64,000 nucleotides of DNA from NCBI GenBank assembly GCA_028554795.2, contig CM068838.1, positions 131,263,428 to 131,327,427 on the forward strand, in the 5' to 3' direction. A model generated the notes under the pieces. It did no database searches. It saw nothing but the letters and a program-made list of their open reading frames with translations, and was not told where the DNA came from. The position numbers were made by a program, and so were the translations under genes. The DNA comes from Sinohyriopsis cumingii. Lineage: Eukaryota; Mollusca; Bivalvia; Unionida; Unionidae. This document shows, one piece after another, positions 1-64,000 of this stretch; the stretch's first letter is position 1, and each line of letters starts with the position of its first letter.

Positions 1-1409
1 TTCATTTTGTAGCAAATGAAATTCAATTTGATAAATAAATGGTTCATGCCATTGTAGAATGTAACCAATGTTATGTTAAAAATACAAGATTTGCAAAGAT
101 TTGCTTGAAGAAACGATTCATATTATGTTTTAATGGTGGATATGAACAGATCAGAGTCAGCATAGAAAAAAAACATGCAGTGGTCAATGCATGTGCACAA
201 GGAAAGCCAAAATTTACACTATTTTTTTTTTTTATAAACACCAGATGGGACTTTATTGTTTATGCATAGATTTAGATTTTAGATTAAAACAGCTAACAAG
301 TGCAAAACCTTATTCTCGTCATGGAACTACTTTCAATGGATGAAGCTCATTAATTCACCTTAAGGCTGTCAGCATATCAAATGAATTACCGGAATAAAAA
401 TTAACTACACCGAGTCTCAGGTTTTGCATGCAAACTAGTCAACGTTTTTGATAAAATTTGATTTTGATGGCCATGAAAAGATATAGATCACTGTGAGGTA
501 GTAATGACAGTGTGATATGATATTTTGGCAGAATCGACCTTGGTGGGGAAGTTACAAGGTAACATCCGGTTGTGGAATTTCCTCATTGTATTTTATACAC
601 ATAATTGTGTCAATAATTCCCCCCCCCCCCCAGGTATATTACCCGCAGTCAATTATCCCCCGGCAAGTCACCAGCCACCCTCGTGGTCAATTACACCTAC
701 CCTCCCGCGTGTAACTTACACCTTGGATAACTATCCCATAATATGGTTAATCCCTTTTATAAAATATCGGTTTTCATTTACTAATTACAGAGTAGCATAC
801 CTGTATTACTTTTGATTCAATTATGTCAGGTCTCTTCAGGCTTTAAATAATGAGACATCAAAGGCCATAAAGCTTAATAAACTGAAAGCTTCTAGAATTC
901 TGGAAATGTGACATCAAAGGCTGCTAAGGAGTTCTTTAATCATTATTAGCCGTTAAGTATTACGTTCACATCAGCATTATATATAGAGTAGGCAGATTAA
1001 AGGAATATTACTTGGACAATTAGAGAGTTTTAGAACTTGTCCAAATTATAAAGAAGCTTTCCATTTAATTAATACAATAAAACCTGTTATTTACAGGTAA
1101 TGTATTGCAAAGGAGCATACGTTATACTTATGGAGGCGAATTAAAGACAATACCTGGACATTCACTGTCTCACATGAAGGTATACTCTTGTTATAAATAT
1201 TGTACGGCCGCCCCGTTTTAGCTTGTGGTTTGACTTGTTTATTCAGTGTATTTGCTTGTCACATATTTCTTGTCATATTTGTCAGTATTTTGTACATTTG
1301 ATGCAAGTCTTTTAATGCGTTATCCAATCAAACAAATCTATTAACGAATTTCCAACAAGCGGAGGACACCAATCTATATGTTATGTACTAGTACTATCTC
1401 TTGCTTTCG
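1..1409. other. Left flanking DNA without a recognised gene
   Basis: AT-rich single-copy-looking DNA. Short open frames here have no recognisable domain and no gene-like codon pattern. A run of 13 C lies at 619-631. No transposon ends, tRNA or exon could be supported. Confidence 0.6.
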
Positions 1410-1415
1410 TTTATT
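1410..1415 (-). terminator. AATAAA polyadenylation signal candidate
   Basis: On the minus strand AATAAA lies about 57 bp beyond the stop of the candidate host exon at 1472-1650. This is normal spacing for a short 3' UTR. The hexamer alone is weak evidence in AT-rich DNA. Confidence 0.3.
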
Positions 1416-1471
1416 TTGTGTTCTGTTTTGTGAAATTACGACGAAACGTTCAATTACGTGATTCATTACGT

Positions 1472-1650
1472 CTATTCAATATGTTCGTAGATTTTGTTCT
1501 GTGGCAGCATTCTCTGTACTCTTTTGTTTTCCAATTCTTGAATATGCCGTTTCATACGTTGGATCATTAAATTCAACAGAACATTTGCAGAAACTTCTTG
1601 AATCATGAGTGTCGTCATGTATGGCTCAATGCTACTAAAATTAATACAGG
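1472..1650 (-). other. Candidate host terminal exon (minus strand) next to the Polinton insertion site
   Basis: A minus-strand frame is open for 59 codons from the target site down to a stop at 1472-1474. It encodes a helix-prone, Met/Gln/Lys-rich segment (for example LNLMIQRMKRHIQELENKRV) and is followed by AATAAA. The same frame stays open on the other side of the Polinton (19673-19753), up to a possible splice acceptor. No family was recognised. It may be the last exon of a host gene divergent from TRAPPC8, or chance openness. Confidence 0.3.
1645..1650. repeat. Left 6-bp target-site duplication (TACAGG)
   Basis: TACAGG directly precedes the AGTAGTG terminus of the Polinton and recurs at 19667-19672 directly after the other terminus. 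Six-bp duplications and AG...CT ends are the rule for Polintons. Confidence 0.95.
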
Positions 1651-2105
1651 AGTAGTGAATAGGTACACTATAGGGACTAGGGGACTTCCATGTTAAAAAG
1701 GGTATATCCACTCTGGGGACTATGTAAAATTTAACATAGGAGAAAAAAATATCCACTCTGGGGACTATGTAATTTAACATGGGAGAAAAAAAATATCCAT
1801 TCTAGGGACAAGGGGAATTGAACATGGGAATAGAGTTTGGGCCTGTCTAGGGACAAAGGGAATGGAACATGGGAATACTGTGTGGGCCTATCTAGGGACA
1901 AGGGGAAATGGAACAGGGTCGGGACCCTATTTTAATACGGTCCCGACCTGGTTTGTCTATGGAAAGGGAACAGGCAAAAAATTGAAACAGGGAGGGGGTT
2001 CTCTATTTTTTTTAAAAATAAAAACAATTAAAAAAATGGGCTAGGCAATTGAAAGTCAAGATCTTTTCGAGACCTATGAGTGGCCCTGAAAAGGGCCTTT
2101 GGGTT
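1651..2105 (+). repeat. Left terminal inverted repeat of the Polinton
   Basis: Matches the reverse complement of 19218-19666 almost base for base. The outer 250 bp is built of about six tandem units of roughly 45 bp, each starting GGGGAC or GGGAC and carrying an AACATGGGA-like core. Further in is a 10-bp perfect inverted repeat (GGTCGGGACC / GGTCCCGACC, about 12-nt loop). The inner end carries a minus-strand histone-type stem-loop. Confidence 0.95.
2082..2097 (-). terminator. Histone-type mRNA 3' stem-loop (left TIR, minus strand)
   Basis: On the minus strand this reads AAAGGCCCTTTTCAGGGCCACTCA: a 6-bp stem GGCCCT/AGGGCC, a TTTC loop, AAA before it and ACTCA after it, then a purine stretch CGAAAAGATC. 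This is the layout of animal replication-dependent histone 3' ends (SLBP site, cleavage site, U7-pairing downstream element). It lies just beyond the stop of the minus-strand gene at 2121-2351. Confidence 0.85.
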
Positions 2106-2120
2106 TATGTTAATATGCCC

Positions 2121-2351
2121 TTAACATAAAGGGCATCTGCGACATCTTCTTCGTCTTAGGCTTCGTCTAATGGTAGGTCCATAGACTAAAACTCTGTTAA
2201 GGCATCCTTGCCTCTCCACGTAAATCCAACGTATCCATAGGCTGGTGTCGGTCCAATGGACAACTGTCCACTTGGATCGGACATACGTCGGTATGTCCGT
2301 CGTGAACATCATCGAAGACACAAGCGTAGAAGATTGAACGTCGGTCCACAT
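2121..2351 (-). CDS. Small left-end accessory protein, 76 aa, unknown
   Basis: Outermost left gene, transcribed outward into the TIR. It begins MWTDVQSSTLVSS and ends in an Arg/Cys-rich tail (RRSLRRRRCRRCPLC). No family was recognised. The case for a real gene rests on context: a minus-strand TATAAATA 52 bp before the ATG, a histone-type stem-loop just after the stop, and mirror symmetry with the outward-pointing gene at the right end. The codon pattern alone would not convince. Confidence 0.5.
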   Translation of the reverse strand: MWTDVQSSTLVSSMMFTTDIPTYVRSKWTVVHWTDTSLWIRWIYVERQGCLNRVLVYGPTIRRSLRRRRCRRCPLC

Positions 2352-2395
2352 ATTGAGGCGCCGAGAACAGGTGAATCAATGCAGTGAACTGCGCT

Positions 2396-2403
2396 TATTT
2401 ATA
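2396..2403 (-). promoter_or_regulatory. TATA box of the left-end minus-strand gene
   Basis: TATAAATA on the minus strand, 52 bp before the ATG at 2351. It sits back to back with the plus-strand promoter at 2478-2523, so the two left-end genes are divergent from a gap of about 110 bp. Confidence 0.6.
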
Positions 2404-2477
2404 GGGAGAGAAAGGATTGAAACGGATTAAGTTCATTGACCAGTCCAAACATGCGTTACAAAATTCAGTCATGGGCC

Positions 2478-2523
2478 GTCCAATCGGAAGAGAGCAGTCT
2501 GTGACGTCACGTGGTCTATATAG
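2478..2523 (+). promoter_or_regulatory. Compact CCAAT / CRE / E-box / TATA promoter
   Basis: In order: CCAAT (GTCCAATCGG, about 2478-2487), the palindromic CRE TGACGTCA (2502-2509), an overlapping E-box CACGTG (2508-2513) and TATATAG (2517-2523). The TATA lies exactly 54 bp before the ATG at 2571. CCAAT plus TATA is also typical of histone gene promoters, which fits the histone-type 3' end of the same gene. Confidence 0.7.
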
Positions 2524-2570
2524 ATTCGCTAGCGCCTGTGTGTAGTCAATCCATGCGACAGTTTTTCAAC

Positions 2571-3137
2571 ATGACGGAAACTCAGAAAACGATCAATTGG
2601 GGTGCACCAGCAGTGGAGACCGCCCAAGGGAACCCGGACTTACTTTCAGAAGAGGTGAATTGGGATTTTGTGGATTTTCTTACCTCGCAAGAATTTGTTC
2701 CGGAACCTTCGTCTCCTTCATTACCGCACGTGGAGAATTTTAGACAGAGACAGAAAGAAGAATTGGAGAAATTTATACAACAGCAAAAGGAAGCGGAACA
2801 AGCTTTTCTCCTACAACAACAACAGAAAGAAGAAGAGGTAAGAAAAAAACAACAAGAAGAAGCAGCAGCAAAGAAACAAGGGTGTGAAAATCAAACGGTC
2901 ACGGTACTGTTAGACATTTTAGCGGAGTTAAGAAGTCTGAAACAAATGTATCAGACTTCTTTATTACGACCGAAGAGAATACGACCTTCCCGAGCTAAAC
3001 ACGCCAACCCTGTGACTAAGCCTACCGTGCCACCCTTAGTGATTTCAACCAAATCATCATCATCATCAACAGTACGCAGTCCAGAAGTAGGCCTTGGCCG
3101 TGGCAAAGGCTTAAGACAGTTAAAGTTGATTGCTTAA
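2571..3137 (+). CDS. Coiled-coil Gln/Glu/Lys-rich accessory protein, 188 aa
   Basis: The start at 2571 is chosen for its good context (AAC before ATG) and its 54-bp spacing from the TATA box; an in-frame ATG at 2553 has a poor context. The N-terminus is acidic with aromatic residues (VNWDFVDFLTSQEF). The middle, roughly residues 65-115, is a long charged helix rich in QKEEE and QQQQ, predicted coiled coil. The C-terminal third is basic and Ser/Pro-rich. The family was not recognised. The stop is followed after 21 bp by a histone-type stem-loop. Placement next to the TIR and the end signal group it with the right-end helical proteins. It looks whole. Confidence 0.75.
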   Translation: MTETQKTINWGAPAVETAQGNPDLLSEEVNWDFVDFLTSQEFVPEPSSPSLPHVENFRQRQKEELEKFIQQQKEAEQAFLLQQQQKEEEVRKKQQEEAAAKKQGCENQTVTVLLDILAELRSLKQMYQTSLLRPKRIRPSRAKHANPVTKPTVPPLVISTKSSSSSTVRSPEVGLGRGKGLRQLKLIA

Positions 3138-3158
3138 ACTCACCCCTACACCAAAAAA

Positions 3159-3199
3159 GGCCCTTTTCAGGGCCACCCACGTCTCTCGAAAAGAGATAG
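3159..3199 (+). terminator. Histone-type 3' stem-loop with purine-rich downstream element
   Basis: GGCCCTTTTCAGGGCC at 3159-3174 is preceded by CCAAAAAA and followed by ACCCA, then CTCTCGAAAAGAGATAGAC. Stem length (6), loop length (4), flanks and the spacing to the purine element all match the animal histone pre-mRNA processing signal. No AATAAA serves this gene on the plus strand nearby. Confidence 0.9.
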
Positions 3200-3226
3200 A
3201 CTTTCAATTACCGACATCCATTCAAA

Positions 3227-3228
<2 letters not shown>

Positions 3229-3283
<55 letters not shown>
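3229..3283. repeat. Poly(A) tract of 55 bases
   Basis: An uninterrupted A run about 55 bp beyond the histone-type stem-loop, between two convergent genes. It is either a simple repeat or a trace of a reverse-transcribed tail. Its length may be uncertain in the assembly. Confidence 0.8.
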
Positions 3284-3285
<2 letters not shown>

Positions 3286-3376
3286 ATTTTATCCCTATAG
3301 TACGTGTTTATGAGTGTGTGAGTGTACGTTCTTATTTTAAAATCAAAACCCAAAGACACTTACCTTATATAATTAA

Positions 3377-3382
3377 TTTATT
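3377..3382 (-). terminator. AATAAA of the CCHC gene
   Basis: Minus-strand AATAAA about 57 bp after the stop of the gene at 3439-3894. Inner genes of the element use this ordinary signal, unlike the outer genes. Confidence 0.6.
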
Positions 3383-3438
3383 CTTTTATCAGTATTTACA
3401 ATCCAATTCACAATTCACAACATAGCACTTTAAAAAGT

Positions 3439-3894
3439 TCATAGACTTCTTCTGTTTCTTTGTTTACTCTCTCTGTTTTTCAATTTCTTCACCGTCACAG
3501 TCTTTTCCTCCTCTTCCTCCTCACTTTCTTCCCTTCTTCTTTTCTTCTCCTGTTTCTTTTTCTTCACCTGTCTACTTTCTTCCTCTTCTTCATCCTCTCC
3601 AGAATCCCTCTCTTCTTGCTCCTCTTGTTTCTTAGGGCAATCTGGAGACCAATGTCCTTTTTCTTGACAATAATAACAGGTATCTTGACTTTTGTCTTTT
3701 CTAACCCCCTTTTTTCTTTTTTGACGGTCTGGACACTCTGAAGACCAATGCCCTTTTTTCTGACAGATATAGCAAGTATCTTCACTTTTATCTCGAAAGG
3801 AAGGAGAGTACTCTGTCGGCTGGTCTGAAGAAAATTTTCTAATGACCCCTCGCAACGCTCTGATGAAACGTTCGATTTGGTTAGTCTCTTCCAT
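3439..3894 (-). CDS. Double CCHC zinc-knuckle protein, 151 aa
   Basis: Start at 3894 (MEETNQIERFIRALRG). Two C-x2-C-x4-H-x4-C knuckles are visible: C41, C44, H49, C54 and C73, C76, H81, C86, each with the GHW signature. The C-terminal half alternates acidic Glu runs with Lys/Arg runs. Zinc knuckles of this type bind single-stranded nucleic acid and are typical of retroviral Gag and of cellular CNBP. The gene is divergent from the polymerase gene, with its own TATATAAA 62 bp before the ATG. A role in binding replicating or packaged DNA is inference. It looks whole. Confidence 0.85.
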   Translation of the reverse strand: MEETNQIERFIRALRGVIRKFSSDQPTEYSPSFRDKSEDTCYICQKKGHWSSECPDRQKRKKGVRKDKSQDTCYYCQEKGHWSPDCPKKQEEQEERDSGEDEEEEESRQVKKKKQEKKRRREESEEEEEEKTVTVKKLKNRESKQRNRRSL

Positions 3895-3948
3895 CGTTGT
3901 GCTCGGTTTGAGAGTGAAATGAATAGTGAAAGGACAAGACACATACCC

Positions 3949-3980
3949 TTTATATACGCTGGTCTGCCATGACTATAAAT
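3949..3980. promoter_or_regulatory. Divergent TATA boxes of the CCHC and polymerase genes
   Basis: Minus-strand TATATAAA at 3949-3956 serves the CCHC gene. Plus-strand TATAAAT at 3974-3980 lies exactly 54 bp before the polymerase ATG at 4028. The two promoters are only some 20 bp apart. Confidence 0.65.
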
Positions 3981-4027
3981 TAGTCCATGGTGTTTAAATT
4001 TTAGTCATTTGGCTTTTTGCTATCAAG

Positions 4028-7000
4028 ATGAAACGATCCAATTCATTTGAGAAGAAAGAAGAAGAAAGTAAGAGGCAGAAACGTGATCTATCGCCTCGTA
4101 CCAGAGCTGAAGTCTTGGCACAAATTCATGCCAGTGATTTTGAAGAGGACATGAGTGAACCAGAATCCGAACCCTCTAAACAAAGTTCACCACCCTTAGT
4201 TAACCCTGAAAAATACTATTCCATTCGAGAGACAGAAAAGCGCTCCTCTAGAAAATTTAGAACCACGGCTTACAAATACACGGTGAAGTTTAAAAATTTC
4301 AAGTCCGACGTACCCTTAGAGAAAGCAGAAGGGTTCATCACCGGGGTGTGGGATTCTTTGCTTACCACACTCAAGCGACAATGTCAACCCAAAGAAGACG
4401 ATCGCTTGAGACTTTCCATACAACACGACGGTTTGAAATCCCCTGTTTGGATCGAGTTTAGCAACCCTGCAGAATTGACAGCTTCCAAAGTCATGGACAA
4501 GATTCAACACGTACAACAATCCAATGACCAGTTTGACATCACCGATGGAAAAGCCACACTGGACATGACCCACGTCTCTCATCCTCAAGGGACTGGCCGC
4601 AAAAAGGTATTATTGGTGGACGACCTTCGTAACACCAAAACAAGCCTCGTCCGAATTAACAACCCTCAAGACCAGATGTGTTTAGCCAGGGCTATCGTGG
4701 TGGGACGAACTTATGCCAACAAGAACGACACGGTAGAATGGAAAAGAGACTGGGAGAACATTCGAAAATCGAACCGAGCCAAACAACGAAACGAAGCAGA
4801 ACTTCTGTTACAACAAACAGGCCTGTCCAAAGACTCACCCTGTGGCATTCCTGAGATGCAAAAATTGCAAGACGCCCTAGCTCCAAGATACACCTTGAAA
4901 GTGCACCCTCAAGAAGTGCGCGGACCTCTGTTGTTTCGAGGCCAAGACTTTAAGGACGGAAAATACATTCACCTTTATCATCACGATGACCATTTCGATA
5001 CCATTACCAGTGTCACCGGATTCCTTGGATACAAATATTGCTGTGAGAAATGTGACCATGGTTATAATAATCGAGAGCAACACAAACATTGCGGATCGAA
5101 ATGTTCAGGATGTTTGGCCTCTCCACCCTGTCTGAGCGAAGGGCAAGAACCAGTGCATTGTCCTGCTTGTCTGCGCACATTTGTCAGCCCTGCCTGTTAC
5201 CAACAACATCTGAAGACGCAAGGTTCACAGCAGAAATGTGCTTGTCAACTCCTGAGATTGTGCCCTACCTGTGGACAAGGAATATGTACCAATACTGTCA
5301 AGGCACACGTATGTCGAGGAAAGAAAAAATGTCACATTTGTCATCACATCGTGGACTTGGAACACCAATGCTACGTGCAAAAATACCAACCCCAACCAGA
5401 GAATGAGGACGGTCACAAGAAGAAAGACAATTTCATCTTTTTCGATTTCGAATGCATGCAAGAGACTGGCATTCACATTCCTAATTTCTGCCTGGCTCAT
5501 CGAGCGTGCGAGAGGTGCATTCAAGAACCTATCTTCAGTCATTGCCCTCACTGCAGCAAGATTCCCGGAGGGCGTGAAAAAATCTTTCGAGGACCGAACG
5601 CGCTAGCCGATTTCGCCCGATGGGTCTTAGACCCCATCGACAAGACATGGAGCCAAGAGGATATCGAACGTTACGGAGATTGTCATCGTCATGCCACGGT
5701 GATGGCTCACAATTTCTCCGGATACGACGGACAGTTTCTTTTGAGATACTATACGGAACATGGCACCGAGCGTCCTAAAGTGACTTTGAACGGAGCCAAA
5801 ATCATTTTCGTGCAAGTGGGACAAGTACAGTTTAAAGATTCGATGAGCTACTTGGCCATGCCTTTGAGCCGAATGCCTAAAAAGTTTGGAATGACAGAAA
5901 TGGCTAAAGGGTACTTTCCACACTTTTTCAATACGGAAGCCAATCAACATGCCGTTATACCCCGACTTACCTGAGGCTCACTATTACGACCCTGACTACA
6001 TGCGTACCGAACAACGAGAAGCTTTCTACGCTTGGTACCAGGCTCACGCCTCGGACCCCTTCGACTTTCAGGAAGAAATGCTAGAGTAGTGTCGTTCCTA
6101 CGTGGACATTGTACGGCGTTGCTGTGGAAAATTTCGAGAACTGTTCATGGAACACGGAGGGGTCGATCCTTTGAAGGAAGCTTGCACCATTGCCAAAGCG
6201 TGTTCCTTAGTGTACAGGCAACGATTCAAATACCGTGGCTGTCATCAGTCCTCAAACGACCAACTATGTCAAACGTCAATACTCGGTCAAAGCCCTACGC
6301 TGGTTACATTACTTGTGCGGCAAGGAAGACAAATGGATTCAGCATGCCCGCAACGGAGGAGGTGAAAAGACCTTCGGAACGTATTCGGTCGATGGCTGGG
6401 ACTTAGAAAACCCCAAGATCGTGTACGAGTTTAACGGTTGCTTATTTCACGGATGCCCCGTCTGTTACCCTGACCGTGGCACTAAAAATCAGTTTTTACA
6501 ACGAACCATGGAAGACTTGTACCAGACCACTTGTCAGCGGCGCCTAAAGTTAGAACAGGAAGGATACCAAGTGATGGAAATGTGGGAACACGAATACGAT
6601 CACCGTTTGAAAACCGATCCCGAATTTAAACGGACCGTGGAAAGTTACCAGTTCATGGACCCGCTGAACCCGAGGGATAGTTTGTACGGAGGAAGGACCA
6701 ATGCTACCTGTTTGCTGTACCAAGCCGACGAAGAGAAAGGAGAAGAAATGAAATACTTGGACGTGTGTTCGCTGTATCCCTACGTGTGCAAATATTGTCG
6801 CTTTCCTGCAGGGCACCCACAATTGTTCACCGAACACATCGACCTGAAAAACATTCGACAATACGAAGGCTTGATCAAGTGCAAAGTTTTGCCTCCCACG
6901 GACTTGTACCATCCCGTCTTACCTCACCATTGCCAAGGCAAACTGATGTTTCCTTTGTGCCGTACTTGTGCAGAAACGTGCAACCAAGATCAACCTTGTC

Positions 7001-8080
7001 AGCACACCCAGGAAGAACGGGCCTTGACGGGAACCTGGGTCAGCGTAGAATTGTTCAAAGCTCTGGACATGGGATATCAACTGTTAGAAGCGTACGAAAT
7101 TTGTCACTTTCCCAAGACAGAACAATACCATAAGGGTGACCCCACGCAGAAAGGCATTTTCGCAGACTACGTGGATGCCTTTTTGAAACTAAAGCAAGAA
7201 GTCAGTGGCTATCCTTCCTGGTGTCACACTCCCGAAGACCAAAAGACATTCAAAGAGAAATACTGGGCACAAGAAGGCATCACTTTAGATCACATCGAGA
7301 AAAACGAAGGCAGGCGATCGTTTGCCAAAGTGATGTTAAATTGTTTGTGGGGTAAAATGGCACAATGCCCGTGTTTACCCAAGACGGAGTGTTCGACAGA
7401 ACCTTCCCGCTACTTCCAGATGATTCACGACAAAACCAAATTCATGAAACACGTGGACGTCATTCGCGAAGATTTGATCTTGGTCAATTACGAAGAAGAT
7501 CTGGACTTTGTACAAGACGACCCCTTTGGAAATGTCATCATTGCGGCTTACGTGACAGCTCATGCTCGCTTAAAATTGTACGAAGCTTTAGAGCTGTTAG
7601 GGGAATGTGTCCTGTACTTTGACACGGACAGTTGCATTTACATCCATCACCCGAGTCAACAGCACCCTGACATCGAAGGAGACCGTTTAGGAGCCTGGAC
7701 AGATGAGCACCCCGACGACAAGATTCTAAGTTTCGCCAGTGGCGGTCCTAAAAATTACGGTTACCGGGATAAACAAGGAGAAGTGCACACGAAGTGTAAA
7801 GTGAAAGGATTGACACTGAATTATCGTACCAGTCGAGTGGTGAACTTTGGGGTATTGAAAGAAGCCTTGCAGTCTGAAAAAGATAAACTTTAAAGTGACC
7901 ACCTATCAACCCAACAAGACTGTACGTTTACACACTCACCACATCGTCAGTCGACCCTTGGAAAAAGTCTATCAAATCGTGTACCAGAAGCGAGTCCGAC
8001 TTCCCAATCATTTCACCTTACCGTATGGACACGTCGGTATTGGTCTGTATATAAAAAGGAACCCTAGGCAAGATCGATAG
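4028..8080 (+). pseudogene. Protein-primed family B DNA polymerase (Polinton POLB), broken
   Basis: Replicates the element by protein priming. From the N-terminus: a Lys-rich region, a Cys/His-rich block around 5040-5360, exonuclease motif I (FIFFDFECM), exonuclease motif II (AHNFSGYDGQF), the Polinton GCLFHGCPVC segment, polymerase motif A (DVCSLYPYV, about 6760), motif B (KVMLNCLWGKMAQ, about 7330) and motif C (YFDTDSCIY, about 7616). All expected catalytic blocks are present in order, and total length fits the family (over 1,200 codons). About three breaks. The TATA at 3974 gives a 54-nt leader. Confidence 0.93.
8048..8057 (+). promoter_or_regulatory. TATA box of the BIR gene
   Basis: TATATAAAAAGG, 65 bp before the ATG at 8113. 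Only the region after the polymerase lies between, so the BIR gene has its own promoter. Confidence 0.65.
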
Positions 8081-8112
8081 TTCATTGTGACTACCAAGAC
8101 TAACCGAACAAG

Positions 8113-8748
8113 ATGAATACTTTCAGAGAAACACATAACAAGTTCAGACAGGCACACTTCAAGTGTGGGGCTTCTGAAGTAGAATGCGATTGTGAGCTTT
8201 GCGATGGGAACGATGCTGTACGCTGTGACCTTAGCGATGCCGTAAAGCATCATGGGAACTTTGTTTTCACTACCCCTATCATGGAAAGTGATGCTGTGCG
8301 TGCCAAACCTGAGGGATGCGGAAGCGATTCCGCTCGTCCTCTTGGACACTTTACTGGGTTTCGTTTTAAAGGTGGATGTTCACCCTCACGTTTACCCCCC
8401 TACGGATGTCATCCAGCCCTGATCAAACTCCTGTCCATGTCACCCAACCCTCATCGAAACGAACCTGTGAAAGACGAATATTCGTTCCCTGTGCGTTTGT
8501 CGGAATACTGCGACTTTGAAAATCGTCTTCAATCATTCAAAGGAAAATGGCCTAAGTATCTGGGAGGACCGACCCCCGAAGAATTAGCCAGAGCCGGATT
8601 GTTCTACTTGGGCGAAGGAGATAAAGTCAGGTGCTTCAGTTGCGGTGTGTCACTTCACCACTGGGAACCACAAGATTCGGCCTACGTAAAACATGCTCGA
8701 TGGTCACTGAATTGTCATTACTTACCCTTAGTGGGACCGAGACATTGA
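8113..8748 (+). CDS. BIR-domain (inhibitor-of-apoptosis-like) protein, 211 aa
   Basis: Residues about 137-205 form one BIR domain: NRLQSFKGKWP start, ELARAGLFYLGEGDKVRCFSC core, WEP, and zinc ligands C174, C177, H194 and C201 in exact C-x2-C-x16-H-x6-C spacing. The first 125 residues are Cys-rich and not recognised (CDCELCDG). No RING domain is present. BIR proteins bind caspases or other death-pathway partners, and viral IAPs keep infected cells alive. Placement between polymerase and F-box-like genes, with its own TATA box, marks it as an accessory gene, probably taken from a host. It looks whole. Confidence 0.9.
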   Translation: MNTFRETHNKFRQAHFKCGASEVECDCELCDGNDAVRCDLSDAVKHHGNFVFTTPIMESDAVRAKPEGCGSDSARPLGHFTGFRFKGGCSPSRLPPYGCHPALIKLLSMSPNPHRNEPVKDEYSFPVRLSEYCDFENRLQSFKGKWPKYLGGPTPEELARAGLFYLGEGDKVRCFSCGVSLHHWEPQDSAYVKHARWSLNCHYLPLVGPRH

Positions 8749-8770
8749 AGTAACTTACCATAACCTGTGT

Positions 8771-9223
8771 ATGGATACTTTACAAGAGAACATTCGTGCT
8801 TTGCCTGTGGAGTTGAGAGAAAGGATTTACCGAGAGCTGGTCAAAATACAAATGAAACGTAAAGAACAATTGCATCCGTTACGTCACCACATGTTTAATC
8901 ACTGGTACCTGAATGCTATACAAGGACTGATTGAGTTGAAAGTGTTCCATTGGAGAGACATTGATCAACGAACCCCTGGTCTTAAAAAGAATTGGTTTGG
9001 TATTGATGATTCTATCTACTACATTGTAAACTTACTGGATCGAATTCCAGAGGAAGAGTTAACGAATTACCAACATCTTTTACGCAATGTCGACTTAGTG
9101 AAAGAGGAAACTTCTGAACGAATTGTAATGTGTAAATTAGTGACTAAACGATTTAGATTCGACAATGAATTAAAACTATGTCTGTGCAAACAGTACATTT
9201 ATTGTGTGAGAAAGAGAATTTAG
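8771..9223 (+). CDS. F-box-like accessory protein, copy 1, 150 aa
   Basis: Begins 22 bp after the BIR gene. The N-terminal 40 residues (IRALPVELRERIYRELVKIQ) follow the F-box core pattern LPxELxxxIxxxL. The rest is charged and helical (EEELTNYQHLLRNVDLVKEE) with no recognised domain. A near copy follows at 9236. F-box proteins link targets to SCF ubiquitin ligases, and several large DNA viruses carry them. Assignment by the short motif is tentative. It looks whole. Confidence 0.6.
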   Translation: MDTLQENIRALPVELRERIYRELVKIQMKRKEQLHPLRHHMFNHWYLNAIQGLIELKVFHWRDIDQRTPGLKKNWFGIDDSIYYIVNLLDRIPEEELTNYQHLLRNVDLVKEETSERIVMCKLVTKRFRFDNELKLCLCKQYIYCVRKRI

Positions 9224-9235
9224 TATGACCTATTC

Positions 9236-9690
9236 ATGGATACTTTACAAGAGAACATACGTGCTTTGCCTGTGGAGTTGAGAGACCGCATTTACCGAGA
9301 GCTGGTCAAAATACAAGTGAAACGTAAAGAACAGTTGCATCCGTTACGTCACGAGATCTTTAACCACTGGTACCTGAATGGTATAAAAGAACTGATTCGT
9401 CAGAAATTGTTTCAGTGGTCAGACCTTGTTCAATACTTCCAGGCCCCGATGATCCACATGTTCATAATTTTGGTTACTTTGAGATTCACCTAGAGCAACG
9501 TATTGAGAAAGACAAGTTAAAGGATTACCAACATATTTTACATGGAATCTACTTAGCGGAAGAGGAAACTTCTAATCGAACTCTGACGTTTCGGTTACAG
9601 TATGCAAGATTTAAATTTCCCAATGGAGAACGAAGATCTCTGGCTAGAAAGTACGTGTATTGTTTCCGAAACAAAGAGAGTATAAAAACA
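9236..9690 (+). pseudogene. F-box-like accessory protein, copy 2, broken
   Basis: Tandem duplicate of the gene at 8771, separated from it by 12 bp. The first 50 residues are almost identical to copy 1 (MDTLQENIRALPVELR), and later parts keep the same charged helices (KLKDYQHILHGIYLAEEETS). About one break. The better conservation of the F-box-like start suggests a recent duplication or stronger constraint there. Confidence 0.6.
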
Positions 9691-9697
9691 GGCTGCC

Positions 9698-10421
9698 ATG
9701 CCACGACTTTTATCACATGTAATTGAACAGATTCCGTGGAAGGAACTCAATGACCATATTCAAACCGTGGATCATTGCCATCGATTATTACAAGAACTGT
9801 ATCCATTCAATTTGGGTCGACAAGTGGTGTGTGTCTTAGTGACTTGTTTTCTAGGATTTCGTTTACCAGCCGATTCCTTGTGGACTCTTTTTACGATCAG
9901 TACTTACCATCCCAATGGCCTTAAATGGTCACGAAAGACTCCTTTTGCTCAAAGCCTTGCGTTTTCATCTGGATACTTCTCGACCTCTACGGGAAAAAAA
10001 GATTCGTCAACGTTTAGCTACCGAAGACGTGTATGACGATGTGTGTGTAGCTTGTGACTTACACCCCCACTGGACAGATGTCCGTGCCTGGAAAGAATGG
10101 GATTTTGAGGCTTGGACCCAAGAAGTGACCCAGTATGCACGAGAGTTGTTCAAGGAAAAAAGTCACTTTTCAACCTGTGTTAGTGACGGTGCCAAAAAAA
10201 AAAACGTCACCCAGGACAGGACAGTCGTGAACATGCCTGAAAGACCCTTTCGGGAGGACACTTGTGTGACCTTACCCCCTATAGAACTGGTGAGAACTTT
10301 ACCCAAAACATGTTGTACAGACACTTGTTTCTATTCCACGTTGATAATTTCGATGTGCCTTTTTTCGTTGTACTTAAGCCTTTGGCTTTTATGTATTTTT
10401 GTCTTTCGTATTCATGTTTAA
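9698..10421 (+). pseudogene. Unrecognised Polinton region with a C-terminal membrane segment, probably broken
   Basis: Overlapping open frames. The first begins MPRLLSHVIEQIPWKELNDH. The second begins MALNGHERLLLLKALRFHLD, is rich in Trp and charged residues in its middle, and ends in one strongly hydrophobic segment (IISMCLFSLYLSLWLLCIFV). A TATAAAAA lies at 9681. AATAAA follows at 10429. No family was recognised, and whether this is one gene or two is open. About one break. Confidence 0.4.
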
Positions 10422-10428
10422 AACATTC

Positions 10429-10434
10429 AATAAA
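10429..10434 (+). terminator. AATAAA polyadenylation signal
   Basis: Lies just after the frame ending at 10421 and just before the ATPase TATA box, a tight gene boundary. Confidence 0.5.
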
Positions 10435-10449
10435 CGTGTCCTGAAAAAG

Positions 10450-10457
10450 TATATAAA
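10450..10457 (+). promoter_or_regulatory. TATA box of the packaging ATPase
   Basis: TATATAAA exactly 54 bp before the ATG at 10504. Confidence 0.65.
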
Positions 10458-10503
10458 CTCTTGTCTTCTTTGTTTTCGTGTCACAAGTGACATTCCTCAC
10501 AGT

Positions 10504-11250
10504 ATGGCTACTTCTGCTCCCTCTTCCTCTACTGTCAAAGTCATCGACGAACACTTAGATCGTGCCAGTTGGGAGGCTTTGTATCTTCGCCATCCCTTTA
10601 ACATGCTCATTGCTGGACCTAGCGGTTCAGGTAAAACCGAATTCGTCAAACGTTTGATCGAACATAAACATCATTTGATCGATCGACCACCTCAGCGGAT
10701 CGTGTGGTGTTACAAAGAGTGGCAATCGGCGTACAGTCTCTTGCGAGAAAGTCAAGGCGAATCCATCGTGTTTGTGGAAGGCATTCCTAAAGAAGACGAC
10801 GGCATCGTCTCTGACTCCCGTCAAACCCATTTGGTCATTTTCGACGACATGTTAGGAGAAGACGAAGAAGAAATTAAACTGTAGTTCACGCGCAAAGGGC
10901 ATCACCGTAATGCCAGTGTCGTTTACATCACCCAAAATTTGTTTCAACAAAGTAAAGCCCATCGTACCATCAGTCTCAATGCGCATTACGTGGTCTTGTT
11001 TAAAAGCCCTCGAGATAAATCGCAAGTGCAAGTCTTAGCCAAACAGTTAGGAACGCCTTGGCTGACTCAGGCGTACGACGATGCCACTCAAACACCACAC
11101 GCCTATTTACTCGTCGATTTGAAACCTACGACCCCCGATGATTTGCGATTTCGTACCCACTTGTTTCACCACTGGTGCCAAGACGGAGGGCCTGTAATGT
11201 ACACGTCTCCGTCCTCGACTTCATTTCACTCCAAAAAAATCTATAAAAAT
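10504..11250 (+). pseudogene. FtsK/HerA-type genome-packaging ATPase (Polinton ATP), broken
   Basis: Starts MATSAPSSSTVKVID. Walker A is GPSGSGKT at residues 38-45, and Walker B is LVIFDDM around residue 115. The conserved later part includes VYITQNLF and SLNAHYVVLFKSPRD, typical of Polinton and adenovirus-like packaging ATPases. The enzyme drives DNA into preformed capsids. About one break. The end is set near 11250 from the usual family length of about 250 residues, and a new TATA box follows at 11242. Confidence 0.88.
11242..11248 (+). promoter_or_regulatory. TATA box inside the end of the ATPase region
   Basis: TATAAAA, 45 bp before the ATG at 11287. It suggests that the downstream basic-protein gene is expressed separately. 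Confidence 0.5.
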
Positions 11251-11286
11251 CTCAGACACTTTTCGTCTGTCTCTCACAGTTTGAAC

Positions 11287-12118
11287 ATGACGTCCCTTCA
11301 GTCACATCTTCCCGTCAAATTGATTCGTGCCTTGTATGGCATCAGTCGAGAAAAAAATCCACAAATACGAGCTCGTGTCTTAGAAGCTAGTCTCAAAGAA
11401 GTCTTACGATGGTTCACGGTGACAGCACGTCAATTACTCCAAGGGATCATTCAGATTCCTCATCAAACCAAACGCTTTTTTGATCGAAACAAAGTCGCTT
11501 TGACCCAACTGGCCGATCCCCGCATCGACACTAAACCAAAAAACAAATCATTTGGAAACCTGGAGGGAGCGGTACTCTAGGAGGGGTCATCATTCGCTCT
11601 CTCTTAAGATGGGATCCTAATGCTCCCAAAGTTCTTCCCAAGAAAAAAGAAGTCAAACGAAGCTCGCAGAAGAAGAAAAAGAGCCACGGTGGCAAGACCA
11701 GGTCCCCAAGGAGAAACGTGTCTCCAAGAACTTCTTCAGTGGCGTTACCCTTCTCTTACCAGACACCACCCCGCAAAAAGAAAAGCCCCAGAAAAAGAAA
11801 CAGAGAAAAAGTCCCCAGAAAAAGAAAAGCTCACAGAAGAAAACTAGTCGCAAGAGAGGCACTTCAACCAGAACGCAACCTTACACTCGCAAACCACGAC
11901 CTGTGACGACGGTGACCGCGTCTCCGGTAGCCTCAGGTTCAGTCACTTCTCCGTTGATGACACCAAGAACTGAAGAGTACTTGGAGACGTTGATCACACC
12001 AAGAACGTCTCCGTTGATGACCCCAAGAACTTCCCCAGTGGCAGGACCCTCCAATTTAGCGGCAGTGTCCGCTGCTCACAAAGTACCTTCTCCCAAAATC
12101 AAAGTCCAAGAAAGATAG
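11287..12118 (+). pseudogene. Basic core-like protein region, broken
   Basis: N-terminal part MTSLQSHLPVKLIRALYG is followed by helical segments. Further on are dense Lys/Arg/Ser/Pro stretches (RKKKSPRKRNREKVPRKRK) and a repeated TPRTSP motif near the end (LMTPRTEEYLETLITPRTSP). Composition resembles DNA-condensing core proteins of adenoviruses. No specific family match can be claimed. Two or three breaks. Confidence 0.5.
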
Positions 12119-12121
12119 GGC

Positions 12122-12259
12122 ATGTTACAAAGTTTACTGGATTTGTCCAAGCAAGAACTGGCTCGATTTAGTCCGTTGCGTACCCCTGCACGACGTGTCA
12201 TGCCTGTCCTGAAGTTGATACGACGTAAAGACAATCAGTGGCGACGCGTTCCAGTATAA
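12122..12259 (+). CDS. Small basic protein, 45 aa
   Basis: MLQSLLDLSKQELARFSPLR then TPARRVMPVLKLIRRKD and a basic end. It may be a stand-alone gene or the tail of the preceding core-like protein. Its stop overlaps the TATA box at 12255. Not recognised. Confidence 0.4.
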   Translation: MLQSLLDLSKQELARFSPLRTPARRVMPVLKLIRRKDNQWRRVPV

Positions 12260-12265
12260 AAAAGG
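12255..12265 (+). promoter_or_regulatory. TATA box
   Basis: TATAAAAAAGG, 60 bp before the ATG at 12315, heading the pX-like region. Confidence 0.5.
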
Positions 12266-12314
12266 TCTGTGACTAAGTAGGGGTATCAGTGTTTTTGGTG
12301 CTGAAGACTCAAAG

Positions 12315-12717
12315 ATGACACCCTCCAGAAAAAAATCCCTCTTCTAAAACCCAAGGAAAGAAAAGGAAAGGACTGCCTCCTCGTTTAGTCAAACATGGGG
12401 ACATGTTATCTGTCCTCTCCAAAGCTTCTCCACCTCTACGAAAAAAACTCATTCAATCAGCCTCCAAAGAGGTCATCGATACCGTGTGCGAATGTTGTTT
12501 GAACGTGTTGAAAGGCACGATCCCTTTTTCCAAACACCAGAAACAATGCTTAGGCAAACATCGTCACGTTCTTCGCCAAATGGTTCAAAAGAAAATTCCC
12601 TTTCGTCAAACACAGAAGATGTTGGTCCAACGTGGAGGAATTTTACCCCTCTTGCTAGGCCCATTGCTGAAAGGAGTCTTGGGAACCATGTTGGGAGGAC
12701 TGGTGGGAGCAAGATAA
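12315..12717 (+). pseudogene. Small pX-like virion protein with Gly-rich hydrophobic tail, broken
   Basis: The main open part starts at 12403. It is helical and basic with paired Cys (CECC, then a K-H-x4-C), and its tail reads RGGILPLLLGPLLKGVLGTM followed by Gly-Gly. Proteins with this basic then RGGILP-type hydrophobic tail recur in Polintons and have been compared with adenovirus pX. A membrane-active or DNA-binding virion role is inference. About one break. Confidence 0.55.
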
Positions 12718-12765
12718 AAAGGCCCTCGGAAGTCCCAAGATCTCAGAATTAACCCCTGACATCCC

Positions 12766-13389
12766 ATGGAAGGACGAAAACTAGCTTTAGTGCCTTACAA
12801 ACGATGGATGGAATACCATCGATGGCAAGAACAACGCACCCCGCATTTACCTCCCAATCCCAATTTGAGCGAAATGTCCTAGTTACAACACGAATTGCAG
12901 TCCTTGATGGATCTCCAAGATTTGTCCGAAACAGAAAAATCGCAAAAGTACGGTCAACTCTTGCAACGACTGCAACTCTTTCACCAGAAAGCTTTAGACG
13001 AAACAGCTCTACCCGCTCTGAAAGATTTTAAGACCTTGATGAAAAGTCCAGCACCATCGCCAGTACCACTACCACCACTACCAGTGACCAAGACAGAAAA
13101 AGGAGAAGAAGAGGAAGGGTTTCAAACTCCACCAGAAAAAGTACGCAAGTTAACAACACCACCTACCTCCAGAATTGGATGGATTAAAAAGATGATGACC
13201 TCCCCTTCTTCATCAGAAGAGAAAAAAAAGGTGAAGACAGAAGTGAAACAAAAAAAAATATCCCCTGTTCAGACATCCTCCTCCTCCTCCTCGACACCTA
13301 TTGCCGGCCGCACACGCAAAGCATTACAATCCAAGAAAGTACCCCAAGCGAGAAAGAGTAGCATCTTCCAAGAGTGGGTGCCTTATTAA
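12766..13389 (+). pseudogene. Polinton protein with ALVPYKRW start and Ser/Pro/Lys-rich tail, broken
   Basis: Starts MEGRKLALVPYKRWMEYHRW, an N-terminal ALVPY-type motif that I believe recurs in Polinton proteins next to the integrase. The middle is helical (SETEKSQKYGQLLQRLQLFH), and the last third is Ser/Pro/Lys-rich and low in complexity. Role unknown. About one break. It ends 15 bp before the integrase. Confidence 0.5.
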
Positions 13390-13404
13390 CAAACAAACCA
13401 ACAA

Positions 13405-14514
13405 ATGGAAAAACTCTTAGCCAGCATTTACTACGATCCCTCCCATCCTGCAGGTTACGCAGGAGTTCAAAAATTGTATCGTGCTGCCAAAACTCGACTG
13501 AAAAGTATCCGTATACCTCAAGTGCAACGATGGTTACAAGAACAAGCTACCTACACTTTACACAAACCCATTCGACGCAAGTTTTCCAGAAGTCGCACCC
13601 GAGTGGAAGGCATCGATCATCAATGGCAAGTCGATTTAGCCGATGTCTCTCATTTGGCCAGCTACAATCGTGGCTACAAATATTTGTTTTGTGTCATCGA
13701 CGTCTTTTCCAAATTTGCCTGGGTCGTACGCTTGACTTCCAAATCGAGCAGCGAGTTAGTGCGAGCCCTGCAACGGGTGTTGAAACAAAGCGGTCGTCAC
13801 CCTCTTCGATGGCAAACGGACAAAGGCACCGAATTTCTGAACCAAGCTTTCCAAAAAGAATTAAAGAAACGTGACATTCATTTTTTTGCCACCGAGAATC
13901 CTGAAACCAAAGCCAGCATCGTGGAACGTTTTCAACGCACTTTGAAAGAACGCATGTGGAAATATTTTACGCATCACCACACTCTGAAGTGCATCGACAT
14001 CTTACCACACCTGGTGCAAGCTTACAACCAATCTTACCATCGAAGCATTGGATGTGCCCCGCAAGAAGTGACTCCCGACAACGAAGTGCTGATGTTTGAG
14101 CGCCTGTTTGGTGCGTCCCCGACGAGGGCTGTCCCCAAGAAAAGTGGAGTGTTGGACGTAGGAGATTGGGTACGCATTGGCAAAATCAAACGCACTTTCG
14201 ACAAAGGTTACTTACCTAACTGGACCACCGAATTGTTTCGTGTCACTGGACGAGTGCATGGTCGTCATCCTGCCGTCTATAAATTGGAAGACATGAACGG
14301 AGAAGTGTTCAAAGGAACGTTTTATTTGCCCGAGTTACAACGTGTCGCCAAAAAAGAAGACGACGTGTACGACATCGAAAGCATTCTCGAGCGCAGAACC
14401 CGTAAAGTGGGTAAACGACGTGTCAAAGAAGTCAAAGTACGTTGGAAAGGATATCCGCCCAGTTTTGATTCTTGGATCGACGCTTCGCAAGTCATCGACT
14501 ATAAAAAGAAGTGA
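13405..14514 (+). CDS. Retrovirus-like integrase with chromodomain (Polinton INT), 369 aa
   Basis: Inserts the element and makes the 6-bp duplication. The catalytic core shows D77 (HQWQVDLAD), D139 (WQTDKGTEF) and E174 (ASIVERFQ), a D,D-35-E arrangement. An SH3-like C-terminal domain follows (GDWVRIGKIKRTFDKGYLPN). From about residue 320 there is a chromodomain (YDIESILERR, VRWKGYPPSFDSWI). The N-terminal zinc-binding part looks reduced. Chromodomains on integrases can direct insertion to particular chromatin. Length is normal and the frame looks whole. Its stop overlaps a TATAAAAAG that may serve the next gene. Confidence 0.95.
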   Translation: MEKLLASIYYDPSHPAGYAGVQKLYRAAKTRLKSIRIPQVQRWLQEQATYTLHKPIRRKFSRSRTRVEGIDHQWQVDLADVSHLASYNRGYKYLFCVIDVFSKFAWVVRLTSKSSSELVRALQRVLKQSGRHPLRWQTDKGTEFLNQAFQKELKKRDIHFFATENPETKASIVERFQRTLKERMWKYFTHHHTLKCIDILPHLVQAYNQSYHRSIGCAPQEVTPDNEVLMFERLFGASPTRAVPKKSGVLDVGDWVRIGKIKRTFDKGYLPNWTTELFRVTGRVHGRHPAVYKLEDMNGEVFKGTFYLPELQRVAKKEDDVYDIESILERRTRKVGKRRVKEVKVRWKGYPPSFDSWIDASQVIDYKKK

Positions 14515-14930
14515 CCATCATACCCTTTCACACAGACGCAGCTACGTCGACCACTCCTTCACCCAGTTCTTCTCTGCAAGATTTACAGAAACAACCCTTG
14601 TGGGTGTGGTGTGGAGAACGTGTGCCTAAAACGCAAATCGTCTTTTTCTGCCAAATCTTCGTGGTGTATTGTGTCATCGGGGCAGCCATTGCCAGTCTGA
14701 GTTTGCAACAAGGAGACAAACAATTGTGGACCATTTTATTGGGCAGTTGCATCGGTTACCTGCTTCCTAATCCCTCCCTGAAATTCACCTCGAACGGGAA
14801 CCCCGGGAACCTTGTGTCCAGTGCCAGTGCCAGTCACCACTCCTATAACAACAATAACCCCATTTTGGGCGGAGACACACCTCTGACGTCCAGTAACCCC
14901 TCGGACAGCCAAAGAACTCTGGAATTATGA
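14511..14930 (+). CDS. Two-span membrane protein typical of Polintons, start unclear
   Basis: About 135 codons. Ser/Thr/Pro N-terminus, then LWVWCGERVPKTQIVFFCQI leading into a first membrane span, a second span ending in GYLLPNP, and an Asn/Ser-rich tail. A W-CGxRVPxxQ then GYxLPxP layout recurs in Polinton proteins placed between integrase and penton. The start codon is unclear. Its last bases overlap the start of the penton gene. Probably a virion or assembly protein. Confidence 0.55.
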   Translation: MTIIPFHTDAATSTTPSPSSSLQDLQKQPLWVWCGERVPKTQIVFFCQIFVVYCVIGAAIASLSLQQGDKQLWTILLGSCIGYLLPNPSLKFTSNGNPGNLVSSASASHHSYNNNNPILGGDTPLTSSNPSDSQRTLEL

Positions 14931-15849
14931 GCAATAACAACCAATTTTACTTAACCTTACCCAGTGACATTTCCATGGAGGTGTTTCCCAAGAACACGTT
15001 GTGCTGTTACACGGCCAAATTACCTCAGGCCATCCCATTAGATCACGAAGCCCATTGGGAAGTGGCTTTAGTGGAAATCATTCACCCGACCCAAGTCCTC
15101 AATGTCCTTCCTAATCAAAATTCTTTTACGGTGGAAGTTCATGACGAGCCAATGCAAAAATACTTGAATACCCATGTCAAATATGATCACAAAACCTATG
15201 ATGACAAAACTCAAAAGTGGTCCTACCACTTGTTCATTCCCCCAGGCTATCATTTTAGTGGTCAACATTTGGTCAGCACATTACCTCCAGATTTAATGTC
15301 GTGTTTCTGAAAGCTTTGGAAAGTGTCAAAAAAAGTGTCACCATGGAGTACCACAAAGCAGCTCGTCGCTTCTTGATTAAATTTGACGGGGGTAAAATCG
15401 TGTCCATTTTATTTTGTCCTGAATTGTTTGACATGTTGGGCGGAGACATGGACATGAGAATGGTCATGATCAAGAAAAACGAATTACCAATCATTTACGA
15501 CAACGAGTCTTTTAGCAAGTTATTTCGTTCCCCGGTAGAACTGAACCAAGGACTGAATTTGATGTTTGTGTACTCCGATGTGGTGGAGTACAACGTGGTG
15601 GGACACACCTCCGTACCGTTACTGCGTGTCATTCCTTTCAAAGTGGATTCTACCGCTGACGAGGAAGGTGGAAACACTTATCACGTCCTCCGAGAATTTG
15701 TACATCCTCACTATTTGCCCGTCAGCAAGTCTTATTTGGACACGGTCAACATTACTATAAAAGGAGATCTGGGACAAAATATTTCATTCACCAAAGGGAA
15801 AGTCACGGTGAAACTCCATTTTCGAAAACGGTTCTCTCACGACTCGTAA
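14927..15849 (+). pseudogene. Penton-like minor capsid protein, broken
   Basis: Starts MSNNNQFYLTLPSDISMEVF, with WEVALVEIIHPTQ early. Later come YSDVVEYNVVGHTSVPLLRV and a VKLHFRKRF end. These are the conserved blocks of the single-jelly-roll minor capsid (penton) protein of Polintons and adintoviruses, which forms the five-fold vertices. Total length fits the family. About one break. The start overlaps the end of the membrane-protein gene. Confidence 0.85.
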
Positions 15850-15852
15850 GTC

Positions 15853-16578
15853 ATGTATCCAGTGTACCAAGGGGTTGCACGACAGCGAGGACACGGTTTA
15901 GGAGATATGTTAAAATCGGCCTTTCGTTCGGTGGCCCCGGTGTTGAAACCGATGGTGACACGCGGATTGCACGCCTTGAAAGATGCGGCATTGACACAAG
16001 GCAAAGAATTTCTCCAAAATGTCATCATCGACAAACAAAACCCCAAAGAAGCTTTCCTGAGGGCAGGCAAAAATGTCTTGCTGCAAACGGGTGAAGATGA
16101 ACTCCCTCATCGCAAACCTCAAGACCATCAAGCTTATGTGATCAACACGGACGACAGTCATCTCCCAGGAACCCACTGGGTAGCCGTCTACTTTCCTCAA
16201 GAAGGATGTGTGGAATATTTCGATTTGTATGGATTGCCTCCTTTGGAAGACGATATCATTGACTTTATGAGAAGAAATGCTCAGACCACCCGATTCAATA
16301 ATGTGAAATTACAAGGCACAGATTCCTTGGTGTGTGGACAATATTGCGTGTATTTTCTGCATCATCGCAGCCTGGGCTATTCCTTAGAACATTTAGTAAC
16401 TCATTTTGATCCTCGTTCTTCTTCTAGAAACTATGTGAAAGTAGATCGATGGTTTTGTGACCAGTATGCTTATCTTTTGTCTCCAGCTAGGAAACGTAGT
16501 GTCCATCAATGGCCTAATGACTTCCAACAGTGGAAATCACAATTTCATTCACAACGTTGTCAGCCCTGTCCAAAATAG
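15853..16578 (+). pseudogene. pVI-like and adenain-like protease reading frame, 241 codons
   Basis: The N-terminal part MYPVYQGVARQRGHGLGDML matches the pVI-like minor virion protein of Polintons. The C-terminal part carries protease blocks: GTHWVAVYF (catalytic His), YFDLYGLPP (acid residue) and CGQYCVYFL (catalytic Cys), as in adenovirus protease and Ulp1 cysteine peptidases. In most Polintons these are separate products, so this frame is atypical and counted among the broken parts. The protease matures virion proteins. Confidence 0.8.
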
Positions 16579-16688
16579 TGTGTGAGTTGAAAAAAAAATG
16601 TTTGGTATTTGAAAAAAATGTTTGATATTATATTGTTGGATTATTGTTAAAAAATGTTAGAGTTGTTTGTTAGTGTTAAGTGATTTTG

Positions 16689-16694
16689 AATAAA
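16689..16694 (+). terminator. AATAAA after the virion gene block
   Basis: About 110 bp after the stop at 16578, in a T/A-rich gap (16579-16781) with no other feature. It marks the end of the core gene block, after which the histone-type-terminated cassettes begin. Confidence 0.55.
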
Positions 16695-16819
16695 AAATGT
16701 TGTTTTGAAAAAAATGCCTTTGTGGTTTGTTTGGCTATAAGAATTTTGATTCATACGCTTTGACTTCTCTCTATCTCTCTCATGACACTCATTGAACGTT
16801 CCGGCTCGAAAACCGTGGA

Positions 16820-16857
16820 GGGATGTTTTCCTTCACGTCCGCGCTTTGACTTTAAAA
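16820..16857 (+). promoter_or_regulatory. Right-end promoter module, copy 1
   Basis: TGTTTTCCTTCACGTC, then CGCGCTTTGAC and TTTAAAA (16851-16857), 60 bp before the ATG at 16911. The module recurs before the next two genes. In this copy the TATA is a weaker TTTAAAA. Confidence 0.65.
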
Positions 16858-16910
16858 CAGGGGGCAGTTTCCAGTCTAACCATCCATTGTCGATTCATCC
16901 TCCTACGAAG

Positions 16911-17273
16911 ATGTGCTCCAAACTAGCTAAGCTAAACGAAGCCTACGTGAATTTGCATAGGGTCAGACACAGTCTGATACCGAAGCCAGAAGAGACAGAG
17001 AATGTGAGAATGTTAAAAGTCACTGAAGACCTGATAGAAGAGCTCTTCAGAGAAGAAATGAACAGGGAGAAAGAAGAATGGACAGAAAAGTACAGACTTC
17101 AGAAACAGCAGAGAGAGCAGCAACAGCAACAACAACAGCAGCAGCAACCTGAACCTGACAGAGGCTTTGTCGATTGTCGTATCGATACCAAAGAGTACTT
17201 CTTCTCTTTCCGAAGAAGCAGACCTATCGTCAGAAAGTCTATCGTTAGAGGACGTCGCATTCTTAGAAACTAA
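16911..17273 (+). CDS. Right-end helical accessory protein 1, 120 aa
   Basis: The start at 16911 is chosen because it is placed like the start of the paralogue at 17762, after the shared promoter module and a matching leader. An upstream in-frame ATG at 16782 lies before the module. MCSKLAKLNEAYVNLHRVRH aligns with the paralogue start MNTRLAKLLELHVHLEYAR. Then comes a charged helix (EDLIEELFREEMNREKEEW), a run of about ten Gln, and a basic Arg/Ser/Ile tail. Not recognised in known families. It ends 48 bp before a histone-type stem-loop. It looks whole. Confidence 0.65.
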   Translation: MCSKLAKLNEAYVNLHRVRHSLIPKPEETENVRMLKVTEDLIEELFREEMNREKEEWTEKYRLQKQQREQQQQQQQQQQPEPDRGFVDCRIDTKEYFFSFRRSRPIVRKSIVRGRRILRN

Positions 17274-17321
17274 AAGATCGCCCTAGCTTCAACTTCACGC
17301 AAGCAAAAAAAAAAAAAAAAC

Positions 17322-17337
17322 AGCCCTTTTCAGGGTT
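17322..17337 (+). terminator. Histone-type 3' stem-loop of right-end gene 1
   Basis: AGCCCTTTTCAGGGTT: 6-bp stem with one G-T pair, TTTC loop, an A-rich run before it and ACCCA after it, then purine-rich GGAAAAGAAATAAC. It lies within 65 bp of the stop at 17273. Confidence 0.8.
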
Positions 17338-17340
17338 ACC

Positions 17341-17676
17341 CAAATCTCTGGAAAAGAAATAACAATCGATTTGCCAATGTGTGCATGTAGAGTAGTGTGA
17401 ATATAAACATTGACTCTTTTCTGGTGTGATTGTATGTGTTTGTGTTTGTAAGCATCCACGTACGTTTGTGTGGATAGTAGATAATGTTTTTTGATGTTTG
17501 ACGTGTGGGAATAGTAGATTTGGGGTTTGTTTATTGCTGTTCCGCGTATGTGGATAGTATATTATTTTTAATGAAAAATTTTAAAATAGTAATGGGTAGT
17601 AAAAAAATTGAGTGAGTGTTTCTTTTAGGTCCGCGCGTTGTTTGGTCATGATCTAGGTAATATAAATTTTTTTTAT
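17341..17676 (+). repeat. Spacer with repeated GTGTGGATAGTAGAT motifs (unit 1)
   Basis: Non-coding spacer between right-end genes 1 and 2. It carries GTGGATAGTAGAT-type motifs, a GTACGTTTGTGTGG motif and ATGATCTAGGTAATATAAAT. The same order recurs at 18118-18510, so the spacers duplicated together with the genes. Confidence 0.7.
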
Positions 17677-17714
17677 GGGATGTTTTCCTTCACGTCTGCA
17701 CTTTTAGTATAAAT
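17677..17714 (+). promoter_or_regulatory. Right-end promoter module, copy 2
   Basis: GGGATGTTTTCCTTCACGTC then TATAAAT at 17708-17714, exactly 54 bp before the ATG at 17762. It is preceded by a partial second module (GTCCGCGCGTT with ATCTAGGTAATATAAAT) at about 17628-17668. Confidence 0.7.
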
Positions 17715-17761
17715 TGAAAATCGCTCGGCAGTCTAGCTACCCTTGTCGATTGATCAAGAGA

Positions 17762-18070
17762 ATGAACACCAGACTAGCAAAACTGCTTGAACTTCATGTA
17801 CACCTGGAATATGCCAGGTGTATAGTGAATGAGCTGGCTGCAGAGGACATCGTAGAAGAGGCAAGGATAAAGAAAGAAGAGGAGGAGAGAAGACAGAGGG
17901 AAGATGAGGAAAAGAAAATAGGAGAGAGGATGTTGTATAAAATTCCAGAGACAGAGGATTGGGGTGCTGAAGAAAATCATCCCGCCTCTGCACTCCCAAG
18001 AAAAAAAGTAAAAGGAGACTGGGGAAGAAGATGTGTGTGTGGTGCCAGGCCTGGAAGGTGCCATCATTAA
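17762..18070 (+). CDS. Right-end helical accessory protein 2, 102 aa
   Basis: MNTRLAKLLELHVHLEYAR start, then an acidic-basic helix (EEARIKKEEEERRQREDEEK) and a Cys/Arg-rich tail (WGRRCVCGARPGRCHH). A paralogue of the gene at 16911 by start sequence, promoter and 3' signal, but the C-terminal parts differ. The start lies 54 bp after its TATA. A histone-type stem-loop follows after 29 bp. Function unknown. It looks whole. Confidence 0.65.
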   Translation: MNTRLAKLLELHVHLEYARCIVNELAAEDIVEEARIKKEEEERRQREDEEKKIGERMLYKIPETEDWGAEENHPASALPRKKVKGDWGRRCVCGARPGRCHH

Positions 18071-18099
18071 CCAGGTATCACTGGAGTTCAAAAACAAGC

Positions 18100-18115
18100 A
18101 GCCCTTTTCAGGGCT
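18100..18115 (+). terminator. Histone-type 3' stem-loop of right-end gene 2
   Basis: AGCCCTTTTCAGGGCT with a 6-bp stem and TTTC loop, followed by ACCCA and purine-rich CTAGAAAAGAAATAG. Its 3' flank (TTGCCAATGTGTG) matches the flank of the stem-loop at 17322. Confidence 0.85.
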
Positions 18116-18117
18116 AC

Positions 18118-18204
18118 CCAATACTCTAGAAAAGAAATAGTAATCAAATTGCCAATGTGTGTATGTAGAGTAGTGTGAATATAAACACTGACTCTTTTTT
18201 TAAA

Positions 18205-18256
<52 letters not shown>

Positions 18257-18440
18257 TAAGCGCTCACGTACGTTTGTGTGGATAGTAGATTATTGGGTTA
18301 TGTAAGAGCTTAAGTTGGTTTGTGCGGATAGTAGATTAGGGTTTCATTTTAATGCTTTGCGTGTGTGGATAGTAGATTTGGGGTTTGTTTATTGCTGCTT
18401 CACGTATGTGGATAGTAGATAATATAAGATGAGAAAAAGT
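18118..18440 (+). repeat. Spacer with repeated GTGTGGATAGTAGAT motifs (unit 2) and (TG)n
   Basis: Second copy of the cassette spacer. It contains a (TG)n microsatellite at about 18207-18253 and at least four GGATAGTAGAT motifs, in the same order as at 17341-17676. Confidence 0.75.
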
Positions 18441-18441
18441 A

Positions 18442-18546
18442 GGGGATGTTTTCCTTCACGTCCGCGCGTTTTAAGTAATGATCTAGGTAATATAAATATT
18501 ATGTCTTAGGGGGTGTTTTCCTTCACGTCCCCGCTTTAACTATAAG
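18442..18546 (+). promoter_or_regulatory. Right-end promoter module, doubled copy 3
   Basis: Two modules in tandem. GATGTTTTCCTTCACGTCCG at about 18445 has AATATAAATATT after it, and GTGTTTTCCTTCACGTCC at about 18512 has CTATAAG at 18540-18546. The nearer TATA is 57 bp before the ATG at 18598. Confidence 0.65.
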
Positions 18547-18597
18547 AACACACAAGGTTTGATGTTCGAACCATTCTACGGAATAAAGACAAGGAAG

Positions 18598-19197
18598 ATG
18601 GTAGCTGTAACAGAATTTTTTTACCAGTTGAAGGACATTTGGTATTGGATGGTGGATGGAGCTTATGTAGTGGAAAGGACTGAACGAGAATGGAAGCATG
18701 AAGCTACCCGGGATTTTGTCAGAAGGCAAGTGACCAACCTGAAATTAGCTATGGATCTGGTGAAAGAGATGATAGAAGAAGAAATAAAAAGACTAAGAGG
18801 CTTTATAGATCCAGAGTATGTAAAGATTGGTCACTTAAAGGAAGCCATGGATAATGTGATAGAAGTAAGGTGCTTTTTGGAAGACGTAATGGAATGGACA
18901 GAGTGGTCCTTTGTCAAAAACGGTCTGGACCAGCTTAAGAAATCGGAAGAACTTATGAGAAAAGTAATGGAGGAAGAAGTAAAGAAGATCAAATACAAGT
19001 GGAATAAAGAACGAAAGGATAAGGAAAACTTAAAGAAAAAAGAGGCCTTTGACAAACTCAACAACAATTGGATCATAATACAGGAGAAATTCCGAGCAAT
19101 AGGTCATCCAGACTGGATGCCAGAGAAGGAGAAGAAGAAGAAGAAGAAAGGAATACTGGCAAAAGTGAGAATTTGGTGGAAGCAGTGGAGGAAATAA
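18598..19197 (+). CDS. Right-end helical accessory protein 3, 199 aa
   Basis: The start at 18598 is chosen because it has a strong context (AAGATGG) and lies 57 bp after the TATA; an in-frame ATG at 18562 is too close to the TATA. Almost wholly helical. Two internal repeats (LKLAMDLVKEMIEEEIKRL and LKKSEELMRKVMEEEVKKIK) echo the helix of gene 1. The basic tail has a run of Lys and WWKQWRK. It points outward, and its stop lies about 20 bp before the right TIR, whose histone-type stem-loop ends the transcript. Function unknown. It looks whole. Confidence 0.7.
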   Translation: MVAVTEFFYQLKDIWYWMVDGAYVVERTEREWKHEATRDFVRRQVTNLKLAMDLVKEMIEEEIKRLRGFIDPEYVKIGHLKEAMDNVIEVRCFLEDVMEWTEWSFVKNGLDQLKKSEELMRKVMEEEVKKIKYKWNKERKDKENLKKKEAFDKLNNNWIIIQEKFRAIGHPDWMPEKEKKKKKKGILAKVRIWWKQWRK

Positions 19198-19217
19198 AAG
19201 AAGAAGATGATGATGAA

Positions 19218-19666
19218 ACCAAAGGCCCTTTTCAGGGCCACTCATAGGTCTCGAAAAGATCTTGACTTTCAATTGCCTAGCCCATTTTTTTTTTAATTTA
19301 AAAAAAAAAAAATAGAGACCCCCCTCCCTGTTTTAATTTTTTGCCTGTTCCCTTTCCATAGACCCATCAGGTCGGGACCGTATTAAAATAGGGTCCCGAC
19401 CCTGTTCCATTTCCCCTTGTCCCTAGATAGGCCCACACAGTATTCCCATGTTCCATTCCCCTTGTCCCTAGACAGGCCCAAACTCTATTCCCATGTTCAA
19501 TTCCCCTTGTCCCTAGAATGGATATTTTTTTCTCCCATGTTAAATTACATAGTCCCCAGAGTGGATATTTTTTTCTCCTATGTTAAATTTTACATAGTCC
19601 CCAGAGTGGATATACCCTTTTTAACATGGAAGTCCCCTAGTCCCTAGAGTGTCCCTATTCACTACT
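19218..19666 (-). repeat. Right terminal inverted repeat of the Polinton
   Basis: Reverse complement of 1651-2105 with about a dozen substitutions and small length changes in homopolymers. It carries the same 45-bp tandem units, the GGTCGGGACC hairpin and the stem-loop, and ends CACTACT. Confidence 0.95.
19224..19239 (+). terminator. Histone-type 3' stem-loop (right TIR)
   Basis: ACCAAAGGCCC start, TTTC loop, AGGGCC, ACTCA, then TCTCGAAAAGATCTTG. It is the mirror copy of the one at 2082-2097 and lies 27 bp after the stop of the gene at 18598. Confidence 0.9.
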
Positions 19667-19672
19667 TACAGG
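19667..19672. repeat. Right 6-bp target-site duplication (TACAGG)
   Basis: Exact copy of 1645-1650, directly after the CACTACT end of the Polinton. Confidence 0.95.
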
Positions 19673-19753
19673 TCCTGACCGTTGTAGTGCTTATACTGGT
19701 TCTAAGTTTCTTAACGAATCCTTCCGATTTTCTGCTATAATTGTACTCAAATT
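19673..19753 (-). other. Upstream side of the candidate interrupted host exon
   Basis: The minus-strand frame that ends at 1472 stays open here for 27 codons up to a CATAAGCAG-type acceptor at 19754. No family was recognised. Confidence 0.25.
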
Positions 19754-20431
19754 CTGCTTATGTAAGCGTCTTATTTGTCTTTTGAATGAAAGACGTATTA
19801 AGTAATTTATAATGTTCTTCTCACTTGATTTGGAATCAGTAAATGAAGCAGGTTTGTTTTGTATTTTGTTTTTTTTCGGTGGGGGTGAGGGTGATAGCAA
19901 AGGCTTTTACAATCTGGTGGTAGCTCTCCAGCCTGGATCAGCATAGTATAATATGGTCACTTTCAAATGTTGCAAAATAATGTAAATTATTGTTCTATAA
20001 TTCATTTATAATTTTTATGCCCTGTTGCATTTGATGAAATTACCATATTATGCTTATGCATTTTTGTTTCTCTCAATAATTATATGGTATTTGTGTGGAA
20101 TGTTTGTGAGTTATTCATACAGCACGCAACAGTCAAGAATTGACAGAACTGTATAACGTACAGATCAAACAGTATTGATCTGAAATAATATAATCTTGAG
20201 TAATATCATAATTTCATCTAGACAAGTTCCAAATAAATAGGGAAGGAATGACAAAGGTTAGGTAAGTCAGGGAGGCTACGAGCACAGACGGTAGCAGTTG
20301 CATCCCTTGAGAAAATTAGTTTGTCAAGCGCATGCGTAACGATCATGGCTAACACGGAGGAAGTTAACTCTGCATCCCACTAAATGACATGTGAACATAT
20401 CCATAATACTTAAATAGCAGAAGATACAAAA
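19754..20431 (+). promoter_or_regulatory. TRAPPC8 upstream region and 5' UTR
   Basis: About 680 bp between the Polinton flank and the TRAPPC8 ATG. The last 150 bp has more CpG than its surroundings and holds an NRF1-type palindrome GCGCATGCG at 20328-20336. The start codon sits in AAAAATGGCGC, close to the YY1 motif AAGATGGCG. No TATA box is obvious. The transcription start cannot be fixed from sequence alone. Confidence 0.45.
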
Positions 20432-20588
20432 ATGGCGCAGTGCAAACAAACTGCGCAAGAATTTATTCAGAATACCTTCAGCCCGCAGGTGGCAGTGCTT
20501 TGTAGCTCCGATGCCGATCAGATATGCAGGAAGAATAACTTGTCTTTTGTGGATCTCGTTCAACCCTTTTGTCGTCTGACAACTGAAG
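20432..20588 (+). CDS. TRAPPC8 coding exon 1
   Basis: Encodes the N-terminus of trafficking protein particle complex subunit 8, part of TRAPPIII, a Rab GEF complex acting in ER-Golgi traffic and autophagy. MAQCKQTAQEFIQNTFSPQV, then VAVLCSSDADQ and NNLSFVDLVQPFCRLT, closely follow the vertebrate start (MAQCVQSVQE... LSFAELLKPFSRLT). The exon ends after one base of a codon at ACTGAAG with GTGATA as donor. Confidence 0.93.
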
Positions 20589-20959
20589 GTGATAGTGAAA
20601 TCTGGTTCTTGTTTGTTTTTGCATCTTGTACTATGCCTCCAAACACGTTAACAGTTGAATCTATCTGATCTTATTAGGAGCAGAAAGCCATACTTATTGA
20701 CTTTTAGATCTGGCAATAATGGGTGCCAAGGGTGAAAAACATTAACTGTTTTTTCTTCACTATTTTATGACACGGCAACACAAGTTGGTTAATTAATACT
20801 GCGGCATTTGGAGTAAGGTGCCTTGCCCAAGTACACGCTAAGGTAGCTCACTAATGGTAGCTTTCTAACTCACACCCAGCACACTAACAATTGAACCACC
20901 ATTGTTTCACCTGCCATTTGTCACCCAACATGTAGGAGACTGGACAGTCCACCAATGTA

Positions 20960-21600
20960 AGACCTCGACCTAGTCCTACAGTGAAAGACATCGTCCTTGA
21001 ATTTTATGTTTTGGGCTTCAAGGTCTTGCTGCCTAAAGGATGGTGCTGTGTAGTGTGTTTTGATATCGACTGACAACGTAATGAAAGTTAAATTTTCAGG
21101 AATATCTCATATTTGGCAGCCCATATCGGCACTTTTATACAAATTGAAGTTACAATGTATTAGTCAAACTTTACTTTCTCAGATATGGGACCCCGACTGG
21201 TCAAAAGTGCTCTCCGTTACAGATCACTGCCATCTCACCTCTCTCTCCATCGGTTCGAGTCTCGAATTCAGCCAATGTGGGTATGTGAGAAAGATTGCCA
21301 GTAGCTTCTTGTTGGTTGGTGGTTCTTTTTGGGGGGTTTTCCGGGTTCTTCCTCCACCATTAATTCTGGCTGCCATGTATAGCCTATCATGTGCTGAAAA
21401 ATGGCGTTAAACTCCACAACAACAACGACAACAACTTTCTCTGATATCTTTTTCCTAAGAAATTAAAATTCTCACACAAGCAAATGGACCTGTTTTCAAG
21501 TTTCGTTGGCCTACATTTCAGTTGGATGGAAAGCGATGGAAGCCGGGAAAGCCGAAATTGGGTTAAGTTAAGAAGTATTATTCTTTAACAAAATGAATAA
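20960..21600 (+). repeat. Unknown interspersed repeat, copy A (interrupted by a SINE)
   Basis: Shares with copy B the blocks CTGTGTAGTGTGTTTTGAT, AACGTAATGAAAGT, TTCAGGAAT, AAATTCTCACACAAG-like and GGGTTAGGTT-like, in the same order. A SINE at 21187-21434 splits it. Confidence 0.75.
21187..21434 (+). mobile_element. tRNA-derived SINE, family 1
   Basis: tRNA-like head with B box GGTTCGAGTCTCG, a body containing TTTTCCGGGTTCTTCCTCCA as in mollusc SINEs, and a (CAA)n-like tail. It is flanked by a 13-bp target duplication CTTTCTC(A/T)GATAT (21174-21186 and 21435-21447). Copy B of the host repeat shows the empty site. Confidence 0.85.
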
Positions 21601-21984
21601 AGATATGCCTATTGGAACTGTAAGCAGTGTTTCATTTCATTAAAGAAACTTGTCCCGTCACATGAACCTACTGGAATATACTTTGGCATACCTCGACTAC
21701 CATGGCATATCAGCAAATTGAAATGTATGTCAATGGAACCTGAAAATGCATCCATTTGCTTGTCAGATTTTGATTCCACCACGATAAAAACAGTACAGTA
21801 AGTATATTAATTACACATCAATTTGTGAAAGTGTCAGTATGGGCTGCAAAGTGTATGAGATATTCCTGAAGCTTTGACTACTCGTTCCTATGTCAACTGA
21901 AATTGGAACACGCTATATAAAGTCATTGTTTGGGCAATAGGACATAGCACTAAAACATAAATAACATGTGATATGTCTTACATT

Positions 21985-22320
21985 GTAGGACTAGACCTCG
22001 ACCCGGATATATTTACATTTTGGGCATCAAGGTCTTACTGCCTGAACAATGATGCTGTGTAGTGTGTTTTGATTTTGACTAACATCGTAATGAAAGTCTT
22101 TTTCAGGAATTTCTTGCACGCTTGGCACTCCATAACAATGCTTTGCTACAATTAAAGCCATCATGTTTCAATTAGACTTTACTTACTCTGATATCTTTTT
22201 TCTAATAAATTTAAATTCTCACACAAGTTGGCCCACATTTCTGTTGGCAGGAAATCATCGGAAGCTGGGAATGCCAAAATCGGGTTAGGTTCAAGAAAAC
22301 TTCTTTAATGAAACAAATAA
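21985..22320 (+). repeat. Unknown interspersed repeat, copy B (empty site)
   Basis: Direct-orientation relative of 20960-21600. Where copy A has the SINE, this one reads TTACTTACTCTGATATCTTT without insertion. Confidence 0.75.
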
Positions 22321-23889
22321 AAGTATATTAATTTGAAGAAATTGTTTAGATTGCTTCATTTTGTTCAAGATTCTTATTGTTTTCATTTGAATTATCATTC
22401 TGATGTTAAACAACATCGGAACAGGATACACAGCTCTGTTATTTGGGCAGTAAGACCTTGACGCCCAGAACAAAAATATCAGGGTCAGGGTGTTACATTT
22501 TAGGTCTAGAGACTGGAGAACCCATCATTCCTATTTTACATTCCAGGGCCCCAAAGCGGTTGAGGCAGTGTAATGTTTAGTGGTAGAAAGTTGAGCTTTT
22601 TGGCTGTAACTTGTGCAAGAAACTATGATATAAATAGAGAGAATTTTTTTATGTCTAGCAAGCAGACACACAGATACTTAGAGTTTCATTTGACCTTTTC
22701 AATTCTTTTAGATATTTGTAAGTCTTTGTTGTGGTGGAAAGTTAGAATGCATTCCTTTCTTAAACCATTTGTTAGCCGCATAAGGTGGTCACTTTATACA
22801 AGGGCTTCCATAACTAATGAACTTTATATCAAACCCAGTCCACTCATTAAGTAGAACATTTGTCTTCACAGACGTAACAGTTAAGAAATAACTTATAATT
22901 TGAATAAACTGACACCTACAACCTGATTAGCCTTTATTTACAGTCTACTTTTCCTTGCAGCTCTGCTTTGTCATGTAATTGACAAATCGTGAAACTAAGA
23001 AACACTAGTATTCAGTCATAATCAGTGATATCACTATATAGGTTGTACTGCGTGATCTTTGACCACTGTTGTCATAAAAAGTAGGCAGTGAGATTTGGAT
23101 CATATGACCACACAGGGTATAAAAATGTAAAATCTAAATGCCCAGTTCCAATTTTTCCAACTATTTACTAATTCAGCACCTGAATTATAAATTGTGGTAT
23201 AGAAAGGAAGATGTTCCTGATGCAGCTTTGCTATATTTATATCAACAAAGATGACATTAGTCATGGTTGTGCAGAAGCCATATACTTATGGATGACATCA
23301 CCATGCTTTGTATACTGGAACCATATATTTATGGTCAAACGTCACCTAGCTCTGTGTGCAGATGCCATATTTTTATGCAGAGATCTCGGAAATGCTTAAT
23401 TATGCGTATTTGGACACCAATTTTTTATCTGGGATGCAGAAAATCGCTGAGGCAGGAGTCCTCCGTACGCATGTAATATGTGTGTAGCAAAATTCAAAGA
23501 CTTGTTAGTCCTGCTTCAGCCACCTGCTCTGTGGGAAAATGTGTTGATCAGTTAGCTGTGTTGATATTTACAACAGAATTCAGTGACTGAAAGACCCCAT
23601 AATACATACATGTTGCCATTTTATAAGAGTACATAAAAAAGAACATGATGCAATAGCTGGGCGGCAAGTTCAAAGGCTTTGACTGGTGGCCGCATGGGAA
23701 GATGTAGATATTTACAGTGATTGAATTCAGAGGTAGAAAGACCCAGAGATGTACATGTGGTCATTATAAAAGTACATCAAATAATCAAATAAACAACTTT
23801 AGCTTTCGTTATTGTGTTCATTTCCGAATGTAGCAGACTAAGCAGTGCATGTGACCTCAGAATCAAGACATGTTGAGACTTAGACAAAA

Positions 23890-24165
23890 TGTCATTCGTA
23901 AGTGGGTGACAAGTCACCTAAAAATGTAAACTTCACCTTCTTCTGTTAGGAAAGCGAAAACGACTTTGCCTTGTGATTATTTAAGAGGTACATTGACTGA
24001 CCATACCATTTTTTTTTTAATGCCGCTCACCTTAGCCCGGTTAGTTCTAGTGCTGTAGTGAAATGTATTCATCAAGGCATCAGTAGCTAGGCCTCGCTTT
24101 TGTGTCAGTTAGTTGACAAACAAACTCTTGCCCATTCACAAGCATTATGTTTTGATAGCTGATTG
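23890..24165 (+). repeat. Unknown 280-bp repeat, copy 1
   Basis: Shares GGGCGAC/GGGTGAC-AAG...AAATGTAAACTT, AGTGAAATGTATT and ACAAACTCTTGC-ATTCA in order with 27660-27945. Family unknown. Confidence 0.65.
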
Positions 24166-26282
24166 ACCATTAACCCTTTTCCGAGTAAGGTAGCAACCAT
24201 CAATTTCCTGCATGCTATCCTTTGATGATAAAACACAGACTTGTATTTTAAGATCAGAATCGGTGAGCTGGATACATATTAACTGCCTCTTATACACTAT
24301 TTCATCATGAAATTAGTTTGAAACTAAATCAACCAGTAGGCCTTACCGGAATTAATGGCGGACTTCGATAAGTCTGGGATGTACCAGTTTATTAGATTGT
24401 CTGTTTTCTTAAATCATCCAGCAAATATATTCAGAAAAAATATACAAATCATTGAAACCAAAGCCTGGGTATTATTTTATTAAAGATTTAACTTTAAAAT
24501 GCAAATTATTTAGGTCAGAAGCATATGGGGCAATTCTGTTGTGGAATTTGCGACATGCATTTTAAGGTCTAAGCTATTTTCTGACTTGACACATAGTTGC
24601 AAAAATATTGGGGGGAAAAGCAAATCAGATACTACTTATTTGCCTAAAATTACTACAAGTATGTGTACAAATAAATAAACCATAAATTTGCAATCCTGTC
24701 AATGGACTGTTGTAATGAAGTTATATTATAGCGAGTGATTACATTACAAAAACCTCCCTCTAAAAATAGATGCATTCATTGTCTGTGTTGATTCTGTAGG
24801 AAAGAAGGGACTGCATCTTTTTATGGTGGGACTCCTATTTTTACCAAAATGGGAGTTCTGGACTCCTAATTTTAAAATTCTAGCGAGACCTCTGTTATGG
24901 CACAGGACAGTGACGTCTGTGTGTCCAATCTAGGCCAATCATTAATCGTGTGCTAATAATAGCAGGGACATAGAATATGTAATTGTCTCGATCATGGCTC
25001 TGCATCACTGTAACAGAACATCAGTAAAACAAATATTCAGACTTATTTTCCCAGGAAAATCTGTTGTCCACAGTGGACGTTGGTATAAACAATATGGTGG
25101 CTGTTCAGTAGTTGCAGTCTCGCAGTTGTCCCATATCCAGTTGGGGCTGATTATTTTATATATGTATGAGATAGTCCAAATTAGAACAAAGTTTGTTAGG
25201 GTTTTGTGTAGAGGTATAAATAGCAATACACAGAGTTTTCCAAATTTGAGAATTTTCTGCAGGAATATACCACATGTTGATATGAACGTGCTCTGTCACT
25301 ATCACATGTTGATATATAAGTGCTATGACATCGCCATCCCATTAGTAACAACTTTAAAGTTCCACTAAATCGAGCTTAAACTATGTAGTAGCTAAGTTTA
25401 TCAAGTCTGTTATGTGCAGAGCCTTTTCTTATATTGGGTGATACATTGTATCATCAAGAATGAGAACTATACAAGCTTGAAAGGGACCAGCCGTTCATTT
25501 TATGGGGGTGATGGGTGTCGGCTCCAACATATTCCTTCTTGCCTATCTTTTTTTATATTTTAAAAATCACAGTGTTTCTGTTGTGTTATAAAGTTCATTT
25601 TGCTCTGCTTCTCTATCTGTCTTTCTCTCTCAACAATCAAGTTGAAAAAGAAATGGATGAGAGATAGATTCACTTCTTAATTAACCCACTCTTACGACAG
25701 CAACGTGAAATGTATGTGACTTTGTAATCAAATACTCGAGACCTTCAGCCAATATCAGAACTTTCAACCCGGTGGAAATCTTTTCTTTCTTTTGTCCTCA
25801 TCAGTTTTGTTTCGTTTTAAGTTTCCAAGGTAGGCCAATGAACATATGATGAAATAATAAGAGTCCACTGTGGTTGATAACAAAACCTGCAAATTGTTGA
25901 TTTTGTTTCAGTTATTACATTTATCACATGTATAGAGATACTTGTATTCATTAAATTTATTACTGCAAGCAACAGTAATTGCTTACAGATGTGTTTACAT
26001 AAAAATCTGTAAGACATCTGCCTTTCAACAATTTTCAAATGAGAAAACTAATTTTCCATTAGTTTGACTTTATTGCATAAACAGTATTCTCTTCACCCTA
26101 AACCATGACCAATATAATTGTTGTACATTATGTAAATTATTATTTTACCCTCATAATTGAAACATTATGATAACATTGAGTTCTTTGAACAATGCATGCT
26201 GTATTTTGTTGGATTAAAGATTCTGCCAACAATATTATTTTAAACAGTCTTTTAAACCTTTCAAACACTAACATTACTTTTT

Positions 26283-26298
26283 GGTTGCTATGGCAACC
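26283..26298. promoter_or_regulatory. RFX-type X-box candidate 1
   Basis: GGTTGCTATGGCAACC is a perfect 6-bp-arm palindrome with a 4-bp centre that matches the symmetric RFX X-box GTTRCCATGGYAAC class. Confidence 0.4.
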
Positions 26299-26652
26299 AA
26301 AGTAAATTTTATAATTATTTAACATTTTCATTATGATTAGCATTCGTTCCTTATGAATAAACTATGTAAGTGAAAAGAATTATGTTTTATATGGAGAAAA
26401 TTTGTAAATAATAACTACATAAATACTGCATCATCTAAATATTGTATCATACTGAAATGTACAGACATATTTGAAAGTAAAGTTTTAATTATCTAGCATA
26501 GACCTAAAAGTAATGAACTGAGGATATGAAATATGTAAAAAGAAATTAACTCTCCATGTACACATTCAGAATAACTATATTTGATGGAAAAGTGTACACT
26601 ATATTCAATTTTTTGTAGTCAAAAATTACTTCTCCACCCATTTTCTCTATTT

Positions 26653-26668
26653 GGTTGCTATGGTAACC
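26653..26668. promoter_or_regulatory. RFX-type X-box candidate 2
   Basis: GGTTGCTATGGTAACC, 370 bp from the first, with the same TTT flank. Confidence 0.4.
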
Positions 26669-27031
26669 ATAAACACACATCAATTTCACCAACATTTTTA
26701 GTGTTTGCAATCTGCATGCATATATGCATCATTTTGTACAATTTCACAGCAATCTGATTTTAAATAATAGTTTGATCTGTTATATAAATTTGGACCAAAA
26801 AGTCTGTATTGTTCTGAAACAATTCAGCATATACAGATAGTGCAGTTAGAAACAAATCATCACTGGTTTCAAGGTCAAGTAAAACAACACAGCACTACCA
26901 GGATAAATAATGCATATAACAGTTGTTAAATTTGTTATCAGAATAAGAAACTTATCAATTGAAAAGAGTAATAAACTTATTAGTTGAAATCAGGCTGTTA
27001 CCCAAATTTGATAACTTGTACTATAATTTAA

Positions 27032-27357
27032 GACTGCTTCGGTGGCCTAGTGGTTAGAGCATCTGCCTTGGAAGTGGGAGGTCGTGGGTTCGAACCCCGG
27101 CCAAGTCATACCAATGACTTAACAAAAATGGTGCTAACAGCTGCCTTGCTTGGTGCTCAGCATTAAGAGGTTAGTATTAGGACTGGTTGGCCTGGTATCA
27201 GGATAATGTGACTGGGTGGGACATCATGCTACATGTCTGCGGCATGATGCCCCAGTGCTAGACATCACTATAAACTGCCATGCAGCAGACATAGCAGTCT
27301 GACTGAAACATTGTTAAAGCTACATTAAAAATCCTAATCACACACACACACAGACAC

Positions 27358-27391
<34 letters not shown>
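27032..27391 (+). mobile_element. tRNA-derived SINE, family 2
   Basis: Head with A box TGGCCTAGTGGTTA and B box GGTTCGAACCC (27043-27100), then a mollusc-like body (ATGTCTGCGGCATGATG, ACATCACTATAAACTGCC, GACTGAAACATTGTTAAAGC) and an (ACA/CA)n tail. It is a transposon, not a working tRNA gene, because the 3' acceptor arm runs straight into the SINE body. Confidence 0.85.
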
Positions 27392-27392
<1 letters not shown>

Positions 27393-27659
27393 AACACTAC
27401 AATTTAAGTAATGCTTAAAATTTTAAGGTTTACATATTCTTCTCCATAAAATATCAAAGATACTCCAGTACATGCAATGCAAATTTTGGAAAAACCATCC
27501 CTACACCGTGGAAATTAATCTGTACATGCTGTTGTTTGTCACTGACCTAGCATAGTAGTCATTGCGAATATTGATGTCATGCCTTGTGATGGATGGATTA
27601 TGTTTAATTTATCCAATTGGAAGGTCACTGCAATAAATTTATGTAATGGTTCAGGGGTT

Positions 27660-27945
27660 GTGCTACTAGGCGAAGTGGGCGACTAAGTTGCCTAAAAAAA
27701 TGTAAACTTTGCCCTTTCCTGTTAGAAAAGGGAAAACAACTTTGTCCAGTGATTTTTTATTAAAGACATACAATGAGTTACAGTTGTTTGTGACATTTGA
27801 GATGGCCCTTCACTGTAGCCTGGAAGCCTGGAAGTTCTGACGGTGTAGTTTTATAACCCATAGTGAAATGTATTATATGGGGTGTTGATTCCAATTGAGC
27901 AGACAGACAAACTCTTGCATATTCATAGGTGTGTTTTAATAGCTC
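27660..27945 (+). repeat. Unknown 280-bp repeat, copy 2
   Basis: Diverged partner of 23890-24165 in the same orientation. A 5'-truncated SINE tail directly follows. Confidence 0.65.
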
Positions 27946-27948
27946 ATT

Positions 27949-28048
27949 GCTAGACATTACTATAAAATATCACACTTTAGACATCGTATTGATATGACTG
28001 AAAAATTGTTAAAGCTACGTTAAATATCCAGCACACACACATATACAC
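27949..28048 (+). mobile_element. 5'-truncated SINE, family 2
   Basis: Only the 3' part (GCTAGACATTACTATAAA, ATGACTGAAAAATTGTTAAA, then (CA)n) of the SINE at 27032 is present. Confidence 0.7.
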
Positions 28049-28535
28049 TTCCCTTTAAGAAAGGTACATAGAATCATTCATTGAAGTCTGTTGAGCTAAT
28101 GCATTATATTATGTTATCAGGGCTTTAGTAGCTTCATTCGACAGAATTCCTTTATATTTTCAAAATAATCCCTGTGACATGTTTGAATTCAAATTTAAGT
28201 AATTTAAGACGTCTGTGATGCTACATCAGATGATTAATTCGGAACAATAAAGAAATAATTTTATATGATTTGCTTCTTGTACATGTATCAGTGAAAATTT
28301 GTACAAAAGTATCAGAACTTAACCTGATTGCAATAATTGGAAATAATTTTTAGGAAACTGTTGTACAGTTTAGAAGGTATGAAGTGTATTAGATAGCATA
28401 CATAGGGAATAGGAAGAAACTTTTTGGTTATTTCTGTCTCAGTTGGAGATAAATACAGTATTCAGTGTGATGTGCATGACTATAAAATGACGTAGTGAAA
28501 TATGAGTGTAATGGTATCTTTTCTTTTCTAAACAG

Positions 28536-28736
28536 CTCACATAAGAGACCCAAATAATGCAAGCCATACGATTCATCATCTGAAAATAACAATCATTGAC
28601 ATGAACAACCACCCACCCCAACCACCTGCTGCAAAGAAATTGATGAATGACATGGTGGCCAGTGCTCAGCCGCAGATTATCGAGGGCAATAGGGGCAACG
28701 TCCTTTCAGTTGGAAACTATGATCTACAGTTGAATG
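28536..28736 (+). CDS. TRAPPC8 coding exon 2
   Basis: Acceptor TTCTAAACAG. Encodes AHIRDPNNASHTIHHLKI, matching vertebrate VHMRDPNNQLHVIKNLKI, then PPQPPAAKKLMNDMV and VGNYDLQLN. It joins exon 1 and exon 3 in phase (one base left at each border). Confidence 0.93.
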
Positions 28737-29414
28737 GTATGAATGGTAATTGCAGTGGAGCAGTTGAGTCTCTGAGATTTAAGTATATATTTGTTTTCAT
28801 TGATGGACAAAATATTGTGATGGTAGAGATTTCTGTAGTAATTTGAAACTGGAGCTCTAGAGGCCATATTTCTTCAGCAGCAGAATATGGAGATTTAAGT
28901 GGGTTTCAAATTGTATAGAGCTCTGATAATATAAGCCTTAAAAAAAATTCTCAAGGATTTCTTGCCTACAAAAATGTGAAGTTCACTTTTCTAACTTCCC
29001 AATGAAGATGTTCACTTTCTATGTTATTGGTAGTACTAGATTTGTACCATTTATATTTTTTATTTTGTGTACTTTTAATAGTATTCTTTAACATTTTAAC
29101 TTTTATCAATTAGTATCTTTTTTGGAAGGCTTTTCATTCCAAGGTTTTTTTTTAGTGCAGTTCTTTATATTTTTAGAATTTTTCTTTTAATCTGCACCAT
29201 ATAGTCTCTAATGTACTGACATGCTGTCCAACACCCCTTCTCTGCTTGTTACTACTAGTATTTGTTGTTTTACCTGATGTGGAATCTGCCTCAAGATGCT
29301 TGAATGTCTAAAAAATTAGTTTGCACTAGAAGTTGGGCAACGGAAATTTGAGGTCTGCAACAGGTCAGAAACATAACAGGCCAACTTATAAATAAGTACA
29401 ATCTAGTTAGAATG

Positions 29415-30758
29415 CAGGAATGGTCCTGGTTTTTAAAAAGCTGTCGCCAAAAAAATCGCCAACCTCAATATTTTGTTGCCAATTTTCAAAAAGTGTCGCC
29501 AGAACAAGTAGTGTACATTTTTTGAAATGTTAATTTAGTCTATTAATGTAACAGGCAATGAAAATTACAAAAGATTGGTTAGTTAATACTCTAATTACAA
29601 TAAGCATTAACAAAATGTTACAAAGTGTTATATGAAGATCCGTGGCGATTTTAGGGCTGCCAACTTGTTGAATGCAGTTTCAAAGTCTAATTTTTCACAT
29701 CTGTACATGCTGATTCTCATTAAATTCTCGAGACATGAAATGCAGAGTTTATTTCTGATGTCAGTTTTTATGAGGTTCATCTTACTGAATCCACGTTCAC
29801 AGTCTACAGTGCTGACAGGTGACACCAGTAGTCTCTCGGCAGCCCCCACCCCCCTCTCCCCCTTATGGCTAGCTTCACAAAGCTTGAAGTGAATCGATTC
29901 CTAAATCACAAGAATGATCACTGAATGCTGCATAAATTTTCTCGACGAGCAAACTAGGATCTCCATTCCCACGAATGAAACTTACATGAGTCAACACCTG
30001 GCAATATTGGACCGTATATATAAGCATAAATTCACACCCAGTTTAGGGATTCTTTCACTCCTGTATTTTGAGAAATAAATAATTATTATTAATTATGCAA
30101 AACTGTTTTTTTTTTGGTTGCTATTTCTTGTTGCGGAGTTTAAATCTCTGCAGCCATAACACGGATTGATGGCAAAAGGAAAAGATCAATGAGTAAAATG
30201 CTGCACTGGCGACATATAATTGTGATTGAGATTTTTTCCATTTGCTTTGTATTTATACGCAATAATCGGTACTTCAAAGGTTATCAGTTTTCTATGAAGG
30301 TTCAGCAAAACTATTGCATTGGTATATGTAAAAAAAAAAAAACAACAACAGAAGGATTAGCCATTCAATTAATTGTATCTGTTCTATTCGCTTCTTCAGA
30401 AGTCGGTCAGTTGTAGGTATAGTTCGGTAGCATGATTGACTGTATCACAGCATACAGTACTCAGCCCAGATGTCAGCATAAGCAGATTATGATGTAACAA
30501 TCCACTCTAAAGATGGGGTTGTCAATACGAACAAAGGATCGTTTGTGTAACAGATTGATTCCAATGCATTGCTTAGTCATGTTTGTGGCTTCCTTTCATT
30601 CTCCTTTTAATTTATCCAGTCAAAATCCATGATTGTATATACAAATTAAATAACCAAAAAGTCTATCGCCAAAAAAATCGCCAGATGGGATATTTTTGTC
30701 GCCAATAAGGAAAAAAAATCGCAATTTGCGACATTGGCGAAGCCCAGGACGATCCCTG
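29415..30758 (-). mobile_element. hAT-like DNA transposon, deletion derivative
   Basis: Ends read CAGGAATGGTCCTGG and, reverse complemented, CAGGGATCGTCCTGG, a hAT-type terminal inverted repeat. GAATG lies outside both ends, a shortened or mutated target duplication. TCGCCAAAAAAATCGCCA occurs near both ends. It retains only the 3' part of a transposase. Confidence 0.75.
29628..29849 (-). pseudogene. hAT transposase C-terminal dimerisation domain, fragment
   Basis: SPVSTVDCERGFSKMNLIKT then DIRNKLCISCLENLMRIS is the hAT dimerisation signature. The frame is open for 73 codons, with no catalytic part upstream, so this is a truncated copy. Confidence 0.85.
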
Positions 30759-31996
30759 GAATGCATATACAGATTGTAGCATTCACTTAATTGTGATATT
30801 TTGAACAAGTTAGGTCATTGGTTTCTATAGGAAGTATAATCAGTTTGTAGACTTGTGTAACAAGGGACAATAAATCGTAAAGCCCAACCAACACTTAAAA
30901 ATTGTTGTTTGGTTAAATAACTTTAATGTAACCAACCAGATTATTTTTTAAGTAAGAACAAAACTTCTTATTTTTCTTTTGCAACTTTTCTTTCATTCTT
31001 TCATGCCAAGCTGTAAGCTAACTGTTGCAGTTATTGCCATTCAACACGAGACTTTGATCAACTTGGGAGATATTGCTTTATGATCATTTCATTGCAGGAA
31101 TATTATGTCTAACAGAGATTTACTGTAACTTATCACATATTCTGTACACTTTGCCTTTAGTGTGTGCAGTATAATATTTTTGATATTACAACTTGTTAAT
31201 ATATCACTTTATGTGATTCTGATTGGTCTAAATAAGCCCATGAAATATTGTGCAGTATTCTCTTCACTGATTAGCTGTGATCAAGGAAAAAGTTTTTTAA
31301 TCCCACCTTCTGGAATTTTAAAGTTTTCAATGATCATTTTGGTGGCTATTTTTCAACTCTAGTCATGAAAGGAATTGGGGAAATATGGTCTCATCTGTCT
31401 GAATATGGCCAATCTACCCCCACAGGGGCTTATTATGTCATGCATAACATATCATAACATGAAAAATGGCTAAACCCCCAAGACGAGAACAACAACAAGT
31501 AAAACTAAGGGTGTTGCTCAGTTGATGGCAGGTGTGTGAGGTTGGGGTGGATTGGGTGGGTGGTATAACTGTAGCCTGGAATCCAACTTACATACAAGCG
31601 TGGTTTAAATGTCATCTTTGTTCACAGAAGAATATGGACATAAATCGGTCTCCCAACTGACAGAAGTTTATCCAACCATAGCATATTTGTGCAGTAAATA
31701 TGTGATGCAATTCCAACTCAGAATGAAAATTTGTTTACATCTTCTGTGGTCTATTGTTCCAAATATCTGGTCACAAATACATTACAGTAAATATAGAAAT
31801 TTCTGCATCCAGTAATCACTTCTTTCTCATGAATATCGCAACAATGTAATGTTTAGTTGTGAAAGTGACACTTTAGGTTATGTATTTTTATACACAACAA
31901 ATGAAAAAGGCATTGACTGTCAGAATGAACAAAATTATTTGTTCTTCTTTCAATCTAAATAATTTCCACTGAAATAAAAACAATGTGACAAAAAGA

Positions 31997-32138
31997 ATCT
32001 CAGATGGGTAATGATTTAATATTAAATTTATGAAACTCGTTGAATAATGTCCAGCTTTTGCTAGCCTTGGTGAGTATAGTAAATGAGTTTTCAACAAGTT
32101 TAATCAATTTAATATTAAATCATTACCCATTTGAGATC
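31997..32138. repeat. Foldback (palindromic) element
   Basis: Arms ATCTCAGATGGGTAATGATT... and, from the other side, ATCTCAAATGGGTAATGATT..., about 50 bp each with TTAATATTAAAT inside, around a short centre. A MITE-like structure of unknown family. Confidence 0.75.
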
Positions 32139-32592
32139 CTTTATATATTGCACTGTACTAAAGATTGGAGTGGCTTACTGTAATATATTCCACTGCACTG
32201 AATATTGAAATGGCTTACTGTAACATATTCTACAAAGCCATGACAACTTAAAAGAATAATCATTTGTTTGCAAGTAATCTTTCATGTAATTTGCCTGACT
32301 TTTATTGAGCCTGCCTTGGTGCAAGATTCCATGTGTATGTGAATATGTCCATACTCTAGATTCATTTCAGCTGTAAAGTAGATTCATTTCAGCTGTAAAG
32401 TTTTTATAGATTAAGGTTAGTATTCAAGTTTTGTAATTGCAGCTAAGTAAAGGATGGATGAACAAAAAGGTGTTTCTTCTTGTGCACAAGACCCTTTTCC
32501 CCTGTTCCTTCTTGAAGGGCTAAAGGGTAGATATAAAAAATTCACACCCCCTGTGCAGAGTTTGTTGATGTGATTCATAGAACTTTGAAATA

Positions 32593-34406
32593 CAGTCCTA
32601 CCCATTTATGTCAACATCCTCAGGCCCAAGGAAATATTGTCGACATAGGCTGATGTCGAGATAAGTGTTGGGGGGGTCTGAAAAAAAGATGCAAGTTAAA
32701 TTCATCAGTATGGGGTGACCTGTTGTCAGTGAGTAGCATTTACACTTTGAGAAAACAAACAATGGAAATTTTGAGTACATGAAGACAAAACCAGTGTGAA
32801 ATACACTTGTATATTGACAAATTACATTTTAGTTACCTTTGTGTAATAAAATCCACAATAAAATATTGCATTGGTCACATACTGATATGAAAAACATTCA
32901 CTAAGATATTCAATGTCAGCATTAGCACATGGTTGCATAGTTGTTATTTACATGCTTCAAGTACATGTACTTAAATTGGCCTAGATTTTGGTCAGTCCAT
33001 CGGAATTCCATAACCTTCATATAAGCCCTCTTCTTCAAGACTATGTGGGATATCTGATGGGGAGAATCCATGAAATTCCTCGTTTCCAGGAAAGAAAGCA
33101 TGCATAAAGCAGTTCTGTATGGTCTCTGGCTTCACTAATCCCCAAGCTTTCCTCAAGTTGTACAGAGCCCCAAGCAAATCTTCCTTAAATGTGTCTTGCT
33201 GATCAATCACAGCCAGCTTTTTGTGGGCGAGAAGTTTTCAATAAATGTAATTATAGATCCTGGATGATTCCTTGATCCATCGGCTGTATGAGTGACATGG
33301 TATTGGGCTGATGAAAAATTTGTTGGACGTGTTGGAGATTGTCCACACGTGGGTGTGCAGAACAATTATCCACAAGCAAGGCAATTTTTCTTCCTTGCAC
33401 TTTCGTTTTTCTGTTGAGTTTCCTTATCCACTCCATCAAAATGTCTGACATCATCCAAGCTTTTGTGTTCACATAATAATCCACAGAAAGATGGTGCACA
33501 TTTTTAAAACAGCGAGGCTTCTTAGACTTGCCAATAACTAGAAGTGGCAATTTATCATTGCCAATCATGTTCAATGTGACTAGAACAGAGATGCGGTCTT
33601 TAGGCTGTTACCCACCAACACATGGTTGACCTTTGATGCAGTATGTCTTGTCTGGAGAACACTTACAAAATAAATCTTTTTCTTCCGCATGGTATATATC
33701 CTCAGACTTATAATTCTGCAATAGATCTTTAAGTTGGGCTTTCCATCCATCATGCTATGATGTGTCTGCTGAGTTGGCTTCTCCACAAATCCTTTTGTAT
33801 CAAATGTTATGATGAACTTTAAAGTGACTGAACCAACCACTTGTTGCAGCGAAGTACTCCACAATAAGTTTTTTCGCAAATTCTTTCGCTTTTTCGATGA
33901 TCATATCACGATCTGTGGATAAGGTTTAATGTGCAATGTGGGTTTTGTTGAACCGTTTTGCTGTGTCCTCCTCCACGTCTTCAAATTTAGCAGTCTTCTG
34001 CTTCTTGCTTTGGGTAGTCTTTCTTTATAGACTCAGCAGCTTTCATCCATCCTGACAGAGTGTTATGTTTAAGAGAAAAATGTTCCCAGACATCATTGCG
34101 AGATGCTTCACCCTCGCCGACATAAATGATTAGGCAGGAAATTAAAGCCTTATGGCAAGATCAACTAATTGTTGCACAAAGTATGGGTCGGAACTGGCAG
34201 CTTGTCGACATAAATGATTAGAAAACAAAGGATTTGTTCAAGTTGGGACCAACAGCTTCTGTTGACATGTACATTTATTTTCTTGATGTCAACATATGCA
34301 TGACAGTTTTGGTAGTAATAGTAGACCAAGGGAATGGGACTTTGCTGTTTTGTCGAAATAGACAGCTTGTCGACATAAGTGATGTCAATATAAGTGGGTA
34401 GGACTG
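32593..34406 (-). mobile_element. Tigger/pogo-family DNA transposon, 1.8 kb
   Basis: Terminal inverted repeats CAGTCCTACCCATTTATGTC and CAGTCCTACCCACTTATATT. TA precedes the left end, as expected for the family; the right TA is lost. It carries a decayed transposase on the minus strand. Confidence 0.88.
32992..34170 (-). pseudogene. Tigger/pogo transposase, decayed
   Basis: Minus-strand blocks in order: a CENP-B-type DNA-binding remnant (SGWFSHFKVHHN-like, about 33800-33880), the DDE core at 33251-33574 (NMIGNDKLPLLVIGKSKKPR, ALLVDNCSAHP, MSLIQPMDQGIIQ), and a C-terminal piece at 32992-33210. The pieces lie in different frames with stops between them, so it is inactive. Confidence 0.85.
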
Positions 34407-34754
34407 TTTCGTATCATATTGAATGATTTCAGAGTTACAGTAGGAATTTCAGCTTCAGAATTTTTCATTTCATCAGCTTGTATTTTACTTCATATCTAAC
34501 TACTGCAAATTCATTTATCACCATCAGTATTAATTGTTGTGGTTTATCAAAAAATAAGGTAACTCAATTTGAGGATTTGGAGATTGGATACTAGTAATTT
34601 CGTAGAAGGTTATAGCTTGTTTATTTAAATTTGTGGTGTACAGTAACCATGAAATCCACAAAAACTAGTGAATTAATTGTACCACTTGAGCGATTTATAT
34701 TTATTGACAGCGTAGACTTTAAAGAGTAGCATTTGTGTATCTTTTTTCCTTCAG

Positions 34755-34844
34755 CTTCCACTCCATGGTTTGATGTTTACAGAGAGATCTTTCTACAGAC
34801 TCTACCTCCCTCTGATCATGAGTTCCTAAGACATTGTCTTGCAT
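34755..34844 (+). CDS. TRAPPC8 coding exon 3
   Basis: Acceptor TTCCTTCAG. Encodes STPWFDVYREIFLQTLPPSD then HEFLRHCLA, matching vertebrate TTPWFESYRETFLQSMPASD and HEFLNHYLA. In phase with exons 2 and 4. Confidence 0.94.
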
Positions 34845-35115
34845 GTATCCTTTCACGGAAGACTCAAGTGAAATATATTGATTTTGAATTTATGTTGTGC
34901 ATTTAAGTCAAAATGGGTGAATTTTGTGCAGCCACATGTTTTTTAATGTATTAAGTACTGCCATACAGTTGAGCTTGCATAGTTTAAGACCAGTGCCCCA
35001 GATAAGCAGCATATCCTCATATTTTAAAGTAGTCAAATCCCCAATATTTTCTTCTAGTATGCATACCAAATATGTAAGTCTTTTTTCTTTCACTCAAAGT
35101 TTCTACTTCCAATAC

Positions 35116-38100
35116 GTTACCCAATCATAATATGTTTGGAGAACTACTACTACCTTGCAAATCCAGCCCTCCTACATACTTCTTTTAGCTGAAAGGAGCT
35201 AAAAGTTGTATGCCGGTGTATGTGGCAATCATTCAGAGTGATCTCACCTTAGGTATAAGATTTGGCGGCAGAGCCTAAGAACCTTTCAGTTATTACTTTC
35301 ACTAGTACCAAGAAGCATGCTTTTGTGACAAGAGACCTTGCAAAAACCAGAATCTACAAGTTGGAGGACTTTTTCACTTCTAAGAAAAGTATACTCCATC
35401 TATATTTTTAATTTTTTCTCTTTCTGTCATGACAAAGTTTTGCCCTTACAAGTTGCTAACACTTTTTTGTCATCACACTTTTAGGTACTTGCACATGGAG
35501 CCTATGTGACTTCACATTCAGTCGAGTTATAATTATTTTTTACGTGCAAGTCTCTAGCACGTATATTACTCCGATTTATTTGTAATTCCATGACAAATGG
35601 GTACATATTGGTAAGTTTCTGTTCCAAGGCATTCATAGTGTCTGGGCACCAGCTTCAGTGTTTTTACTTGGACAGACTCTGTTTTTTTTTTTTTCACTGC
35701 AAGTATTGCCTTATAATATATATTGTTGCACCTACTATATACATCTCTAAATGTGCCTCAGTTCCCATTCCTGTGAAGGTTTCTTTTATGTGTGTGTGTG
35801 TGTAATGTAAACTTGTACATTTCTGTATTTCTTCCACTCTGGCAGGACAAGTACAGGTCAGTACTCTATACATGTTTTATTCAGATGCATCCTGTGCATG
35901 CATGTTTCTATTGGCAACATATGAGCTATGTTTATCAGAAAAAAACTTTCTATCATATTTGACGAGTGCTTAGTTGCTTGCATGTGTAGCCTATACGACT
36001 TCACAAGTTAGGTTTGGGCTACATTATTTATACCTGTGCATGTCTTTATGCTCTTTAGAAACTCCTGAAGTCATGGTTTCTAATTCAGGGCATTCTACGA
36101 GCTTAGTGAGCAACAGATCTGGTCTGGTCATTCTTCACCAGCTAAATCTCAAGCATTACAGGGGACCATGGCCCCAACCCACACAACCAAGATGCTGCTG
36201 CTTGTTTTCCAGTACTGTCATCTATTCTACACTGTCCAAGGCGCCCAGGATGTTCCTGCGATTGACCTACAATGTTGTATACCTATTCAGTGTACTCAAA
36301 TTGGGGCTCAACATCAGCCCCTGGATCTTCACTTGTCTGATGAATCGAGTAATGGCGTATGTTCAGACTATTTCTATGGCGGCATCATCAAGTTACCTAG
36401 ACAACATCTTGCAGCAAAATCAGTGAGTTAGCTCTATCAAGACATGATAATCCTTGTTACCACTCTGGACTTCTCATCAACAAGGAAAAATCTGATGTAG
36501 TACTATCTGAAAGACTGGCATGGAGTTAATACACAGGCAACATATTTCATCTCCCTCAGGATTGGACATTGAAACGACCCATGGTAGCAAATTACTTTCA
36601 AGGAAATTCTATCGTCACTGGAATCCCTTTGCCTACTAGGCTTGCTCAATGTGGCAGCTAACCTCGTGATCCTTGGTCACCTTATACTGCATTACTACTG
36701 TATCCTCTGCACAAATGGAGTCCTCCAGTTTGCCCACTGGACCATCCTCTCGCCATCGACTCCCAAATGAGTCACCATCTGCGGAAGAGGGAGCAACCTA
36801 ACTTGGCTCATGACGGGTATACATATACACATCCACCAACCCGAGATTAAAGTCTGTACCAATGTAAGTACAGAAGGCAGTGGAGCCCGCCTACTACCAT
36901 CCTTTTGGGATGCCAGTTGTGCATGCTCACCTCAGAAACGATATCTTTTTATCAATAATTCATGAGAGAATGGCCATTGTGAAAGTCTTTCATGGATGGC
37001 AGGAATATTTGCTTGGCAAGTGAGTTATCATTCTGTCTGACAACTCTGCAATGGTGAATTATCTCAAACAACATGGAGGTACCCATTCCTACAATGGTGA
37101 TTTATCTCCAACAACAAGGAGGGCCCCAGTCCCCAGACCTTTTGCATCATGGCGTGGGACTTTCTGAAGTGGTGCTGTCATCAGCAAAGCCACATACATG
37201 TTTGCCATATCCCAGGACACCTCAACATACTGGCCGACTCTGTCGTGGAACAGTCAACTAGTACAGAAGGAATGGTCTCCTGATGGGAAAGACTGTTGGT
37301 GAGCCTGTTTATGACAAGGCAGAATGGCAAACTCTCCCGTTCCACACCCAAATTTGGGCAGTCAATGTCCTTCTATTGGATTGGGCCAACCTGAATGCAT
37401 ACACCTACCCCCAGCACCTCTGATTTCAAAAGTGATACAGAAAGCAAGGAAATCAGTCTGTTGGCCTCATTCTCATCACACCACTCAAATGGGACCTCAT
37501 CAATCTTGCATCAGAAACTGTTTGGAAAATTCAGGGTTTCCTTCATCTACTCAAACAACCACAATGGTAGTTGTTTCATCCTTGTCTGGAGCTTACGAAC
37601 CTGCATGTCTTTATCATCTCAAACAAGCCCTCAGACTTAAACAATTTTCCCAACCAGTCACGAAGAGAATTGCTCAGGCACAACTGCCCTCCATTCTGAA
37701 AGCATATGAAGTCAGTTGTTACATTTTCACCTAGTGGGCCCAAATGAGCATATCTTGCCTTGTCATGCGTCAATAACGCAGATAGTTAATTTCCTCTTCT
37801 GGTTCTTCGAAGAGAGCAAGATAAGACTGAGTATGATCAAAAATTAACCCTCCACGATCACTGACACCTTTCATCATCATGTGAGAGAGGATATCAGACA
37901 AACCCAGGACTTATCCAACCTTCTAGTGAACTTTGTGTATGCATGACCTAAACGTTAACCCTATGCCCAATGCAGAACCTATCTTGGATATTTATCTGGC
38001 TGGATAAGGCACCTTTTGAACCAATTTCAAGGGCATCTCTGGTGGTCCTTTTCCAATAAGACCTGCTTCCTCAAGATGTTAGCAACTGCATGCAGAATTC

Positions 38101-38877
38101 ATGAAATACAAAACCTATTAGCAGACCCTAATTATGTGCATGTTCTGACAAGACGGTTTGGTCTTGCTCATGATGGCATCCTATTTCATCACTGAGAACC
38201 ATCTACTTCGACGGTAACTAAACTTTGTCATGAACCTGCTGTCTCATCTGGACATGGCAACTGAAGGCCACCTACAAGACCTAGTGGGGGCTTTCAGGTG
38301 ATACTTTATTAAAAAGAGAGGCATTGCATCGAGGGAGATCCTGCCCCTTTCTACTTCTCATGAAATGACAGGATGATCTATCAGAACAGACTATCAAGTA
38401 AGGGTGTTATTCACTCAGCATATAGGGAAATAACCGCAGCTCAATGAACTTATTACACACTTAACCTCACAAGGTTCTAGCAGTTGCCACCAACCTAGCA
38501 TCAGACTGGAACTGTTCACTAACCGACATCATTCAGGCTGTGGGATGGAGATCGGAGTTCATATTCTCTAGCTTTTATCACCAAGATCTGTCACCCCAGA
38601 GGGCCCAATTTTATCTGGTAGAACTTATGTCTGCAGCAAAACAGGTCACCCTACCAGATCGATTGACAGCTTGCTAGGATGAGGTTTCGCGACTTCCACC
38701 AGATTTGCGAGGGGGATTTTTCCCTTTTGAAGCCTCCCCCCAGCAGATGGATTCCCCTCCAGTCCAGTTACCTAGAAGCTGTCTCAATACTGTAGGGAAC
38801 CGGACATGATATCTCTGGGGTATGGGGATGTACATTTCTTCACCTGTTATTCTCCTTAGGTATTATGATTGGGTAAC
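35116..38877 (+). mobile_element. DIRS-like (tyrosine-recombinase) retroelement, fossil copy 1
   Basis: Ends carry an inverted repeat GTTACCCAATCATAATA with AGGAGAA further in. Decayed reverse transcriptase (GLNISPWIFT, YLDNILQQ near 36300-36410), RNase H/linker parts near 37100-37430 and recombinase-like parts near 38200-38640 follow in DIRS order. Heavily broken, with many breaks, and old. Confidence 0.7.
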
Positions 38878-39599
38878 ATTTGAAGAAAAAAACAATTTTT
38901 CCCAGAAAAATATGTTTCTTCCAGAATACTTACCCAATTGTAATAACATACACCCTCTCAGTCTTAAAAGGTATAAATCTTCTGTGCTGTTCATTAGGCG
39001 ATTGTTAGCACCAATCTATGAACTTACAAACAGTGATTAGCTCCTTCATATTCTTGAGGAGTGTTTTAAAGCATTGCCTCAACGTTTTATGTAGAAGAAA
39101 GAGTGTTGAAACAATGAATAGTAACACAAATTTATATTCTTTGAATCACCTGGATTTTTTTTCTTTTTGGAGTAAATCAATACAAGGTTAATTCTAATGT
39201 ACAATTGGGGAATATTTACTGCCAAATTAGCCTAGATATGAAAAACATGGGAATACATGTTTTGACTGGTTTTGTTTTATTGAAGAAATGTAGGGATATC
39301 ACACATTTATTTAGTTTAGGGTACTATAAAAAGTTTTTACATTTTTGACTTGTTTGCAGATTCCCATTTATTGAGAAGAAAGCTGCTGATTTCCAAAGTT
39401 TGGAAATTTTGACTACATGCTATTTTTAGATTTCTGTTTTTAATCAGTTTTGGCATAATATCATAAGGTTTACGAGTGGAAAAAACCCCCAAGAAAAATC
39501 CAAACATAAATGGTAAATTCAAAAAGGTTAATAGTTCTTATTACAAATGCATTATTCCGAATAAATTGAGCATAGCTAGATACAGCCATATAGAGGTTC

Positions 39600-40180
39600 A
39601 GATAAATTTAAGAAATAATCTAAAAATAAAATTAGGAAGTAAATATATTTATTCTATCAGAATACCTCTCTGAACGAGCAGTAAGTAGCATTGATGGACT
39701 TAATAAATCCGAATACAGCATATAGAACAGATAGAAAATTTGGCATATTAGTCAGTAAAGCACTGATGAGAAAAGTAAAACCTAAATAGACAGGCTTATG
39801 TTAGTGAAAAATCATATTTTGGAGTATCTAAAAGACATTACCTGGGAGGTGTGAATTTGTTTTTACATAATAACCAAAAGGAACAGTTCGCAAGTCAACT
39901 ATGTATATGCCCCCATCAGCAGGGGCATCTCAGCACAGAACAAGTTTCAAACACTGATGAGGATCAAATTAAACTCTGAAGAATTGACAGAGGCAACAGC
40001 TTAAAATAGTTTGATTTCAGTAGCACTCCAGAAGAGTAACTGGAAGAAAGATAGATGGATATTGAAGTGATAGGTAAATAGTGAACTGCGGTCATTTTCT
40101 CCTCCCTCCTTTTTGTTTGACTCCCTCATTATTTTCGTAACAAGTGGGAGGTCCCTTCCCCAGTTAGATAAAATCCAGGC
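39600..40180 (+). repeat. Unknown repeat, copy 1 (pair with 47480)
   Basis: Shares with 47480-48035 the blocks ATTTATT, AATACAGCAT, GGAACAGATAG, TTATGTTAGTGAAAAATC, GATTTCA-T-G and CTCCTC-CCTTTT in order. It is non-coding and its family is unknown. The pair flanks the second DIRS-like element. Confidence 0.65.
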
Positions 40181-40465
40181 AGTAATTCTAAAGTGAAAGT
40201 GCTGTAGTTGCAGCTTGCAAAGAAAGTAGAGATGGTAGAGAGCCTTTATCTTGTATTTAAATTAGTAACTGAAGCAGAACACTTGATAGTGTGTGTAGTC
40301 ATTGAAAACTGAAAACTGGTGATTGAAAAGTGACTGAGTTTCAGTTCTCCTGATCTGTATGAACTGAAATTTTATTTTCTTTAATAAATCAAATGACTTA
40401 CCTTTTCAAAATCCATCTTTGGAAAGCTTTATTTAGACTTTATTGCTTGATAATAAGTTTTTGCT

Positions 40466-40632
40466 AAAATCCAGGTAGTACAGATGTTTTTAAGATTGAT
40501 TTTTTTTAAAAAAATCTAGACAGTGCAGATATTTAAAAGGTTGATTTTATTAAAATCCCGGCAATGCAGATGTTTGTAAGGTTGATTTGTTTTCTTCAAA
40601 TCCAGGCAGTGCAAATGTTTGTGAGATTGAAT
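40466..40632 (+). repeat. Tandem repeat, about four 42-45-bp units
   Basis: Unit pattern AAATCCAGGCAGTGCAGATG then TTTGTAAGGTTGATTTT, four diverged copies. Confidence 0.7.
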
Positions 40633-41909
40633 TTGCAGATGCTTTATCTATGATAATCATGAGAGTATTTAAAACGGTTAAGAATTGGCATCACATACAT
40701 GCAGAAAAGTATTTAACTGAATGTCAGATTAGGAGATCAGAACAGAAAAAGTAAAATTATTACCATTATTTTCATCTTGTCAGATTTATCATGGTTTGAA
40801 AATTACATCTTTGTATAGGTCTTTGTGGGTTCATGTTATAAATATACAATTAAGCACCCCTAATTGGTATGTTTTATATGCACGGGAACAAAATAAAGTC
40901 CATTGTGCATGTGAATAGCCAGGTTTTTGAACCATGATAATCAGCTGAAATTAATAGTGTTCCTGCTAGGACTTGGAAAGGATAGGGCATCATTCTACCC
41001 AAACGAACCCAGAGTATGTTAAATTCATGCAAACCATACTTAATTTTGCATCATTGTACAGGAGAAATGTTAAGCTATAAAAAATAAACCAGTTTATAGA
41101 TATATCGTAAAACTGCTTTTATTAACTTTATAAAATCTAACTGACAAAAATAATTGTACGGTGTATATTAATTCATTTTCTGTATACTAGAAACTTGATT
41201 ATCTCAAGGCCTCACAAGTAAGTAACAGTTTACCTCAAGTCCAGACTTTGAACAATCACTCTTAAAGTGCTCAAGTATGAGACTTGCAAAACAAAAATCT
41301 TGTTCAGTTTAGACTTGGAAGGGTCACTAGAGATTTTTCAGGATTGAGGGTGAATTTTTCATTTGCTTAAAACAAGTTATCTCATCTACCACCAACTGCT
41401 TTTTTAAAAACATATTCTCACACCCAAGCATGACACCTTGTCATTGGATGATTTATCTAATCTTAAATAAAACATTTATTTTATTCCAATCTTGAGAAGT
41501 AATATGTTATTTTGTCAGCATTTTATCAGTTTTCTAATTTGAAAGTCAAACACTTATAAGGCCATATTGGCATTAAATAAAGTTGATTCAGGAATTCACG
41601 AGTTGCAGCTTGCTTTCTGGAATTGCCACAATACGAAATACCAGCAAAACGATAGTATTGTTGAAATGATTCATCAGTATATCTATGGTCTGATACTTTT
41701 GCTGTAAGCATACACGTATTGAAACAGGAAATGGAGAATGAATACACAATTATAGTTACTGTATGCGAGTTAGTTTTGTCTTAGCAGTTATGAATAATTA
41801 CTATTAGTTTGCCTTGTTATTCTGTAAATTCAGAACTCGTCTGAAACAGCATTTGCAGATCTAGACACTCATTTCTCCTTCGAATACATTCCCAAATCTC
41901 AATCCCAAT

Positions 41910-44900
41910 GTTAGGAATATTAGCATGCTACCTTGTGAATCCAGCCCTGCTAAAAAAATAAACTACTTTTTCTGTCTCTATCAACATACAAAGGGCAATA
42001 ACCTTTGCTCATTTCCTTCCCTTGGCACCCCTGGTTTTTAGACTCACTGTTGGACTGGATAACATTGTCCAGTTTATTTTTCAACAGTCCAAGCCATTTT
42101 TGTGTTTAAATGACTTTTCCAATGTTCCTTTTGGATTTATGTGGATTAATCATTCTGCTACAGGTTGTATACATTCTTTTTACAGTTTCTGTCGAATGTG
42201 AGCGATCTTTTTCACCTTTAGGGACTGTCCATTTTAGACGGTGTCACACCATGCTGTTGTTGAACTCTGCATAGTCATTGTGAGTTAACATTGACTTTTT
42301 TTGCTTTATTGGTAATTGTGTTGGCCTTAGCAAGTTTTTAACATGATGCATTGCTAATTTATGCTTTGTTCTTTCCTTTCTTGTGTAGTTTCAGTAGAAG
42401 AGTCATTTAAATAATTAAATGTGTTTGTTCAAAGAAACTCTTTCTTTTATTCCCTCATTAATGTGGAATATATTTTATATTAGCAAGTTATTAGCTTGAT
42501 GAATTACCAAGTTTTGCCTTTCTTTCTTTCCTTGGGTTGTTTCAGCAGAATGTCATTGAAATGCTATTTATGCGACTTCGGAGCATGGAAGTCTACCATG
42601 ATTCTTATTTTGTTTATACTATGTATACACCGTTTATGATATGCTGCATCTGTAACAGATGGTCAGGGGATGCCTTGGTTACCATATTAGCTATTTAGTC
42701 ACACACTAGTTTCCTAAGTTAAGTTTTTTTTTCGTCTTGTATCATTTCAGGAAAATTGTTTACTAAATGCATGAAATGCACATTAAGAACCATAGTCCAT
42801 TTGGTGAAGGAAAGAGTGATGGAAGACAATCTAAGGTTTGTTGTTGGTGATACCGACTCATTGGGGATTATTTCCCAATTTTAGGTAGCTTTCTGCTTGT
42901 AATTACCCCCGAATGTCAGAGCATGGCCTTTGGGTGTATAGTAAGTCACAGTGCATGGGGTTCATATCGGATCAGTTATACCACTGTACAGTTACTGACC
43001 GTCCAGCTATTACCAACCGTCCAGCCATCACCAACCTTCCAACCGACACCAACCTTCCAGCAGGGAGACCTTTTGAGAACCTAGCCAATTCGTGTCTCAT
43101 TGGGGCAGCATTCACCAGTTTTCAGCAGCCCAGCCCCTCCTTCATGTCCTAGCATGGTCTTCAGGCTGCCAAGTCCAAATACATAGGATTTTTGCTGGAT
43201 CCATTCAATCTAATGTATAATAAAACCATATAGTTTTGCTGACTTTCCAGCCAACATTGATCCCTAGGAGGAGTTGTACAGAAGAACCAAATTTTGAGCT
43301 CACTGGATCTCCCTGTTCCCTCAGAATGGGCAGGGATGTGGTTGAATCCAGGTCATTCAAAGGGGCTTCAGGTTTCGTTCATCAACAGCCCCCTTCCCGT
43401 TTTCCTGTCCCATCTTCATGGACACACTGTCAGATTGGGAGAAGGATGCCTTCTACAACAGCAGATAATGGTCTTACATATAAAAGAACACAGGTGATGG
43501 AGCTTGTGTGAAGACCACAGTCCCCGGGGTTTTATTCAAGGCTGTTTCTTTTTCCTAAAGCAAACAGCTAGGTTAGACTCATCAATTGGAGTCACCTCAA
43601 CCAATTCAAGATGAGATGGCGAGTTCAGTCTGCCTCACTGTTCAGCGGGATGAGTATGTCATTAGTATCAATCTGACTGACGCATACTTTCACATTCCAA
43701 TACACCCTGTGTCATGAACTGTATCACCATTTTTGCTTACCACTTTCTGTGGCAGATTATCAGTTAAAAGTTCTCCCTCTGGTCTCAACATCAGCCCTTG
43801 GGCTTTTACCAGGGTTATGGATTACATCACCCTGTTCAGATTGGCATCATCTATGATGATGGCAGTGTACCTGGATGACATCCTCCAGAAACATATGGTA
43901 ACTTCTTTTCTACAATGAGGCAGGAACAATCTCCTGTCTTTTAGATCATCCAGGCTTTCTAGAGAAATGGAAAAGGTTAGCCCATCATCCATTCCTGAAT
44001 TTTGTCCATCTGGAATCTGATGTGACTTTCTCGTGTTTGCATAATCAGAATTGTCAAGCTCATTGAGTCCATTTCCAACAGTACTTTGATCTCAGAGAAT
44101 TTTCGCAACTTGGTTTATTCAATGCTGCAGTGGAATTGCTCCTGCTCAGCTGTCTTTTTTTATGCATGGCTCCCCTTTTCAGGTCCTCTTGATCAAATAG
44201 GCATGGTCATGCTTGAGATTCAATCATTCCTGCATCAGTGGTGCAACCCAGTTTATCTGACCATGGGAATGCTGCTGGAGAAGCCACAAGCGGATATAAC
44301 TGTATTTACCAATGCTAGTGCGCATGGTTGGGCTGGCCACCTGTTGCTAACCTTCACTACTGTCAGTGACACGTAGGAGTCAGGGGAAAGGCCTCTACAT
44401 ATCAACATCTTAGAAATGAATGCCATCATCAATGCCTTTCACTTTTGAAAAGATCGACTTTGAGGCAAGAAAACAGTCCTCATTAGGCCCAACAACCCAG
44501 TTGTGGTAATCTATTTCCTCCAATGGGGATACCAAATCACCCAAACTGTGTTCTGATTTGGCAGTTTCTATGTTGGTGCGACAGTCTCCATTTAAACATA
44601 TAAAATTAGACATATTCCTGGCCGACTCATTGTCTTGGTTGACCTTATCCAGAAGATGTCTAGCCCTTCACAGAAAATGTTTTCACCATCGATCAGTTAT
44701 CACTTGGAATTGCACACGATGGGGGCGTCCAATGGTTGACATATTTGCAATGAGATCGAATCACCGCTACCTACCTTTTCACTCCAGTTCCAGACCTAAA
44801 AGCTTGGGCTGTGGATGCACTGTCATTCAGTTGGGAGGGGTTGAGACCATTTGCCGCATTCCCACGGTGCTGATACCGAAAATAATCCAGAAATTATGGG

Positions 44901-45616
44901 GTCAGAATGGCAAGATGATTCTGATTGCCCCTCTCAGCTGGGTCAAGGCCTGGGTCACTGATCTACTCATTCTAGCAATGGATATGCGTAGGAATATTCT
45001 GGTCAGCACGAATCCTGTCCAGCAACCGTGGTCAAAGGTGGTCCTTCCCTGCCCAGACCGTCCTCTTCTACATGTTCAGCTCTTGTCAGGAAACCTTGTG
45101 GCTTGTGAGACAAACAATTAAAACCTTTGACTGTGGAGAGAATCTTAAGAGCTGATGGCCTTCCAATCTGAAGGCTTACAAGGGAAAGGGACTGGTGCCA
45201 TACCAACAAATTGTCCCTATGCAGGCCTAAATCCTTCAGCTGGCTGATGTTTTTCTCCGGTTCTTTGAGGAGAAACAGTTGGCCCCAACCACTATCCAAG
45301 GCTGCCACCCCATGATATTTGACATATTCTGGCATCATAACAGACATGATTTTGGGCGGGATATAGACCTATCGGATCTTTTACCCTACCGGAATACTCA
45401 CCCAATCAGATTACATAAAAACTCTCCCAACCTCCCTGCCATGCGAGCATCCTCGTTAGTATCTTGCTCAACTAAAAACTAGTGACACCTGGAGGTGCCA
45501 AAAGGAAGTAATGGGCAAGAGCTATTGTCCTTTATCTATTGATATAGACAGAAAAACACAATTTTTTTTCTTTTAGTAGTGTAGGATTGATGAGGTAGCA
45601 GGCTAATATTCCTAAC
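41910..45616 (+). mobile_element. DIRS-like retroelement, fossil copy 2
   Basis: Inverted ends GTTAGGAATATTAGC, with similarity reaching about 120 bp inward. Inside are reverse transcriptase blocks (INLTDAYFHIPIHP near 43670, GLNISPWAFTRVM and YLDDILQ near 43780-43890), RNase H (VFTNASAHGWAGHL near 44310), a linker region (44760-44960) and a recombinase start (QLAPTTIQGC near 45280). Broken many times and old, but less decayed than copy 1. Confidence 0.78.
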
Positions 45617-46360
45617 TTGATATCATTAGATAATTATTCTCAATGAAAGGTAATTTACTTAAAAAGTCACTTTTCATTAGTAATAATGAGAAAGACTATT
45701 GAGAATACATGCTTGCCATCTATATATTAACACAATGTGACATGGTTTATAATCTGCCTCCCCCACCATTCCATACTAATTATCATAACCCAGCAGCATG
45801 TTCAGCACATAGAATACAATCCAAACATGTTCCACATGTATAATGAAGTACTTTACTCATAATTTATTAATTACTTTTACACAATTTTTCTACTTTTATT
45901 TGAATCTGGTCTGCCTTGGACGATTTATTTGAAATCTGCACGACCAGTGTGTCACATAATGACATATGTTACACTAAACTCTCGTTGGTCAATGTTGAAC
46001 AATAACCATCAAGCAGAAATTAATGTAACTTATTTCCTGTGTGAAAAACAGGAGGTATTGGCAAAGCAACAGAGAAACTACATGCAAAAGTCACTAATTG
46101 AAGTGTAAAATACTTGAACAAAGACTATCAGGGTGTGCATTTGGTGAATTGTGCAAAATTTGTATGAATTAGCACACTTAGAGAACAGTGATGTGCAAGA
46201 TCTCCCTCAAATTAGTTGAAAGCCCCACATATGAAAATGTGCTCAGGGAGGTATACAATTTTATTTAACAATCTTGTCACAATGTCTGCTTTTTGGAGCA
46301 GGCATCTGTTTACAAATCTGGTTTCTTCAAGCATGACATGAATGGTTGTTAACACATTAA

Positions 46361-46953
46361 CCCCTGGTAACGAGTTTAAGTGGCAGGAGGTAGTAGCCTA
46401 CTGCCGAGCTCTGTAGCATCAGTGTCATGTATGATACACTAAAGTGGGTGGTATTATAGAAAGACAGACAGATGTAGCTCTACAATGATACCAAATAATT
46501 TGGAATATCTAGTTGTACTACAAAATACAGAGGGAAAATTCTCATTTTTGGACCCTATTTTTTTCTACCCAAAATTTGCCCATGGTCAGAATCCGATTTT
46601 GTGTCCGGATTTTCGACTTTTTGGTCTCAGATCTAAGGCAAACCGGTATGAATTGCAAACAGACAAATGAACCTTTGCAAAAAGTAGGATAAGATGGGCT
46701 TTTGGAATAAAGAGTGGTCTCAATACAAAAATAAAGGGTCCGATAAGGGAATTTTTTAAAAAAAATCCAACTTTTACCCTTCTGCTCATGCGTGACCCAA
46801 ATAGCCAATGAAAAACGATGTTTCCAACACAACTAGGCAGTATGTTGTTAGATGATCACCTTGAAGTTGGTGTTTTAGGATTTATTCTGAAATAGCTTTC
46901 AAAATGTGTTTTTTTCTCAAATTTCAGACAAAAACGACAAAAACCACCTGGGG
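46361..46953. mobile_element. TTAA-flanked MITE, piggyBac-like
   Basis: TTAA on both sides, CCCC(T/A)GGT at the two inverted ends, no transposase inside. The flanks themselves are palindromic (AACACATTAA / TTAATGTGTT). Short terminal repeats and a TTAA target suggest a piggyBac-type non-autonomous element. Confidence 0.55.
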
Positions 46954-47479
46954 TTAATGTGTTAAACTAAATTTGGTGCCCTGGAATAAGCATTATGGTG
47001 TAGTTTGAACCTTCCATCAAGGAAGTTTTACAAATGCGTGTTTCAAATACGTACTACCTAGAAAACCCAAAATATCTGATTCCCATCATGGTTAACTAAG
47101 TTTTCATTCAGCAAATACTACCTGATGATTGTGATGATGACAATAATTTTGAAAGTTAAAGAGGATATCAGATTATTGGAACTGGAAAAGTTGTTAATGG
47201 AGATAATAGTGAATGCTTTTTGGCCGAAAAATGGTGTTAAATATTAATCAGATGTACATGTCGGATGGACAAAATAGACGGCTTGATGGTCAATCTCCCT
47301 TTCAGCGGTATTTTGAAATTAAATGTAGAAAGAGCAGAAAACTGAACCTAATTAAAATACAAACAGTTTAAAAGTAGAATGAAATTTTATTTTTTCTATT
47401 ATTAATCAGTTCGGCCCTGCAAGTCATATACATCAAAACCATATATCTTTATCGAGATTAATATGACTGAATAAATAAG

Positions 47480-48035
47480 GATGAAAAAATGAAATTAAGA
47501 AGTAAAAATATTTATTTGAATACCATTGTCTGCACAAGTAGACTATAGCAGGACTAAAAACCCTAATACAGCATTATGGAACAGATAGGAAATCTGCCAT
47601 TATAGCAGTCAGTAAACTACTGATTCAAGAAAGTAAGTTATGTTAGTGAAAAATCCTACTTGGAGCAGATGTATCCAAAAGAATATCTTTGAGTTCCAGA
47701 AAATTATACATAACAGGAACAAAAATCAGTTTCCCAACATCAAGCTAACTAAGCTAGCTACATAAATGCCATTTCAGACGGAAGCACAGAACAATATTCA
47801 TACACAAATAAGGCACAGAGTATACTCAGAAATAATTAACACATTAATGCTTGTACAGCTAGAAGTGACATCTTTTAAAGATTTTGATTTCAATGGAGCA
47901 GGAAGAAAGGGAGACAGACGTTGAAGTCTTAGGGAAATATTGAACTATGGCCGTTTCTTCCTCCTCTCCTTTTCTACTCCCCCCTTATTTCAGTAACAAA
48001 GGGTGAGGTTCCATTTAAGATAAGATCCTGGCAGG
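47480..48035 (+). repeat. Unknown repeat, copy 2 (pair with 39600)
   Basis: Direct-orientation partner of 39600-40180, about 7.9 kb away. Confidence 0.65.
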
Positions 48036-48990
48036 ATCTCTGTTTAAGTTATACATTGGGAACAAATTTGGAATTTCACTTTTAATGCTGAGATATTTAA
48101 CCAGGTGCTGATGGAATTAACAAATTAGCACAGAATCAGTGAGGGGGCAGATTTCAAACCACTGAAGTTAATCACCTGGTATCAATTTTATATAAAATAA
48201 ATATACAGTAGGACTGGGTGTTGTCAAAAGTTTTCCTTCTTCACTAACAAATACAAGTACATGTGGCTGTAGCAGTCTTTTATATCTGCTATGAGTACAT
48301 TGTGATAGATTTTGATGGTATTCATTCATATTCCCATGCTCGGATTTGTTCTGCATGGGTTTTTCTTTGCAAGAGAAAATGGCATTATTTCTTCTGTTTT
48401 GAAGATTACATCGTAATGTCTTCCTAGTTCAAGTGAGACATAATTGGTAATATGATGTTCTCAAAGCATTCTTGCTGTGCAAAACAAAGGGCCTGGTGGC
48501 TAAAGTGAGTTAACTGGAGCCACCATTAAATGGCCTAAAATGTTGATTAAAACTCACTGACAGTCTGTTTGAAATTTTTTTTTATCTTGTCATTGATGAG
48601 AGTTGCATATAAATATATGTCTGTCTGTAATCTGCATACTGGAAATACAACTAGTATGTCAACATACATAAAAGGGCATCACCTACCTTCCAACGATAGA
48701 GAGACCATCAAGTTCATATGTGTATTGATATGTATCATATTGCAGGCTGTGTATCGTGAATCATATTGATACATGGCACAGGTGTATCATTTCACCCATA
48801 CAAAATAGGAACGAGGTGCAAAAAAAGCCACAGATTGCGGTGGGACACATATAGTTAGGGCTTCTGGTAGTTTGGAAATGTGCAGGAACGTTACAGCTTT
48901 CTCCCAGATTCTGCTTAAATACATCAATGGTTACTTATTATTATAGCCAAAGGCTTTGTGAAAGGAAGTGGATTCCTTAATGTTTACCAG

Positions 48991-49165
48991 CTATGTTTGT
49001 AGTTTCATCAGCACACACAGACCCGCTTGCAATGTTTAGCACACTATCTAACAGCCAACAGCAGCAACAGACCCAATTTCCAAACAAGCTTCCACGCTGG
49101 TTCTGTCCAAGCATTCTCAAGTACTATGTTCTGCTACATGATGTCACAGAGGGAGAGCAAGCCAA
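48991..49165 (+). CDS. TRAPPC8 coding exon 4
   Basis: Acceptor TGTTTACCAG. Encodes MFVVSSAHTDPLAMFSTLSN, a Gln run, then LPRWFCPSILKYYVLLHDVT, matching vertebrate YPKWFIPNTLKYYVLLHDVS. The first codon, split with exon 3, gives Ser where vertebrates have Cys. Ends with two bases of a codon before GTAAGT. Confidence 0.94.
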
Positions 49166-51083
49166 GTAAGTAGATTTAGGCATATGTACAGCTTACCCAA
49201 TCGTGTTAATCCAGCTGTATCAGACAATCATTTTAATTTGACATCATGAACAAAGATAACTAATAGAAAATAATGATTGCTAAAACACACCTACATATTG
49301 TGAAGTTATGCCTGAAATTAATATTAGGCATGCTAGAAAAGTGTTGCTTTCAGAAATATTGCATTCCAAATGCTGCTTTTACTTAACTTTTACTAATCAC
49401 CCTATTAGCTATGCATGTTTTCTTTTCCTGGAATTTTTTTTATATATAAAAACAATAAATATTGCAGTTCATGTTAATTTGTGGAAATGTATTAAATTGT
49501 GTTCATAATTTTTTTGTAGCTGATTTTAAAAAAGTTTACGAACAGTTTTACTATTCTTAAATTTAACTTTGATTCAACGAGAAGCTTGTTCATAAACTAC
49601 GCCTTTCTTTCATCACTTCTATTTTTGAATATTTTGTGTCATAAATGCAGTTTACCACGTACATAGACTGGCTGTTTCCTGAGGCCCATAATGAGTTGGT
49701 TAGAGTTGAAGTGGGCTTCTGCCCATATAATATTGTAAAGCATACTTAAAGAAATTAATAAATACAGGACAGATTGTTAGCAAATATGAATAATGTTTGA
49801 GGAATTAGACACCTAGTTTGATTGCTGATCATTTATTCAAAGGTCTTTTAGATTTACCTTCTTGATAAACTTAAATTTCTGAGCAGAAATTTTAATGCTG
49901 AACTGGCATTGACATGACAAATATAAACTAGTCTGTGGATAATTCAGGGTTTGATCCTTATCTTAAAATAACTGACTGAAACCAGTTAACTTTATGCCAA
50001 GTCAACTTTAAAACTATGTTCAAAATAATGGAGTTTGTGTTGTTAGAATACATTGAATAACTTAATTGCAAGTAGCAAGCAGTAATAAACAGTTGTTATC
50101 TGGTTATATTTTCACAGCAGATCATATACTAAACTTGTAGGATGAATTCAAACAAAAGCATTAAAACAAGTTTAAAAAAGATAATGCTTTTAGTGTTTGT
50201 AGATGGCTTAGACCAATTATTGAGATGCAAGGGTCCGATAGTAATAATCTCTTCCTTCTGTATGTCTGTCCATCCAGTCAGCTTCTTGTAACCACCATAG
50301 CTCTGATCTCCTTGCACATAACTGGTTGAAATTAGGTTGGTGAACTGACTATTACATGTTACTGTAGTGGTGTCTTTTAAAGCTTTTTCTTTAAAGGCCC
50401 AATTTTTAAGCAGTTGTTGGTCGTTTTTAATAGTGTAAGTCTCCACTACAGCAGGCCCTAGCTGGGGAACCAATGAATATACACTGATGCAATTTGGTGT
50501 GTATATTGACTCACTATTCTTATGTGCTTTTATGCCACAAGACCAAAATTCCATGCATCTATGCCTCTATACAAGCCCCTAACACATCAAGACATATACC
50601 AAAAAGTCAGGTTCAATTAGTAAACACACAACATAATGTCTTTGAACAGTGACAGTCATTTAATGAAAATAAACAAGCAAACAAGATGACATTGTCACTG
50701 AATATATATACTTGTGATATCTGAAAAACCATTAGAAATGTTACATCAGCATGTTTGTATATACTGGTAATTTGATCAGTCTCATCCATCTGTGTGTCCA
50801 TGTGACTGTCATTGTGTCAGTTCAAGTTTTTTTTTTGTACCTTTTTACACTGATTGAAGTAGGATGATAATATTTGGTGTGATTTTTCAATAGGACTGTT
50901 ATATGACACTGAAGGGGTTCAGAGCCTTGTTGTTCCTCTTGCAAGTAGTGGGGATAAGATATGATAGTTGGTTCAGAGGTATTTAACAAAGTCAGGATAT
51001 TAAAATGGTTTCCTTTATAGTTGTTTTGCAACTAAAGTAATGGGTAAAGACTATTTTCTCCTATTTTTTATTGTCTTTTCTAG
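49166..51083 (+). other. TRAPPC8 intron 4
   Basis: 1.9 kb. Contains ACCCAATCGTGTTAATCCAGC at about 49197, similar to DIRS-like element ends seen in intron 3. Nothing else supported. Confidence 0.6.
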
Positions 51084-51249
51084 GGCTGAAGCAATATATC
51101 AAAGCATGAAGTCCACATTTGGAGCACATTACTGTCACTTACTGCAGATCAACTCCAGGTCATTGTCTGCTGCAGAGAGCCTGAGGATGGACAACAATTT
51201 TCCTGATCCATGGAGCCAGTTTATAAGCAGATCCACAGTCGAGCAGAAT
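51084..51249 (+). CDS. TRAPPC8 coding exon 5
   Basis: Acceptor TCTTTTCTAG. Encodes AEAIYQSMKSTFGAHYCHLL then QINSRS and DPWSQFISRSTVEQN, matching vertebrate AEAIYEEMKQKYGTQGCYLL and DPWSQYLQKN. Ends at a codon border before GTAAGT. Confidence 0.94.
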
Positions 51250-54200
51250 GTAAGTAAGATAGAATGGTTGTTGGTAGTAGGTATGTGATTTTCAATATTT
51301 TAGCAGTTCTTCGATGTTTTCTTTGCTCTAAATTGTTTGGTTTGTAAACTAGCTGCAGGCACTGTGTTATACAGTTGATCTTATTCAGTCACAATATTTA
51401 TGAATCCAAATTTATGGCAAAACCATCATTTACACCTGTTGATGGCATTCATTGCTGAAGCTATCATCTGTGGAATTAATCTTTATTGGAGGTTTTGTTT
51501 TAAAGGTAATTTTATTTACTATATCATAATTGAACAAAAGAATTGAGAAATGTACTTCAAATTAAAATTTTGGAATAATTTTAACTGAATTTTGCTATTA
51601 GTTTACATAGCTGTAAGTCTAAGTTAGCTTATCGCATGTCCTTGCGTTAGGTATGCATCACGCATTGTCCATTATTAACATTTTTGTTTCAAATTTCTCA
51701 AACATCACTTGATCGATTTTCAGTCAGATTTGACAGAATGCGTCCTGACAAGGTGGCCTTTCAAGTTTTAAGCAAATGATTCTGATATGTAATGTAGTGT
51801 GGTTGCCATTGCTACAAATAGAAGAATAAAACTGAACATCTTATGTTAAAAAGCCACTTAACATTGACTTATTTTTGACAGAAAACATTCAAGCACAAAT
51901 GCATTTCAGGAAATAAACAATATCCACCATTACAAAAAAATTGGAAAATTAAACTATTTTTTTTCACAAATATTGCTAAATAGAATGGGACCAAAACTGA
52001 AAGGTTTGTAGGTTTGAAGGCCTCACAGGTGTAGACCTGATGCTGCTTCTTCATTTGGTATTGATGCTGTAAAGAGAAAAACAAAAAATCTGGTCCAGAT
52101 GATGTGACCAGATCTAACAGAAAGCAGCTGTGAATAAAGGCCTTTCGTATTCTTAAAATAAAATAAGAAAGATATGCCTTTCAGTGTGCCTACTGTTACA
52201 AAAATAAAACTTTAACCACTCAGCAGCACTGGACTAAATTCAGCAGAAAGCATTTTTGTATCACAACCTTCTAAAAAAATTTTTACAAATGATTTAGATC
52301 TGCCATCCAGCATTACTTAAAATATAAAAACTTTCAGGTTCTTATAAACATCTAGAACAGACTTGGACCAAATTTGATGGCTTCTTGGATTAAATGACTT
52401 TAAAGTTTATTTAAAAAATTATTGATCTGTCACCAAAATATATGGATGAATTTGCCCCTCCCCCACAAATAAATAAAGAATTTGAAGACATTTTTTCATC
52501 TAGCATCCCAGCAACCAAGATTTCTCTGCCAGCTGCTCTTGCAGTTTGGCTTTTAAACAGACATCTGCCAGGTGAGTATCTTTGGCCTTTTGTTCAGTTA
52601 TTGATAACCAGTAATCACTGTAACTAATTCCACTCTCAGATATATTTCAATTATGAAACAGTATAAGAATGTCTTGCATATATTTAGAAATTGAATAGCT
52701 TTTTTTAAGGTGTAAAATAAAATATTTATGGATCTGGGTCTTATAATATGAAACCCATCTTTTACAGAAAAAGCCTCAAAAGGCTAGATATTTCATTGCT
52801 TGGGTAAGTTCCAATGTCAAGATAATGCTGAAACTACTCTAAGTGTAATTGTTTGGCTTTGGTGTTCTTCAGTTTCTTTTAGAGAGAAGTATGTTCGCTA
52901 CTTAATTTGTCTTTTCTTTTCTTTGTAAAACGGCAGCATGTAGATTTCAGCATGCACTTTTTCTTAAATTTGCAACTGATCTGGAAGAGAGGTCATGCTA
53001 GTTTAATTATTTGTATTGTTTTTGAAAGTCATCATCTTTTGGCTAACAGTTGAAATGATTTCAGTTTCTGTTTACATTTATACATTGTCAGCAGACCTTG
53101 CAAATAGGTTTAGTATGGTCTCTAAATATATCAGTTGATCTGGAAAATCAAAGGTCAAGGTCAGACTGAATGGATAAACAGAGATACAGAGAAATGTCAG
53201 CCATTGTGATCACTTCAGTAGAGATGCCCATCATTCAGAATTTGGAGTTAATGTCCCGAGTTGCCAAGCGTGTTCATTAATCGTGCCACAGTATACAAAA
53301 GTCATGATTTTCTTTACAAAATAAACCGAAGAAAAATGTGGCAGAAGTTGAAGCCTTACACAAGTATTTTCAGTCCTTTCAAGTCTTTTCTGGTAATTTG
53401 TAACATAATATCACTTTCCAGCAACTAGAGTGTTTTCGGTCCTTTCCTGTCTTTATGGTAATTTGCGACCTAAGACCAGATTCTGGCATATAATGTGCCA
53501 TTATAATCAGAACAGTTTGTTTTGTTCCTTCACAGTCTTTTCCAGTAATTCGTATCATATGATCAGTTTCGCTCCATTATTCAGAATGCTTCATTTCATT
53601 TGTATGTGTTTTCTTCATGATGTACTGTGTTGTTTTTTTTTTTTTTTCTTCAAATTAGATTTCTGCAACATTTGTGTTTATTTGCGAACTATAATGGGCA
53701 GTGTTTCTATAAAATTTTTGTGGGTTCCTTGACTTTAAAATGTCAGACAGTGATTTTAAGCCCATCCTGAAGGCTATATGGAATAAAATTAAATTCATCA
53801 TTTTAAAGAAAAAAATGTGTCCTTGGTGCTTTAAAGATGCCAATAACTGTCACACAAAAATTGAGAGAGCTGAGAATGGAGCCATGCAGTTGATAAATGG
53901 GGATCTGTCTTTTGTTTTGTGGAAATGATTTTGGAAAATTATCTTTTGGCAAAGCTGATATGAGCCAGTAGCAGTTTGAAGGACAATTAAAAAACATACA
54001 CAGAGCTTTGTAAATAGTGTTATGTAACTGCACATAGAAATGTTTTGTAATGTTTTTAAATGAATTTATTATTCTTTTGTCTTCCATGTGGAATTTTTAT
54101 TTCCTGTGGTAAGTGACATGAATTTTTCAGTAGAATCACGAAGTTGTACTTTTTTGTCCCTAATTTCCCTAGTTGGCAGTGGGCATCTCTGCTTCAGTCT

Positions 54201-55682
54201 GATTCCAGTGTTTGAGTAAAATATAATTTGATGGTAGCTGACAATTTACTGGTTTGACCAAAAGATTCCAAAAGTTTTTAGTAAAGAAATGTATTTCTCT
54301 TGTCTTGGTTAATCAGGTGTTTGTTTTGTGTCAGACAATACAAAAAACATATTGGAACAAATATCCTTGCAACCAAGATTAAGATACCCAACTATTCAGC
54401 TCTTGTACACATGGTTCATATTCTCATTATTGATCGTTAAAACTGATTGATTGCCAGTGTTGACTGATGAAGAATTCTGATTCTGAAATTGCGCAGTTGT
54501 GGTGACGATTAAAATGAACATTTTGAGCAAGGAAGAGAACCATGCCATTGTAATATTTACCTCTTCTTAAGCTGAATAGTGTAAATAGCCAAAAGGCAGA
54601 TGACACTGAACATATCTTCCCAGACATTAGGGCAAGAATCAAATAGTATGTATAAATCAATGTAAGTGTCATATTTATGAAAATAAAAACTAGCCAAAAA
54701 TTTTAGGTTTGCAAGGTGCTTTTGCCTGTTATATTTTAACATGGCCATGTTCTCTATGATGACAGATGTCCACATCTAAGACTCAAACTAATATAAATGA
54801 AATAATAATTAAACTGGATAATCTTAAGTTAATAATCATAGGAGAATATATATATTTTCTTTGCTATGTTACAGCCTTTCATTTCAGATGACAACTTTAT
54901 CGGAATGATTTCTCTGGAGTAATTTGAAAAATCACCACTTGATTAATATTTTTTATTCAGTTTTATAATTGAAACAGAATAAACAATGATGCAAATAAAT
55001 ATTTATGATGATGCACAAGGCAAAAATGAATGTTAGCAGTTGAATGAGATATTTGTAAATGTATGTATCTGTAAAATTCTAGCCACTAAATGATTATGCA
55101 CTGTCTCATTGTATGCCATTGATCATAAAGTTTTCAACAAATGTTTTTGCCCTTGATTCACCATGTTAATGTTTAGGAATTACAAGCTAAATTTTCCATC
55201 TGGCTCATGGTATTGAAAGTTGACCCCCAGGTTTTCAAGATGATGGGCCAAGTCAGACCAGTGGTACAAAAAACAATCTAAATTACTGTGTTGCTGCTTG
55301 TATGCTAAGATTCCATTTTTTCAAGCTGATATTCCTGTTTCACCTTGTTCAGGGCTGACATCTCTGCATGACCATTTTAGAGTTACCACACATAACTCAT
55401 TGATGAGTTTAAAGATCTCACACATTATGATAGTCATATTCAGCTGATATCTCATTGATTAGACTTTCACACTTGTTTCATCATGCCAGATTTGAGGCAT
55501 TGTAGTCTGTTAATGTCTTATAAATTGGTATCTCTATCACGAGTCTGTGGTTATATAGAAAAACTACTTTGTTGATATTTTACACTGATAATGATGACAA
55601 TTGTGTTTGGACAAACTTGTTTGATTTTCACATCTATGAGAGTACCCCTTATTTAATGAAACTGGTCTTTTCTTTGAGGCAA

Positions 55683-55950
55683 GGTTGGGTGTTGAAATGA
55701 ATCTCTGGCCTTGTATTGGAGTAGAGGTTGGGTGTTGAAATAATTTTGTGACCTTGTATTTAGAGAGCAGAGGTTGGGTGTTAAAATGGAATAGAGTACA
55801 GTTGGGATGTTGAGATAAAACTATGCCCCTGTAATAGAGTACAGTTGGGGTGTTGAGATGAAACTATGGCCCTGTAATAGAGTATAGATGGGTGTTGAGA
55901 TGAAACTTTGGCCCTATAATAGAGCACAGATGGGTGTTGAGATAAAACTG
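55683..55950 (+). repeat. Minisatellite, about six units of 40-50 bp
   Basis: Unit: GGTTGGGTGTTGAGATGAAA then CTATGGCCCTGTAATAGAGTA-like sequence. Later units are more alike than the first two. Confidence 0.8.
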
Positions 55951-56169
55951 TGTCAGCAAAAGAAGTTTTTTATTTTAAGAGATTCTAATCTGTTGACATG
56001 TGCAGGATATTTCAGTATATTTCTTTAAGTACATTTCCATTTTTGTGTGCTTTTTTGAGAGGAATTTTTCATTCCAATCACAAATAAATTTGTGCATGAT
56101 TTGTACATATATTTTTGTTATGTTTATATTTTATTAATTACATGTATTCTTTTCAGAATTCACATATAT

Positions 56170-56280
<111 letters not shown>

Positions 56281-57807
56281 AGCCTGTGTTTTTTTTTTAA
56301 ATTATTATTTTTACCTTTTGTCTTAAAGATATGAATGTATTCCAGGGATTTTTCAGCAATTTTGTAATGTTATTTAAAATGTTTCAGATCAAATAAAAAT
56401 GTAAGATTTTATTCAAAACCAGGGCATAACAATTCAGACCCAAAATCTCACAAATTTATATTCTGTTAGTAGTGGACATAACAGTTATTTCAGATTTGTT
56501 TTAGAACTGGTTACTGTTTGGCAGACACATAAGATGGTCATTTTAAGAAACAATTTCATTATGGGGAATTATTTCAAGACCAATGGCCAGTTTCCACGAT
56601 CAGCAATAGACAGTACATGATTCAAACATAATAATAGCAGACTTATGTTTATTATTTTATGGCCGAGTTTTCATTACGACACGTCGTATTATGATTTTGT
56701 TTCAAAACATATCTGAAAATGCTGGGATTGTGCAAAGAATGTAACTCGTTGTTCACATGTGATATAACTGCTCACACTACTTGTACTATCTTATCTTCCA
56801 TGTAATATCTTAACAAGAGCATCCAAGGTATGACAGTTTAGTAGGTGAGAGTGCAAGAATGAATAAAGATGTTTTATTTGCAGACCCTTAACCCACCTGC
56901 TTGGCACCAGTTTACATGTGTATACATTATTGAATAACATTGTTCAGCAAACAAAAAACATTATGTCCATGCAGAGTGTTAAAGTTGACTATGGAAAGTT
57001 GGTACGCAACTCCCTCAGAAATTATAAAGTTTTCTTTAAGTGATAATTTAATTTTATGACCAAATACACAAGTTATACAATCAGATACCAAGAAACTGCA
57101 GTGAGATACAGGGTGTCTTTTCTATTTGATCTAAAGAAAATGACTTATATATCTGGCAGACCAAATAAGTTTCTTCTCACTTGATTTCTTTTTCTCCATG
57201 TTGACACTGGCTTTTAAGAAGGAAAAAAAATCATAAAAGAACAGAAGAATTATGGTTATAACTTATTGGTCAATGCCACTTTCCACCCATCCAAAACAGG
57301 ACCCTCTGTATGCAACTGTTGCAGTTGGACCATTGTTTACATTTGAGTTGTCCAGTTCAACATGATATGCAAGATCCATATAAAAAATTTCAATTCTTAC
57401 AATTCGTGTTACAAAAACTGATTTTTGTTTAATGACATCATTCAAGTTTTTCTTTTTATGGATTTCATTGAGTCATATTTTTTAACTGGTGTGATCTTTA
57501 TTGGGCATTTTGTCTGGGAACATCCAGTTTTAAATAATAATAAAAAAGTGGCTTTTTATTTATTCTAATGATACAACAGGTGAGAGAGATCACTAACAAT
57601 GCATTTGGTTTACTTTGTTGAAATCAGATATAAAATATGTAATAACTGAAAATTACTTGTTTTGCTAAAATTCTTATGTTTTATGTTAAAGTGTGCAGCT
57701 TTTTTCTATGAACATTTAACATGTCCAGGCACTATCTTTTCAATACACATTCTCAATTTCTTGAGAGGAAGTGCCCTGTTAATTAAAGTTTATTATTGAC
57801 CTTTCTT

Positions 57808-57930
57808 ATTATGTATTAAAGTTGTAAAATAAAAACTTATTTTGTATTAAAGTTGTAAAGTAAAAACTTATTTTGTATTAAAGTTGTAATATAAAAACTT
57901 ATTTTGTATTAAAGTTGTAAAATAAAAACA
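57808..57930 (+). repeat. 33-bp tandem repeat, four copies
   Basis: Unit TATTAAAGTTGTAAAATAAA plus AACTTATTTTG, nearly identical copies. Confidence 0.85.
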
Positions 57931-58861
57931 AAACATGTTTTAAAACATGAGTTGTAATTGTTATATTGAGAGAAAAGAGTGTGGATGCAGAATTGAGGCA
58001 ATTCAATTTGAAAACTATAGCAACTTATTTTTTACACTTAAATTTCTTGCAGAAATTCATAGTCTCTTTGATACCTTAAGAAAAATCATTTGAGGTGAAA
58101 TTTTCTTTTTATTGACATAGATTGCCCTTGGTTGTTGCCAGTGTATTTACATTTGTTTTCCTTCATTCTGTTTGACTGTCTGCATATTTGGATATACCAG
58201 AATAGACTGAAGTAGTTGGGAAATCTTAAAATTCTATGAGAATAAATCTGCTAGAAACTCGTTTATTTTTTAACAGATGTGAAATGACCAATTCAGTTGA
58301 ATCAAATATAATGTGTAGAATTTGGCAAGGTCTAAATGTATGAACTTTACACATTGCAGCTAAAATATTTTATATGATAGAGCAACAGGAGTAAGAGTCA
58401 GGGAAGAAAACACCCACCCCTCCCAACCACATCCAGGATACATATAAATACAGAAATATAGTGTGCTAGCTAAATACAAAATATTAATTAAAAGAAGGCA
58501 GAAGGGTAGCAAAAGTAGGTAAGACAACAAATGTATATAATGTCGTACTGATGCTGTAACAACTCTGCCAACCCCTAGAAATTTTTTTGGCATTATTCAT
58601 GTGGCATAAAAAAAGTATAACAAGTGTAATCTCTATGTTTGATGTCACAAATTCAATGAACTGTATGAAATATATACATTTTGGTTTGCTACTAAACTGG
58701 ATCTGTAGCTAGTTAAGGTTCTTGTCATAAATGGACAAAATCCATGTGGATTAGTACCAGAAATTCAAACAAAAGCATATTTAACCAATTTATTATATAC
58801 AACACATGCTTTAACTTGTCCACATATTACTGTATAGTTTCAGCTGGCAGTGCTCACCCTA

Positions 58862-58993
58862 CTTAATACTTGTACCTAAGCTTTCTCACATGCCCACATT
58901 GGCTGAACCTGAGACTCGAACCCACACAGACAGGTGAGATGGCAGTGATCTGTAATGGTGAGCACTATAGACCACTTGGCCACTCTGGGCCCC
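58862..58993 (-). mobile_element. tRNA-derived SINE, family 1, 3'-truncated
   Basis: On the minus strand: GGGGCCCAGAGTGGCCAAGT head, A box TGGCCAAGTGG, B box GGTTCGAGTCTCA, then GCCAATGTGGGCATGTGAGA, as in the SINE at 21187. Confidence 0.75.
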
Positions 58994-59495
58994 AAGAAAC
59001 TGCCTAAAACCATTCAGAAATGATAAGGTGTTACTAAACTTACTGTGAATTATTCAGAGAGAATTTTAAAGATTTCCTGAATTTGTTTTAGACTTGTTTT
59101 AATTTACCTAGGTATGTTTGCTGCTGCTTATTTGGATGTTAGAATGAATCATAATCTGTTGTCATATTTATCCGATGTAATGAAAGTACAGTGTTTGATA
59201 TTTATCGTTATATCAGTGCTTTCCTTATCAGCCATGTGATTTACTTTTACTTTGCACAAGAGTACTTTTTTTTAAAAACAACCTGTATCCCCTGTTGGGG
59301 GTGGTCCCCCCCACCTCCGCCTGCTTTGGCAACTCAACCATCGGCTTTAAATCTAATGGAAGGCCTTGTATTATTTTGATAAGTATAAACCAAATTTTTT
59401 TCACAATCTACTGTTAAACATAGATTATCTGGATGCCAATTATTAAGATTATTGTATGGATTACTACCATATTTACCTCAATTTTAATTTATTAC

Positions 59496-59496
<1 letters not shown>

Positions 59497-59574
<78 letters not shown>
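59497..59574. repeat. (TA)n microsatellite
   Basis: About 78 bp of uninterrupted TA. Confidence 0.95.
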
Positions 59575-59576
<2 letters not shown>

Positions 59577-61118
59577 TGAAATGAAACTAATTTGGTGATG
59601 ATGATGCCAGCATAGACTAACAGCAATCAGAATCAAAACAAGCAAACACCAGTCCATACAATTAACACAATCAGCCATCAGTCCTCTGTTATAATTCAGT
59701 CAATAGTCCAAAAAGATCTCAGGTGTAATGTGCAAATGTAAATCTGTATCATAAATTTTAGTACTTAATGTTGCTTAATAATATTTTTCATTGTTTCTAC
59801 TTCAGAATGTTAATATTTATTATGTTACTGATAAATATACAGTTGAATGTGTGCTAACTGGATCTGTTTAATCCAGGTTCTTCCATTTACAGTTCTTTTT
59901 CACCAAAATCTGATTGTTCAAATAACCTATTATCTTGACCAGACTTATGTCCCCTGATGGGTCCAGATAATAAATGTTTTACTGAGTTGAAGACAAAGAT
60001 TTGGACATAATAAAACAGCCCTAAAATGGATGCTATGCTTCAAAAGACAACCTGTACACTTCCGTGCTTATAACAGTGCCACTGCTGCTATTTGAAATCA
60101 CATGGGTTCTCAAATGTTGCCTATTTAACATCAAGGTTTGGCCTAATAATAAAAAAATGATAAAGGAAAGCTTGCTTGCAGTCTAATTCTGACCTTTGAT
60201 ATCACCCAAAATGACACTGGGTGAAAACCATAAGCTTCTACCTCTGCCTAACAAAATCACAAATATATGATTATGACTAGCACTAATTACTTGTTGAAAA
60301 ATTAAGCCCACGGTCAATGACTCTTACATGTCTTTTACATAATTACCCACATATACCTTTGTACTGTTTATGTTGCAGCACTCGCATCAAAATTATTAAA
60401 AGATTTCATTGAGAATGATCTTCTTAAAGGTGAGGCAGTCACTGGAATAATTCCATGGCAAGCAGTATTCAATTCACTCACCTAAACTAATTGCAGTACA
60501 GGCCTCCATTTTATTTGGGAAATAAGTTTTTCCTGTAATGGGCTTTAAAATTTTTGTAGACAATGGACATTAAATTGGGCCTTTCAGTTTTTGAATCTTT
60601 CATCCATCTAGTCATCCCTTTGTTCATCCCAATTTTTAGTTATCATCCAAGTTTGGCCTGCATCATGAAATTGATGAGACCATAATTGTGATGGCAGTAG
60701 CTGGTACAGGAAAGTTACATTTCCATTTGTCAAAATGTTACCACGTGATCAAAATGAATTGCGTTCATTTCTGTATGAACTGTAAGGAGAACTACTTTTC
60801 TAAGAATACCCACTTCTATAAATAGAGTCACGTGTACAGCATAAGATAAACACTGCCAGTGAAGGCAGACACGAAGTAAGCATTAAAGGAAAACACATTC
60901 TTACTTTTTTTTTTTTTAAATAATTGAATACATTTGGCTTCCATTGGTTGAAGGACTGGTATTATGTTGACCTTATTATGATCAAGCAGGACAATCCCAA
61001 GTGCTATATATAGCTATGTAACAGAAAAACCCAAACATGTATTACTACACTCAATTAAGATTTCTATTTTTTAATGATGCAAACAAAATAACATAATGAA
61101 TAAATGAAATTTCAATTA

Positions 61119-61279
61119 TAAGAGTTTAACGTTTTTTCTGAGTTTATCATGGTATAAACTGTCAGTTGCTGACTCACACAGCTTACATAACGCCCTTTGG
61201 ATGTTATTTGCCATGTGAATCGGCAACTGACAGTTTATACCATTATAAACTCAGGAAAAACAACGTTAAACTCTTACTT
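61119..61279. repeat. Foldback element with arms of about 58 bp
   Basis: Left arm AAGAGTTTAACG... TATAAACTGTCAGTTGC and the right arm in reverse complement match closely. The loop is about 40 bp. MITE-like. Confidence 0.8.
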
Positions 61280-61289
61280 GGCTGAGTTT

Positions 61290-61640
61290 GACTGCCAGTT
61301 TTCTGTATTGTTATTTTGCAGAGTTATAGACCCAAATTGTGTGATCTACCAACTTTGTATTCTGCACCATAGTTATTATTGGGTTTCCACAAAATTTGAT
61401 AGTCAGTTTGAATCTCAGTATTTCTGTATGATTTACTGGAGTTATTGCCCCTGATTGTCAGACCCATCCACTATTATTTCTCACACAGTAATCCTTTGAT
61501 TTCTAATTAGATTTCAGTGAAATTTAATGGACAGCTTTAAGTGTATTAGACTTTGGCTGAATCTGACTATTGGCATTTTTTCGGTTATTTAGCAGTTATA
61601 GCCCCTGGCTATTGGATCCATTCATTTCATTTCAACATCA
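61290..61640 (+). repeat. Diverged tandem repeat, about three units of 120-150 bp
   Basis: Each unit contains an AGTTAT(A/T)G(A/C)CCC core and an ATTTGA/AATTTAATGG-CAG block. This core pattern is familiar from mollusc intergenic DNA. Confidence 0.5.
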
Positions 61641-62269
61641 GGATTCAGTATAGTCACTGGCCTAATGGTTCATGGTCTGCGGTGTTTTGTGGAGGGCCTA
61701 AACAAAAATGTTGCTGATCCAGTTTTGAATATGACCCCACAATTTGTAAATCTTGTTATGACTTAAGAATATCAGATAATTTCAACAAACAGCAGTAAAA
61801 TTGAGACTTAATGATTTTCTCTGTGCCATATTTTATTATATAACAAACTCAAATGTTGCTATTATATTACTAGAATGATGCATAAGTAGGTTCCACTATT
61901 TTATAGGTGTGAAACAGGATTATAGGAAAGAATGTGACTTTTATGATATTAACCTAGCCAGCTTTCTCTGCAAAATTACAGTCTCCTACTTCCAGTCAAA
62001 AGCAGAGCAATAAATATTGGAATTTGCTTATTCGGAGCTGTGTCCATTGATTTCTTTTTTTGGAATTTTCTTATTAACATTTAGTGAGGCATAAACCTAC
62101 GTGACAATTAGTGATTATGTGTTAAAGCTTTTTGATGTATCTTATTTTATACAACTGATTGCTGATGTGATGTTTGACTAGAGGCAGAGAGAAAACACTG
62201 ATTATTGCTTTGAGATTTTAGCAAATTAACTGCATATTTGAGAGAAGCATTTTTGTGTCCTCTTTACAG

Positions 62270-62405
62270 GAGGGAGTAGATTATGATGGGTCTGGCACCA
62301 GTGGAATTGAGGAATCCATATTCCCAAGCAGACTGGAGGAGGGGGCAAACATTGAAGCCAACATTGGAAATGCCATGATAGACTCAGTCACTGAAACTCC
62401 TACAG
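62270..62405 (+). CDS. TRAPPC8 coding exon 6
   Basis: Acceptor TCTTTACAG, donor GTAAAA. Encodes EGVDYDGSGTSGIEESIFPS and then NIEANIGNAMIDSVTETPT. It joins exon 5 in phase 0 and leaves one base. It falls in the poorly conserved acidic linker of TRAPPC8, so it rests on position, phase, splice sites and composition more than on similarity. The rest of the gene lies beyond the window. Confidence 0.7.
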
Positions 62406-64000
62406 GTAAAATGCTATTGAAGAAAATGCACAAAAATCTATATATCAGATATTTCTGCTTATAATTATGTTTGACTGCAAGAAGATTCAGAACCAAGAAA
62501 ATCTTATTTTTTCAGATCCAAACACACATGCTGACATGTGTTATTAGATTATAATTATCAGCAATTAAGCATTACATATTGGGGTTCTTTTGTTAAAGCA
62601 ATTTTAGTGCTTAGAAACATTTGATGAATGTGTAACAGGCAGGTTATTATAGTTCCTTGATCATACATAAATGCTCTTAATATATAAAATTCAGAAAATG
62701 AGTTGAAAATATTTTCTGTGTTGTACCAGTCTTGGCAACAAAATTATTTGCATCATTCTTATATGAGCACACTTGTAAAATTTTGTTTATCACATGACAT
62801 AAGTGGATATATTGTTCAGTGAATACATCATAATGATTCCAGTAGTTTTAGTGCCTTTTGTCAAAAACCAGAAGAGCTTATTATGGTCATGCATTCATCA
62901 TCCATTATCGTTTGTTTCTTATTGCTACTCAAAACTACTAGGAGAAAAAGTGTGAAGTTTGGTACACTGATTTATCCAACAGTTCTGTTGACCCTACATG
63001 AAAGTAGTTATGCTCTGACATCCAATATGGCCACCATTGCAGCCATTTTGAAAATATTTGGAAAAGATAGTTGTATTGATATGGAGTTACAACTAAAACA
63101 TTTATTGCAGTTGGTACTGATTTAAAGTATGGTGCTAGTGCCATGTGGCCAAGTTGAAAATCTTGTTACTGATTCTTCTGAATGGATGTTTGTAGTGACT
63201 TAGGTTTTCATTAAAACATGTCTTTAATAAGTAGTTGAACCTAAATGAAGATGAAGAATAACTGAACATGAATGTGATCATTTTCATTAATCTATTTATA
63301 GTTCAGCTCATACAGGTCATGCATGCATTCATTACTGACTATAGCTTTAATGGGTGTCATCGTTTAGAATTTGATTACATGTGCCTTTAAATGATGATTA
63401 CTCACTTTGTGGGGATTCTTCTGCGTCCATATTCCTTTGGAAGGTCATTCATTACATGCCCTAACAAAATACATACAGCGAAACTGAATGTTAAAGTAGG
63501 CAAACATTTTTGGACTTTGTCAACCTAAAGGTGTGAGGTGTGATCCGGTACAACCAGATTGAATGTTGCATGCTCAGATATCAGAATGAAAGCCACATGT
63601 AATTTTTAAAAATTGTATGCTCTTTGCTTCACTCAGTTTACTGCCTTGCAAACACTGTAAAAGTTGATAGCAGAAAGAAATTTATGTCTGGATGTTTCTT
63701 GACAGTTACGGTACAGGGCTGTCAATAATCAGGATTGATTATACTTTGGTCAGACTATATTAGTAATAATTTTATTTAAAAAGAATTAATATTTAATATA
63801 GGATAAGTAAATGCACCTATATTACCACATCAACATACAGTATAGGATATGCTGTTGATCTTAAATTAGAATTTAAGTTTATTTCATTCATTTTTAAATG
63901 ATGTGACCTTGGTTGCTAACTTAGATTGTAGAGTTATAGCCTGATTGCAGAATAAGTCCAAGATTTCCCACTCATATAAACATGATGCTCCATCTTCTCA
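62406..64000 (+). other. TRAPPC8 intron 6, 5' part
   Basis: 1.6 kb of AT-rich DNA to the window edge. No exon, transposon end or RNA gene could be supported. CAATATGGCCACCATTGCAG near 63023 resembles repeats seen in mollusc introns. Confidence 0.5.

Follow-up and report, generated by a model that had tools for sequence, protein, structure and literature searches.

The stretch of Sinohyriopsis cumingii DNA analysed here (64,000 nucleotides, called the window below) contains a Polinton element. It is flanked by the 6-bp TSD TACAGG at 1645-1650 and 19667-19672 and has TIRs of ~0.46 kb (about 1651-2108 and 19213-19666), whose alignment is 439/452 identical. PolB is present in two pieces, with PF03175 matching at 4028-5974 (25.9 bits, cut-off 25.8) and at 6235-7893 (80.3 bits), and the gene is split. 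The integrase matches PF00665 with E 2.3e-14 and also carries a chromodomain. An ATPase-like ORF has matches to FtsK and Pox_A32 (E 4.9e-5 and 1.2e-4, respectively) that fall slightly under the Pfam cut-offs, and it also matches six other Polinton loci. The protease-like ORF at 15853-16578 has no Pfam match and resembles stretches of the Polinton loci L005, L006, L008 and L009. Because polymerase, integrase, TIRs and TSD are all present, the element is classed as a deleted Polinton/Maverick. By length and position, no ORF of the window Polinton corresponds to the double jelly-roll major capsid gene, and the spacing, compared with that in L005 and L006, points to a deletion inside this copy. 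With PolB split and the major-capsid gene not found, this copy looks broken and thus need not be expressed.

The element shares with animal Polintons/Mavericks (adintovirus-like) PolB, a chromodomain integrase, TIRs and a 6-bp TSD. It may further share an FtsK/A32-like packaging ATPase and, in its protease-like protein, the adenovirus-type cysteine protease. It differs from them in the histone-type 3' ends of its terminal accessory genes and, at the right end, also in host histone promoter sequence. The element, its genes and the 3' ends are as follows.

1651-19666, plus strand: Polinton element (TSD, TIRs, integrase, PolB, protease-like and ATPase-like homology)
2062-2097, minus strand: histone-type 3' end 1, in the left TIR; stem-loop 2082-2097, ACTCA, GAAAAGA 2062-2068; RF00032 37.1 bits
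2121-2351, minus strand: left terminal gene, 76 aa, with a C-terminus rich in Arg and Cys by eye
2571-3137, plus strand: left accessory gene t2511, with a basic stretch; 19 database homologues
3159-3194, plus strand: histone-type 3' end 2; stem-loop 3159-3174, ACCCA, GAAAAGA 3188-3194; RF00032 37.1 bits
13405-14514, plus strand: core rve integrase with chromodomain (Pfam PF00665, PF00385)
16911-17273, plus strand: right accessory gene t16782, whose likely start MCSKLAKL lies past a promoter motif
17322-17357, plus strand: histone-type 3' end 3; stem AGCCCT/AGGGTT with A-U and G-U pairs, ACCCA, GAAAAGA 17351-17357; RF00032 20.5 bits
17762-18070, plus strand: right accessory gene t17714, with MNTRLAKL as its likely start
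18100-18135, plus strand: histone-type 3' end 4; stem AGCCCT/AGGGCT with a basal A-U pair, ACCCA, GAAAAGA 18129-18135; RF00032 30.5 bits
18598-19197, plus strand: right terminal gene t18559, helical and Lys-rich; 5 homologues; AlphaFold2 mean pLDDT 75
19224-19259, plus strand: histone-type 3' end 5, in the right TIR; stem-loop 19224-19239, ACTCA, GAAAAGA 19253-19259; RF00032 37.1 bits

Histone-type 3' ends and the genes that carry them

An earlier note on this DNA had reported five stem-loops, and all of them are found at the coordinates and on the strands it gave, each with 6/6 pairs. The loop is TTTC throughout, the flank is ACCCA or ACTCA, and GAAAAGA stands 8 nt beyond it. The covariance scores, named beforehand as a possible refuter, also speak for the signal. 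Three of the five pass the RF00032 gathering score of 34 bits, at 2057-2102 (minus strand), 3154-3199 and 19219-19264, each with 37.1 bits; under the cut-off, the match at 18095-18141 is strong (30.5 bits, E 3.1e-5) and that at 17317-17362 is weak (20.5 bits, E 0.17). A search pattern modelled on the five reported stem-loops matches five times in the window and never in 40 simulated 64-kb sequences (Markov-1). When the flank is dropped from the pattern, five matches are again obtained, while the simulations average 0.9 and reach 2 at most. It is important to note that the stem-loops at 2082 (minus) and 19224 (plus) are two copies of one TIR sequence, so that there are four independent stem-loop sequences.

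The stem-loops of the window always lie on the sense strand of a gene, just past its stop. A distance of 20-65 bp had been claimed; the measured gaps are 21 nt for t2511, 48 nt for t16782, 29 nt for t17714, 26 nt for t18559 and 23 nt for the left 76-aa gene. None of 12 tested core-gene ends of the window has a stem-loop, and none is found within 130 nt past the integrase gene. The statement that core genes use AATAAA instead holds for three core ORFs and was overstated as a general rule: the signal follows the ORF 9915-10421 (site 10429), the protease-like ORF ending at 16578 (site 16689) and the minus-strand zinc-knuckle ORF ending at 3439 (site 3377). One further AATAAA (19193) overlaps the stop of t18559, the right-most stem-loop gene.

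In line with the view that none of the five genes encodes a histone, none looks like one: for the four plus-strand genes nothing in Pfam exceeds a curated cut-off, and tblastn finds histone matches at 0/75 Polinton copy loci. AlphaFold2 predicts one long helix for t2511 (72-151; mean pLDDT 64). For t18559 an alternative ATG is possible at 18562. Purifying selection is seen in all four of the five genes that were tested for it, with median dN/dS of 0.12 for the left 76-aa gene (904 pairs; 46 stop-free copies of 52 matched), 0.42 for t2511 (239 pairs; 30 of 51), 0.31 for t17714 (65 pairs; 12 of 20) and 0.23 for t18559, the last from 4 pairs only (5 of 13).

Conservation across copies and comparison with host histone genes

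In the 2.9 Gb host genome 75 RF00032 matches, a sample and not a census, were scored, and all are over the cut-off. Every one of the 75 lies within a Polinton copy and none adjoins a histone. The stem-loops in the copies adjoin the same genes as in the window. Mean pairwise identity is 0.95-0.99 in the stem versus 0.71-0.89 in the adjacent spacer, the former value being inflated by the choice of 75/125 stems by model score. At gene ends outside this selection the stem-loop follows t2511 in 24/26, t17714 in 20/21 and t18559 in 1/1 cases; at left TIR gene ends it is present in 8/17, and 8 more have an intact stem but an AGCCA flank. The absence of stem-loops from related elements had been named as a possible refuter; they are present in these other copies. 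In 14/125 stems the basal pair is A-U in place of G-C, both sides being changed. The purine core of the downstream element was found for 123 of the 125 stem-loops, at an offset of 8 nt in 120 and 9 nt in 3. The region around this element has an identity of 0.81-0.98, which is not always above its surroundings. In 14/125 copies A[AT]TAAA precedes the stem by no more than 60 nt, and in 16/125 AATAAA follows it at up to 200 nt, so some messages may be polyadenylated.

It is useful to compare these ends with those of the host histone genes. In the one host histone unit that was read, each of the genes H1, H2A, H2B, H3 and H4 has a stem-loop of this kind at its end, and four of the five stems are GGCCCT/AGGGCC, identical to that of the element. 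GAAAAG is located 8-9 nt past the 5-nt flank, as in the element. The flank itself differs, being ACCCA or ACTCA in the window versus ACACA, ACAAA, ATACA, ACACA and ACTTT across the five genes of this host unit; since the host flank is variable, this mismatch is not taken as defining. Scored with a PWM built from the host downstream elements, the five elements of the window reach 12.3-15.3, and the highest value found across 44 kb of flank is 13.1; four exceed this maximum and the copy at 17322 falls below it. A search for host U7 with RF00066 gave no match, and the control genomes were likewise silent. Pairing between the human U7 5' end and the downstream element does not exceed that of shuffled sequences, 15 to 28% of which pair equally well.

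The SLBP/U7 mechanism of 3'-end formation in metazoan replication-dependent histone genes is treated in a review (PMC7614891). Stem-loop, downstream element and their spacing are common to the host histones and the element. However, the genes of the element are non-histone, belong to a mobile element and are scattered through the genome, while the host histone genes stand in tandem units of roughly 8.3 kb.

Apart from histone mRNAs, essentially no animal messages are known to have this stem-loop 3' end. Virophages are distantly related to Polintons, and in mimivirus and virophages transcripts are reported to end at any palindrome, after which polyadenylation follows. The hairpins of the element, two of the five being located within TIRs, might accordingly be read as a signal of this kind, for polyadenylation or termination, or as a DNA palindrome serving replication of the element. 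Viral transcripts ending at hairpins would indeed be common to both systems. We regard this as extremely improbable, because the element has one fixed histone sequence, with its loop and a downstream element at host-histone spacing, and not any palindrome. In addition, the hairpins occur on the sense strand after stops and beside the same genes in the copies, internal genes carry them too, and the right-end promoters are also histone-like.

Promoters at the two ends

The promoter features of the stem-loop genes are as follows.

2352-2570, no strand assigned: divergent promoter between the two left genes, with CCAAT, TGACGTCA and TATA boxes on both sides
16822-16844, plus strand: histone-promoter motif, exact match to the H2B/H1-derived 23-mer pattern
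17619-17639, plus strand: 21-mer identical to the host H4 promoter (21/21, E 3.4e-5)
17679-17701, plus strand: histone-promoter motif, 2 mismatches
18445-18534, plus strand: two histone-promoter motifs, 18445-18467 exact and 18512-18534 with two mismatches

The identity to host histone promoters is 21/21 for H4, 23/24 for H2B and 25/27 for H1. The motif has four sites in the window, at right-end genes only, and none in the 44 kb of flank. In the copies it is found at 7/7 and 9/9 5' ends, 58-72 nt ahead of the ATG, and genome-wide it has 31,228 exact matches versus 0 for the control. Twelve loci were retrieved with the motif as the sole criterion; there, 20/23 motifs lead into a stem-loop with downstream element, and no such combination follows the other 3. 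This promoter sequence was newly found here and is independent support for the histone-pathway reading.

These data also bear on the possibility that the element captured its 3' cassettes and promoter pieces from histone genes, or along with them, and that these are now idle, read-through messages being polyadenylated downstream. The window copy is degenerate, and the polyadenylation motifs near a minority of stems would fit such a history. Nevertheless, the stem identity above that of the spacer (inflated as it is), the class of stems with both sides changed to A-U, and the stem-loop at most unselected gene ends and after most promoter motifs make it very unlikely.

The left genes have the histone promoter motif in 0/48 and 0/50 copies. 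Their divergent promoter is retained in the copies, with CCAAT in 47/47, TGACGTCA in 43/47 and TATAWA in 42/47 and 47/47. The histone ending without the histone promoter in these genes could mean that timing is irrelevant and that the ending provides only stable, translated poly(A)-free messages, which might for example escape small-RNA or deadenylation control. This we consider unlikely, as the H4 and H2B/H1 promoter sequence at the right-end genes points to co-regulation with histones.

Proposed mechanism and its meaning

The earlier suggestion of a borrowed SLBP/U7 histone pathway is supported by the RF00032 scores, the copies, the likeness to the host histone unit and the promoters. The end accessory genes of this Polinton family are very probably replication-dependent histone-type transcription units, and the signals, with their match to host histones and their conservation, suggest that the element runs its stem-loop genes on the host DNA-replication programme. 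In the proposed mechanism all five genes would use the histone stem-loop, the ACCCA-type flank and the GAAAAG downstream element as their 3' end, and the three right-end genes would start from the promoters with host H4 and H2B/H1 sequence. In the host S phase the transcription factors of histone genes would switch on the right-end genes. The SLBP/U7 snRNP machine would bind and cut all five messages past the stem-loop, leaving them without poly(A); the U7 step would imply pairing of the host U7 5' end with CTAGAAAAGA. The messages would then be made, exported, translated and destroyed alongside histone mRNAs, presumably to the benefit of the element.

It is also reasonably likely that these are counterfeit histone genes, alike in promoter and 3' end at the right end, and that their accessory proteins, which the histone-gene apparatus would thus produce during S phase, are lost with histone mRNA. 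They may load the host histone transcription factors, SLBP and U7; a rough extrapolation gives 13,000 clusters of such genes in the host genome. Nothing similar for Polintons, in 3' ends or promoters, appeared in open-licence papers among the matches listed. Outside the S. cumingii genome the trait was not seen in a comparison that had little power.

A virus-like mobile element carrying histone signals has spread through the host genome. Since all 75 scored matches lie in the element, RF00032 matches in animal genomes should not be taken as histone genes without inspection. RNA-seq of poly(A)-selected material would overlook these messages, so that expression of the accessory genes of Polintons may stay hidden. 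The reuse of histone promoter sequence and of the histone 3' end by a mobile element offers a natural test of the sequences sufficient for expression in S phase without poly(A), and it suggests a way in which the Polinton life cycle is matched to the replication of host DNA. If the counterfeit reading is true, it would be the first known case of an element hijacking both ends of the histone mRNA cycle.

Organization of the element and its end genes

The Polinton spans positions 1651 to 19666, is bounded by TACAGG target duplications and has TIRs identical at 439 of 452 positions. Its five stem-loop genes sit at the two ends. The core coding content is as follows.

PolB, split into two pieces whose frames differ
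8113-8748, gene with a BIR (inhibitor of apoptosis) domain, inside the Polinton
ATPase-like protein, in two pieces
rve integrase with a chromodomain
15853-16578, protease-like protein, the protease-like part fused to a pX-like N-part

The window copy looks internally deleted, because the stretch expected to hold the major capsid gene, present in the Polinton contigs L005 and L006, is missing from it; no major-capsid ORF was seen in this copy. A direct repeat of 217 nt (8752-8968 and 9217-9433, 85% identical) covers the beginning of the gene that follows the BIR gene.

Comparison of the accessory proteins with PHROGs and Pfam gave nothing convincing, and the best match in a PDB sequence search had an E-value of 0.023. 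Database homologues exist for two of the four genes tested for selection (5 and 19 homologues). For these four of the five stem-loop genes, dN/dS was computed from copies that are free of stops and covered to 70% or more, using pairs with dS above 0.1. The median is 0.12 for the left TIR gene (from 46 of 52 copies), 0.42 for t2511, the second gene of the left end (30 of 51), and, for two right-end genes, 0.31 for t17714 (12 of 20) and 0.23 for t18559 (5 of 13 copies, giving only 4 pairs). No pair in the four genes reaches a dN/dS of 1.

Stem-loops of the element and of the host histone genes

All five stem-loops described in the earlier note are present in the sequence.

2082-2097, minus strand, after the left TIR gene
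3159-3174, after t2511
17322-17337, after the right-end gene t16782
18100-18115, after t17714
19224-19239, after t18559

Two of them are the two TIR copies of a single sequence. The Rfam histone 3' stem-loop model, RF00032, accepts three of the five at 37.1 bits (gathering threshold 34), while the other two score below it, at 30.5 bits (E 3.1e-5) and 20.5 bits (E 0.17). When a pattern is modelled on the copies in the note, with six pairs, a TTT[CTA] loop and an AC[CT]CA flank, it has exactly these five matches in 64 kb, against none in 40 simulated windows; when the flank is omitted, simulated windows average 0.9 matches, with a maximum of 2. No stem-loop was found at 12 core-gene 3' ends tested in the window. 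The proposal that the core genes use AATAAA instead holds in part: the signal follows three core ORFs, but in the window it also runs into the stop codon of the stem-loop gene furthest to the right. A run of about 54 A residues (3229-3283) lies immediately 3' of the second stem-loop.

A search with Pfam PF00125 (150 of 662 candidates scored) led to tandem histone units of about 8.3 kb in the host genome. The one unit read, L090, contains H3, H4, H2B, H2A and H1, and every gene ends in a stem-loop; the last H2B residue is at 2811 (tblastn), 37 nt ahead of the stem. Four genes have the stem GGCCCT/AGGGCC, which is the main class of the element, and H1 has GGTCCT/AGGACC. In all five genes GAAAAG is located 8 or 9 nt past the 5-nt flank, matching the spacing in the element. 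A matrix made from the five host downstream elements gives those of the Polinton scores of 12.3 to 15.3, four of the five exceeding the maximum of 13.1 in the 44 kb flank (both strands).

The flanks differ, however, being ACACA, ACAAA, ATACA, ACACA and ACTTT in the host unit and ACCCA or ACTCA in the window Polinton. Past the downstream element the similarity between host histones and the Polinton is weak, the value being 0.03 or less in 3 of 20 comparisons. Since this distal similarity is weak and the stem flank differs, no particular histone gene is proposed as the source of a capture.

Copies in the host genome and searches elsewhere

In the 2.9 Gb host assembly, RF00032 scored 75 places among 589,472 first-look candidates, all 75 over the cut-off. 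These loci are no census: the host histone stem-loops are absent from the scored set. Each of the 75 fetched loci aligns over at least 300 nt to the window Polinton, and none has a histone match. They contain 127 pattern matches, or 125 after removal of two AT-rich artefacts. The flank is ACCCA in 117 of the 125, and a GAAAAG-like core follows the flank at a distance of 8 nt in 120 stem-loops and of 9 nt in 3. A second stem class, with a basal A-U replacing G-C, occurs 3' of t17714 and t16782; A-T is at pair 1 in 14 of 125.

Since 75 of these 125 stem-loops had been chosen by score, gene ends outside that selection were counted separately. The stem-loop is present at 24 of 26 such ends of t2511, 20 of 21 of t17714 and the single one of t18559, so the signal, which the earlier note had reported from one element, does recur in its other copies. 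At the left TIR gene, 8 of 17 unselected ends have the stem-loop, 8 have an intact stem with an AGCCA flank, and one has neither. Left TIR gene copies such as L024, L033 and L065 belong to a sub-lineage in which AGCCA replaces ACCCA after the intact stem.

Nine Polinton contigs (L005-L013) lie in MAGs of prokaryotes, among them those of Escarpia and Bathymodiolus symbionts, and presumably represent host DNA contamination. RF00032 has no match in them, which says little on other Polintons because no contig is shown to include an element end. Scans of IMG/VR with the integrase (single and aligned), a left gene and a right gene gave nothing confirmed, and the PolB scan gave one distant contig, L014. 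Four stem-loop pattern matches in IMG/VR have phage-like surroundings by eye, and none passes Rfam. Among the open-licence papers listed in literature searches, none was seen to describe a Polinton or another mobile element with promoters or 3' ends of the histone type. Some adomaviruses and a tailtomavirus have histone-like proteins (PMC11071296), a different thing from the histone-type signals of this element.

Promoters and the probable mode of expression

When the element is compared with histone unit L090, the four best matches are promoters. Positions 17619-17639 share all 21 nt with the H4 promoter. Upstream of the right-end genes there is a repeat that agrees with the H2B promoter at 23 of 24 positions and with the H1 promoter at 25 of 27. 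A pattern derived from H2B and H1, with up to 4 mismatches allowed, has four sites in the window, each upstream of right-end stem-loop genes, and none in the 44-kb flank. Its distance upstream of the start codon is 58-72 nt in other copies (7 of 7 and 9 of 9), and the left genes lack it (0 of 48 and 0 of 50). The left genes have a common divergent promoter with CCAAT in 47 of 47 and TGACGTCA in 43 of 47; E2F sites were found in none of the 47.

The exact pattern has 31,228 matches in the host genome, against 0 for the reversed control. Among the places listed, the first 100 fall into 43 clusters, or roughly 13,000 genome-wide by extrapolation from 6.7 Mb, and the number of motif copies suggests Polinton right ends on the order of ten thousand. 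Loci sampled by the motif only were the first 12 site groups by position, of which L098 and L099 overlap (at most 3 kb apart, on opposite strands). In this sample 20 of 23 motifs have a stem-loop and downstream element in the next 900 nt, all 12 loci match a right-end gene (L098 on the other strand only), and none matches a histone.

In animals, SLBP and U7 snRNP cleave such messages 3' of the stem-loop, in S phase (PMC7614891), and bivalve replication-dependent histone mRNAs bear the same kind of stem-loop (PMC6210712). If the element follows this mechanism, the 5' end of the host U7 would be expected to hold the complement of CTAGAAAAG. A search for the host U7 gave no match, and its control was equally silent; the human U7 5' end pairs no better with the downstream element than with shuffled sequence. 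A minority of copies (14 of 125 and 16 of 125) have AATAAA-type signals nearby, which leaves room for polyadenylation of some messages. The outer genes of the element are most likely expressed as histone-type genes.
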